From: Pseudomonadota bacterium | GTDB taxonomy: Bacteria; Pseudomonadota; Alphaproteobacteria; Rickettsiales; SXRF01 | Length of the DNA: 58,409 bases | Direction of reading: 5' to 3' | Assembly (NCBI GenBank): GCA_028873525.1 | Contig: JAGWIM010000003.1 | Coordinates: forward strand, 1-58,409 | Shown here: positions 1 to 58,409 of the stretch, one piece after another | Layout: each line of letters begins with the position of its first letter | How positions within the stretch are numbered: the stretch's first letter is position 1 | Notes under the pieces: model-generated | The model's input: only the letters and a program-made list of their open reading frames with translations | Database searches by the model: none | What the model was told of the DNA's origin: nothing | Translations under genes and position numbers: made by a program

Positions 1-2
1 TT

Positions 3-791
3 TCCGTTCCTGACATTACTGGCCGCAAAGGCGGCGCACCGATTGCGGTGCTGACCTGTTACACGGCCGGCATGGCGCGGCTGCTCGACGCGCATGTGGA
101 CATCCTCCTCGTCGGCGATTCGCTCGGCATGGTGGTGTACGGCATGGAAAGTACGCTGCCGGTAACGCTGGACATGATGATCGCGCACGGGCGGGCGGCG
201 GCGGCGCATTCGGCACGGGCGCTGGTGGTGGTGGATCTGCCGTTCGGCAGCTATCAGGCCTCGAGGGAGGACGCCTTCAAGGCCGCGGCGCGCGTGCTGG
301 CTGAAACCGGCGCGCAGGGAGTCAAGCTCGAAGGTGGCAGGGAAACGGCGGAGACCATTTGTTTCCTGACGCAACGCGGCATTCCGGTGATGGGGCATGT
401 CGGCCTCATGCCGCAGCGCGTGCACGCGCTGGGCGGTTATAAATATCAGGGCAGGAATGAAACCGAAGCGGCTGTCATTTTGCAGGATGCGCTGGCGGTG
501 GCCGAGGCGGGCGCGTTCGCCATCGTCATTGAGAGCGTGAAGGAAGAAGTGGCTCGGCACGTTACGGCGCAGGTGAAAATCCCCACCATCGGCATCGGCG
601 CCTCGCCGGCCTGCGACGGGCAGGTGCTGGTGATTGACGACATGCTGGGGCTGTCCGGCCACGCGCCCGGCTTCGTCAAGCCTTACGCCCATCTCGCCGA
701 CATCATCGAGCAGGCGGCGCGCACCTACGCCGAGGAAGTGAGGAACCGGACATTCCCGGGAGCGGAACATTATTTCGGCGGGAAGAAATAA
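3..791 (+). CDS. panB: 3-methyl-2-oxobutanoate hydroxymethyltransferase, 5' end outside window
   Basis: Frame is open from the window edge ([46 protein letters not shown]); PanB motifs GDSLGMV and GHVGLMPQ. Confidence 0.95.
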
Positions 792-798
792 TTTTCCC

Positions 799-1497
799 TC
801 AGCCGAGAAAACCACCGCCTTCTCTTGTGTCTTTTGATTTTTTCTGATCTTTCACCCACAAATCTTTATAACGCAAAACTACACCAGCTTGCTCCGCTGC
901 GTCATCGAAGGTAAGTGGTGCGCTTGCAGTAACCATGGTATATATGGCTTTTGTAAATTGTTCGACTTCAGGTGCGTAAGCAATATTTGGATCCGATAAA
1001 ATGGTAGTTGCATATTGATTAAGACTAGTGAGAAGGTTTTGAACTTTTTGGGGTGAAGATGTGTCATTAACTGGTCTATTCATTAAGAGATCTTGACCAC
1101 AGCCGGACAATTTGTATATGGCTTCCAGCGAACCCTTTGCTAATCTATGTGTTTCATCGCCGAAAGTCAGGGCGTCTCGTTCTACGTGACGTTGATATTC
1201 CGATCCGGGTTTTTGACCTTTGCGTTTTGGCGTAGATGAACCCTTACTAAAAAGTGTTCTAAACAGCCGGTCTTCTGGTCTATCTCCTTTTTCTTTCCTA
1301 TCGGCATAATCGAGGAAACTGTTAAAATGAGTGCCGGTTGCGTTAGGCATCAATAACACCGATGCTCCGGCTGTGTTAAAACGATGTCTGAGGTCAAAAA
1401 GTTGTCTCCAACCTTCATAATACATTCCCCCAGAATTCATCTCACCCGCATTTATAGGAATAAACTGAGAAGTATCTTTTATGATTTCAAATGGCAT
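799..1497 (-). CDS. hypothetical protein, no family recognised
   Basis: 232 aa ORF, AT-richer than its neighbours. Confidence 0.6.
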   Translation of the reverse strand: MPFEIIKDTSQFIPINAGEMNSGGMYYEGWRQLFDLRHRFNTAGASVLLMPNATGTHFNSFLDYADRKEKGDRPEDRLFRTLFSKGSSTPKRKGQKPGSEYQRHVERDALTFGDETHRLAKGSLEAIYKLSGCGQDLLMNRPVNDTSSPQKVQNLLTSLNQYATTILSDPNIAYAPEVEQFTKAIYTMVTASAPLTFDDAAEQAGVVLRYKDLWVKDQKKSKDTREGGGFLG

Positions 1498-1529
1498 GGT
1501 AAATCCTTAATTATTAATAGATAGTAACA

Positions 1530-2102
1530 TTATCGTAATTTTGCGGTTTTATCAAGCCGGATGATATCGGCCAACTCCCGCCACACTTCCTCTTTCCAAA
1601 ATCTCCGCGCACGGCCCGACGTTGAGCACAGCACATAAAATTGCGTGTCGTTCAGCGTTTCATTTTGCAGCCCGTATTCCACCTTATGGCCGAAATAAAT
1701 TGAGGCGGCGTTTTTGCTGGTGAAGGCGACGAGCTTTGGTTTATAACGGCGGATTTTTTTCTTGAGTGCCTCGCGCTCGAGCGCTTCCGGCGGCAATTCA
1801 TCGTCGTTGCCGGAGCAGGTTTTGCATAAATCGGTCAGTCCGATGCCGAGCGACAGCAGCTTGGGATATTCCTGCGGATGAAAGAGTCGCGGCGTCAGGC
1901 GCACGCGGTGCAGCGCGTGCCAGAACTGGTTGCCGGGATTGGCGTAATAGGCTTTCTCGCGCGCCGAGATGCGGCTTGGCGCCGTGCCGCAGAATACAAG
2001 GCGCAATTCCGATTGCAGTAAATCAGGAACTATAGGTGCTCTGCGCCGGATGTCAGATGTCAGATGCCGGATGTTAGAAATGTGTTTTCTTTTATTTGAC
2101 AT
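1530..2102 (-). CDS. mug: G/U mismatch-specific uracil-DNA glycosylase (Mug/TDG family)
   Basis: LRLVFCGTAPSRISAREKAYYANPGNQFWHALH motif; N-terminal ~20 aa come from a palindromic element. Confidence 0.88.
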   Translation of the reverse strand: MSNKRKHISNIRHLTSDIRRRAPIVPDLLQSELRLVFCGTAPSRISAREKAYYANPGNQFWHALHRVRLTPRLFHPQEYPKLLSLGIGLTDLCKTCSGNDDELPPEALEREALKKKIRRYKPKLVAFTSKNAASIYFGHKVEYGLQNETLNDTQFYVLCSTSGRARRFWKEEVWRELADIIRLDKTAKLR

Positions 2103-2130
2103 CTAACATCTGTTATCTGGCATCCGGCGC
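2043..2130. repeat. palindromic element, tandem-arm family (F3), mug/lhgO junction
   Basis: Outer arms GCGCCGGATG (2043-2052) / CATCCGGCGC (2121-2130); inner arms are iterated ~10-mers (gatgtcagatgtcagatgccggatgttag / catctaacatctgttatctggcatc). Confidence 0.85.
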
Positions 2131-3309
2131 GAAGCGGCTTACAATCCACTCGGCAAACGGAAAACTCGAAGTGAAGGCCGGTGAAACGGCATTGAGGACG
2201 TGGACGCTTTTTGCGTCGCCCTCGACGACAAAATCATGCAGCAGCTTCAGCGTGCGCTTGTCGAATAATTGTGCGCGAATGCCGGGGCGCATCCAGGTGG
2301 AAAAGCGTTTGGCATCGAGGTGTTTCACCATCAGTGCCGCCTGCTGCGCCATGTAATGCTTTGAGTATTTTTTCATTTCGCTCATCGCGAGTGAGCGAAA
2401 ATCGGCATTGAGTGCGAACATCATCGCCTCGCGGCCGAGGATTTCCACCATATCGCGCGGGGAAAACCCGTTCACGCCGCGATAATTCTCGCGCCAGAAG
2501 GCGGGAATTGCCGTCGGGCCGATTTTCACCGTGCCGTCCACCGTGACGCTGAAATGCACGCCGAGGAAAGGATTGCGCAAATTCGGCACGGGATAAATGC
2601 AGGGTTTGGCCGGTGTGTCCGCGCCTTCGTATTTGAGATAGACGCCCTTGAACGGGATGATGCCGTAATCGCGGCAAAAGCCGAAATCCCGCGCGATGCG
2701 GTCGGCATAAAGCCCGGCGCAATTGATAATCATCCCGGCCTCGAAGCGTTGCCCGCCGGCGACGATGCCATTGTCGCCGAAGCGGTATTCATAGGCCGTG
2801 CCGGTGAGGATGCTGACACCGTGCGTTTCCATTTCGCGTTTCAGCGTGTTGCATACTTCGATGGGATCGACGACGGCGGTGGTCGGCGAATAAATCGCCT
2901 GGCCGGCGGTTCTGGCGTTCGGCTCGATGGCGGCCAGATCTTTTTCGTCAATGAGCTTCAGCGTTACGCCGTTAGCCTGCCCGCGCCGGTAAAGCTCGCG
3001 CAGCGCTTCCAATTCCTTTTCATTTTTTGCCACCACAATCTTGCCGCAATCGTTGATGCGAAGTTTGTGTTCGGCCACATATGCCCGCAGCGCCTTATTG
3101 CCGTCGCGGCAGAATTTCGCTTTCAGCGAATCGGCGGCGTAGTAAAATCCGGCGTGCAGCACGCCGCTGTTGCGCCCGCTGGCGTGATGGGCCACGCCGC
3201 TTTCTTTTTCAATCAGGGTAATCGAGGCATCCTTATGGCGCGCCCGCAGGCTGCGCGCTACCGCCAGCCCCATGATGCCGCCGCCAATGATGAGGTAATC
3301 GGAATTCAT
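2113..3309 (-). CDS. lhgO: L-2-hydroxyglutarate oxidase family FAD protein
   Basis: DYLIIGGGIMGLAVARSL dinucleotide-binding motif, HHASGRNSGVLHAGFYY. Confidence 0.9.
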   Translation of the reverse strand: MNSDYLIIGGGIMGLAVARSLRARHKDASITLIEKESGVAHHASGRNSGVLHAGFYYAADSLKAKFCRDGNKALRAYVAEHKLRINDCGKIVVAKNEKELEALRELYRRGQANGVTLKLIDEKDLAAIEPNARTAGQAIYSPTTAVVDPIEVCNTLKREMETHGVSILTGTAYEYRFGDNGIVAGGQRFEAGMIINCAGLYADRIARDFGFCRDYGIIPFKGVYLKYEGADTPAKPCIYPVPNLRNPFLGVHFSVTVDGTVKIGPTAIPAFWRENYRGVNGFSPRDMVEILGREAMMFALNADFRSLAMSEMKKYSKHYMAQQAALMVKHLDAKRFSTWMRPGIRAQLFDKRTLKLLHDFVVEGDAKSVHVLNAVSPAFTSSFPFAEWIVSRFAPDAR

Positions 3310-3414
3310 CTCAAGACTCTGCTACGCTGGATTAAACCGTTTCGTTTTCTGCGCTTCTTGAAAACCTCGCCCTTAATCTCAGCGTAGCGAGTTTTAAAAT
3401 GAATTCTATGTATT

Positions 3415-3888
3415 TTAAACGTAGGCGATCGACAACACTTCGTAGCTTTTCTGGCCGCCGGGCGTACTGACCTCGATGCTGTCGCCTTTTTTCTTGCCGA
3501 TGAGCGCGCGCGCCAGCGGGGCGGTGATGGAGATTTTTTTGGCTTTGAGGTCGGCCTCGTATTCACCGACGATCTGGTAGCTCGTTTCATCGCCGCTTTC
3601 CTCGTCGGCGAGCTTTACCGTCGCGCCGAATTTGACGCTGTCGTTCGTAAGCGATTTGATGTCGATGATTTCGGCGCGCGAGACTTTGTCCTCCAGCTCA
3701 TTGATGCGGCCTTCGGTGAAGGACTGTTTTTCCTTGGCGGCGTGATACTCGGCGTTTTCCGACAGGTCGCCGTGCGCCCGCGCCTCGGCGATGGCGGCGA
3801 TAATGGCCGGCCGCTCTACCGATTTCAGGTTTTTGAGTTCCGCCTCCATGCGGGCGTAACCCGCCGCGGTGATGGGAAGTTTGTCCAT
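3415..3888 (-). CDS. greA: transcription elongation factor GreA
   Basis: [53 protein letters not shown]; start moved in from the ORF start at 3936. Confidence 0.95.
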
Positions 3889-4213
3889 AGATTTTACACA
3901 ATAAAAAAAATGCACCCGCGCTTCTGGTGCAGGCATAATATGCAGGCAAGCTAGAAAGATATAGCCGATTCGTCAAGGCTTAGAGAGCAAGGTATTGAAA
4001 AGATTGTTTAATACAGATAGCCCATTTCAGGCGCCTTCCTGTGATAAAGCATTTGGCTGATTGTGGAGTAGATATTAGTAATAGGCTCTTGCATCAGGTA
4101 ATACATTCGCAACCTGAAACCGCTGAGACGTTGATTCGATGGGGTGCAAGTGTAAAAGGTAGGCGTACTCGGGGCAATAACATAGATGGTCATACGACGT
4201 AGCCAGCATCATC

Positions 4214-7200
4214 CTATAAATCCTTAAACGCTTGCTCATCTTCGTCGGATAGCCATTCCCCGGCCAAGGTTTGCTCCACCGCAGTTAAGTAGTCGCGTTC
4301 TTCAGATTGCTCTGCGAAATAATCCTGTATCGGCTTTACGTCAAGCCCGTCGCTGCTGCTTACGGCTTCGATGGCCTGGGTGCAGGCGCGGGCGCCGGCC
4401 ACCGTGGTGTAATAGGAGATTTTGTTAAGGAGCGCCGTGCGGCGGATGGAGAAGGAATCGGCGATGGATTCGCCGCCCTCAGTGGTGTTGATAACCAGCG
4501 CGATTTTATTGTCTTTCAGCATGTCCACAATGTGCGGCCGCCCCTCGCGCACTTTGTTGACCACCCCGACATCGAGTCCCTGGGTTTGCAGGTAGGCCGC
4601 CGTGCCGCGCGTGGCGACGACCGAAAAGCCCATTGCTAATAATTTTTTGACAGCGGGCGCAACCTGCGGCTTGTCCGATTCCTTGACAGAAACAAATACG
4701 CATCCGCTTTGCGGGATCGTGCCGCCTGCCGAAAGTTGCGACTTGGCAAAAGCGCGCGGGAAATCGCGGTCGATGCCCATTGCCTCGCCGGTCGATTTCA
4801 TCTCCGGCCCGAGGATGACGTCCACCCCCGGAAACCGCGCGAAGGGAAAGACGGATTCCTTCACACTTACGTGTGAAGAGGTTGACAGTTGACAGTTGTC
4901 AGTTGTCAGATCTTTTCCTGTTAGCTGACGACTGATAACTGATAACCGTTCTCCGGCCATCACCCTTGCCGCGATCTTGGCCACCGGAACGCCGGTCGCT
5001 TTAGCCACGAAAGGCACGGTGCGGCTGGCACGCGGATTCACTTCGATGAGGTAAACCTCATTATCCTTGATGGCGAATTGCACATTCATCAGCCCGATGA
5101 CTTTAAGCGCCCGCGCCAGCGCTTTGGTCTGCCGTTTTACTTCGGCAATGATGTCTTCACTCAGCGAGTAAGGCGGCAAGCTGCAGGCCGAATCGCCGGA
5201 ATGGATGCCCGCTTCCTCGATATGCTGCATGATGCCGGCAACGAACACATCCTTGCCGTCTGAGAGGCAGTCGACGTCCAGCTCGGTGGCGTCCTGCAGA
5301 TAGGAGTCGATCAATATCGGCCCGTCGCCGAACATTTTGGCGAGTTCCTCGACATAGATTTCCAGCGACGGCTTGTCGTACATGATTTTCATGGCACGGC
5401 CGCCCAGTACGTACGATGGCCGCACCAGCAGCGGGAAACCAATGTTGTCTGCCTGTTTCACCACTTCCTGCGCAGTGGTGCCTATGGCGCTTTTCGGTTG
5501 CTTCAGTTTCAGCTTGTCGACCAGTTTGCGGAAGCGGTCGCGATCCTCGGCGAGGTCGATGGAATCGGGCGAGGTGCCGATGATGATGTCCTTGCCGAAC
5601 TCTTTTTCCAATGGCCGCGCCAGCTTCAGCGGCGTCTGCCCGCCGAACTGCACGATGACGCCTTTGAGCTTTCCGTTTTTCTTCTCGGTGCGGATGATTT
5701 CAAACACATCCTCCGCCGTCAGCGGCTCGAAATAAAGCCGGTCGGAAGTGTCATAATCGGTAGAGACGGTTTCCGGGTTGCAGTTAACCATGATGGTTTC
5801 GTAGCCCGCCTCTTTGAGCGCATAGGCCGCGTGCACGCAGCAATAATCGAACTCGATGCCCTGGCCGATGCGGTTCGGCCCGCCGCCTAAGATGATGATT
5901 TTTTCCTTATCCGTCGGCTCGGATTCGCATTCGCCATGCTCATAGGTCGAATACATATACGGCGTCTGCGAATCGAATTCCGCCGCGCAAGTATCGACGC
6001 GCTTGTAGACGGGGTGGATGTCCAGCTTGTCGCGCAGCTTGGCAATATCTCCGGTCTTGCAGCCGCATAACCCGGCAATGCGGGCATCAGAAAATCCCAT
6101 GCGCTTCCAACGATATAATTCGTCATTCCCGCGAAGGCGGGGAGCCGGTCGTGAATGGCTTCCCGCCTTCGCGGGAATGACGGCTTTAATTTCTTTTTCC
6201 GTCGCCACAATCTCTGCAATCTGCCTCACGAACCACGGATCATATTTCGTGATGGCGCAGATTTCTTCTACGCCAAGTCCCATGCGCAATGCCTGCGCGG
6301 CGACCAGCAACCGGTCGGGCGTCGGGCGTCCGAGTTTCGAGCGGGCGTCATCCATGTCTTTCAGCGGCACTTCGTCGAGTCCCGTCAGCCCGGTTTCCAG
6401 CGAGCGCAGCGCCTTCTGCAACGACTCCTGGAAATTGCGTCCCATCGCCATCGCTTCGCCCACCGATTTCATGGAGGTGGTGAGAATCGGCTCGGCGCCG
6501 GGGAATTTCTCGAAGGTGAAGCGCGGGATTTTGGTGACGATGTAATCAATGGTCGGCTCGAAGCTGGCGGGCGTGGCGCCGCCGGTGATGTCATTTTTAA
6601 TCTCATCGAGCGTGTAGCCGACCGCCAGCTTGGCTGCCACCTTGGCGATGGGAAATCCCGTGGCTTTACTGGCCAGCGCCGACGAGCGAGACACGCGCGG
6701 ATTCATCTCGATGACGACCATCCTGCCGTCCTTGGGGTTTACGGCGAACTGCACGTTGCTGCCGCCGGTATCGACGCCGATTTCGCGCAAGACCGCGAAC
6801 GATGCGTCGCGCATAATCTGGTATTCCTTGTCGGTCAGCGTGAGCGCGGGCGCGACGGTAATCGAATCGCCGGTATGCACGCCCATCGGGTCGATGTTTT
6901 CAATCGAGCAGACAATGATGCAGTTGTCGGCTTTGTCGCGCACCACTTCCATCTCGTATTCCTTCCAGCCCAGCACCGACTCGTCGATCAACACCTCGCC
7001 GATGGGCGATGCGTCCAGCCCGCTGACTACAATCTGCTCGAATTCCTCGCGGTTATAGGCGATGCCGCCGCCGGCGCCGCCCATGGTGAAGCTCGGGCGG
7101 ATGATGGCGGGAAGCCCCACTCTTTCTAATGCCCTGCGTGCTTCGTCCATGGACTTGACCACGGCGTTTTTGGGAACGCAGAGGCCGATTTTGTTCATCG

Positions 7201-7603
7201 CCCGGTTGAATAATTCGCGGTCTTCGGCCTTGTTGATCGATTCCAGCCGCGCGCCGATGAGTTCGACATTATATTTTCTCAGCACGCCGGATTCGGCCAG
7301 CGCCTTGGCGCAGTTCAGCGCCGTTTGCCCGCCCATGGTGGGAAGCAGTGCGTCGGGTTTTTCCCTGGCGATGATTTTTTCCACCATTTCCGGCGTGATT
7401 GGCTCGATGTAGGTGGCGTCGGCCAGCTCCGGGTCGGTCATGATGGTGGCCGGGTTGGAATTGACCAGCACGACGCGGTACCCCTCGGCCTTCAGGGTTT
7501 TGACCGCCTGCGTACCCGAATAATCGAACTCGCAGGCCTGACCGATGACAATCGGCCCGGCGCCGATGACGAGGATGGAGTTGATGTCAGTTCTTTTTGG
7601 CAT
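4214..7603 (-). CDS. carB: carbamoyl-phosphate synthase large subunit with two in-frame repeat-derived inserts
   Basis: [33 protein letters not shown]...; start moved to 7603; inserts at ~6121-6182 and ~4881-4946. Confidence 0.97.
4881..4946. repeat. palindromic element, tandem-arm family (F3), inside carB
   Basis: Arms gttgacagttgtcagttgtcag (4888-4909) / ctgacgactgataactgataac (4925-4946), 18/22 complementary. Confidence 0.85.
6121..6182. repeat. palindromic element, family F1 (cattcccgcgaaggcggg), inside carB
   Basis: Perfect 21-bp inverted repeat CGTCATTCCCGCGAAGGCGGG ... CCCGCCTTCGCGGGAATGACG, 20-nt loop. Confidence 0.95.
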
Positions 7604-8078
7604 GAGCGTCGAAAACAGTAATGGGAGGATTATCTTTCGTCTGCGCCTGCGCCAGCACCTGCTCCAGCACGAGCGTGTCTCCCGATAGCTGGTAACTATA
7701 GGCCAATCGCGGCCCATTCCCTGCATCAATCGAGGTATAGTTGAGCGTCTTCGACACGGTATCAAAATGATAACTCGTCGCCTCGAAGGCGACGCCGCTG
7801 CTCAGGGAAATTTTGCCGGTGGCGGGGTTGTACTCCTGGATGAACAGCGGGTCATACTGCGGCGCGCCGCCGGTGATTTCCACCAGGTCAATGCTATAAA
7901 CATACTGGTAGGCTGCTTTCGATCCGCTGAATATCAGGAAGCGGTTGCCGCCCAGCGCCACCGTCTCCTGCCGCGTGTCGGCCAGCATCGCCTGTTTTTG
8001 CGCCGCGAGATCATGCGCTGATGTGGGCAGGGAGGCGAACGCAACCGCAATGACAATGAATGCCGGTATATTACGCAT
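7587..8078 (-). CDS. putative secreted/periplasmic protein
   Basis: 163 aa ORF with signal-peptide-like N-terminus [21 protein letters not shown]; between carA and carB. Confidence 0.6.
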
Positions 8079-9273
8079 GGCGCGTCTCCATCATCTTCAC
8101 AAAATTATCGAACAGATATTGGCTGTCATGCGGCCCCGGCGAGGATTCAGGGTGGTATTGCACGGCGAGGACGGGCTTGTCGGTGCAGCGCAGGCCTTCG
8201 ACCGTGCCGTCGAACAGCGAAACATGTGTGACCTTCACGTTTTTCGGCAGACTTTTTTCGACCACCGCGAAGCCGTGATTCTGGCTGGTGATTTCGACCG
8301 CGCCGGTCTCCAGGTTTTTCACCGGCTGGTTGGCTCCGCGATGGCCTTGCTTCAGCTTCTCCGTTTTGCCGCCGAGCGCCAGCCCCAATAATTGGTGGCC
8401 GAGGCAGATGCCGAATACCGGCGTGCCGGAGGCGATGATTTTTTGCAATATGGGCACGGCGTATTTCCCCGTGGCCGCTGGATCGCCCGGGCCGTTGGAA
8501 AGGAACACGCCGTCCGGCTTCAGCGTCAAAATTTCTTCGGCGGAAGTCTGCGCCGGAACCACCGTCACCTTGCATCCGCGCTCGGCGAGGCTGCGCAGGA
8601 TATTCAATTTTTCGCCGTAATCGATGGCGACCACTCTATATCCCCCTCTCCCTTGAGGGGGGAGAGTTGGGGTGGGGGTGAGATGCCAGAGACCCTCACT
8701 CCATTCATAAGGTTTTTTTGTCGTGACGGTTTTTGCTAAATCTAATCCCGTCATATCTGGATGCGATTTCAACTTGGCCTTAATTTCCGCCAATTCATCC
8801 CCTCCCGGCGCTTTTGCGCCGAACTCCCCCCTCAAGGGGGAGGTGAAAGAAAGGATCGCCGCATTCTGCGCGCCGTGCTTGCGGATGTGCCGCGTCAGCG
8901 CCCGCGTATCGACGCCGCAGATGCCGGGCAAGCGATGGCGCTTGAGCCATTCTTCAAGAGAAATTTGGCTGCGGAAACTCGAGGGCGGGGTAGGGCGCTC
9001 GCGCAGCACCAGCCCGGCGCAGAACGGTCGCACCGCTTCGATATCCTCGTCGTTGCAGCCGATATTGCCGATATGCGGGAAGGTGAAGGTGATGATCTGC
9101 CCGGCGTAAGACGGATCGGTCAGCGTTTCCTGGTAACCGGTCATGCCGGTGTTGAAGCAGATTTCGCCGATGCCCATTTCTTCCGCGCCGATGCCTTGCC
9201 CGGAAAACACCGTCCCATCCGCCAATAATAAACAGGCACTCACATGGTCCGGAATCGGGGGATGGCTGGACAT
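8071..9273 (-). CDS. carA: carbamoyl-phosphate synthase small subunit with two in-frame repeat-derived inserts
   Basis: ACLLLADGTVFSGQGIG, FGICLGHQLLGLALGG, VQYHPESSPGPHDS; inserts SFTSPLRGEFGAKAPGGDE and LTPTPTLPPQGRGG. Confidence 0.96.
   Translation of the reverse strand: MSSHPPIPDHVSACLLLADGTVFSGQGIGAEEMGIGEICFNTGMTGYQETLTDPSYAGQIITFTFPHIGNIGCNDEDIEAVRPFCAGLVLRERPTPPSSFRSQISLEEWLKRHRLPGICGVDTRALTRHIRKHGAQNAAILSFTSPLRGEFGAKAPGGDELAEIKAKLKSHPDMTGLDLAKTVTTKKPYEWSEGLWHLTPTPTLPPQGRGGYRVVAIDYGEKLNILRSLAERGCKVTVVPAQTSAEEILTLKPDGVFLSNGPGDPAATGKYAVPILQKIIASGTPVFGICLGHQLLGLALGGKTEKLKQGHRGANQPVKNLETGAVEITSQNHGFAVVEKSLPKNVKVTHVSLFDGTVEGLRCTDKPVLAVQYHPESSPGPHDSQYLFDNFVKMMETRHA
8638..8682. repeat. palindromic element, family F2 (tcccctctcccttgaggg), inside carA linker
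   Basis: tatccccctctcccttgaggggggagagttggggtgggggtgag. Confidence 0.82.
8797..8850. repeat. palindromic element, family F2 composite, inside carA
   Basis: ccccctcaaggggg plus nested ggcgcttttgcgcc. Confidence 0.82.
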
Positions 9274-9443
9274 GTGCTGGTCGCGCGGCTCCCGCTTAAA
9301 GTCAAACAAATTGGCGGGACAATAGGGGGGCAGGGCGGGGGTGTCAAGGGTGAAATCCCCGCACAACTCCACACCTGTTGCGGGGGTATTGCGGTGTCCG
9401 GTGTAAACACGCGCCAGGCAATGAACGGTGTAACCCGCTCAAA

Positions 9444-10685
9444 CTATTTATCCATCTTCCCGATAAACTCCACGATAATCGGCACGACATGTTCGCGGAA
9501 TTTACGGCCGTTGAAGATGCCGTAATGACCGACGCCTTTCTGCAGGTGGTGCTTTTTCATCGAGGCGGGCAAGCCGCTGCAAAGTTTCTGCGCCGCCTCG
9601 GTCTGGCCGACGCCGGAGATGTCATCCATCTCGCCTTCCAGGGTCAAGAGCGCCGTCTTGGTAATCGCCTCGGGTTTTACCGGCTTGCCCTTATAGACGA
9701 ATTTGCCTTCCGGCAGCAGGAAGCGCTGGAACACCTGGTCGATGCAATCGAGGTAAAATTCCGCCGGCAGGTCGCACACCGAGAGATATTCGTCGTAGAA
9801 TTTCTTATGGGCGCGCGCCGACTCGCCGTCGCCTGCCACCAGGTGCTTGAACAGATCGGCGTGGGCGTCGAGATGGCGGTCGAGATTCATCATCATGAAT
9901 CCCGTCAATTGCAGGAATCCCGGATAAACGCGGCGCATGAAGCCCGGATAGTTAAACGGTACGCGGGTTACCACGTTGCTTTCAAACCAGCTCATCGGTT
10001 TTTCCATGGAGAGCTGGTTGACCTTGGTCGGGTTGACTCGCGCATCCACCGGCCCGCCGATCAATGTCATTGATCGCGGCGCGTTTTGGTCTTTGCCGGC
10101 GTTCATCACGGCGGCGGCCACCAGCACCGGCACCGACGGCTGGCAGACTGCCATCAGGTGCACATCCGGCCCCAGCTTGCGGGTGAATTCAATCACATAT
10201 GCGATGTAATCCTCCAGCCGGAACTCGCCTTCATACATGGGCACGTTGCGCGCGTCGATCCAGTCGGTGATATAGACATCGAGGAATGGCAGCAGCGCCT
10301 CAACCGTGCCGCGTAAGAGCGTCGAATGATGGCCGGACATCGGCGCGACCAGCAGCAGTTTCGGCTGTTTTATCTTGCCGTATTTTTCAAAATGGACGAG
10401 GCGGCAGAACGGCTTTTCCATCACCGTTTCCTCGTAGATGGTGACCTGCTTGCCGTCCATGGCGGTATGGAGGATGCCGAAATCCGGCTTGCCGTAGCGG
10501 TGCGTGACGCGCTCGATGACCTCGGCGGCGGCGGCAATGGAACGGCCAAAACCCGTATAGGCAATTGGCACCAGCGGGTGGCGATGGAACGCCTTGCTGG
10601 CGTTTGCCAGAAAGTTCAGCGGCGAGATGGCGGCGTAATGCATTTCATGCAGATGGTAGAGCGGGCTGTTTTCGCGGATCATCAT
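9444..10685 (-). CDS. phaZ: intracellular polyhydroxyalkanoate depolymerase family protein
   Basis: LHEMHYAAISPLNFLANA; VAPMSGHHSTLLRGTVEALLP; VHLMAVCQPSVPVLVA. Confidence 0.88.
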   Translation of the reverse strand: MMIRENSPLYHLHEMHYAAISPLNFLANASKAFHRHPLVPIAYTGFGRSIAAAAEVIERVTHRYGKPDFGILHTAMDGKQVTIYEETVMEKPFCRLVHFEKYGKIKQPKLLLVAPMSGHHSTLLRGTVEALLPFLDVYITDWIDARNVPMYEGEFRLEDYIAYVIEFTRKLGPDVHLMAVCQPSVPVLVAAAVMNAGKDQNAPRSMTLIGGPVDARVNPTKVNQLSMEKPMSWFESNVVTRVPFNYPGFMRRVYPGFLQLTGFMMMNLDRHLDAHADLFKHLVAGDGESARAHKKFYDEYLSVCDLPAEFYLDCIDQVFQRFLLPEGKFVYKGKPVKPEAITKTALLTLEGEMDDISGVGQTEAAQKLCSGLPASMKKHHLQKGVGHYGIFNGRKFREHVVPIIVEFIGKMDK

Positions 10686-10783
10686 CGCCGTGCCTTTCGT
10701 GGTTGAAAAAAGCGGTATAAGGCCTATTGTAAAGGCAATGTGGTGAACAAAGCATTAAAACGGCAGAGATACATAAAATATCC

Positions 10784-11158
10784 ATGAGCATAATTCAGAG
10801 TAACAAATTGAATAACAATGCTATAGATGAAAATTGTTTTCATCGTCTGGCGGATGCGGCGCTGACGGTTTTGTTCGATGCGCTGGAAAAAGCGGACCGT
10901 AACGGGACGCTGGACGTGGAATATGCAGATGGCGTCATGACCATCAGCCTTCCTTCCGGCCAGCAATATATCGTCAACAAGCATATGGCCAGCCGCCAGA
11001 TATGGTTGTCATCGCCAAAAAGCGGTGGGTTGCACTTCAACTATATCCCCCTCCCGCAAGCGGGGGGATTAGAAAATTGGTCGTTGTCCGACGGGCGTGG
11101 ATTGCCGGATGTATTATTTGCCGAACTGCAGGCCGCAACCGGCGAGAAGTTCACATGA
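10784..11158 (+). CDS. cyaY: frataxin-like iron donor protein CyaY with a small repeat-derived insert
   Basis: GTLDVEYADGVMTISLPSGQQYIVNKHMASRQIWLSSPKSGGLHFNY; insert IPLPQAGGL. Confidence 0.85.
   Translation: MSIIQSNKLNNNAIDENCFHRLADAALTVLFDALEKADRNGTLDVEYADGVMTISLPSGQQYIVNKHMASRQIWLSSPKSGGLHFNYIPLPQAGGLENWSLSDGRGLPDVLFAELQAATGEKFT
11042..11072. repeat. degenerate F2 element inside cyaY
   Basis: tatatccccctcccgcaagcggggggattag. Confidence 0.7.
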
Positions 11159-12981
11159 GGCGGCGGCGCAATGGGGCAGAAGAAAGCCGGGCCGATCTGA
11201 AGCAGCTTAAATCGCTCAAGCGGTATTTCAGGCCATACCGCGGGCAAATTGCCGCTGCCATAGCCGCGCTGGTCATCACCTCTGGCGCCGTGCTCGGCAT
11301 GGGCGGCGCGCTGCGCTACCTGATTGATGAAGGCATTGGCCGCGGCGACGTGCGTCTGCTCAACCGCTCCTTTATCATCGCGCTGGGCGTGGTGGCGCTG
11401 CTGGCGGTCGCCTCATATGCGCGGCTGTTCCTGGTGGCATGGCTGGGCGAAAAAGTCGTCGCCGACATCAGGCGCGATGTGTACCGCAAGCTGGTCTCCA
11501 TGCATATGGGGTTTTTCGAAAAGGCCAGAACCGGCGAGTTGCTGTCGCGCCTGACCACCGACACCACGCTGCTGCAAACCGTTATCACCGGCTCAGCCTC
11601 GATGGCGCTCAGGAATGCCATCATGCTGTTCGGCGGTTGCGCCATGCTGCTCGTTACCAGCCCGCACCTGACCGCTTATATACTGCTGCTGGTGCCGCTG
11701 GTGGTCGTGCCGATTATTATGCTGGGGCGGCGGGTGCGCCGTCACTCGCGCGAGACGCAGGACCGCGTCGCCGACATCAGCGCGCAGGGCGAGGAAACGC
11801 TCTACGGCATCCGCACCATCCAGGCCTTCGCGCTGGAGGAGTATGAAACCCAGCGGTTCGAGCAGGTGATTCAGCGTGTATTGCGCGCCGGATTTTCGCG
11901 CATCCGCACCAAGGCGCTGCTGACCTCGGTGGTGATTTCGCTGGTGTTCGGTGCCATCATGGGCGTGCTGTGGATGGGCGGGCGCGACGTGCTGGCGGGG
12001 CGCATGACCTCCGGCGATCTTTCCGCCTTCGTGTTTTATTCGGCGATCATGGCCGGCGCCATCGGCGGCTTAAGCGATGTGATGGGCGACTTGCACCGTG
12101 CCGCCGGTTCCGCCGAGCGTCTGGGCGAGTTGCTTTCCATGGAACCGCTTATTGCTTCACCCTCCTCCGTTCGGGGGGAGGGTTGGGGTGGAGGTGGCCC
12201 TGCGCAGGATGCCCCCTCCCTTACCCTCCCCCCCGCAGGGGGAGGGGAAATCGCCTTTTCCCACCTCTCCTTCATCTATCCGGCGCGTCCTGACAAACCG
12301 GCGGTTCATGATTTCAACCTCGATGTCGCCTCGGGGCAGACGATTGCGCTGGTTGGACCGTCGGGCGCCGGAAAGTCCACTATTTTCCAGTTGCTGCTGC
12401 GGTTTTACGATCCGACCGGCGGCACCATTCTCTTAAACGGCATTGATTTGCGCCAGTGGCCTTTGCCGGAATTGCGCGGGTTGATCGGCATTGTGCCGCA
12501 GGACCCGATTATTTTTTCCGGCACGGCGCGTGAAAATATCCGCCTCGGCAACATCCGCGCGACCGACGAGGAAGTGATGCAGGCGGCGCGCGCCGCCTCG
12601 GCGCTGGAGTTTCTGGAAAAGCTGCCGTACGGGCCGGACAGCTATCTCGGCGAGAAAGGCGTGCAGCTTTCGGGCGGGCAGAAGCAGCGCATCGCCATCG
12701 CCCGCGCCGTCATCCGTAACCCGCGGCTGCTCTTGCTCGACGAGGCGACCAGCGCGCTCGACTCCGAGAATGAATTGTACATCCGGCAGGCGTTGGAAGA
12801 ATTGATGCAGGGGCGCACCACTTTCGTTATTGCCCACCGCTTATCCACCATCGTCCGGGCCGACCGAATCGTACTCATGAACGAAGGCTATATCGAGGCC
12901 ACTGGCACGCACCGGGAGCTTCTGGCTGACAGCCCGCTCTACCGCCGTTTGGCGGAATTACAATTCAAAACAGATAGTTAG
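11155..12981 (+). CDS. ABC exporter, fused permease/ATPase, MsbA-like
   Basis: GPSGAGKST, LSGGQKQRIAIARAV, LLLDEATSALD; ATGA overlap with cyaY; repeat-derived TMD-NBD linker. Confidence 0.93.
   Translation: MRRRRNGAEESRADLKQLKSLKRYFRPYRGQIAAAIAALVITSGAVLGMGGALRYLIDEGIGRGDVRLLNRSFIIALGVVALLAVASYARLFLVAWLGEKVVADIRRDVYRKLVSMHMGFFEKARTGELLSRLTTDTTLLQTVITGSASMALRNAIMLFGGCAMLLVTSPHLTAYILLLVPLVVVPIIMLGRRVRRHSRETQDRVADISAQGEETLYGIRTIQAFALEEYETQRFEQVIQRVLRAGFSRIRTKALLTSVVISLVFGAIMGVLWMGGRDVLAGRMTSGDLSAFVFYSAIMAGAIGGLSDVMGDLHRAAGSAERLGELLSMEPLIASPSSVRGEGWGGGGPAQDAPSLTLPPAGGGEIAFSHLSFIYPARPDKPAVHDFNLDVASGQTIALVGPSGAGKSTIFQLLLRFYDPTGGTILLNGIDLRQWPLPELRGLIGIVPQDPIIFSGTARENIRLGNIRATDEEVMQAARAASALEFLEKLPYGPDSYLGEKGVQLSGGQKQRIAIARAVIRNPRLLLLDEATSALDSENELYIRQALEELMQGRTTFVIAHRLSTIVRADRIVLMNEGYIEATGTHRELLADSPLYRRLAELQFKTDS
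12154..12250. repeat. composite F2 element inside the ABC exporter gene
   Basis: caccctcctccgttcggggggagggttggggtggagg ... gccccctcccttaccctccccccccgcagggggagggga. Confidence 0.85.
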
Positions 12982-13064
12982 ATATAATCAGGCGGCTTTA
13001 AGCAAATAGTAACCAACCGCGGATAAAATAGCGTAAAGCCTGTATTCCCAACGCCATAAACAGT

Positions 13065-14117
13065 ATGTCCGGCATATCGTCCACCCAGTTCAACCTGCCC
13101 TGGAACCAGCACGAGAGGTATCGGATAGCCTTGTACGCCAAGGGTGATGGCTTCCCCCCCCCGCTGCTGGCCGTGCTCACAGCGGCAGGGTTGCAGGCGG
13201 CGGACGAACGGACGGTGTCGGTCGAAGCGCCGCGCAACTGGAAGCCGGTGTGGGACGGAATATATGGGCTGCTGGCAAACTCTGGCGCCGTCGCGGCGGT
13301 GGAGGCGTCGGTCACGGCCATGACGGCGATAGCCGACCGGCGGGACAGCCGACCGGTGCCAGCCATTCAACACATCGCAGAAAGCCTGTGGCTGGGCGAT
13401 GCGTTGATCGAGGAACGCATCATGTGCTACCTACAGCCGGTGGTGTCGGCCAGGGAAAAAATTTTCGGCTATGAGTCATTCGCGCGCGTGCGCAGTTCCG
13501 ACGGGAGCGTCATTGCCGGTGACCGCATTGTCGCCGCCAGCCATGCGCTCGGCATCCAGCATGTCATTGATCGCCATCTGCAGGTGCAGGCAATACGGAC
13601 ATTCGTCTCCAGCGAGTTCAACGGCTTTCTCTTCGTCAATTTTTTCCCGGGGTTCATCCAGCGTCCGGCGGTGTACCTCGAAGGACTGAGCGAGACGGCC
13701 AGGAATTTCGGCGTGATTGCCAAACATATCGTTCTTGATTTCACGCGCTCGGAAATGCCGCGCGACATCACACATCTTAAAAGCGTCTGCGAATACGGGC
13801 GCTCGCGCGGCTATTCGATTGCGCTCGACGATGTCGAATCGGTCGAGGTGGCAAAGAAACTACTGCCGGAGATCCGCCCCGATTTCGTCAAGATCGATAT
13901 GCGGCTGGCGCGCCAGGCGGCCGATCCGGCTGCGCGCAACATTATCCGCCGGCTGGTCGAACTGGCGCATGCCGGATCCAGCACAGTCATTGGTGAAGGC
14001 ATCGAAACTGAGGACATCTACCAGGCGCTGCGGCAGCTTGGCGTCGATCTGTTCCAGGGGTACCTGTTCGCGCCGCCCATGCCGATCGAAGCGGCGCTCA
14101 AGCGGTCGGCCGGTTAG
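13065..14117 (+). CDS. EAL-domain protein with divergent catalytic motifs
   Basis: YLQPVVSAREKIFGYESFAR, FVNFFP, RPDFVKIDM, GEGIETEDIYQALRQLGVDLFQGYLFAPPMP. Confidence 0.82.
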   Translation: MSGISSTQFNLPWNQHERYRIALYAKGDGFPPPLLAVLTAAGLQAADERTVSVEAPRNWKPVWDGIYGLLANSGAVAAVEASVTAMTAIADRRDSRPVPAIQHIAESLWLGDALIEERIMCYLQPVVSAREKIFGYESFARVRSSDGSVIAGDRIVAASHALGIQHVIDRHLQVQAIRTFVSSEFNGFLFVNFFPGFIQRPAVYLEGLSETARNFGVIAKHIVLDFTRSEMPRDITHLKSVCEYGRSRGYSIALDDVESVEVAKKLLPEIRPDFVKIDMRLARQAADPAARNIIRRLVELAHAGSSTVIGEGIETEDIYQALRQLGVDLFQGYLFAPPMPIEAALKRSAG

Positions 14118-15123
14118 CCAGGTAATAGGCAATTGTCTGCCTGAGTCCGTCACGTAAAGATACAGACGGTGTCCAGCCGAGGTGTTTTTTGGCGTTTCCA
14201 ATGTCGGGCACGCGGCGATCGACATCCTGGTAGCCTTTGCCGTAATGCGCTTCGCCGCCCACCGTTGTTATTTTCACCTGCGAGCGCACGTTTTCATATC
14301 CCGGACATGCGCCGACGAGATAAAGCATCATCTCGGCCAGTTCGGCAATCGAGGCTTCGCTGTCCGGATCGCCGATATTGAAGATACGGCCATCGGCGCA
14401 ACCGTTTTTATTGTCGAGGATACTCGCCAATGCGCGGATGGCGTCGTCGATATAAAGGAAGCAGCGTTTCTGCGCGCCGCCGCCGACCAGCACGATGCCG
14501 CGCTTGTGCAGGATATTGCTTAGGAATTGCGAAACAACGCGGCTGGCCTTGCCCTCCTCCCACACGCTGTCAAGCCTGGGGCCGAACCAGTTGAACGGGC
14601 GGAAGAGCGTGAACTGCAAGCCGTGATGCTGGCCGTAAGCGTAAATCACGCGGTCCATCATTTGTTTGCTGCAGGAATAAATCCAGCGCTCCTTGGCGAT
14701 GGGGCCGGTGACGAGGCGGCTGCTTTCTTCGTTATAGGGAATGTCCGGGCTCATGCCGTACACTTCCGAGGTTGAGGGAAACACGATGCGTTTTTTATAC
14801 CTCACGCAGTGGCGCACGATTTCCAGATTGGCCTCGAAATCCAGCTCGAACACGGCGAGCGGATTTTTCACATATGTCGCCGGGTTGGCGATGGCGACCA
14901 GGGGCAGCACCACATCGCATTCCTTCACCTGCGCCTCGATCCATGTGCGCTCTTTGGTGATGTCGCCCTTTTTAAAGGAGAAATGTTTGTGGCCGAGGCA
15001 GTCTTTCAGATGCCCGTCGGACAAATCCATTGCCGCGATGCGCCAGTCGGGGCGATGCTTTAAGATATAATCGCTGGCATGGCTGCCGATGAAGCCGTTA
15101 GCGCCGAGGATGAGCAGCTTCAT
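14098..15123 (-). CDS. NAD-dependent epimerase/UDP-glucuronate decarboxylase, similar to the ArnA C-terminal domain
   Basis: MKLLILGANGFIGSHASDYIL; FPSTSEVYGM; YSCSKQMMDRVIYAYG. Confidence 0.85.
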   Translation of the reverse strand: MKLLILGANGFIGSHASDYILKHRPDWRIAAMDLSDGHLKDCLGHKHFSFKKGDITKERTWIEAQVKECDVVLPLVAIANPATYVKNPLAVFELDFEANLEIVRHCVRYKKRIVFPSTSEVYGMSPDIPYNEESSRLVTGPIAKERWIYSCSKQMMDRVIYAYGQHHGLQFTLFRPFNWFGPRLDSVWEEGKASRVVSQFLSNILHKRGIVLVGGGAQKRCFLYIDDAIRALASILDNKNGCADGRIFNIGDPDSEASIAELAEMMLYLVGACPGYENVRSQVKITTVGGEAHYGKGYQDVDRRVPDIGNAKKHLGWTPSVSLRDGLRQTIAYYLANRPTA

Positions 15124-16067
15124 TTTGTCTCCAGCACTTCCTTGATCGTGTATTTCGGGCGCTTGCGCACTTCCATGTAGATGCGGCCGACATATTCGCC
15201 AACGATGCCAAGCCCGGTAATCGCCACTGACACCAGCAGGAACAAAATGGCAAACAGCGTGAACACGCCCTGCGCCTCCGGGCCGATGAAGAGGCGCCGC
15301 AGCCCCATGTAAATCACCAGCAGGAAACTCAGAACGGATAAAATCATGCCGGTGATGGTGAACATCTGCAGCGGCACCAGCGAGAAGCCGGTCATCAGGT
15401 CGAAATTATAGCGGATGAGCTTATAGAGATTGTAGTTGGAAACGCCGGCGGCGCGCTCCTCATGTCCAACCTCGATTTCCGCCGGGTTGGCGGCCAACGA
15501 CTGCGACAACGCCGTGACGAACGGCGTGGCGTCGCCGGCCTCGACGATCTGGTCTACGATATGACGGCGGTAGGCGCGCAGCATGCAGCCGTGATCGCGC
15601 ATGTTGATGTTGGTGATGCGGGCGCGCACGATGTTGGAAATTTTCGACACGAATTTGCGCCAGGCCAAATCCTGCCGGTCGCCGCGATAGCCGCCGACGA
15701 CATCGTGCCCCTGCTCAATGAGGTCGAGTATTTTTGGGATGTCTTCCGGCGGGTTCTGCAGGTCGCAGTCGAGCGTTACCGCCACTTCGCCGCGCATGCG
15801 CTCGAACCCGGCCATGATGGCCGGATGCTGGCCGTAATTGCGCATGAACTGCACCGCGCGGATAACATCCGGCCTTTTGGTGAATAATTCCGCCAGCACC
15901 TTTTGCGAATTATCCTTGCTTCCGTCATTGACGAAAATGACCTCATATGGCTTGCCGTACTTGTCCATCACGGGGATAAGCCGCGAGAACAGAATGGGCA
16001 GCGTCAGCTCCTCGTTGAAAACGGGGATGACGATGGAGATGGTGGGAGTGGGCATTAAGTTTTCCAT
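15120..16067 (-). CDS. family 2 glycosyltransferase, ArnC-like
   Basis: ISIVIPVFNEELTLPILFSRL; TLDCDLQNPPEDIP; two C-terminal TM segments. Confidence 0.87.
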   Translation of the reverse strand: MENLMPTPTISIVIPVFNEELTLPILFSRLIPVMDKYGKPYEVIFVNDGSKDNSQKVLAELFTKRPDVIRAVQFMRNYGQHPAIMAGFERMRGEVAVTLDCDLQNPPEDIPKILDLIEQGHDVVGGYRGDRQDLAWRKFVSKISNIVRARITNINMRDHGCMLRAYRRHIVDQIVEAGDATPFVTALSQSLAANPAEIEVGHEERAAGVSNYNLYKLIRYNFDLMTGFSLVPLQMFTITGMILSVLSFLLVIYMGLRRLFIGPEAQGVFTLFAILFLLVSVAITGLGIVGEYVGRIYMEVRKRPKYTIKEVLETK

Positions 16068-16130
16068 GATTCAAGGTGACCCGGATCGCGGGTTGCGTTT
16101 ATTTACGAGCCACGCGACTCTCGACTCTAA

Positions 16131-17270
16131 TCACGCCTTTAAGACTTTTTCCATCGCTTTTATCACCCTGTCCTGTTCGGCTTCCGTCATGGTGGGAAAG
16201 AGCGGCAGGCTCGCAATGCTGTTTCCGGCGGCCAAAGCATTTGGAAAATCTTCGGGTTTCCAGTCGTAGCGTTCCTTGTACCAGCTAAACATATGCGCCG
16301 CCTGGTAATGCAGGCCGACACCGATATTTTCCGCCTTCATGGCAGTAATAAAGCCGTCGCGGTCATTAAGCCGTGGCGTAAACAGGTGCCAGGCGTGCGT
16401 ATGCGCGTAGGTGGGGGCCTGCGGCAGGATAAGTTCCGGCCAGTTTTCAAGCGCTTCATAATAACGTTTCACCAGCGCTGCACGTTTTTTGATGAACCCA
16501 TCCAGTTCCGGCAACTGGTGCAGGCCGAGCGCCGCCTGGATGTCCATCATGTTGTATTTGAACCCCGGCAACACGACGTCGTATTGCTGGCTGCCTCCTT
16601 TGGCGAAGCGGTTGAAGGCGTTGCGGTCGATGCCGTGGAACCTTAAGCGCTCGATAGCGGAAATTACTTCTTTATCATCGGTGATGACGGCGCCGCCTTC
16701 GCCGGTCGTCATGTTTTTGTTGGGATGAAAACTCATGACGGCGATGTCGCCGAACGAGCCGAGTTTTTTGCCTTTATATTCTGCGCCGATGGCGTGCGCG
16801 CAGTCTTCCACCACGCGCAGCGAATGTTTTTTTGCCAGCGCATAAATCATATCGAGGTCGCAGGGTAATCCGGCGAAATGCACCGGCATGAGGACGCGGG
16901 TGCGCGGCGTGATGGCCGCTTCGAGCCGCGATACATCCATATTGAGCGTTGCCGGATCAATATCCACCAGCACCGGCGTTGCGCCCGCCAGCGCGATGAC
17001 GTTGAGCGTGGCGGCAAACGTCAGCGGCGTGGTGATGACTTCATCGCCCGTTTCCAATGTCAGCGCCAAGAGCGCCACGTGCAGCCCGGCGGTGGCGGAG
17101 GATAATGCCAAGGCTCTCCTGCCGCCGTGACAGGCCGATAGCATCTCCTCGAACTTCTGCACGCGCGGGCCGGTGGTGATCCAGCCGGAGCGCAGGGTTG
17201 CCACGACTTCTTCAATCGCCGCTTCGCTTAAAGCAGGTCTGGCGAAGGGGAGAAATTCTACATCGGCCAT
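16131..17270 (-). CDS. DegT/DnrJ/EryC1 aminotransferase, ArnB-like
   Basis: MADVEFLPFARPALSEAAIEEVVATLRSGWITTGPRVQKFE; VVEDCAHAIGAEYKGKKLGSFGDIAVMSFHPNKNMTTGEGG. Confidence 0.9.
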   Translation of the reverse strand: MADVEFLPFARPALSEAAIEEVVATLRSGWITTGPRVQKFEEMLSACHGGRRALALSSATAGLHVALLALTLETGDEVITTPLTFAATLNVIALAGATPVLVDIDPATLNMDVSRLEAAITPRTRVLMPVHFAGLPCDLDMIYALAKKHSLRVVEDCAHAIGAEYKGKKLGSFGDIAVMSFHPNKNMTTGEGGAVITDDKEVISAIERLRFHGIDRNAFNRFAKGGSQQYDVVLPGFKYNMMDIQAALGLHQLPELDGFIKKRAALVKRYYEALENWPELILPQAPTYAHTHAWHLFTPRLNDRDGFITAMKAENIGVGLHYQAAHMFSWYKERYDWKPEDFPNALAAGNSIASLPLFPTMTEAEQDRVIKAMEKVLKA

Positions 17271-17274
17271 TTGG

Positions 17275-18984
17275 TTATTCCTTTTCCAACAGCACGTTCC
17301 TGCCATATGAGGCCACCTCGCGCAGCCGGCAGGCAGCGGGCATTTTCAGCGTATCGCGCGTGGTGTTTTTCATCAGCGCGTAAACAGGGTGTTTCGCGTT
17401 CGCGCAGCGCCGCCAGAACTCCTTGTCGGTAATCATCCATTCATGCGTTTCGGGATAATGCGCGTAGCCGAATTCCAGCTCTCCTGTATACCCGGCGACG
17501 CTGACATTGCGGTTTAAGTACACCGGCACGTCCTGGAAATAGCCGCCGTACATCACCAGCATGTCGCCGGGTTTCAGGCGGTCTTTGAGGAAATCGGCCA
17601 GCGGCCTGGCGCTGGCGCGGTCAACGTCGCCGACGATATAATTAGCGCTGAGTCCCACCACTGCGCCGAACAGCGCCAGCGCCATGATGAGTACCTTCGC
17701 GGAATAGCGCCGCAGCGCCACATGGAGAAGCCCGATTAAAGCAAGGGTTAGTGGAATAAGCATCCACGGCAGGATGTCACGCCCCACCGCCAGCTTGCGA
17801 TCCTCGCCGCCCGGCAGCGGCATGATATAATGCAGCACGCCATACGCCGCCAGTAGCGCGCCGAACAGTGCTGCGACGAAGAAGATGTTTCGACGCAGAG
17901 GTTGCGCCGTCACCTGTCCCTGCCAGGCCTCGGCGAGATATTTCCCGATGGCAATGCAAAGCGGCGGGAAAATAGGCAGTATATAGGCCGCCAGCTTGGA
18001 ATGCGACGCCGAGAAAAAGAGCAGCGGCAGAAGAATCCAAAGGAGGAGGAAAAAAGTGTCACCTCGCACTTGCTTGTCCGCCGTAGCTTTAGCGAAGGGG
18101 GATTGCGGAGTCTCTTTCCATGTTACCAGCCCCCGCAATGAATGCGGGGCTGTAAACGTCCACGGCAGGAGGCCGGCCAGCGTGATGGCGATGAAGAACC
18201 ACCACGGCTTGTCGCGCTTGGCCTCGTTGGTCAGGAAGCGCTCGAAATGCTCGTGGACGATATAAAAATCGAAAAACGCCGGATGCGCGCGCATCATAAG
18301 CACGTGCCACGGCACGGCGATAATCAGAAAAATAACCAGGCCGGTGAACAGGCGTGCTTCACGCAAAATACGCCAGCTTTTTGTCGTGGCGATCCATGCG
18401 CTGATGACCAATCCCGGGATGACCATGCCGATTAAGCCTTTGGAGAGTACCGCCAGCGCTGCGGCGGGATACATGAGCAAATAAAAATTTCGCTTTCGTT
18501 TTCCCTCGGTATGCTGTGCTGCCATGAAACAAGCGAGGCAGGCGGTGATGAACAGGCTGACCGGCATGTCCACCATCGCCACGCGGCTTAAGGTATAGCC
18601 GAAAGCGCAGGTCGCCAGCACCAGCGCCGCCTGCAATCCGGCGGGACGCCCGTAAAGCATCCGGCCGGCAGCGAAGGTGATGGTGCAAAGCAGCGCCGCC
18701 ATGATGGCGGTGGTGATGCGCCCGGCGAATTCGCCGGCGCCGAGAAACTGCATGACCGACGCCTGCATCCAGTAAAAGAGCGGCGGTTTTTCAAAGTAAG
18801 GCACGCCGTTGATGCGCGGCGTCAGCCAGTCATGCGTCGCCAGCATTTGCCGCGGCACCTCGATATAGCGCGCTTCGCTGGGCGTAAGGTAAGGCCGCGC
18901 GCCGAGGCCGATGCAGAAAAAAATCAGCGCGGCCAGAAACACCCATGTCATGTCGCGCCGTACGGCGTGTGCTTTATTTTGCAT
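17275..18984 (-). CDS. ArnT/PMT-like GT39 membrane glycosyltransferase with repeat-derived insert(s)
   Basis: RPYLTPSEARYIEVPRQMLATHDWLTPRINGVPYFEKPPLFYW; multi-TM; insert ETPQSPFAKATADKQVRGDT. Confidence 0.9.
   Translation of the reverse strand: MQNKAHAVRRDMTWVFLAALIFFCIGLGARPYLTPSEARYIEVPRQMLATHDWLTPRINGVPYFEKPPLFYWMQASVMQFLGAGEFAGRITTAIMAALLCTITFAAGRMLYGRPAGLQAALVLATCAFGYTLSRVAMVDMPVSLFITACLACFMAAQHTEGKRKRNFYLLMYPAAALAVLSKGLIGMVIPGLVISAWIATTKSWRILREARLFTGLVIFLIIAVPWHVLMMRAHPAFFDFYIVHEHFERFLTNEAKRDKPWWFFIAITLAGLLPWTFTAPHSLRGLVTWKETPQSPFAKATADKQVRGDTFFLLLWILLPLLFFSASHSKLAAYILPIFPPLCIAIGKYLAEAWQGQVTAQPLRRNIFFVAALFGALLAAYGVLHYIMPLPGGEDRKLAVGRDILPWMLIPLTLALIGLLHVALRRYSAKVLIMALALFGAVVGLSANYIVGDVDRASARPLADFLKDRLKPGDMLVMYGGYFQDVPVYLNRNVSVAGYTGELEFGYAHYPETHEWMITDKEFWRRCANAKHPVYALMKNTTRDTLKMPAACRLREVASYGRNVLLEKE
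18068..18103. repeat. palindromic element F4 inside the arnT-like gene
   Basis: cttgcttgtccgccgtagctttagcgaagggggat; encodes SPFAKATADKQVR on the minus strand. Confidence 0.72.
18128..18151. repeat. short palindrome inside the arnT-like gene
   Basis: agcccccgca-atgaa-tgcggggct. Confidence 0.55.
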
Positions 18985-20188
18985 GGCGGTTCCTCTTGTT
19001 TCCTGCCCATCCTACGCCCGCCAGCGCGGCGGCACTGAAAAACGCGCCGGTGAAAAACGTTGCCGCCGGGCTGAGTTGTTCCCACATCTCGCCGGCAATA
19101 ACGCTGGCGGCCAGCATGGCGATGCCGCAGGCGAGGTTGTAGACGCCGTAGGCGGTGCCGCGTATGTGCGCCGGCGCGGTGTCCGTCACCATCGCCGCGA
19201 GCAAGCCTTGCGTAAATCCCATATGGAGCCCCCATAAGCTGACGCCGAGCGCCAGCCACCACAGATTATGGCCGAGGCCAAGCACCATATCGGCTGCCAG
19301 CAGGAAAGCAATACCCATCAGGAGCACCGCCTCGCGGCCAATGCGGTCCGACCATTTGCCCGTCGGGTAAGACGCCAGCGTATAGACAATGTTCATTACT
19401 ACCAGCGTCACCGGCACCCACGCCACCGGCAGCCCGTCCACCTGCGCCTTGAGGATGAGGAAAGCTTCGGAAAAACGCGCCAGCGTCAGCGCGGCGGCGG
19501 CGGCGACCAATTCCCAGTAAGCGCCGCCGGCGCGGCTTATGTCGCGGAGGCGCAGTTTCTCGCCGGTATGTTTCTTCGGCGCGGTTTCCGGCTCGCGGAC
19601 AAAGGCGGTCAGCAGCATCACCGCGATAAAAGCGGGGATGGCGGCGATCCACAGCACGGCGCGGATATGGTCGGCCAGCAGCAGCATGAAGAGAATCGCC
19701 AGCCCCGGCCCGATAACGGCGCCGATGGTGTCGAGCGACTGGCGCAGGCCGAAACAGGCGCCGCGGATGTCAGGCGGCGCAAGATCGCCGATCAGCGCGT
19801 CGCGCGGCGCGCCGCGGATGCCCTTACCGACGCGGTCGATGCAGCGCGCCAGCAGCACCGTCATCATGCTGTGCGCCAGCGGGAACAGCGGCTTGCTGGC
19901 GGCGGCGAGGCCGTAACCCATGAGCGCCAGCAGCTTGCGTTTGCCCAGCCAGTCGCTTAAAGCGCCGGAGAAAATGCGGGTGATGAGCGCCGTCGCCTCG
20001 GCGACGCCCTCGACAATGCCGAGCGACACGGCGCTGAGGCTCAGCGTGGTGATCATGAATACCGGCAGCAGGCTGTGGATCAACTCGGAGGAGCAGTCCA
20101 TGAACAGGCTGACGAAACCGAGCGCCCAGATGCTTTTTGGAATTTTACTCATTGTGTCAGCCATAGCAAAGAATTGATGCGTTGACAA
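18974..20188 (-). CDS. MFS transporter
   Basis: Hydrophobic ~400 aa protein; GALSDWLGKRKLL, RIDRVGKGIRGAPRDAL-type MFS loop (protein: CIDRVGKGIRGAPRDALIGD). Confidence 0.85.
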   Translation of the reverse strand: MSTHQFFAMADTMSKIPKSIWALGFVSLFMDCSSELIHSLLPVFMITTLSLSAVSLGIVEGVAEATALITRIFSGALSDWLGKRKLLALMGYGLAAASKPLFPLAHSMMTVLLARCIDRVGKGIRGAPRDALIGDLAPPDIRGACFGLRQSLDTIGAVIGPGLAILFMLLLADHIRAVLWIAAIPAFIAVMLLTAFVREPETAPKKHTGEKLRLRDISRAGGAYWELVAAAAALTLARFSEAFLILKAQVDGLPVAWVPVTLVVMNIVYTLASYPTGKWSDRIGREAVLLMGIAFLLAADMVLGLGHNLWWLALGVSLWGLHMGFTQGLLAAMVTDTAPAHIRGTAYGVYNLACGIAMLAASVIAGEMWEQLSPAATFFTGAFFSAAALAGVGWAGNKRNRHAK

Positions 20189-20245
20189 ACCGGCGCGGAT
20201 TCACAATAAGGGGACAACATGACATTAAGGGGCGGAAACATCAGG

Positions 20246-20309
20246 GGATGACCCGTAACCGGATGGCCGGGTTTTTCTGGTCATCAGGTTATCCGGTGAC
20301 GGGTCATCC
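20246..20309. repeat. palindromic element between divergent MFS and ABC permease genes
   Basis: ggatgacccgtaaccggatg ... catcaggttatccggtgacgggtcatcc. Confidence 0.8.
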
Positions 20310-20330
20310 GCTGTTATAGGGAGGACGGCC

Positions 20331-22109
20331 ATGCAATTTTCCGGCATTCCTGGACGCCTGATTCCGCGCATCGCCAACGTCGGCGTGATTCCGAAACCCG
20401 CACTCGGGCGCCAGCATCTTACTCGTTTCTGGTTCGACGCGCTGGCCTTCTCGCTGGTGCTGGCCTTCTTCGCTTATATTTCGTGGGGCATGAACGAAAT
20501 TTCGGCGCCGCTGACCCACCTGGCGCATACGCCGATCAGCCTTGACGTTCACCGGTTGCCTGAATATGCCATGCGGACGACGCTGCGGATGCTGATCGCG
20601 GTGGTGGTGTCGCTCGCCTTTACCCTCACCTATGCCACCGCTGCCGCCAAGAGTCGCAAGGCCGGGCAGATTCTGATTCCCTTGCTCGACATCCTGCAAT
20701 CGGTGCCGGTGCTGGGCTATATCTCCTTCACCGTTACCGGCTTCATCGCGCTTTTTCCCGGCAGTATGCTCGGCGTCGAATGCGCCGCCATTTTCGCCAT
20801 CTTCACCTCGCAGGCGTGGAACATGGCCTTCTCGCTGTACCAGTCGCTGAAAACCATCCCGCACGATATTGACGAGGCGGCATTCGTCTTCAAGCTCTCC
20901 GGCTGGCAGAAATTCTGGAAGATGGAACTGCCCTACGCCATGCCCGGCCTCATCTGGAACACCATGATGTCCATGTCGGGCGGCTGGTTTTTTGTCGTCG
21001 CTTCGGAAGCGATTACCGTCGGCAACCAGCATATCACGCTGCCCGGTGTAGGTTCCTATATCGCGCTGGCCATCGAGCGGCGCAATCTGCACGCCATCGG
21101 CTATGCCATCGCCGCCATGACGGTGGTGATTCTGCTTTATGACCAGTTGCTGTTTCGTCCGCTGGTGGCGTGGTCGGACAAATTCCGTTATGAAATGACG
21201 GCCGGCGGAGATGCGCCGCGTTCCTGGGTGTTGGAGCTGTTTACCCAAAGCCGCCGCGCGAAGCTACTGCTTATGCCATTCGGCTGGCTGGCCGAATGGG
21301 CGCTGCGCCTCAGGCTTTTCGTGCCGAAGGCCGCGCCTTCGCTGCAATTTTCGCCGCGCGAGGCGCGGCTCTTCGATTATCTCTGGTATGCGTTGCTGGC
21401 GCTGGTGGGAGTAGTGACGGCGCGGCACCTCGTCATCTTCCTTATGGCCAGCGTCAGCCTCAGTGATGCGCTGCAGGTGTCGTGGCTGGCGTTGCTGACC
21501 TTGACCCGCGTCGTCGTGCTGATTGCGCTGGCATCGCTCGTCTGGGTACCGCTCGGCATTTTGATCGGGCTTAATCACCGGCTGGCGCAGATGATTCAGC
21601 CGCTGGCGCAGTTCCTTGCCGCCTTTCCAGCCAACCTTTTATTTCCCGTGGCGGTGATGCTGATCAGCCGCTACGACCTCAATCCCGACATCTGGCTCAG
21701 CCCCTTGATGATACTGGGCACGCAGTGGTATATTTGTTTCAATGTCATCGCCGGCGCCTCGGCATTCCCGAATGATATGCGGGAGGCGGCGCGCAATTTC
21801 CGCGTGCATGGCTGGCTGTGGTGGAAAAAGGTGATGGTGCCGGGGGTGTTCCCGTATTTCCTCACCGGCGCGATTACGGCGTCGGGCGGCGCATGGAACG
21901 CCAGCATTGTCGCCGAGGCGGTGCAGTGGGGCGACAAGAGCTATACGGCCAAGGGACTCGGCGCGTATATTGCCGAGATGACGGCAGCCGGCGATTTCCC
22001 GCACATCGCGCTGGGCGTCGGCGCGATGGCGATCGTGGTGGTGATGTGCAATAAATTCTTCTGGCGGCCGCTGTATGACATGGCGGCGCGGAAGTTGAGG
22101 TTTGATTGA
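20331..22109 (+). CDS. ABC transporter permease with two tandem permease domains (NitT/TauT-like)
   Basis: Two permease halves, each with an EAA-type loop ([58 protein letters not shown]). Confidence 0.87.
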
Positions 22110-22110
22110 T

Positions 22111-23412
22111 ATGGAAAACGCACTGCTCAGTCTTGACCATGTTTCGCAGATGTTCAAGCGGTCGGAGGGGCGTGACCTCAAGGTGCTTGATGATGTCAAC
22201 CTCTCGCTGAAAGAGGGCGAGATTGTAGGATTGCTCGGCAAGTCCGGCTCCGGAAAATCCACCTTGCTTCGCATCGTCGCCGGCCTGATTGCGCCGTCCT
22301 CCGGCAGCGTTGTCCACAGCAGTGCAGGGGTGGCCGACGGGCAACTCAGCATTGCCATGGTGTTCCAGACTTTCGCGTTGTTCCCGTGGCTCACCGTGCT
22401 GGAGAACGTCGAACTGGGGCTGGAGGCGCTCGGCGTTCCAAGCAAGGAAATGCGGAAGCGTGCGCTGGCCGCCATCGACCTCATCGGCCTCGACGGCTAC
22501 GAATCGGCCTTCCCGCGGGAGCTTTCCGGCGGCATGAAGCAGCGCGTCGGCTTCGCGCGGGCGCTGGTCGTCAACCCGCAGATATTGCTGATGGACGAGC
22601 CGTTCTCGGCGCTCGACGTGCTGACCGCCGAAACGCTCAAAACCGATTTCCTCGATTTGTGGCTTGAACACAAAGTGCCGCTTAAAAGCGTGCTGCTGGT
22701 GACGCACAACATCGAAGAAGCGGTGGTGATGTCCGACCGCATCCTGGTATTCGCTTCCAACCCCGGGCGCATCTTGTCGGAAATCAAGGTCGACCTGCCG
22801 CACCCGCGTGATCGCCAGTCGATGGCGTTTCGCATCATGGTCGACCAGATTTACACGCTGATGACCTCCGGCATGGCAAAGCCCGGTGCCGCCATTGCCG
22901 AAAAATCCGCCGAAGGCACGCTCTACGACAAATTACCGCGCGTCTCGCCCAACCAGATATCGGGCCTGGTCGAAGCGCTGGCCGAGGCGCCGTATCACGG
23001 CCAAGCCGATCTGCCGGCGCTTGACCAGGCACTGGGCCTCGGCACCGAGGACGTGCTGCATCTTGTCGAGGCGCTCAGGATGCTTAAATTCGCCGAGGTC
23101 TCAAGCGGCGACGTCAAACTTACCGCCGCCGGCAAAATGTTCGCCGACGCCGGGACGCAGAAGCGCAAGATGATTTTCGCCGAGCATCTGATTCAGAGCA
23201 TCCCGCTGGCGGCGTTTGTGTATCGTGTGTTGCAAAGCCGCCCCGGGCATCACGCGCCGCGTATCCGCTTCATGACGCAGCTTGAGGACCATATGGCGGA
23301 AGAGGATGCCGAGGAAGCGCTGTCGGCGGTGACGAGTTGGGGGCGCTACGCCGAGCTGTTTGCATATGATGACAATGCGGAGACCTACAGCTTAGAGAAT
23401 CCTTCGGCATAA
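22111..23412 (+). CDS. NitT/TauT-type ABC ATPase with C-terminal AAA-associated domain
   Basis: [51 protein letters not shown]; ~170 aa C-terminal extension. Confidence 0.9.
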
Positions 23413-23765
23413 CCGTGGGGGCATTTTTGTGGCATTCTATCCCGAATAAAAAATACCATACAGACCAGAAGCTGATGAAGGAGCATGCGCCAGGCGGCAC
23501 TGCGGACCACCGGCAAAGGCTGGATGGGATGACGCGCTTACTCGCCCGGAATCAAAAGATAATGCTCACCTGGGAACCGGCTGATTCTATCCATGCGCCC
23601 GGACAGGTTATTGCAAAAGGCTACGCGCGTTCTGGAAGTCTCCCCGGTCGCTAAATTCGGATAGAATCCCCCTTGCCAACCCTGCCGGGCTGCGCTACAT
23701 ACTCCTGCTGGCGTTGCCGGTTGGCGGCGTTTTATCCATCACTACTGTAATAAGGAGTTAAGGCA

Positions 23766-23969
23766 ATGGCGACTGGCACAGTCAAATGGTACAACCCGGC
23801 GAAGCGTTTTGGGTTCATCAAACCGGATGACGATACGCAGGATGTATTCGTGCATGTTTCGGCGCTGGAGGCGGCGGGCTTGATGACGCTAGATGAGGGT
23901 CAGCGCGTTTCATACGACCTGGCGGAGAACAAGGGCAAAAGCTCGGCGGCCAATCTGAAGCTGATATAA
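23766..23969 (+). CDS. cold shock protein
   Basis: MATGTVKWYNPAKRFGFIKPDDDTQDVFVHVSALEAAG. Confidence 0.95.
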   Translation: MATGTVKWYNPAKRFGFIKPDDDTQDVFVHVSALEAAGLMTLDEGQRVSYDLAENKGKSSAANLKLI

Positions 23970-23982
23970 TACTACTGAATTT

Positions 23983-24141
23983 TCTCCTCTCCCTTGATGG
24001 GAGGGGGCGAATTTTGTTAGCGAATGCAATGAGCTTACAAAATTCGGGAGAGGGTGATCTTTACCCCTCACCCGGTTTTCCTAAGACTTGCTGACGCAAG
24101 ACTTAAGGGAAGCCTCCCTCTCCCGCAAGGGAAGAGGGGAA
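23983..24141. repeat. large composite F2 element with nested palindromes, upstream of typA
   Basis: tctcctctcccttgatgggaggggg ... nested cgaattttgt/tacaaaattcg and cctaagacttgc/gcaagacttaagg ... cctccctctcccgcaagggaagagggga. Confidence 0.85.
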
Positions 24142-24149
24142 ATGACATT

Positions 24150-25970
24150 ATGACCGAACTTCGCAACATTGCCATCATCGCCCACGTTGACCACGGGAAG
24201 ACGACGCTGATTGACCAGATGCTGCGCCAGAGCGGTACGTTCCGCGTCGGCCAGCAAGTCGCCGAATGCGTCATGGATTCCGGCGACATCGAGCGCGAGC
24301 GCGGCATCACCATCCTTGCCAAATGCACGTCGGTGAAGCGCGGCGACATCCGCATCAACATCGTCGATACGCCGGGACACGCCGATTTTGGCGGCGAGGT
24401 GGAGCGTGTGCTCTCGATGGTCGATGGCGCGTTGCTGCTCGTCGATGCCGCCGAAGGGCCGCTGCCGCAAACCAAATTCGTGCTTGGCAAAGCGTTGAAA
24501 CTTGGCCTTCGCCCGATTGTAGTTATCAACAAGGTAGACCGCGGCGATGCCCGCCCCGATGCGGTGGCCAACGAAGTGTTCGACCTGTTCGCGGCGCTCG
24601 ATGCCAGCGAGGCGCAGCTCGATTTCCCCATCGTTTATGCATCGGGCCGTGACGGCTGGGCGGCGGAATCGCTCGCCGCGCCACGCGAGAACCTCGATCC
24701 GTTGTTCGACCTCATTATCCGCCACGTCGAAGCGCCGGACGCCGATCCCGAAGCGGCTTTTTCGATGCTGGTGTCAATTCTGGAATATGATTCTTATTTA
24801 GGCCGCATCCTCACCGGGCGCATCTATAGCGGCACGGCGCAGGTCGGCATGCCGATCAAGTCGCTCTCGCTCGACGGCAGGCAGATAGAGCAGGGGCGGC
24901 TGACCAAGCTGCTGGCGTTCGACGGCATCAAGCGCGTGCCGGTGGAAAAAGCGGTGGCCGGTGACATTGTCGCCGTGGCCGGGCTGGAGAAAACCTCGGT
25001 GGCTGACACCATAGGCGATTTGACGGTGACCGGCGCTGTGCCCTCCACGCCCATCGACCCGCCGACGATGGCGATTACGATTTCGGTCAACGATTCACCG
25101 CTGGCCGGACAGGAAGGCAGCAAGGTGACCAGCCGCATGATCCGCGACCGGTTGTTCAAGGAAGCCGAGGGCAACGTGGCTATCCGCGTGAGCGAGGCCG
25201 AATCCAAGGACGCATTCGAGGTGGCGGGGCGCGGCGAGTTGCAGCTTGGCGTGCTGATTGAAACCATGCGGCGCGAAGGCTTCGAGCTTTCGGTGTCGCG
25301 GCCGCGCGTGCTGTTTAAGGAAGAAGACGGCGCCAAAATGGAGCCGATCGAGGAAGTCGTCATTGATGTGGATGACGAGCATACCGGCATTGTGGTGGAC
25401 AAAATTTCACAGAGAAAGGGCGAGATGGTGGATATGCGCCCGTCCGGCGGTCACAAAACCCGCATCGTGTTTTATGTGCCGTCGCGCGGGCTTATCGGCT
25501 ACCAGGGCGAGTTTTTAACCGACACGCGCGGTACCGGCGTCATCAACCGGTTGTTCCACGGCTATGCGCCCACCAAGGGCGATATTGAAGGCAGGCGCAA
25601 CGGCGCGCTGATTTCGACCGACAAGGGCGAAGCGGTTGCCTACGCCATCTGGCAATTGCAGGAGCGTGGCAAGATGTTCATCAACCCGGGCGACAAGGTG
25701 TACGAGGGCATGATCGTGGGCGAACATTCCCGCGACAACGACCTTGAAATCAACGTGCTGAAGGAAAAGCAGCTCACCAACATCCGCACCAAGGCGGCCG
25801 ACGAGGCCATTCGCCTCATTCCGCCGCTTCGCATGACGCTCGAGCAGATGATTTCCTACATCCAGGACGACGAACTGGTGGAAGTGACGCCGAAGTCGCT
25901 CCGCCTGCGCAAGAGCGCGCTCGACGCCAATGAGCGGAAGAAATTGAGTCGGGCGAAGAAGGCGAGTTAA
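24150..25970 (+). CDS. typA: translational GTPase TypA/BipA
   Basis: [32 protein letters not shown]; start trimmed from the ORF start at 24054. Confidence 0.96.
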
Positions 25971-25972
25971 TT

Positions 25973-26050
25973 CGTCATTCCCGCGAAGGCGGGGGTCTAC
26001 TCGCATTAATTTTATATAGCAGACGGCTTCCTGCCCACGCGGGGATGACG
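25973..26050. repeat. F1 palindromic element, typA-uvrB spacer
   Basis: cgtcattcccgcgaaggcggg ... cctgcccacgcggggatgacg. Confidence 0.9.
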
Positions 26051-26096
26051 ATTGTACGCCCTTGTGGTGTAACTCTTTGCACCTTATATATAAACC

Positions 26097-28111
<2,015 letters not shown>

Positions 28112-28115
<4 letters not shown>

Positions 28116-29530
28116 TGATTCAAGCCTTCCGCCGAATATTCCGAGGGCACGTAGTGGCCGCGGCGGGCCAGGCGTTCGGTCATGATGGTGTTTTTCATCA
28201 GCAGCGCCGAGATAAAAAACGACGTTGAGCAGGAAAGCAGCAACGGCAGCAGGCTGTTGAACTGGCGGGTGGTTTCAAACGCGAAGATGATGGAGGCAAA
28301 AATCGCCCGCGACGCGCCGGCGAAGCAACTGGCCATGCCGACCAGTGCGGCGACGCGCAAGTCGATACCGGCGGTTGGAAAGAGGTTCGATAGCAATTCG
28401 CCCGTTATCACGCCGATGCCGCCGCCGATGGCAAAAATCGGTGCCAGCGTGCCGCCAGAGGTGCCGCTGCCCAGCGCAATCGACCAGGAGAGGAATTTAA
28501 GAAAACAGAATGTCGCCAGCGCCACGCCGACAAATTTTCCGCTTAGGATTTCATCAATCATGTTATAACCGACGCCAAGCGTGTCGGGAGAAAATACGCC
28601 GATAATGCCGACGGCCACAGCGCCCACTGCCGGCGCCCACATCCAGTGAATAGGAAGATGCTCGAACAGGTCTTCGATGACATAGACCGATTTGGCGATG
28701 ATGACGGCGCAAAGCCCCAGCACGCTGCCTTCCAGTGCATAAGCAAGCAGGGCTGATTGCGACGCGACGGGAATATCCGAGAACGCAAACATTGCTCCGG
28801 TTCCGAAAAATACCGGCCGCAACGCCATCGCCGTGGCGGCAGCGAAGGCAACAGGGATAAAGGAGCGTGGGCGGAACTCAAACAGCAGCAGTTCGATTGC
28901 CAGCAAGACAGCGGAAATCGGGCTGCCGAAAATCGCCGTCATGCCGGCGGCGGCACCCGCTGCCAGTAAGGTTTTGCGTTCGGCGGGAGTAACATGAATA
29001 AGCTGTCCAATTAATGATCCCAGTGCGCCGCCGGTGGCGATGATGGGGCCTTCAGCGCCGAACGGGCCGCCGGTGCCGATGGCAATCGCCGCCGACAGCG
29101 GCTTTAAGAAGGTGATGCGGATGGGGATGTTACTGTCGTTGGTAAGGATTTGTTCCATCGCTTCCGGGATGCCGTGGCCACGGATGGCTTTCGAGCCGTA
29201 GCGCGCCATGATGCCGACGATGACAGCGCCGATCACCGGCACGGCGATGACCCAGTAGCCCAGATGATTGCCGGCGGGCGAGGTTAACGCGCCGGAGAAA
29301 TGGCCATAAAAGGCGATGTTGGTGATCAGCCGAATCAGATAGAGCAGCCCCTTGGCTATGGGCGTTGCCAGCACGGCGATGCCGATGGAAAGCAGGATGA
29401 TAAACGGCGAGCGGCGGTCCAGCACCGTGCGGTGCTGTTTAATGTTAGCCTGCTCGATGGCGGCGCCGAGTGACGGCGAGACCGGAAGTCCGGCGGTGGT
29501 CGAGGCTTTCTCTACTTCATGGTTATTCAT
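28112..29530 (-). CDS. ClC family chloride channel/antiporter
   Basis: [41 protein letters not shown]. Confidence 0.92.
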
Positions 29531-30672
29531 ATCTCTTCTATGACAACCTTTCCCGTCGTTGCATCGAGCGATAATTTCAACTTTCCCTCCAGCAGCGCCT
29601 CGGCTTTTTGGCCGAAGATGTCGTAGCGCCAGCCGTGCATGGCGGGCGTATCCTGCTTCAGCGCGATGGCCTCGAGGTCGTCCTTACCCGCGATGATGCT
29701 GGCGGCGATGCCCTCGGCGTCGGCGGTGACTTTGAGCAGCATCTGCAGCATCGGCAGCGCGGCGGTGACGTTCTCCGGCGGCCGGTGGTGGCGCGGCACC
29801 TGCGGATAGTCGGCAGGCGGCAGCGCCAGCGCCGCCTCGACGCATTGCAGAATGGCCGCAACCTTCGCGCCCGACAGGTGCCGGTCCATGCCGCGCATCC
29901 GGCTCAAATCATTTTCCTTGCGCGGCAGCGCGGCGGCGAGTTCCACCAGCGTTTCGTCTTTGACGATGCGCCCGCGCGGCACGTCGGCCTTGCGTGCCTC
30001 GGTTTCGCGCCAGCGTGCCAGCTCGCGCAATGCCGCGAGATGTTTGGGGCGCATGTTACCGAAGCGCAAGCGCTTCCAGGCGTCGTTCGGATCGGCGTTA
30101 TAAATCGCCGGGTCGGTGAGCCGCGCGTGTTCCTCCATGATCCAGCCCATGCGCCCCATCGCTTCGATTTTGTTTTTCAGGTCTTCGTAGATGGTGCACA
30201 GATGCGTGACGTCGGAGAGCGCGTATTTCAGTTGCTTTTCGGACAGCGGCCGCGCCGACCAGTCAGTGAAGCGCGAGCTTTTATCAATCTCGGCGCCGGC
30301 GATTTTATTCACCAGCGATTCATAACTCGCCGATTCGCCGTAGCCGCAGACAGCGGCGGCAATCTGCGTGTCAAAGATGGGGGCGGGGATGTGGCCCGAC
30401 AGTAGGTGGAAAATCTCGATGTCTTGCCGCGCCGCGTGGAAGACCTTGGTGAGCGATTTTTTCTGCATCAGCGCGAAGACGGGCTTAAGGTCGAGGCCGG
30501 GAGCCAGCGGATCGATGATGGCAGCCTCGCCTTGGCCTGCGATCTGCAGCAGGCAGAGTTTCGGGAAATAGGTTTTGTCGCGCAGGAATTCGGTATCGAC
30601 GGTGATGTAATGCCCGCCCTCGACGGCGGCGCAGAATTTTTTAAGTTCCGCTTCGGAGGTGATGGGAGTCAT
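29527..30672 (-). CDS. rnd: ribonuclease D
   Basis: ITVDTEFLRDKTYFPKLCLLQIA; VFHAARQDIEIF; HRDC-like C-terminus. Confidence 0.95.
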   Translation of the reverse strand: MTPITSEAELKKFCAAVEGGHYITVDTEFLRDKTYFPKLCLLQIAGQGEAAIIDPLAPGLDLKPVFALMQKKSLTKVFHAARQDIEIFHLLSGHIPAPIFDTQIAAAVCGYGESASYESLVNKIAGAEIDKSSRFTDWSARPLSEKQLKYALSDVTHLCTIYEDLKNKIEAMGRMGWIMEEHARLTDPAIYNADPNDAWKRLRFGNMRPKHLAALRELARWRETEARKADVPRGRIVKDETLVELAAALPRKENDLSRMRGMDRHLSGAKVAAILQCVEAALALPPADYPQVPRHHRPPENVTAALPMLQMLLKVTADAEGIAASIIAGKDDLEAIALKQDTPAMHGWRYDIFGQKAEALLEGKLKLSLDATTGKVVIEEI

Positions 30673-30674
30673 TT

Positions 30675-30779
30675 GTCATCCCCGCGCAGGCGGGGATCCA
30701 GCAAAGCGCCATGGGCGCGGTATGGTTCTTTCTGCGCCGCAGACGCGGCGCACTGGATTCCCGCTTTCGCGGGAATGAC
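30675..30779. repeat. F1 palindromic element upstream of rnd
   Basis: gtcatccccgcgcaggcggggatccag ... ctggattcccgctttcgcgggaatgac, with nested inner palindrome. Confidence 0.93.
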
Positions 30780-30842
30780 AGTAAGGGAACAAGCAACCAT
30801 GCCGGAGTTATAATGACCCGGCGGCGGAAAGGCCAGCGCTAA

Positions 30843-32252
30843 TCAGCGGCTGGCCGCTGCACCCGCGCCGGCTAGAGCGGCGGCCAAATTTGCGTTGATT
30901 TCGGTTTTTGGCAGAGCGGCGCCGAGCTGCGTCGTATCGGCGATGATTTGGTTGGCGATGGCGGCCGCTTCGCCTGCCGTAGTGGTGACGTTATCCCCCA
31001 CTGCCGCCGTAGCGGTGCAGGTGGCGGTGGCGATGGCAGGGGCCTCGGCCACTGGTGCCGATAAAGCTGCCAATCCTTCCAACATTGACGTCAGTTGTTT
31101 CTCCGTCAGAGATAATCGCATTTCTACGGTATCGTGAGTTTTTGAATCTTTGATGAGTTCAGGCGTTGTTAAATTACGTTCCTTGAATATTTCCGAACTG
31201 AGAATTTTATCGAAGGCTTCTTTTTTGTCGGGATGTTCCGGAAGAATGCGAGCGAATTCCTTGGCGATAGCCGTTTTAAGATCCATCCTACCCGCGACCA
31301 GAGGGAATATCGCCACCGGCTTTTTATCTTTACCAAAAAAGAAGGAACGGGCTATCGCTTTGTGCAATTGCGGATGCGGGTCTTTCTCCGTTATCATATC
31401 TTTCAGGCCATGTAACGGATTAGTGGCACGCAAGGCATCGGCGTTATCAGGCTCTTTAGGGTTATGCGCCTCTTTCACATTGGCGAATGCTGCGATTTGT
31501 TCAGGTGAGCGAATGGTAACAGTAACATGAGCGCTCCAATTCCCGCCGTCATTATTTACAGTAATTTCCAGCTTGGCCATATTGGCGCGCGCATTTTCCA
31601 GTGCCTGTTTTATTTCCGCTTCATTTTTGCCCGCGGCTTTGAGGTTCATTTCCGTATATTTTACGACGCGATCAGTGAGCAGCAGTTTTATTTCAGGCAA
31701 ACGCTGTTTAATGTCGGCTATGAGCTTTTCAGCCAGGGGCTTAGGATCGCTATCTTTGTCGATTGGGATAGACAGGCCAAATTTAAAACCGTAAGAGGAG
31801 CTATTTACATAACTGAGCGCATGTTTTTTATGGGAAGCGCCCCACCCTTTCTTGACAATTTCAGGCTTTAGAACGGGGGGCTCATCAATGAACGCACGAT
31901 TGAAATCGGTACCGGAAATAGCTGCGTTAATATCCTTGACTAGTGATTCGACTACCGTTTCTTCCGGCGTCCATTGCGCAACCGCTTTCATGGGTGCAAG
32001 CGCGCCCAGCTTTTCCTTTACTTCCGCTTTGATGGTTTCCGGTTTGAGGTCACTGTCCGGTACGCGCAGGGTGAGTACGAAATTCGTGTATTTTTCATCA
32101 TCGGTGCCGATTTCTCTTACAACATAACTCCTGTTGTTTACTTCATCTCCGGTAGTGATGTTTACGGATTCCGGCGTTATGTCAAATGCATTGGCAATGA
32201 CAGCTTCGGACTGTTTTATCCGCGGATCAGCTTGGTAAGTGTCAGCACTCAT
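30843..32252 (-). CDS. hypothetical protein, Ala/Thr-rich C-terminus
   Basis: 469 aa ORF; no family recognised. Confidence 0.65.
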   Translation of the reverse strand: MSADTYQADPRIKQSEAVIANAFDITPESVNITTGDEVNNRSYVVREIGTDDEKYTNFVLTLRVPDSDLKPETIKAEVKEKLGALAPMKAVAQWTPEETVVESLVKDINAAISGTDFNRAFIDEPPVLKPEIVKKGWGASHKKHALSYVNSSSYGFKFGLSIPIDKDSDPKPLAEKLIADIKQRLPEIKLLLTDRVVKYTEMNLKAAGKNEAEIKQALENARANMAKLEITVNNDGGNWSAHVTVTIRSPEQIAAFANVKEAHNPKEPDNADALRATNPLHGLKDMITEKDPHPQLHKAIARSFFFGKDKKPVAIFPLVAGRMDLKTAIAKEFARILPEHPDKKEAFDKILSSEIFKERNLTTPELIKDSKTHDTVEMRLSLTEKQLTSMLEGLAALSAPVAEAPAIATATCTATAAVGDNVTTTAGEAAAIANQIIADTTQLGAALPKTEINANLAAALAGAGAAASR

Positions 32253-32368
32253 AATAAAATCTCCCTATCGGTTGTACACCTTAAATAATGCTCTACTTTA
32301 ACCTCTATAAGTCCCCAAGCCAAATTACAGTTTCATGACAATTCGCCGACTGATTGCATTACAATAGC

Positions 32369-33136
32369 TTACATGCCCCTTTCCTTCGGCAGTCCTTGCT
32401 GCTCCAGCCGCGCCAGAAAGCTGGTCTGCTGCAGCCGGGTGCGTAGATGCTGCATCACCTCCACCTGCTGCCTTGGCTCCTGCACGCGGACGGCGACGCC
32501 TGCCGCCATCACTGCCGGCACGTCGCCACTTTGCACCATGCCCAGCGCCTGTTCCGGCAACTTTGAAAGATAATGGCAGAGCGCGAGGTTTCCCTGATTC
32601 ATGTCGAGCTGCGGCAACAGGTGCGTATGCACATGGCCGGAGTCGGCTTCCTTGAGCACCCGCGCTGTATCGACCGGGTCGGTCTGGCCGCGCGCGATAT
32701 TCTTATAGGCGGCGATGATTCTGGCGTCCTGCGCCGTGTAGCCGTCCGCTTCGCGCAGTACCTGCGCGGCAACCGGCCCCGGCCCGGCGCCCGCCGTGTT
32801 CAGCCGCTGCGCCAGCTCCAGCCGGTGATGGCCGTCGGCGACGAATACCCGTCCGTCCAGCCGTTCGTGCACCAGGAGCGGGTCGCCGTGCAGGATGGGG
32901 TCCCAGCGGTCGCAGTCGTAGCGGCGGGCGCGGGTGACGCCGTTGCCGTCGCCGCCGGAGCGGAACTGGTAGGTGGCGGCGTCGGTTTCGATGGCGGCAG
33001 GATCGAGCATCACGAGCGCGGACTTCGGCGCATTGCCAATCACCCCGGCGCGTTTAAGGAGTGCGATAACGGTCAGGCGCTGCGCGGCATCGCGCAGGCC
33101 AAATTGATCGAACATGGCTTCCAGTCCGGTGTCCAT
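32369..33136 (-). CDS. putative ParB-like domain protein
   Basis: VFVADGHHRLELAQRLN motif resembles ParB-like/DUF1015 sequences. Confidence 0.5.
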   Translation of the reverse strand: MDTGLEAMFDQFGLRDAAQRLTVIALLKRAGVIGNAPKSALVMLDPAAIETDAATYQFRSGGDGNGVTRARRYDCDRWDPILHGDPLLVHERLDGRVFVADGHHRLELAQRLNTAGAGPGPVAAQVLREADGYTAQDARIIAAYKNIARGQTDPVDTARVLKEADSGHVHTHLLPQLDMNQGNLALCHYLSKLPEQALGMVQSGDVPAVMAAGVAVRVQEPRQQVEVMQHLRTRLQQTSFLARLEQQGLPKERGM

Positions 33137-33188
33137 GCCTTATTCTAACCGTTTGGCGAATCAAGACCTAATGACAGTTTTGTGACAA

Positions 33189-33488
33189 TTATCGGGGCAA
33201 TTTCGCCAGTACGTTTTCGTCATGGATTTTCAGCCGTTTATGGCGGGACTGGCCGCCGGAAGCGATCTCCAGCATGGAGGGCGAAACATCCCATTCGCCA
33301 GCCAGGAACCTGATAAGCGCCTTGTTGGCCTTGCCGTCTTCCGGCGCGGCGGCGATTTTCACTTTGAGTGCCCGTTTGCCGTCGGCGCCGGCAACCCAGC
33401 CGACAATCTCGTTTTTCGAGGCTTTGGGAATGACGTGGAGCATAATCCCCGCCCCACGGCGGGGTCCAGTGTGTTTTTGAGTCATCAT
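33189..33488 (-). CDS. DUF167 (YggU-like) protein
   Basis: IMLHVIPKASKNEIVGW...KVKIAAAPEDGKANKALIRFLA; alternative start at 33443, just inside the flanking repeat. Confidence 0.85.
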   Translation of the reverse strand: MMTQKHTGPRRGAGIMLHVIPKASKNEIVGWVAGADGKRALKVKIAAAPEDGKANKALIRFLAGEWDVSPSMLEIASGGQSRHKRLKIHDENVLAKLPR

Positions 33489-33580
33489 GATTCCGCTAAA
33501 TTCTTGGCAAACGCCTATCTATCGTTTATAGCCTAACTTTCCTACTAACAAGACTGGATCCCGCGACAAGCGCGGGGATT
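33443..33580. repeat. F1-type palindromic pair spanning the DUF167/aspS divergent spacer
   Basis: aatccccgccccacggcggggtccagt ... actggatcccgcgacaagcgcggggatt. Confidence 0.85.
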
Positions 33581-33583
33581 GAT

Positions 33584-35446
33584 ATGCACCCTTACCGAAC
33601 TCATACCTGCAACCAACTCAATAGAAAATTCCTTGAGTCTCCTCCTCTGACAGCGGAGGTAAAACTCTCCGGTTGGGTGCATCGTAAGCGCGATCATGGC
33701 AATTTGCTCTTTATTGACCTGCGCGATCATTATGGCATTACGCAGTTGGTGGTAGATCGTTCAGATCATGCGGCTGATGAAGATAAGCTTATCGAAGACT
33801 TGCAAGCACTACCTCTTGAAAGCGTCATCACCGTCACAGGTACTGTTGTGAACCGCACACCTGACACCATCAACAAAGACTTGCCAACAGGTGATATAGA
33901 AGTTGTCATTGAGAGTTTCGTTCTCGAATCCGCCGCCGAATCGCTGCCGCTGCAAATCAACGCCGAGCGCGATCAACCGGAAGAAACACGGCTCAAATAC
34001 CGCTTTTTGGATTTACGTCGTGAGAAAATTCACAAAAATATTATGCTGCGCTCGCAGGTGATTTCTTCGCTTCGCCGCCGCATGACCGACGCCGGTTTCA
34101 ACGAGTTCCAGACGCCGATTCTGACCGCCAGTTCGCCCGAGGGCGCGCGCGATTACCTGGTGCCTTCGCGTATTCATCCCGGCAAGTTTTATGCGCTCCC
34201 TCAGGCGCCGCAGCAGTTCAAGCAACTCTTGATGGTGTCGGGCTTCGATAGGTACTTTCAGATTGCGCCCTGCTTCCGCGACGAGGATGGCCGCGCCGAC
34301 CGCAGCCCGGGCGAGTTCTACCAGCTTGACATTGAGATGAGCTTTGTGACGCAGGAGGATGTATTTGCAGCGATTGAGCCGATGCTGGAAGGCGTATTCA
34401 AGGAATTCGGCGGTGATAAAAAAGTCACGCCCGCGCCGTTCCCGCGCATGACCTATAAGGATGCGATGCTGAAATACGGCACGGATAAGCCGGATTTGCG
34501 GAATCCGCTGGAGATTGTGGATGTGACGGAGGAATTCAAGGATCCGTCGGTGACGTTCAACGCATTCAAGGGAAAAACGGTGCGTGCGATTCCGGCGCCC
34601 GGCACGGCCACGCAGCCGCGCAGCTTCTTCGACAAATTAAACGACTGGGCCAGGGAAGAAGGCGCACCTGGTCTGGGTTATATTACGTTTGAAATACCAG
34701 CGGTAAATACCGCCGATGGAAAGGTGGAAGGAAATTTAACAGCTAAAGGTCCAATTGCTAAATTTATTCCTTTTCCAATTCAAAAAAAGATTGCAGAAAA
34801 AGTTGGAGTTAAGGAAGGCGACACGGTGTTTTTCTCCGCCAGCGAAAAAGAACTCGACGCTGCGAAGCTCGCGGGCAAAGCCCGCATCAAGCTCGGCGAC
34901 GAACTCGACCTCCTCGAACAAGGCGTGTTCAAGTTCGTGTGGGTGGTGGATTTCCCGTATTTCGAGTTCGACGAGGAAGAAAAGAAAATCATCTTCTCAC
35001 ATAATCCGTTCTCGATGCCGCAGGGCGGGATGGAAGCGCTCACCAGCAAAGAGCCGCTGGAGATTCTCGCCTATCAGTATGACATCGTCTGCAACGGGGT
35101 GGAACTGTCGAGCGGCGCGATTCGCAATCACAAGCCGGAGATCATGTACAAGGCGTTTTCCATCGCCGGATACCCGCCGGGGTTTGTTGATAGTAAATTC
35201 GGCGGCATGATCTCGGCCTTCAGGTTCGGCGCGCCGCCGCACGGCGGGTTGGCGCCGGGCGTAGACCGCATGGTGATGCTGCTGGCCGATGAGCCGAACA
35301 TCCGCGAAGTCATCGCCTTCCCGATGAACCAGAAGGCCGAGGACCTGCTGATGCAGGCGCCTTCGCCGGTCGATGAAAAGCAACTGCGCGAGTTGCATTT
35401 GCAGCTAAGCCCGAAGGCGAAGCAATTGCTGGCGGAGGAGACATAA
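33584..35446 (+). CDS. aspS: aspartyl-tRNA(Asx) synthetase
   Basis: [13 protein letters not shown]...[60 protein letters not shown]. Confidence 0.97.
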
Positions 35447-35466
35447 ATGTAAAAGGAGTAACAGTT

Positions 35467-35829
35467 ATGTTGGTTGATTTTTATACTGATAAGAAAATTA
35501 CCTCTGTGCCTTACCAAAGGGACTACGATTGTTGGATGTCTCGGTTAACCGAGGATGAAAAGCAAACTATCCGGCAGACCTTGAATAGTTTGATCGACGG
35601 TGACGAGATTCATACCGCTGGATGGATGCCGGGCAGAGATTGGACTGGCACCCCTTTTCAACCGATATACGAAAAAGCTACTAAACGGAATATTGGGTTG
35701 GCTGCCAAATGCTTTGGTTTGGTGGTATGGGAAGTGTTTATGAAGCGTTCGGAAAAATGGCGTACCGGACGATTTGAGAAAAATGGAGAACCCATTGGTA
35801 GTCTGACATATTTTCGTGTACGGCAATGA
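35467..35829 (+). CDS. hypothetical protein
   Basis: 120 aa ORF with an AAAGGAG SD-like site upstream; AT-richer than neighbours. Confidence 0.55.
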   Translation: MLVDFYTDKKITSVPYQRDYDCWMSRLTEDEKQTIRQTLNSLIDGDEIHTAGWMPGRDWTGTPFQPIYEKATKRNIGLAAKCFGLVVWEVFMKRSEKWRTGRFEKNGEPIGSLTYFRVRQ

Positions 35830-36641
35830 TAATTAAGGTAGCCCTCGTCCAGCTTACAAGCACTGCCGATATGGCGGAGAATATCGCCGGAATTGAGGCG
35901 TTTGTCGCCAAGGCAGCAGGACAGGGGGCGGAGTTGGTCGCGCTGCCGGAGAATGCATTTTACATGCGCGCCGAAGGAGAGGCGCCCGCGCCGCGCTATA
36001 CGCAGGAAGAACATCCGGGTGTTGTAGCCTCGGCGAAAATGGCCAGGCAACGTGGGATTTGGTTGTTGGCGGGGTCGGTGGCGGTCATTGGGAAATCGGT
36101 AGATCATAAAACCTACAATCGCTCGCTTTTATTCAATCCTGAAGGAAGAATCGCCGCGCAGTATGACAAGATTCACCTGTTCGATGTCGATGTCGGCGAC
36201 GGGCAAGCGTATAAGGAATCGGCAAAAATGCTGCCGGGTGAGAAGGCGGTGGTGGCTGAATTGCCATGGTGCAGGCTGGGCATGACCATCTGCTACGACC
36301 TGCGTTTTCCGCAGCTATACCGCGCGCTGGCAAAAGCGGGCGCGCAGATACTCGCCGTGCCGTCGGCCTTCACGCAAACCACCGGTGAAGCACACTGGCA
36401 TGTGCTGCTGCGCGCGCGCGCCATTGAGAACGCCTGTTTTGTTATTGCGCCCGCGCAGACCGGCACGCATCCGGGTGGCCGCAAAACTTACGGCCATTCG
36501 CTGGTCGTCGATCCGTGGGGGAAAGTCCTGGCCGATGGCGGCACGGAAGAAGGCGTCATCCTGGCGGAGGTTGATTTGGATGAGGTCGGGCGCGTACGGG
36601 CGAAGCTGCCGAGTCTGGAGCATGACAGGGAATTTCAATAG
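35826..36641 (+). CDS. carbon-nitrogen hydrolase (nitrilase superfamily)
   Basis: KVALVQLTSTADMAENI; YDKIHLFDVDVGDG; GMTICYDLRFPQLYRALAKAGAQ. Confidence 0.93.
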   Translation: MIIKVALVQLTSTADMAENIAGIEAFVAKAAGQGAELVALPENAFYMRAEGEAPAPRYTQEEHPGVVASAKMARQRGIWLLAGSVAVIGKSVDHKTYNRSLLFNPEGRIAAQYDKIHLFDVDVGDGQAYKESAKMLPGEKAVVAELPWCRLGMTICYDLRFPQLYRALAKAGAQILAVPSAFTQTTGEAHWHVLLRARAIENACFVIAPAQTGTHPGGRKTYGHSLVVDPWGKVLADGGTEEGVILAEVDLDEVGRVRAKLPSLEHDREFQ

Positions 36642-36646
36642 CACTC

Positions 36647-37294
36647 TTATTTGCTATTTGATGCACCGGTACGGAAAGCGATTGCTCTGCTAATCACTTC
36701 CTCAGGGAAATTACTTTCCTTTAATACAGCACTAAACTCATCAAAAGAATATCTCGCATATTTACCACATATATTCCTGACCTGTAGCTCTACAGCAGCA
36801 GCTTGTGCCACTTTTGCAAACGCATCATCTGCTACGATAGAAAACCCACCATGATGCTTGACAAAGTATCCTGGTGCTAAGTACCGGCCATTGGGTTGGT
36901 CACTACTGGGAATCTCAGTAGGAACTAATTGTAACTGTGCTACGGCATCACAATCCGGTAACGCTCTTTTTAAAAGAATTTTAGCAGATTCGGGGCCAAT
37001 CTGACCATCGTTATGTCGGCCGTTGTGGCTTACGCTCAATGCAATTTTATCATCGTTGATGTAGGTATGCAGTAATTCAACAGGCTTAAAGTCGCTTTTT
37101 GAGGTTGCATTATGTTCTAATGCAATAAGTTCGGCTATGGGACCAGCAAGGGCAATACAAGCCTCATTATCCTTCCTTATTAAATCATCAAGTTTCTGCT
37201 CCCGAATTTCGTCTTGTTTTGCCCGTGCTTGAGCGGCAGCAATATGAGATTCTCTTTCTTGAAGTATATGTTGTTTGGCCATGTCTTTCTCCAT
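36647..37294 (-). CDS. hypothetical protein
   Basis: 215 aa ORF; AT-richer; coiled-coil-like N-terminus. Confidence 0.6.
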   Translation of the reverse strand: MEKDMAKQHILQERESHIAAAQARAKQDEIREQKLDDLIRKDNEACIALAGPIAELIALEHNATSKSDFKPVELLHTYINDDKIALSVSHNGRHNDGQIGPESAKILLKRALPDCDAVAQLQLVPTEIPSSDQPNGRYLAPGYFVKHHGGFSIVADDAFAKVAQAAAVELQVRNICGKYARYSFDEFSAVLKESNFPEEVISRAIAFRTGASNSK

Positions 37295-37375
37295 TACATG
37301 TTGTTATTGTAGCATAACACAGCAAAACAATTACAAATGTGAAGATTTTATGACATTTTTAACCATCTGAAAATT

Positions 37376-38209
37376 TTAAACTTTTTCCCCCGCCACCATA
37401 TAATTTACGCCCAAATCCTTTGCATCTACTCGCCATTGGCCGTCCAGCGGATTAAAAACCATCCCGGTCATTTCGGTGATTTCGATATTATTGCGCCGCA
37501 ACGCATTCACCAACTCGTGCGGGCGCAGGAATTTCTTCCAGTCATGTGTGCCGCGCGGCAGCCAGCGCAACACATATTCGGCGCCGACGATGGCCAGCGC
37601 AAAAGATTTAGCCGTGCGGTTGAGCGTCGAATAAAATATCAGGCCGCCGGGCTTGACCAGCGCCGCGCTCGCAGCCACGAACGCTTCCACATCGGCGACG
37701 TGCTCAATGATCTCGAGGGCGAGAACGATATCGAAAGGAAGTGGAAAGTGGGAGGTGGAAGGTGAATGGTGCGCCGGTTTTTTTTCACCGTCCACTTTCC
37801 AGCGTCCACCGTCCACCATTTCCTCCGCGGTGGTGCATATATAATCAACCTCCAGCCCGGCCTGTCTGGCATGAAGTTTGGCGGCGGCGATGTTTTCCGC
37901 CGAAGCATCAATGCCGGTAACTTCCGCGCCCAGCCGCGCCATCGGTTCGCAGATGAGGCCGCCGCCGCAACCGATGTCCAGAAGGCGGATGCCTTCCAGA
38001 ATTGGCAGTCGGCAATTATCGGTTGTCAATTTTTTTACTGATAACCGTGAACCATCGACTGGTAACTGATTCAATATATATTGAATCCGCACCGGGTTCA
38101 TCCGGTGCAGCGGCGCAAACGCGCCGTGCTCGTCCCACCACTGGTCGGCCAGCCGCGAGAATTTATCGACTTCCACGGCGTCAACGGTTGTATTGTGCGG
38201 TCGTTTCAT
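37376..38209 (-). CDS. ubiG: ubiquinone biosynthesis O-methyltransferase with two in-frame repeat-derived inserts
   Basis: TVDAVEVDKFSRLADQWWDEHGAFAPLHRMNPVRIQYI; LLDIGCGGGLICEPMARLGAEVTGIDAS. Confidence 0.93.
   Translation of the reverse strand: MKRPHNTTVDAVEVDKFSRLADQWWDEHGAFAPLHRMNPVRIQYILNQLPVDGSRLSVKKLTTDNCRLPILEGIRLLDIGCGGGLICEPMARLGAEVTGIDASAENIAAAKLHARQAGLEVDYICTTAEEMVDGGRWKVDGEKKPAHHSPSTSHFPLPFDIVLALEIIEHVADVEAFVAASAALVKPGGLIFYSTLNRTAKSFALAIVGAEYVLRWLPRGTHDWKKFLRPHELVNALRRNNIEITEMTGMVFNPLDGQWRVDAKDLGVNYMVAGEKV
37741..37816. repeat. tandem-arm palindromic element (F3) inside ubiG
   Basis: gtggaaagtgggaggtggaaggtga ... tcaccgtccactttccagcgtccaccgtccac. Confidence 0.85.
38004..38070. 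repeat. tandem-arm palindromic element (F3) inside ubiG, same family as 4881-4946
   Basis: ggcagtcggcaattatcggttgtcaa ... actgataaccgtgaaccatcgactggtaactg. Confidence 0.8.
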
Positions 38210-38245
38210 TTACCTTATCCCTAAGGGAGGGAGGTATTGTAGCGC

Positions 38246-39268
38246 ATGGTTTTGCAAAAGCCGAACGCAAAAAAAACATCGCTGGAGCAATGGGCGCAAG
38301 ATATGGGCGACGGGGTGATGCGCTGGCTGATCGGCCTGACTAGGCACTGGTCAAAGCGCCGTGACATTCTGCGCAACAATTATCGGCTTGGCCATCATTA
38401 CCTCAAGCTTGGCAAGACCAGTGACGCCGTGCTGCGCTTTAAAATAGTCACCTGGATGGACCCGATGCGTCCTGACGGCTGGTATTTTCTCGGTTGCAGC
38501 ACTCTGGCGCACGGTGACCGCGTTGCCGCCGTCTCCGCGTTCACACAGGCATTACGGATTAAGCCGGACTATGAAGAAGCGGCCTATATGCTGGCGATTG
38601 CCAGCGGCAAGGATATGCCGGCGGAGGCGTTGCCGAAGAAAATGCCGGTATCGCTGGCGCAGGGACATTTCGAGGAAATTGCGCCGGGTTTCACCCGTGA
38701 GCAGATCGAGGTTTATCAATATCGCGGTCATACGCTGCTGGCCGAAGCGGTGCGCGCTGCTCTCGTCCCAGGGCGCATCGATCATGTTGTGCTCGAACCC
38801 GGCGTCGGCAGCGGATTATGTGGCGCGTTGCTTCGTGATGTCAGCGCACACCTCACCGGCGTCGATTTTTCGGCGGCCATGTTGACTGAAGCGGTAAAGT
38901 TGCAGGATGCGCAGGGAAAAAAAACCTATGACGCATTGATCAACAGAGAGATACACGAATTTTTGCCGGATATGGCAGATGACGCTTTTGATGTCGTACT
39001 GGCGGCAGGTCTGATCAGTTATGTCGGCGAGGCAGACGCGCTGGTTGCACAGGTGGCACGCGTACTGAAACCAGGCGGGCTATTCGCCTTCACCGCCGAT
39101 GCAATGGACGGGCAGGGCTTTCAGCTCGATACCGCTGCCGGACGCTTTTGCTTCTCCAGGTCATATCTGGAAGGGTTGGCGGCCAATAACAGGCTGACGG
39201 TGCTTAGATTTGAGGAAGCCGAAATCTACCCGGAATATAAGGCGTGGCTGTGTGTCTTCCGTAAATAG
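38246..39268 (+). CDS. TPR-containing class I SAM methyltransferase
   Basis: TPR-like N-terminus; VLEPGVGSGLCGALLRDVSAHLTGVDFSAAML. Confidence 0.82.
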   Translation: MVLQKPNAKKTSLEQWAQDMGDGVMRWLIGLTRHWSKRRDILRNNYRLGHHYLKLGKTSDAVLRFKIVTWMDPMRPDGWYFLGCSTLAHGDRVAAVSAFTQALRIKPDYEEAAYMLAIASGKDMPAEALPKKMPVSLAQGHFEEIAPGFTREQIEVYQYRGHTLLAEAVRAALVPGRIDHVVLEPGVGSGLCGALLRDVSAHLTGVDFSAAMLTEAVKLQDAQGKKTYDALINREIHEFLPDMADDAFDVVLAAGLISYVGEADALVAQVARVLKPGGLFAFTADAMDGQGFQLDTAAGRFCFSRSYLEGLAANNRLTVLRFEEAEIYPEYKAWLCVFRK

Positions 39269-39713
39269 CCGGTTTACCATCCGCTTCGCCACAGAAGAAG
39301 ATGCGGGAACGCTTACTAAAATACATCAGGAGTGTTTCATAACTTACTGGAATAAAGAAGCATTTAGTAATTTTTTTTCGGTACAAAATACTTTTGCGTT
39401 TCTGGCGGAGGCGCCTGATCCTGATGGCATGATAGTCTTTCGCGTGTATCCGGATGAGGCTGAAGTCATCACGTTGGCAGTGCGGCCTGCGCGGCGCAGG
39501 CAGGGCATCGGCCGGGCGCTGCTGACAAAAGCCATGAACGGGGCGAAAAACTTCGGTGCGCGGGCGATGTTCCTTGATGTCGAGGATGGTAACAATGCGG
39601 CGCTTACGCTATATGAATCTTATGGATTTACGCAGATAAACCGCCGCAGGCAATATTACCGCCACAAGGACGGAAGCTACACGGATGCGCTTGTATTACG
39701 GGAGAAATTATAA
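39252..39713 (+). CDS. GNAT acetyltransferase (RimI-like), GTG start proposed
   Basis: VITLAVRPARRRQGIGRALLTKAM; LDVEDGNNAALTLYESYGF. Confidence 0.82.
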   Translation: MSSVNSRFTIRFATEEDAGTLTKIHQECFITYWNKEAFSNFFSVQNTFAFLAEAPDPDGMIVFRVYPDEAEVITLAVRPARRRQGIGRALLTKAMNGAKNFGARAMFLDVEDGNNAALTLYESYGFTQINRRRQYYRHKDGSYTDALVLREKL

Positions 39714-39783
39714 TAGTGCTTAATGCCCGGTGCTTGGTGTGCAGAAAAAACTTTCAAACCAAAGCATCAGGTACCAGGTACTA
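39714..39783. repeat. tandem-arm palindromic element filling the whole GNAT-lysC spacer
   Basis: tagtgcttaatgcccggtgcttggt ... accaaagcatcaggtaccaggtacta. Confidence 0.8.
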
Positions 39784-39786
39784 AAA

Positions 39787-41016
39787 ATGGCGTTGATTGT
39801 ACAGAAATTCGGCGGCACGTCGGTAGGCGATATCGAGCGCATAAAAAACGTCGCCTGCAAAGTCAAAAAAGAGCGTGACGCGGGCAACCGCGTGGCGGTC
39901 GTTGTCTCGGCGATGGCGGGCGTCACCAACCAACTCGTGGGTTATGTCGAGGCACTGTCGCCGCTCAATTCCGACGAAGCCTGGCGCGAATACGACCAGG
40001 TGGTGTCGTCCGGTGAGCAGGTGACCAGCGGTCTGCTGGCGCTGGCGCTGCATGAGATGGGTGTTCCCTCACGGTCGTTCGCCGGTGGGCAGATTCCGCT
40101 GAAGACCAACCATGTGCACGGCAAGGCGCGCATCGCTGGCATCGATGCGACGGAAATCAAAAAAGCGCTGGATGGCGGCATGGCAGCGGTCGTCGCCGGG
40201 TTCCAGGGCACGACGCCGGATGGTCGCATCGCGACGCTGGGGCGCGGCGGCTCCGATACCTCGGCGGTGGCGCTGGCGGCGGCGCTGAAGGCCGACCGCT
40301 GCGATATTTACACCGACGTGGATGGGGTTTATACCACTGATCCGCGCCTGGTCGAGGGTGCGCGCAAGCTTGATAAAATCACCTGCGAGGAAATGCTGGA
40401 GCTGGCGTCGCTCGGGGCGAAAGTATTGCAGACGCGCTCGGTTGAGATGGCGATGAATCATGGCGTGGTGGTGCAGGTGCGCTCCAGCTTCGCCGACACG
40501 CCCGGAACGTATCTGGTCAATGAGGAGGACATCGTGGAACAAAAGAAAATCACCGGCATCGCCTACAGCCGCGACGAGGCGCGTGTCACCTTAACCGGCG
40601 TCCCGGACAAGCCGGGCGTGGCAGCGGCGATTTTCGGTCCGCTGGCTGACGCCAACATCAACGTCGACATGATCGTCCAGAACGTCGATGAGATCGGCCG
40701 CGTGACCGATATGACGTTTACCGTGAATAAGACTGACCTGGAACGCGCCGTCGCCGCACTCCAAAAAGCCCGTCCGGTGCTGCAATACAAGGAGATGAAC
40801 GCCGATAAAAACGTTGCCAAAATTTCGGTGGTGGGTGTAGGGATGCGCTCGCACGCGGGTGTTGCGCTCGATATGTTCAAAACTCTCGCCGAAAAAAACA
40901 TCAATATCCTCGTCATCTCGACGTCGGAAATAAAAATCAGCGTGCTGATCGCCGAGGAATACACCGAGCTGGCGGTAAGAGCATTACATGCGGCGTTTGA
41001 ATTGGAGAAGGCGTAG
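39787..41016 (+). CDS. lysC: aspartate kinase
   Basis: MALIVQKFGGTSVGDIERIKNVA; FTVNKTDL ACT region; start moved from 39730. Confidence 0.96.
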   Translation: MALIVQKFGGTSVGDIERIKNVACKVKKERDAGNRVAVVVSAMAGVTNQLVGYVEALSPLNSDEAWREYDQVVSSGEQVTSGLLALALHEMGVPSRSFAGGQIPLKTNHVHGKARIAGIDATEIKKALDGGMAAVVAGFQGTTPDGRIATLGRGGSDTSAVALAAALKADRCDIYTDVDGVYTTDPRLVEGARKLDKITCEEMLELASLGAKVLQTRSVEMAMNHGVVVQVRSSFADTPGTYLVNEEDIVEQKKITGIAYSRDEARVTLTGVPDKPGVAAAIFGPLADANINVDMIVQNVDEIGRVTDMTFTVNKTDLERAVAALQKARPVLQYKEMNADKNVAKISVVGVGMRSHAGVALDMFKTLAEKNINILVISTSEIKISVLIAEEYTELAVRALHAAFELEKA

Positions 41017-41017
41017 T

Positions 41018-41050
41018 CTCGTGGCACGCGAAGCGTGAGCACGGGATCCG
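41018..41050. repeat. short palindrome in the lysC/nitronate monooxygenase spacer
   Basis: tcgtggcacgcgaagcgtgagcacggga. Confidence 0.55.
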
Positions 41051-41060
41051 CACAAAATCT

Positions 41061-42149
41061 ATGACATCATTACAGGACAAAATTACAGGAGAATCCTGCG
41101 CTGGCGCTCCGCGCTCCGCAGGATTGAAAAGCCTCTGGTCTCGCGGCATCGATTTCTTCGGCTGCGAATACGCCATCATGGGCGGGGCGATGTCGTGGGT
41201 GTCGGAGCGCAACTTGGTTGCAGCGCTGTCGAACGCCGGGGCGTTCGGCGTCATTGCCTGCAGCGCCATGACGCCGGAATTGCTCGATAAGGAAATTACG
41301 GAGACGAAGAAGCTGCTTACTTCTCCCTCCCACAAGGGAGGAGGGGATAAGAGGTCTTTCGGCGTCAACCTCATCATCATGCACCCGAAAATGGACGAGC
41401 TGATCGAAGTGTGCAAAAAACACTATGTGTCGCATGTGGTGCTGGCCGGTGGCATTCCGAAGGATAGCTGGATCAAGGCCATCAAAGCATACGGCGCGAA
41501 GGTCATCTGCTTTGCGCCCTCGGCTATTATCGCGCGCAAACTCATCCGCCTCGGCGCCGATGCCATCGTCATCGAGGGAATGGAGGCGGGTGGCCATATC
41601 GGGCCGGTGTCCACCTCGGTGCTGGCGCAGGAGATTCTACCGGTCATCCGCGAAGTGCCGGTGTTTGTGGCCGGCGGCATCGGGCGCGGCGAGGCGATGG
41701 CGGCGTACCTGGAAATGGGCGCGTCCGGCGTGCAGCTTGGCACGCGGTTTGTCTGCGCCACCGAATCCATCGCCCATGCGAAATTCAAAGAGGCCTTCAT
41801 CCGCGCGGCCGCGCGCGACGCGCAGCCCTCGGTGCAGCTTGACCCGGATTTCCCGGTGATTCCGGTGCGCGCCGTCGTCAACAAGGCGACCGATGCGTTT
41901 GCGCGGATGCAGTATGAAGTCATCGCCGAATTCCGCGGCGGCAAGATCGACAAGAAAGAAGCGCAGCTTAAAATCGAGCATTTCTGGGCGGGAGCGCTCC
42001 GTCGCGCCGTCATTGACGGCGATGTCGAGCATGGCTCGGTCATGGCCGGACAGAGCGTTGGTATGGTGATAAAAATTCAGCCGCTTAAGGAAATCCTGGA
42101 GGAGCTGATCGGGCAGGCGGAAGCCTATCTCGACGCCCACCGATCATGA
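41061..42149 (+). CDS. nitronate monooxygenase family protein with repeat-derived inserts
   Basis: EYAIMGGAMSWVSERNLVAALSNAG; VIEGMEAGGHIG; GGIGRGEAMAAYLEMGASGVQLGTRF. Confidence 0.9.
   Translation: MTSLQDKITGESCAGAPRSAGLKSLWSRGIDFFGCEYAIMGGAMSWVSERNLVAALSNAGAFGVIACSAMTPELLDKEITETKKLLTSPSHKGGGDKRSFGVNLIIMHPKMDELIEVCKKHYVSHVVLAGGIPKDSWIKAIKAYGAKVICFAPSAIIARKLIRLGADAIVIEGMEAGGHIGPVSTSVLAQEILPVIREVPVFVAGGIGRGEAMAAYLEMGASGVQLGTRFVCATESIAHAKFKEAFIRAAARDAQPSVQLDPDFPVIPVRAVVNKATDAFARMQYEVIAEFRGGKIDKKEAQLKIEHFWAGALRRAVIDGDVEHGSVMAGQSVGMVIKIQPLKEILEELIGQAEAYLDAHRS
41092..41125. repeat. palindrome inside the N-terminal codons of the nitronate monooxygenase gene
   Basis: AATCCTGCG ... CGCAGGATT with internal ggcgctccgcgct. 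Confidence 0.65.
41319..41356. repeat. F2 palindromic element inside the nitronate monooxygenase gene
   Basis: acttctccctcccacaagggaggaggggataagagg. Confidence 0.82.
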
Positions 42150-42736
42150 GCACGGATTCCTACAGTGACATCGGCAACCTGCTTAGCCACGCCCGCCTTG
42201 AATTTGGATTGAGCGTCGAGGAGGCCGCGCGCCGGCTGCACATCCGCACGCGCTATGTCGAAGCGCTGGAGGAGGGACGGCTGGCCGATCTGCCCGGCGT
42301 GATTTACACCAAGGGATATCTTCAGGCTTATGCCACCTTCCTCGGGTTGGACAAGGAGGAAATCCTGCGCCGGTTCGAGCAGGTGGAAAAATCGTTGGAA
42401 CATCGCGGCCTCTATTTTCCGGGCATCATGAGCCGCGAGAAAGCGCCAAGCCCGCTTATTATCTGGGGTGGGGCGTCGGCGGCGCTGGTGCTTTATTTTG
42501 CCTGGCTGCTGGTCATGCGGCCACCGCTGTCCTCGATTTCCGTGTTTGAGGCGTTCCCGGCGCCGCCGCAAGAGAGGGTGCCGGTGTCGGTTGGGACGAT
42601 GGCGGATGTGGCTTGCCTGCGCCCGCAGAAGGTATATTATCCGCCCTGTACCACGCTGCGGCACGGCTCCAGCCTGTTTTCGCTGTCGGGCCGACTGGTC
42701 ATGGCGATGCCGCCGACAACCACGCAGTTACCGTGA
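42146..42736 (+). CDS. helix-turn-helix membrane protein, RodZ-like, short
   Basis: [61 protein letters not shown] followed by one TM segment. Confidence 0.8.
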
Positions 42737-42738
42737 CG

Positions 42739-43980
42739 ATGCCTGTGTCCCCACAACGCCGCCATTCCTTGAAAACATATATCGGCACCAAAGCCGTGGG
42801 CGGCGACGCGCCTGTCATGGTGCAGGCGATGACCAATACTGACACCGCTGACGTGTCAGCCACCGTGGTGCAGGTGCGCGCGCTCGCCGAGGCGGGATCG
42901 GAAGTGGTGCGGATTACGGTTAACAATGAGGCGGCGGCAAAAGCGGTTCCCGTGATTTATGAAAAGTTATTGGCTGGCGGCACTGCCGTCCCGCTCGTCG
43001 GCGATTTTCATTACAACGGCCATACGTTGCTGAAAAGTTATCCTGAGATGGCGCAGGCCTTGGCCAAATACCGCGTCAATCCCGGCAATGTCGGCTTTGC
43101 GGATAAGCACGATGCGCAGTTTTCCATGATGATTGAGGCGGCGTTACGATATGGCAAGCCGGTGCGGATAGGTGCCAATTGGGGTAGCCTGGATCAGCAG
43201 ATGCTGGCGAAGGTCATGGATGAGAATGCTGCATCGCGGCAGCCCAGGGACGCAGGCGCGGTGGCGCGCGAGGCGCTGGTGCGTTCGGCGCTGGAGAGCG
43301 CCAGACACGCTGAAGACATTGGCATGGCAGCGAACGATATTATTCTCTCCTGCAAGGTCAGCCGTGTGCCGGATTTAATCACCGTGTACCGCGACCTTGC
43401 GTCGCGGTGCAATTTCGCGCTGCATCTGGGCCTCACCGAAGCAGGCATGGGAAGCCGAGGCATTGTGGCGTCAAGCGCGGCGCTGGCCGTGCTGCTCATG
43501 GAAGGCATCGGCGACACCATCCGCATTTCGTTGACGCCGGAACCGAATGGCGATAGGGCACAGGAAGTGCGCGTCGCGCAGGAATTATTGCAGAGCTTGG
43601 GTTTGCGGAGCTTCACGCCGCAGGTCACGGCCTGCCCGGGCTGCGGCCGCACCACCAGCACTACCTTTCAGGAACTGGCCGATAAGATTCAAACATTCTT
43701 GCGGGCGCGGATGCCGCGCTGGAAGGAACACTATGCGGGCGTGGAACGCATGAACGTGGCGGTGATGGGTTGCATCGTCAACGGCCCGGGCGAGAGCAAG
43801 CACGCCGACATCGGCATTTCGCTACCCGGCGCTGGCGAATCCCCCGCCGCGCCCGTCTTCATCGACGGCAAAAAAGCGCTCACCCTTCGCGGCGAGCGCA
43901 TCGCCGAGGAGTTTCAGCAATTGGTGGAGAATTACGTGAAGGAAAAATACGGGCGAGAAGGAAAAAAATATGTCGCCTAA
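42739..43980 (+). CDS. ispG: 4-hydroxy-3-methylbut-2-en-1-yl diphosphate synthase
   Basis: [51 protein letters not shown]. Confidence 0.96.
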
Positions 43981-45322
43981 ACTCCAGCCTGTCCGTGGTA
44001 CGCACGATATTCTGCCGGAGGAATTCGAGAAATTTCATGCCGTAGTGACGCGCGCGCGCGAACTCGCCACGCTTTATGGTTTTCGCGAAATGGCCACGCC
44101 GATTTTCGAGCAGACGGAAGTATTCTCGCGCTCGATGGGTGAAACCTCCGATGTGGTGAGCAAGGAAATGTTCACCTTTCCAACCAAGGGCGAGGAAAGC
44201 GTTACGCTCAGGCCGGAATTCACGGCGGGAATTGTTCGCGCGTTTTTATCAAACGGGATGCAGCAGCATCTGCCGCTCAAACTCTTTTCCACCGGCCCGC
44301 TGTTCCGCTACGAGCGCCCGCAGAAAGGCCGCCAGCGCCAATTTCATCAGGTGAATTTTGAGTATTTTGGATATGATAGTCCTGCCGCTGATGTTGAAAC
44401 AATCTGCCTTGCCGGACATTTATTATATTCTTTATCCGGAAAGACTGGTTGCACTTTGCTCATTAACACGCTTGGTGATAAAGAAAGCAGAGAAAAATAT
44501 CGTAACGCGCTCGTAGATTATCTTACGCCATATGCTAAGGACATGTCGGAAGACAGCCAACGCCGCCTTGTCAGCAATCCGCTGCGTATTCTCGATTCCA
44601 AGAGCGAGCAGGATAAAAAAATCATTCACGATGCGCCAAAGATCACCGATTATCTAAGCAGCAGTGCAAAAACTCGTTTTGATTTTGTGTGTGAGACATT
44701 AAGCAAAATGCCGGCTATGCAACCTATGAAGGTAAGCCCGTCATTGGTGCGAGGATTGGATTATTATACCGATACCATATTTGAGTTTGTTGCCGAGACA
44801 GGGGAATTAGGTACGCAGAATACGGTACTGGCAGGCGGCAGATACGATGGATTAGTCGAGCAACTGGGTGGAAATTCTGTGCCTGCCATTGGTTTCGCCG
44901 CAGGCATTGAGCGGTTGCTCCTCCTTACTAAAACTCTTGAGTGGGATAATGTACGGCAACTTAAAATCATGATTCTGCCGTTTGAAGCAGTATTGCCGGA
45001 AGCAACGCTTATGATTGCCGCAATTCTGCGCAATGAACTCTACGCGCATCAAAGAAAAACGAATCTGAAATGGAAATTTACTGTAGAGTCTTTATGGCAA
45101 GGCAATCTTAAGAAGCGCATGGAAAGGGCAGCGCAGCGAAATGCGGATTATGTGATTATTTTAGGGCCAGAAGAAGTTTCTCGCGATGCATGCGTTGTCA
45201 AAAATATGAAAACAGGCAAGCAGGAAGAAGTAAGCCTTGCTAACCTTAAAGATGAGAACAAGCTCATCGAGTTATTTAATATAACACAGGATCCCGGCTT
45301 TCGCCGGAATGACGAGAAATAA
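43970..45322 (+). CDS. hisS: histidyl-tRNA synthetase with repeat-derived C-terminus
   Basis: [57 protein letters not shown]. Confidence 0.96.
45289..45317. repeat. half F1-like element forming the hisS 3' end
   Basis: aggatcccggctttcgccggaatgacgag. Confidence 0.7.
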
Positions 45323-46393
45323 ATGTCCTTCTCTGACCGGCTCGATACGCTGGTGCGGCGGCATCAGGAATTAAACGATATGCTCTCCGCAGGGCAGGTC
45401 AGCGGTTCTGACTTTGCCAAATATTCCAGGGAATATGCCGATCTCACGCCGTTGGTCGAGACCATCCAGGCCTACCAGAAAGCCAATAGTTCGCTGCGGG
45501 ATGTGAAAGCGATGATCGCTGACCCGGCCTGCGACGCCGAGATGAAAAAAATGGCGGAAGAAGAAATGCATGAGTTGCAGCACACGCTGCCGGCGCTGAC
45601 AAAAGCGGTGCAACTGGCGCTGCTGCCTAAGGACGCGGCGGATGAGAAGAACGCGATTCTCGAAGTGCGCGCCGGTACCGGCGGCGACGAGGCGGCACTG
45701 TTTGCCGCCGATTTATTCCGCATGTACCAGCGCTATGCCGGGAAGCAGGGCTGGAAATTTGAAGTGATGTCTCTCTCCGAATCGGGCATCGGCGGCTATA
45801 AGGATGCGACGGCGGAAATCACCGGCCGCGGCGTCTTCGCCAAGATGAAATACGAGGCGGGCGTGCATCGCGTGCAGCGTGTGCCGAAAACCGAAACGCA
45901 AGGCCGCATCCATACCTCGGCGGCCACCGTCGCCGTGTTGCCGGAGGCCGAGGAGGTGGACATCAAAATCGAAGACAAGGATTTGCGCATCGACGTGTTT
46001 CGTTCGAGCGGCCCCGGCGGGCAGAGCGTCAATACCACCGATTCGGCGGTGCGCATCGTCCATCTGCCGACCGGGCTTATCGTGCAGCAGCAGGATGAAA
46101 AATCGCAGCACAAGAACAAGGCGAAGGCGCTGAAAGTGCTGCGCGCGCGGCTTTATGAAGCCGAGCGCGAAAAGCTGGCCAACGAACGCGCCAGCGCCCG
46201 CAAGGAAATGGTCGGTTCGGGAGACAGAAGCGAGCGCATCCGCACCTATAATTTTCCGCAGAGCCGCGTTACCGACCACCGTATTAACCTGACTACCTAT
46301 ACTATCGATCAGGTGATGAACGGCGAGCTTTCCGAATTCACCGACGCGCTCATCGCTGACGACCAGGCGAAAATGCTGGCGGAATTGAGCTAA
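45323..46393 (+). CDS. prfA: peptide chain release factor 1
   Basis: [42 protein letters not shown] (GGQ motif). Confidence 0.97.
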
Positions 46394-46394
46394 A

Positions 46395-47321
46395 ATGGCA
46401 TGTAATTCCCCTTTGCAATCGGCGCCGGTTTCTGCTAGAGAGGCTGTGCGCGACGCGGTGATGGCCCTGCAGCGGGCCGGTGTCGAAACCGCGTCGCTGG
46501 ATGCACGGGTGCTGTTGGAATACGTGCTTGGCGCAAGCCGCGAGGAGTTACTCGCCGCGATGGATGTGCCGATCGATGACAGCCAGAATGCCGCGTACCG
46601 CGAATTGGTGAAAAAACGTGCACGGCGCTGTCCGGTGTCGCAGCTTACCGGTCGGCGGGAGTTCTGGGGGCTGACGTTTAAGGTGACGGCGGATACGCTC
46701 GATCCGCGCCCTGACAGCGAAACGCTGGTCGAGGCGGTGCTCGAAGCCGTGGAGGGTGGAACGTGGAACGTGAAACGAGATAATGTTTTGCCACGCGCCA
46801 CGCGCCATATGCCGCAAACCATTCTTGATTTGGGAACCGGAACGGGTTGCCTGCTGATCGCATTGTTGAGGGAATGTAAAAATGCAGAAGGAATTGGCGT
46901 GGATTTGAGTGATGCAGCAATCGCCGTAGCGCGCGAAAATGCCGCTGCCCTGGGGGTCGGTAATCGTGCCCGCTTCATCGCCGGTAACTGGAACGCGCCG
47001 CTTGACGGGAGATTCGACAGTATACTTTCCAATCCGCCCTATATTCCCACCGGGGAGATTGCCACGCTGGCGCCGGAAGTGGCGCAGCATGAGCCGAAAC
47101 TGGCGCTCGACGGCGGCGCCGATGGGCTGGACGCCTACCGTGCCATCCTGCCGCGACTTTCAGGATTGCTGGCGGAACGTGGCCGCGCATTTCTCGAAAT
47201 CGGCAAGGGGCAGGAGGAAGATGTAATTACGCTGGCGCGGCAGAGTGGGCTTGCCGCCCTTGGCGTGAAACAGGATTTAGGCGGTGTGACGCGGTGCGTC
47301 ATGCTGGCTATGCAAAACTAA
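46395..47321 (+). CDS. prmC: release factor glutamine methyltransferase with in-frame repeat-derived insert
   Basis: ILDLGTGTGCLLIALL; ILSNPPYIPTGEI (NPPY). Confidence 0.94.
   Translation: MACNSPLQSAPVSAREAVRDAVMALQRAGVETASLDARVLLEYVLGASREELLAAMDVPIDDSQNAAYRELVKKRARRCPVSQLTGRREFWGLTFKVTADTLDPRPDSETLVEAVLEAVEGGTWNVKRDNVLPRATRHMPQTILDLGTGTGCLLIALLRECKNAEGIGVDLSDAAIAVARENAAALGVGNRARFIAGNWNAPLDGRFDSILSNPPYIPTGEIATLAPEVAQHEPKLALDGGADGLDAYRAILPRLSGLLAERGRAFLEIGKGQEEDVITLARQSGLAALGVKQDLGGVTRCVMLAMQN
46752..46812. repeat. heptamer-arm palindromic element inside prmC
   Basis: (tggaacg)(tggaacg)tgaaacg ... gc(cacgcgc)(cacgcgc)cat. Confidence 0.75.
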
Positions 47322-47342
47322 CCATCAACCAATGGAGTGACA

Positions 47343-47780
47343 ATGCGACGGAGACCCAATAATCAGAATAACGGCGGCAGCTATAACAACCAGAACCGCC
47401 GGCCACGCTATCAGGGCGGCAGCGATCGCCAGCCTCACCATAATTCCGGCGGCGGCCATCGCCCGCGCCGCAATTACGCGCAGGCGCGCGAGAAATATCT
47501 CCTGCAGGCGCGCGACGCGCTGGCGTCCGGCGACCGCGTGCTGGCCGAGAATTATTTTCAGCATGCTGATCACTGTTACCGCATGATGGTGGAAGAAGGG
47601 TATTTCACCCGCCACCAACAGCCTTCGCAGCCTGCGGATACGCAGTCGACGGCGGTGCCATCTGAGGAATTTATTCAAGAAAACACAGACCAGTTACCAG
47701 CGTTTCTTAATGCGCCAGTTGAGCAACAGAAGCCGGTCGACCCGGGGACTATACAGAACTGGGAAGAGCGGGATGCTTAA
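47343..47780 (+). CDS. DUF4167-like protein
   Basis: MRRRPNNQNNGGSYNNQNRR...AREKYLLQARDALASGDRVLAENYFQHADHCYRMM. Confidence 0.8.
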   Translation: MRRRPNNQNNGGSYNNQNRRPRYQGGSDRQPHHNSGGGHRPRRNYAQAREKYLLQARDALASGDRVLAENYFQHADHCYRMMVEEGYFTRHQQPSQPADTQSTAVPSEEFIQENTDQLPAFLNAPVEQQKPVDPGTIQNWEERDA

Positions 47781-47825
47781 CCAGCCCCGCCGAATGGCGG
47801 GGGCTGGATTTATCCATTTTTAGTT
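47781..47825 (+). terminator. putative Rho-independent terminator (or palindromic element) after the DUF4167 gene
   Basis: CCAGCCCCGCC-GAAT-GGCGGGGGCTGG followed by a T-rich stretch. Confidence 0.55.
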
Positions 47826-47927
47826 AGGTAAAAATTGTTCAACGGTTTTTCCCGCCAAATCTATTTTTTGTGAATTGATCGGCGAAGCTGGAGAGTTTCA
47901 GGCCTTTTAATACCCCCAATCTGTGAA

Positions 47928-48146
47928 GTGCTGACTCCCCATCAGCAATTAAAATTGAAAAAAGATTTTACGGCGCTCTCGGTTACTTCTACCGGTACGT
48001 TATTACCTCTGGCTCTCAGTATGCATGTCGATAACTGGAATCGGGAAATACATGAAGTCATTACTTACCTTGAACCGATTGTGACCAATCATATGGGCAG
48101 TATGTCTGTAATGCCTACTAACGCTTTGATCCCATCGCGGAGTTAG
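47928..48146 (+). CDS. small hypothetical ORF
   Basis: 72 aa ORF, 29 bp 3' overlap with the opposite-strand gene. Confidence 0.25.
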   Translation: MLTPHQQLKLKKDFTALSVTSTGTLLPLALSMHVDNWNREIHEVITYLEPIVTNHMGSMSVMPTNALIPSRS

Positions 48147-49044
48147 GGGCTTGTTTAATCCCCAGCAAACAACTCTCGCCATTCAGGCATTCCTTGGCCA
48201 GCGTGGCGGTGAGCAGGCCGAAGGGCAGCGCCATTTGTAATTTCAATGGCATCAGTTTGGCGTCATCGCTGAAATATATGTAAAGAGTCGGGTCGTCCGG
48301 CCCGAAACCCGCTAATTCCTTCCTGGTGAAACCCGCCAGCGGTTTGCGCCGCGCCGCCACTGCGATGACCGGCAGTTTGCCAGTCCCATAGAAAATAATC
48401 TTTTTGCCGAGTATGATGAAATCGGCCTCGCTTAGCCGGTTGCCGTCATAGACGTTTATAAAAAATTCCTCCCTCCCCCTGTGGGAGGGGGTTAGGGGGC
48501 GGGGGTCTCTTATTGAAGAAGCCCCCTCTCCCCGACCCTCCCCCCCAGGGGTGGAGGGAGCAGTACGCGCTTCCTGCAATTTTTCCCGCGCCTCGATGAT
48601 AAGGCTTAAGGGATCCACCGCGTTTTTCAGTATCGCCGCCGGTACGGCCGGGCGCGTGACGTGGTTCTCCGGCGGGATTTGCGTTTCCTGCACGCGCCCG
48701 TTTTTCCTCACCAGCCGGATGTAGTGTTTTTTGCCTCGCGTCTGGTAATGCGTTTCGTATTCGATGGCCGGATAAATGAAATGCTCTCCGCTGGCTTCTG
48801 TCGTTGAATGGCTCTGGTGCTTGACGAAGAGCCTGAGCAGCCCGCTGGTGGTGATGTCGGCGGCGACGGCGTAATGGCCTGGCGTCTGCTCGATGTCGAT
48901 GCCCATCTTGCCGATGGGGATGCCGGAGAAGGTGCAGATATAGATGCCCTTGAAATTGATCGGGCTTCCCGCCTCGCCGGCTAGGGCAGGGCAGGATAAC
49001 AACATGAGAACGAGGGTGTTGAAAAAATAGTGTTTCATAGCCAT
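48118..49044 (-). CDS. DUF3108-like secreted protein with in-frame repeat-derived insert
   Basis: Signal peptide MAMKHYFFNTLVLMLLSCPALA; FKGIYICTFSGIPIGKMGIDIEQ. Confidence 0.75.
   Translation of the reverse strand: MAMKHYFFNTLVLMLLSCPALAGEAGSPINFKGIYICTFSGIPIGKMGIDIEQTPGHYAVAADITTSGLLRLFVKHQSHSTTEASGEHFIYPAIEYETHYQTRGKKHYIRLVRKNGRVQETQIPPENHVTRPAVPAAILKNAVDPLSLIIEAREKLQEARTAPSTPGGEGRGEGASSIRDPRPLTPSHRGREEFFINVYDGNRLSEADFIILGKKIIFYGTGKLPVIAVAARRKPLAGFTRKELAGFGPDDPTLYIYFSDDAKLMPLKLQMALPFGLLTATLAKECLNGESCLLGIKQAPNSAMGSKR
48467..48562. repeat. composite F2 element inside the DUF3108-like gene
   Basis: ttcctccctccccctgtgggagggggttagggggcggggg ... gccccctctccccgaccctcccccccaggggtggaggga. Confidence 0.85.
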
Positions 49045-49148
49045 ATATCACTTAATCCTGCGGACGGTGAAGCCTTGGCGCAGGGTCTTTGGCAATGACG
49101 GGATCCTGTGCCCCGCCTATGACTCGCACGGGATTGACAGGATAAACC

Positions 49149-51745
<2,597 letters not shown>

Positions 51746-51749
<4 letters not shown>

Positions 51750-53095
51750 TTTTGCGCTGTATTCATCGCTAACTTTTCCCTGTCGCCCGCCGGCATTGCG
51801 GCAAGCTGTGTTTTGATGTGCGCGACGGCGTGGCGGAAGGCGAGAAGATCGCGGCCGCTCAGCACGTTTCCGGTCTTGAATTTCACGCCGGAGGGATTGA
51901 CCTGGCTGCCGTTTACCAGCACTTCATAATGCAGATGCGGGCCGGTGGCCATGCCGGTGGCGCCGACATAGGCGACGATCTGCCCCTGCTTGACATGCGA
52001 ACCTACGTGAATGCCGGAGGCATAGCGGCTGATATGGGCATAGGCGGTTTCATATTTTGGGCCGTGGCGCAGGCGGAGGTAATTGCCGTAGCCGCCGCGC
52101 CGCCCTTCGATTTCCACCACCCCGTCGCCGGCGGCGTAAATCGGCGTGCCGGTCACCGCGCCGAAATCCACGCCGCGGTGCATTTTTGAATAGCCAAGAA
52201 TCGGGTGTAGCCGCATGCCGTAGCCGGAAGTGATGCGCGCGCCGGGGATGGGCGTGCGAAGCAGCGCCTTGCGGACGCTTTCTCCTTTGGCGTTATAATA
52301 ATCGGCGCGTCCGTGCCGGTCGGCGTAGCGGTAGATTTTTAAGCGCCGGTTTCCTGAAATGAGTTCGGCAAATAATACATGGCCGTGGCCGACGCGACGT
52401 CCCGCGTTGGTTTCCAGCCGGTCGAACAGCACGTCCAGACGGTCGCCGGGCTTGATGTCGCGCTGGAAATCCACATCGTAGCTGTAGGCGGCGATGATTT
52501 CGTCAATCAAGGCGGGAGGAAGCCCGGCGGTATCGGCGGTTTCATACAGGCTGCTGGTGATGCGCCCGCTGACGTGCACGGCGCGGAGTTTAACCGGCAC
52601 GTCCTGTGTTTTCGCCGTAAAGCCGGATCCGTCCTTAAGCCGCGCCAGATCGATATTCACCACCGGCGAGGCGGGAAGCTTCAGGTGCGTGATGACCGGC
52701 GGGCTGCCCGGGATTTCACCTTTGCCAAGTTTCAGCGCTATATTCTCCCCGGCGACAAGCTTGCGCGGATCATAGACTTTCCGCACCGCCGCGACCGCTT
52801 CTCTGGCGTCATCCGGCGCGGCGCCGGCATCGGTGAGTATGCCCATCAGCGTGTCACCGCTTTCGGCTTTGAGTACGAGGGCCAGAGGATACACCGAAGG
52901 TGGCGGGGCAACAGGTGCGGCGTGTGCAGGCGCCGCCGCCACGACCGGAGGCAGGCCGGTCGTGGCCGGGGCTAAGGGAAAAAATACAGCGACAGCAGTC
53001 ACGCCGCAGGTGACGAGGAATGCGCAGGAGAGACGCGACGCCGTCCGCCGCGGGACGACACGGACGGGATAAACCGCACTCTTATCCTGTAACAT
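51746..53095 (-). CDS. M23 family metallopeptidase
   Basis: [50 protein letters not shown]. Confidence 0.94.
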
Positions 53096-53128
53096 CGCGA
53101 TACTTCAACTCCTTGAAGCATTTACTGT

Positions 53129-53155
53129 AATCATCGGCGAGCCGATGATTTTTCC
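53129..53155 (+). promoter_or_regulatory. hairpin plus short T-run in the long rpsL upstream region (leader hairpin or attenuator candidate)
   Basis: AATCATCGGC-GA-GCCGATGATT followed by TTT. Confidence 0.4.
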
Positions 53156-53447
53156 TAGGCGATTGCCACCGTCATGCCAATCATAAAAACGCCGTCTCCA
53201 TTTTTTTGTTTCCTGTTCGTACTTTTAGCTTGACGCGACAGCACGCTGACATTAAGTTACGCGCCTCGCTGATAAGGGCGATACTGCCATTCCAGCCTGT
53301 GTACGCCCAAAAGGTTACTAAAGGCTTAATGGCAAGTCCCCGTATTAGCGGTACTTTTTTTACGTTTCTTTAGTCGGCGGTTGTCGCTCCGCGCTGCGGG
53401 ATGAAGCTGCCTCTTAAAAACGAACCTGAATAGATAAGGACTCTATA

Positions 53448-53819
53448 ATGCCGACCATTAACCAGTTGGTCCGCGGTGGCCGCCGTTCCGTTGCCAGGCG
53501 CGACAAGGTGCCGGCGCTGGAAAAATGCCCGCAGAAACGCGGCGTGTGCACGCAGGTCAAGACCACGACGCCCAAGAAACCGAACTCGGCGTTGCGTAAA
53601 GTCGCCAAGGTGCGTTTTACCAACGGGTTCGAAGCGTTCTGTTATATTCCCGGCGAAGGCCATAACCTGCAGGAACACAGCGTGGTGCTGATCCGCGGCG
53701 GCCGCGTGAAGGATTTGCCCGGCGTGCGCTATCACATCATTCGCGGCACGCTCGATACCCAGGGTGTCAAGAACCGCAAGCAATCGCGCTCGGCTTACGG
53801 CGCGAAGAGACCGAAGTGA
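53448..53819 (+). CDS. rpsL: 30S ribosomal protein S12
   Basis: [15 protein letters not shown]...[29 protein letters not shown]. Confidence 0.98.
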
Positions 53820-53854
53820 TGGTAAATCCCGGCGGCGTGGCCGCTTAGGTTCCC

Positions 53855-53923
53855 GTCATCTCCGCGAAGGCGGGGATCCAGGGAAACAAAAAGGAAATGG
53901 CTTCCCGCCTGCGCGGGAATGAC
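53855..53923. repeat. F1 palindromic element in the rpsL-rpsG spacer
   Basis: gtcatctccgcgaaggcgggga ... ttcccgcctgcgcgggaatgac. Confidence 0.9.
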
Positions 53924-53940
53924 AAGGAAAAGGAAGAATT

Positions 53941-54411
53941 ATGAGTCGTCGCCATGCTGCACAAAAACGCCACGTCCTGCCGGACGCCAAATTCGGCGAT
54001 ATCGTGCTGACCAAGCTTATCAACACAATGATGTATAGCGGTAAGAAGTCCGCCGCCGAAACCATCGCCTATGAAGCGCTCGACATCATCAAGAAGAAAA
54101 CCAGCGCCGATCCGCTCAAATTTTTCCACGACGCGCTCTCCAATATCAAGCCGTCGATCGAAGTGCGGTCACGCCGCGTCGGCGGCGCAACCTACCAGGT
54201 GCCGACCGAGGTGCGCGAAGAGCGCCGCCTGGCGCTTGCCCTGCGCTGGCTGATCGAAGCGGCCCGCGCCCGCAAGGAAAAAACCATGCGCGATCGCATT
54301 GCCAATGAACTGATGGACGCGGCCAACGGCCGCGGCGGCGCGGTCACCAAGCGCGAAAACACGCACAAGATGGCCGAAGCCAACAAAGCCTTCTCGCATT
54401 ACAGGTGGTAG
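53941..54411 (+). CDS. rpsG: 30S ribosomal protein S7
   Basis: [40 protein letters not shown]. Confidence 0.98.
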
Positions 54412-54415
54412 GCAG

Positions 54416-54838
54416 ATGCAATCCTCCGCTGAAACAATGCTGCACGACCACAATCATGGGTTCCAGGATACCGACTATCCGGCCTTACGGAATCTCTATG
54501 CATTGTGGTATGCCCGCTTCCTGCCGCAAGGTGTGCTTGGCAAGATCGGTGCAAACGGCCAGGTTATCGAGCGCACGGTCGAGGGTGAGCGTGCCGGCGC
54601 GCCGCTGCAGGCGCAGGCGACCAACGAATTCGTCAAGATCATGCCGGCACTGCTGATTGCCCGCGAGATGTATGAAACGCGCGACACCGCCGCTCTTCGG
54701 AATCCGGAAACGAAACAGGCGCTGGCCACTGCCATCGGGTTTTTTGTTGCTTGCGGCCACGATCACCATAACACTATCCTCGCCACGCTGGACGCGCTCT
54801 ATCGGCAAGCGCCGCCGCTCGCTGCGGGACGGAGTTAA
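54416..54838 (+). CDS. hypothetical protein between rpsG and fusA
   Basis: 140 aa ORF, 4 bp after rpsG and 2 bp before fusA; no family recognised. Confidence 0.7.
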
Positions 54839-54840
54839 TC

Positions 54841-56916
<2,076 letters not shown>

Positions 56917-56985
56917 ACGAAGTGAAAGCAATCGCGCCGTAGCTCCGAAGGAGCGAAGGCAGATGGCGAAAGAAAGTAAGAAGTT

Positions 56986-57213
56986 ATGAAAAAAGAATTT
57001 GAGATTGCACTGCAAAATCCCATCAAACCGGACGCAAATCCGGTTCAGATGAAAGCGCGTGTGGATGAAGTGGCTCCAGATGCCAGCACGGCAATTATCG
57101 AAAATCCAACTGTGAAGGATATCAACACGCTGCGTCGTAATTCCGATGTGGTGGTTGTTACGCCTTCTGTTGAGAGACAGATTTCAACTGGTACGACACA
57201 ATTAGGAGCCTAA
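56986..57213 (+). CDS. small hypothetical protein between fusA and tuf
   Basis: 75 aa ORF ending 1 bp before the tuf ATG. Confidence 0.5.
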
Positions 57214-57214
57214 C

Positions 57215-58405
<1,191 letters not shown>

Positions 58406-58409
58406 GGAG

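What the first reader, a model, noticed from the sequence alone, without database searches (positions are those of the whole stretch)
2043..53923. Several unrelated palindromic-element families have invaded both spacers and conserved protein genes in this chromosome
At least four types are visible: F1 (cattcccgcgaaggcggg...), F2 (tcccctctcccttgaggg...), F3 (arms built of iterated 7-10-mers such as gttatcagttatcag) and F4 (gtccgccgtagctttagcgaag). About 13 copies lie in frame inside genes whose flanking protein sequence is normal and conserved: carA x2, carB x2, ubiG x2, cyaY, ABC exporter, arnT-like, nitronate monooxygenase, prmC, DUF3108-like. Rickettsia palindromic elements (RPE) are the established precedent for in-frame coding insertion, but here several families with no sequence similarity do it side by side in about 58 kb. 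That suggests a shared insertion or exaptation process rather than one selfish element. No mobilising enzyme (for example a RAYT/Y1 transposase) is in this window.
Basis: partly seen in the sequence, partly recalled or inferred. Interest (0 to 1): 0.92.

Follow-up and report, generated by a model that had tools for sequence, protein, structure and literature searches.

The report
Repeats rewriting loops of core proteins
In this alphaproteobacterium and its relatives, several kinds of hairpin-forming DNA repeats sit in frame inside essential genes, and the same flexible protein loops carry different repeats in different species; many are mirrored arrays of a 7-letter unit whose letters differ from copy to copy.

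Summary
Four repeat types lie in spacers and in frame inside core genes: carA, carB x2, ubiG x2, cyaY, an ABC exporter, an arnT-like gene, an NMO gene, prmC, a DUF3108 gene, plus the hisS end. About 0.6 Mb more of the genome has more cases: RuvA, UvrA, transketolase, NadE, PurL, PhaC, HisN, TrpF, RsmB, BioF, RecF.

F1 matches the described CGTC-1 REP family (Micavibrio; Rickettsia RPE-6), so in-frame palindromes are a known kind.

F3 is an architecture, not a sequence family: inverted arrays of 7-nt (sometimes 8-nt) units, with a unit largely private to each copy. I found 21 in 672 kb of this genome, 22 in 200 kb of a congener, none in 1.29 Mb of other Alphaproteobacteria, and none in shuffles.

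At six aligned protein loops (carB x2, ubiG x2, uvrA, prmC) relatives carry different repeats or none. This argues for a shared filter, tolerant surface loops hit repeatedly, rather than a shared insertion enzyme. Y1 transposase genes are absent from near-complete relatives that have F3; no reverse transcriptase was found in this genome. How F3 arises (slippage, hairpin-templated copying, dispersal) is inferred, not shown.

The parts
2043..2130 (.). F3 (unit ~GATGTCA) at the 5' end of a UDG-family gene; inside the predicted N-terminus, possibly upstream of the true start
   Evidence: both arms period 7, z 4.7/4.6
4880..4947 (-). F3 (units GTTATCA / TGTCAAC) in frame in carB, residues ~941-962
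   Evidence: longer than most relatives, period 7 z 6.7
6121..6182 (-). F1 (CGTC-1-like REP pair) in frame in carB, residues ~528-548
8633..8702 (-). F2 in carA, second site (replacement of a variable linker, net +2 aa)
   Evidence: two relatives have 7-nt-period linkers there
8799..8843 (-). F2 in carA, first site (net ~+10 aa)
11041..11068 (+). short F2 half-element in cyaY (frataxin)
12158..12246 (+). F2 pair in an ABC exporter, between TM and ATPase domains
   Evidence: 14-19 aa longer than relatives
18073..18102 (-). F4 in an arnT-like glycosyltransferase (peptide SPFAKATADKQ)
   Evidence: no orthologue alignment was made
20242..20313 (.). long palindrome with 8-nt-like units (GGATGACC), an F3-like variant, between two genes
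   Evidence: 8-nt relatives at L170 6972 and L180 18081
25972..26051 (.). F1 pair in the spacer between a TypA-like GTPase gene and uvrB
30674..30780 (.). F1 pair in a spacer
37740..37817 (-). F3 (unit ~GTGGAAA/GTGGACG) in frame in ubiG, site b
38000..38068 (-). F3 (unit ~GGTTATC) in frame in ubiG, site a
41320..41349 (+). F2 in an NMO/FabK-like gene (+10 aa against PDB relatives)
45286..45313 (+). single F1 unit supplying the hisS C-terminal tail
46754..46810 (+). F3 (units CGTGGAA / GCGCCAC) in frame in prmC
   Evidence: about 15 aa longer than all relatives except the congener G002, which has a GGTCATG-unit element at the same site
48469..48561 (-). F2 pair in a DUF3108 gene
   Evidence: no orthologue alignment was made
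53855..53923 (.). F1 pair in the spacer upstream of a 156-aa gene (53941-54411) next to the elongation factor genes

Best explanation
Several independent short repeat families spread in this lineage. F1 is a CGTC-1-like REP; F2 and F4 are other dispersed repeats; F3 is a class of inverted arrays of 7-nt (sometimes 8-nt) units. Copies that land in genes survive only where they stay open and fall in flexible surface loops, so the same loops of core proteins are colonised and overwritten again and again by different repeats. F3 arms probably grow by 7-nt slippage and are kept complementary by hairpin-templated copying, while some unit types also disperse through the genome. Shown: the positions, the 7-nt period, the diversity of units, the empty and differently occupied orthologous loops, and single-copy hosts. 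Inferred: mobility, slippage, hairpin templating, and that the filter is purifying selection.
For: Single full-length copies of carB, uvrA and ubiG carry inserts. NCBIfam models for RuvA, Tkt, NadE, PurL, HisN, TrpF, RsmB, BioF and RecF align across the inserts. Same loop, different repeat: carB-1 has F1 in own and G009, half an F1 in G001, a 7-nt array in G004; ubiG-a has four different units in four species; uvrA has F3 with three different units in own, G001 and G003, an F1-type hairpin in G004 and G009, and is empty in G005; prmC has different 7-nt units in own and G002. Best period 7 with z>3 in 18 of 24 such segments, against 0.47% of random segments from the same genomes. Periodic inverted repeats: 22 in 672 kb of own (21 of unit 7 or 8), 23 in 200 kb of G002 (22 of unit 7 or 8), 0 in 1288 kb of other Alphaproteobacteria, 0 in shuffles. 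Unit distance is 0.64 between arms and 2.94 between elements. In own about 7 of 19 seven-nt elements share an AGCGGCC-type unit, which implies dispersal. AlphaFold model of UbiG: core blocks above 90 pLDDT, both inserts about 52-69 and unstructured.
Against: No close strain pair was available, so no insertion event was seen directly; compared species are about 72-84% identical at DNA level over these genes. No target-site duplication was identified. Unit sharing within a genome argues against purely local growth; unit privacy argues against simple transposition; the combined model is less economical than either. The arm-to-arm similarity is partly built into the detector. The segments were chosen because they looked longer.
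Confidence: 0.68

Rival explanations
1. F3 segments are local microsatellites: replication slippage of 7-nt units in tolerant loops and spacers, with arms made complementary by template switching, and no mobility at all.
For: Unit sequence is nearly private to each element. Single arrays without a partner exist (ubiG-b in G009, carA-b in G004 and G015). 7-nt repeats are over-represented in bacteria and were ascribed to polymerase slippage (PMC4692102).
Against: One unit type, AGCGGCC, recurs at about seven scattered loci in own, and AACTGCC and ACTCAGC recur in G002. The inverted pairing is more regular than slippage alone would lead one to expect.
Confidence: 0.2
2. All or most of these are REPIN-like elements moved by a Y1 (RAYT/IS200) transposase.
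For: Own genome has two PF01797 pieces at contig ends C2 and C142, probably one gene. The inverted-pair layout resembles REPINs.
Against: No PF01797 match in G004 (98% complete), G007 or G011 (100%), although F3-type elements occur in G004 and G007. F1 carries the CGTC tag, and CGTC REPs are reported without a dedicated transposase (PMC3733652). By eye the own gene reads like ordinary IS200 TnpA.
Confidence: 0.1
3. One insertion machinery targets particular gene sites and puts any of the families in.
For: Different families occupy the same loop in different species.
Against: The loops are variable linkers in many relatives, so tolerance alone explains the coincidence. Families also sit in spacers. 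No common end sequence or enzyme was found.
Confidence: 0.08
4. The hairpins are kept inside genes because the RNA or DNA structure is useful (pausing, mRNA stability, supercoiling).
For: Strong predicted hairpins in the coding strand.
Against: Orthologous loops often lack them or carry unrelated sequence; arms have many mismatches.
Confidence: 0.05
5. Artefact: assembly chimeras, pseudogenes or wrong gene starts.
For: Own genome is fragmented (156 contigs); some cases (5' end of the UDG gene, F1 before BioF) may lie outside the real gene.
Against: Open frames run through long conserved proteins; independent genomes show comparable inserts at the same loops.
Confidence: 0.02

Closest known systems
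CGTC-1 REP (Di Nocera et al. 2013, PMC3733652; includes Rickettsia RPE-6 and Neisseria dRS3)
   Same: F1: CGTC tag, 8-bp stem ATTCCCGC, 4-nt loop GAAG, head-to-head pairs, some copies inside genes, no dedicated transposase; reported in Micavibrio
   Different: Nothing essential for F1. F2, F3 and F4 do not carry this consensus.
Rickettsia and Wolbachia palindromic elements (RPE/WPE; Ogata et al. 2000, 2002, 2005, as reviewed in PMC2229807)
   Same: Short palindromes in frame inside conserved proteins, tolerated by the enzyme (GMK example in the review)
   Different: Here several classes act side by side, and orthologous loops carry different classes in different relatives
Heptamer repeats: GGGNATC in Xanthomonas/Nostoc (PMC4692102), TAACTGA in Beggiatoaceae and cyanobacteria (PMC4679880)
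   Same: 7-nt tandem units, dispersed; convergent inverted pairs in Xanthomonas; some TAACTGA arrays inside ORFs
   Different: Those reports centre on one unit sequence per genome, mostly intergenic, with intragenic ones mostly at protein ends. Here there are many unit sequences per genome, largely in inverted pairs, also inside conserved domains.
REPINs with RAYT transposases
   Same: Inverted pairs of short repeats dispersed in the genome
   Different: No GTAG tag; no associated Y1 gene shown; unit sequence not conserved between copies of F3

Membership tests
CGTC-1 REP (F1) | CGTC terminal tag, 8-bp stem beginning AT, 4-nt loop | tested here: met
   6121-6182 reads CGTC-ATTCCCGC-GAAG-GCGGG...; feature list from PMC3733652
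CGTC-1 REP (F1) | predominantly head-to-head dimers | tested here: met
   21 of 45 F1 loci in the own sample hold two units within 110 nt; the window pairs read in opposite orientation. Close to half, so 'predominantly' is met only roughly.
CGTC-1 REP (F1) | no dedicated transposase beside the repeats | tested here: inconclusive
   One split Y1 gene at contig ends; its surroundings are not resolved
Rickettsia palindromic element type | in-frame insertion in conserved protein genes | tested here: met
Rickettsia palindromic element type | sequence homology to RPE-1 to RPE-8 | not tested
Heptamer repeat families (GGGNATC, TAACTGA) | 7-nt tandem unit | tested here: met
Heptamer repeat families (GGGNATC, TAACTGA) | one favoured unit sequence per genome | tested here: not met
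   mean unit distance between elements 2.94; many unit types in own and in G002
RAYT-mobilised REPIN | cognate Y1 transposase in the genome | tested here: not met
   absent from G004 and G007, which have F3-type elements; in own the link is unproven
RAYT-mobilised REPIN | GTAG tag | tested here: not met
   F1 carries CGTC; F3 has no fixed end sequence
Described Rfam RNA family | match to a curated covariance model | tested here: not met
   0 hits in the window

The most novel reading that the evidence does not exclude
This lineage has an active, unrecognised process that writes mirrored arrays of 7-nt units of arbitrary sequence into DNA, disperses them, and thereby rewrites linker loops of essential proteins at a high rate.
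Probability: 0.15. Interest if true: 0.9.

Novelty: new variant of a known kind. Interest (0 to 1): 0.7.

Why it matters
In-frame palindromes were seen as a Rickettsia and Wolbachia speciality or a REP curiosity. Here several classes fill the same protein loops differently in each species, including loops of UvrA, PrmC, UbiG and CarB, which gives a natural experiment on how nucleotide-level repeats supply new protein segments. The F3 class poses a clean question: why seven nucleotides, and what makes and spreads paired arrays whose unit differs from copy to copy? It can be tested with closely related strains.

Tried and rejected
Rfam search of the window: nothing. tRNAs: none. Reverse transcriptase as writer of the arrays: PF00078 absent in own and most relatives, present in G004, G018 and G022. 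Y1 transposase as the general mover: absent in near-complete relatives. Open-frame advantage of F3: F3 elements have fewer open frames (2.0 of 6) than random segments (3.2), so they are not specially coding-friendly. Loop signature: A/T-rich loops (GC 0.38 against 0.55 in arms; A4/T4 runs in 29 of 52 against 28% in random segments) but no shared loop sequence seen. A strict TAACTG-type inverted pattern hit only own among 398 Pseudomonadota genomes; it covers one unit type without mismatches, so it is a lower bound. The outgroup control on carB loops was thin: 16 loops at site 1 and 1 at site 2, none with period 7. Literature search for the F4 peptide: no paper. The original RPE paper (PMC186582) was not held.

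Full report
What was claimed.

The window is a whole 58,409-base contig of a 2.0 Mb, 156-contig genome. Its CarB is closest to alphaproteobacterial proteins among named genomes. F1, F2, F3 and F4 copies lie where stated. The F1 core occurs 63 times in the genome at two or fewer mismatches, with no hit for the reversed control. F2 is patchy in the family, from 0 to 83 copies per genome, and F4 is rare. Translations show the elements inside long open frames, and the host proteins carry their expected Pfam domains.

The inserts are in frame in genes that look functional. CarB and UbiG are longer than most relatives by the insert; PrmC by about 15 residues and the ABC exporter by 14-19. CarA gains about 10 and 2 residues, so its second site is a replaced linker. 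NMO gains 10 residues and CyaY about 7 against PDB relatives. carB, ubiG and uvrA each have one full-length copy in the genome.

The same happens beyond the window. In a 672 kb sample of this genome (window included), chosen largely around F1 hits, I found 45 F1, 21 F3, 6 F2 and 6 F4 loci. NCBIfam models align across inserts in RuvA, transketolase, NadE, PurL, HisN, TrpF, RsmB, BioF and RecF; UvrA was aligned with relatives. About 8 of the 21 F3 loci are inside recognisable genes.

F1 is known. It has the CGTC tag, the 8-bp ATTCCCGC stem, the GAAG loop and paired copies of the CGTC-1 REP family, which was reported in Micavibrio and corresponds to Rickettsia RPE-6 (PMC3733652). In-frame insertion of such repeats is also known (PMC3733652, PMC2229807).

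F3 is the unusual part. A detector of imperfect inverted repeats, followed by a test for a tandem period shared by both arms, found 22 periodic cases in own (19 of unit 7, 2 of unit 8, 1 of unit 6), 23 in 200 kb of a congener (18 of unit 7, 4 of unit 8, 1 of unit 13), 7 and 6 in two other family members, none in 1,288 kb of other Alphaproteobacteria, and 4 (two of unit 7) in 320 kb of other bacteria. Dinucleotide shuffles gave none. The unit differs between elements (mean distance 2.94 of 7-8 positions) but is nearly the same in both arms (0.64); the latter is partly forced by the detector. Some units recur within a genome, such as AGCGGCC in own and AACTGCC and ACTCAGC in the congener, so copies appear to disperse. 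Arm mismatches are mostly transitions and loops are A/T-rich.

The same loops are filled differently in relatives. UvrA, between VEVVS and SSKFACP: own has an AGCGGCC-type F3, G001 an ACCTGAC type, G003 a CGTCACC type, G004 and G009 an F1-type hairpin, and others nothing. UbiG site a has four different units in own, G002, G009 and G004; site b has three. CarB site 1 has F1 in own and G009, half an F1 in G001 and a 7-nt array in G004; site 2 has different 7-nt units in own, G015 and G004/G009. PrmC has different units in own and G002. The second carA site has F2 in own and 7-nt-period linkers in G004 and G015. The best period is 7 with z above 3 in 18 of 24 such segments, against 0.47% of random segments of the same genomes; the segments were picked because they looked longer or periodic, so this is a description rather than an unbiased rate.

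Mechanism. A model of UbiG keeps a confident core (pLDDT above 90) with both inserts as low-confidence loops. Tolerance of surface loops is therefore enough to explain why unrelated repeats meet at the same sites; a common enzyme is not needed. A Y1 transposase exists in own as two pieces at contig ends but not in near-complete relatives with F3, and no reverse transcriptase was found in own. I favour slippage of 7-nt units plus hairpin-templated copying between arms, plus dispersal of some copies; this last part is inference.

Limits. No strain pair was available, species compared are about 72-84% identical over these genes, and no insertion was caught in the act. The arnT-like and DUF3108 inserts were not aligned with orthologues. 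Outgroup loop controls were few. The strict pattern search over 398 genomes covers one unit type only. My impression that F2, F4 and other 7-nt repeats occur in many bacteria is from memory and was not tested.

Verdict. The shared-process reading is replaced by a shared filter. F1 is known; the F3 class and the loop turnover are a new variant of a known kind.

Noticed in passing
L035 1-150 (G000:C2 start) and L036 end (G000:C142 10326-10472): Two pieces of a Y1 transposase at contig ends, probably one IS200-like tnpA broken by the assembly; the C2 end is directly followed by a DNA-methylase-like sequence.
   Followed up: partly
G026:C1 (same order), e.g. L032: One relative genome carries 87 near-identical Y1 transposase genes, an IS200-type burst, in a 2.0 Mb chromosome.
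   Followed up: no
window 7587-8078: A 163-aa ORF with a signal-peptide-like start lies between carA and carB and overlaps the over-extended carB frame; the true carB start is near 7600.
   Followed up: no
L171 5733-5837 and the BioF gene downstream: BioF is preceded by an F1 pair and also holds an F2-like segment in frame (FPSPIGRGWRIAPGEGG...PLPGGEG).
   Followed up: partly
window 56935-56962 and 33440-33580: Diverged F4-like hairpin (GCCGTAGCTCCGAAGGAGCGAAGGC) and a diverged F1-like pair in spacers.
   Followed up: no
L226 10156-10242 and L188 11504-11570: Two inverted arrays with 9-nt units (GTAGGTTGC type) in G009 and G004, so unit length is not always 7 or 8.
   Followed up: no
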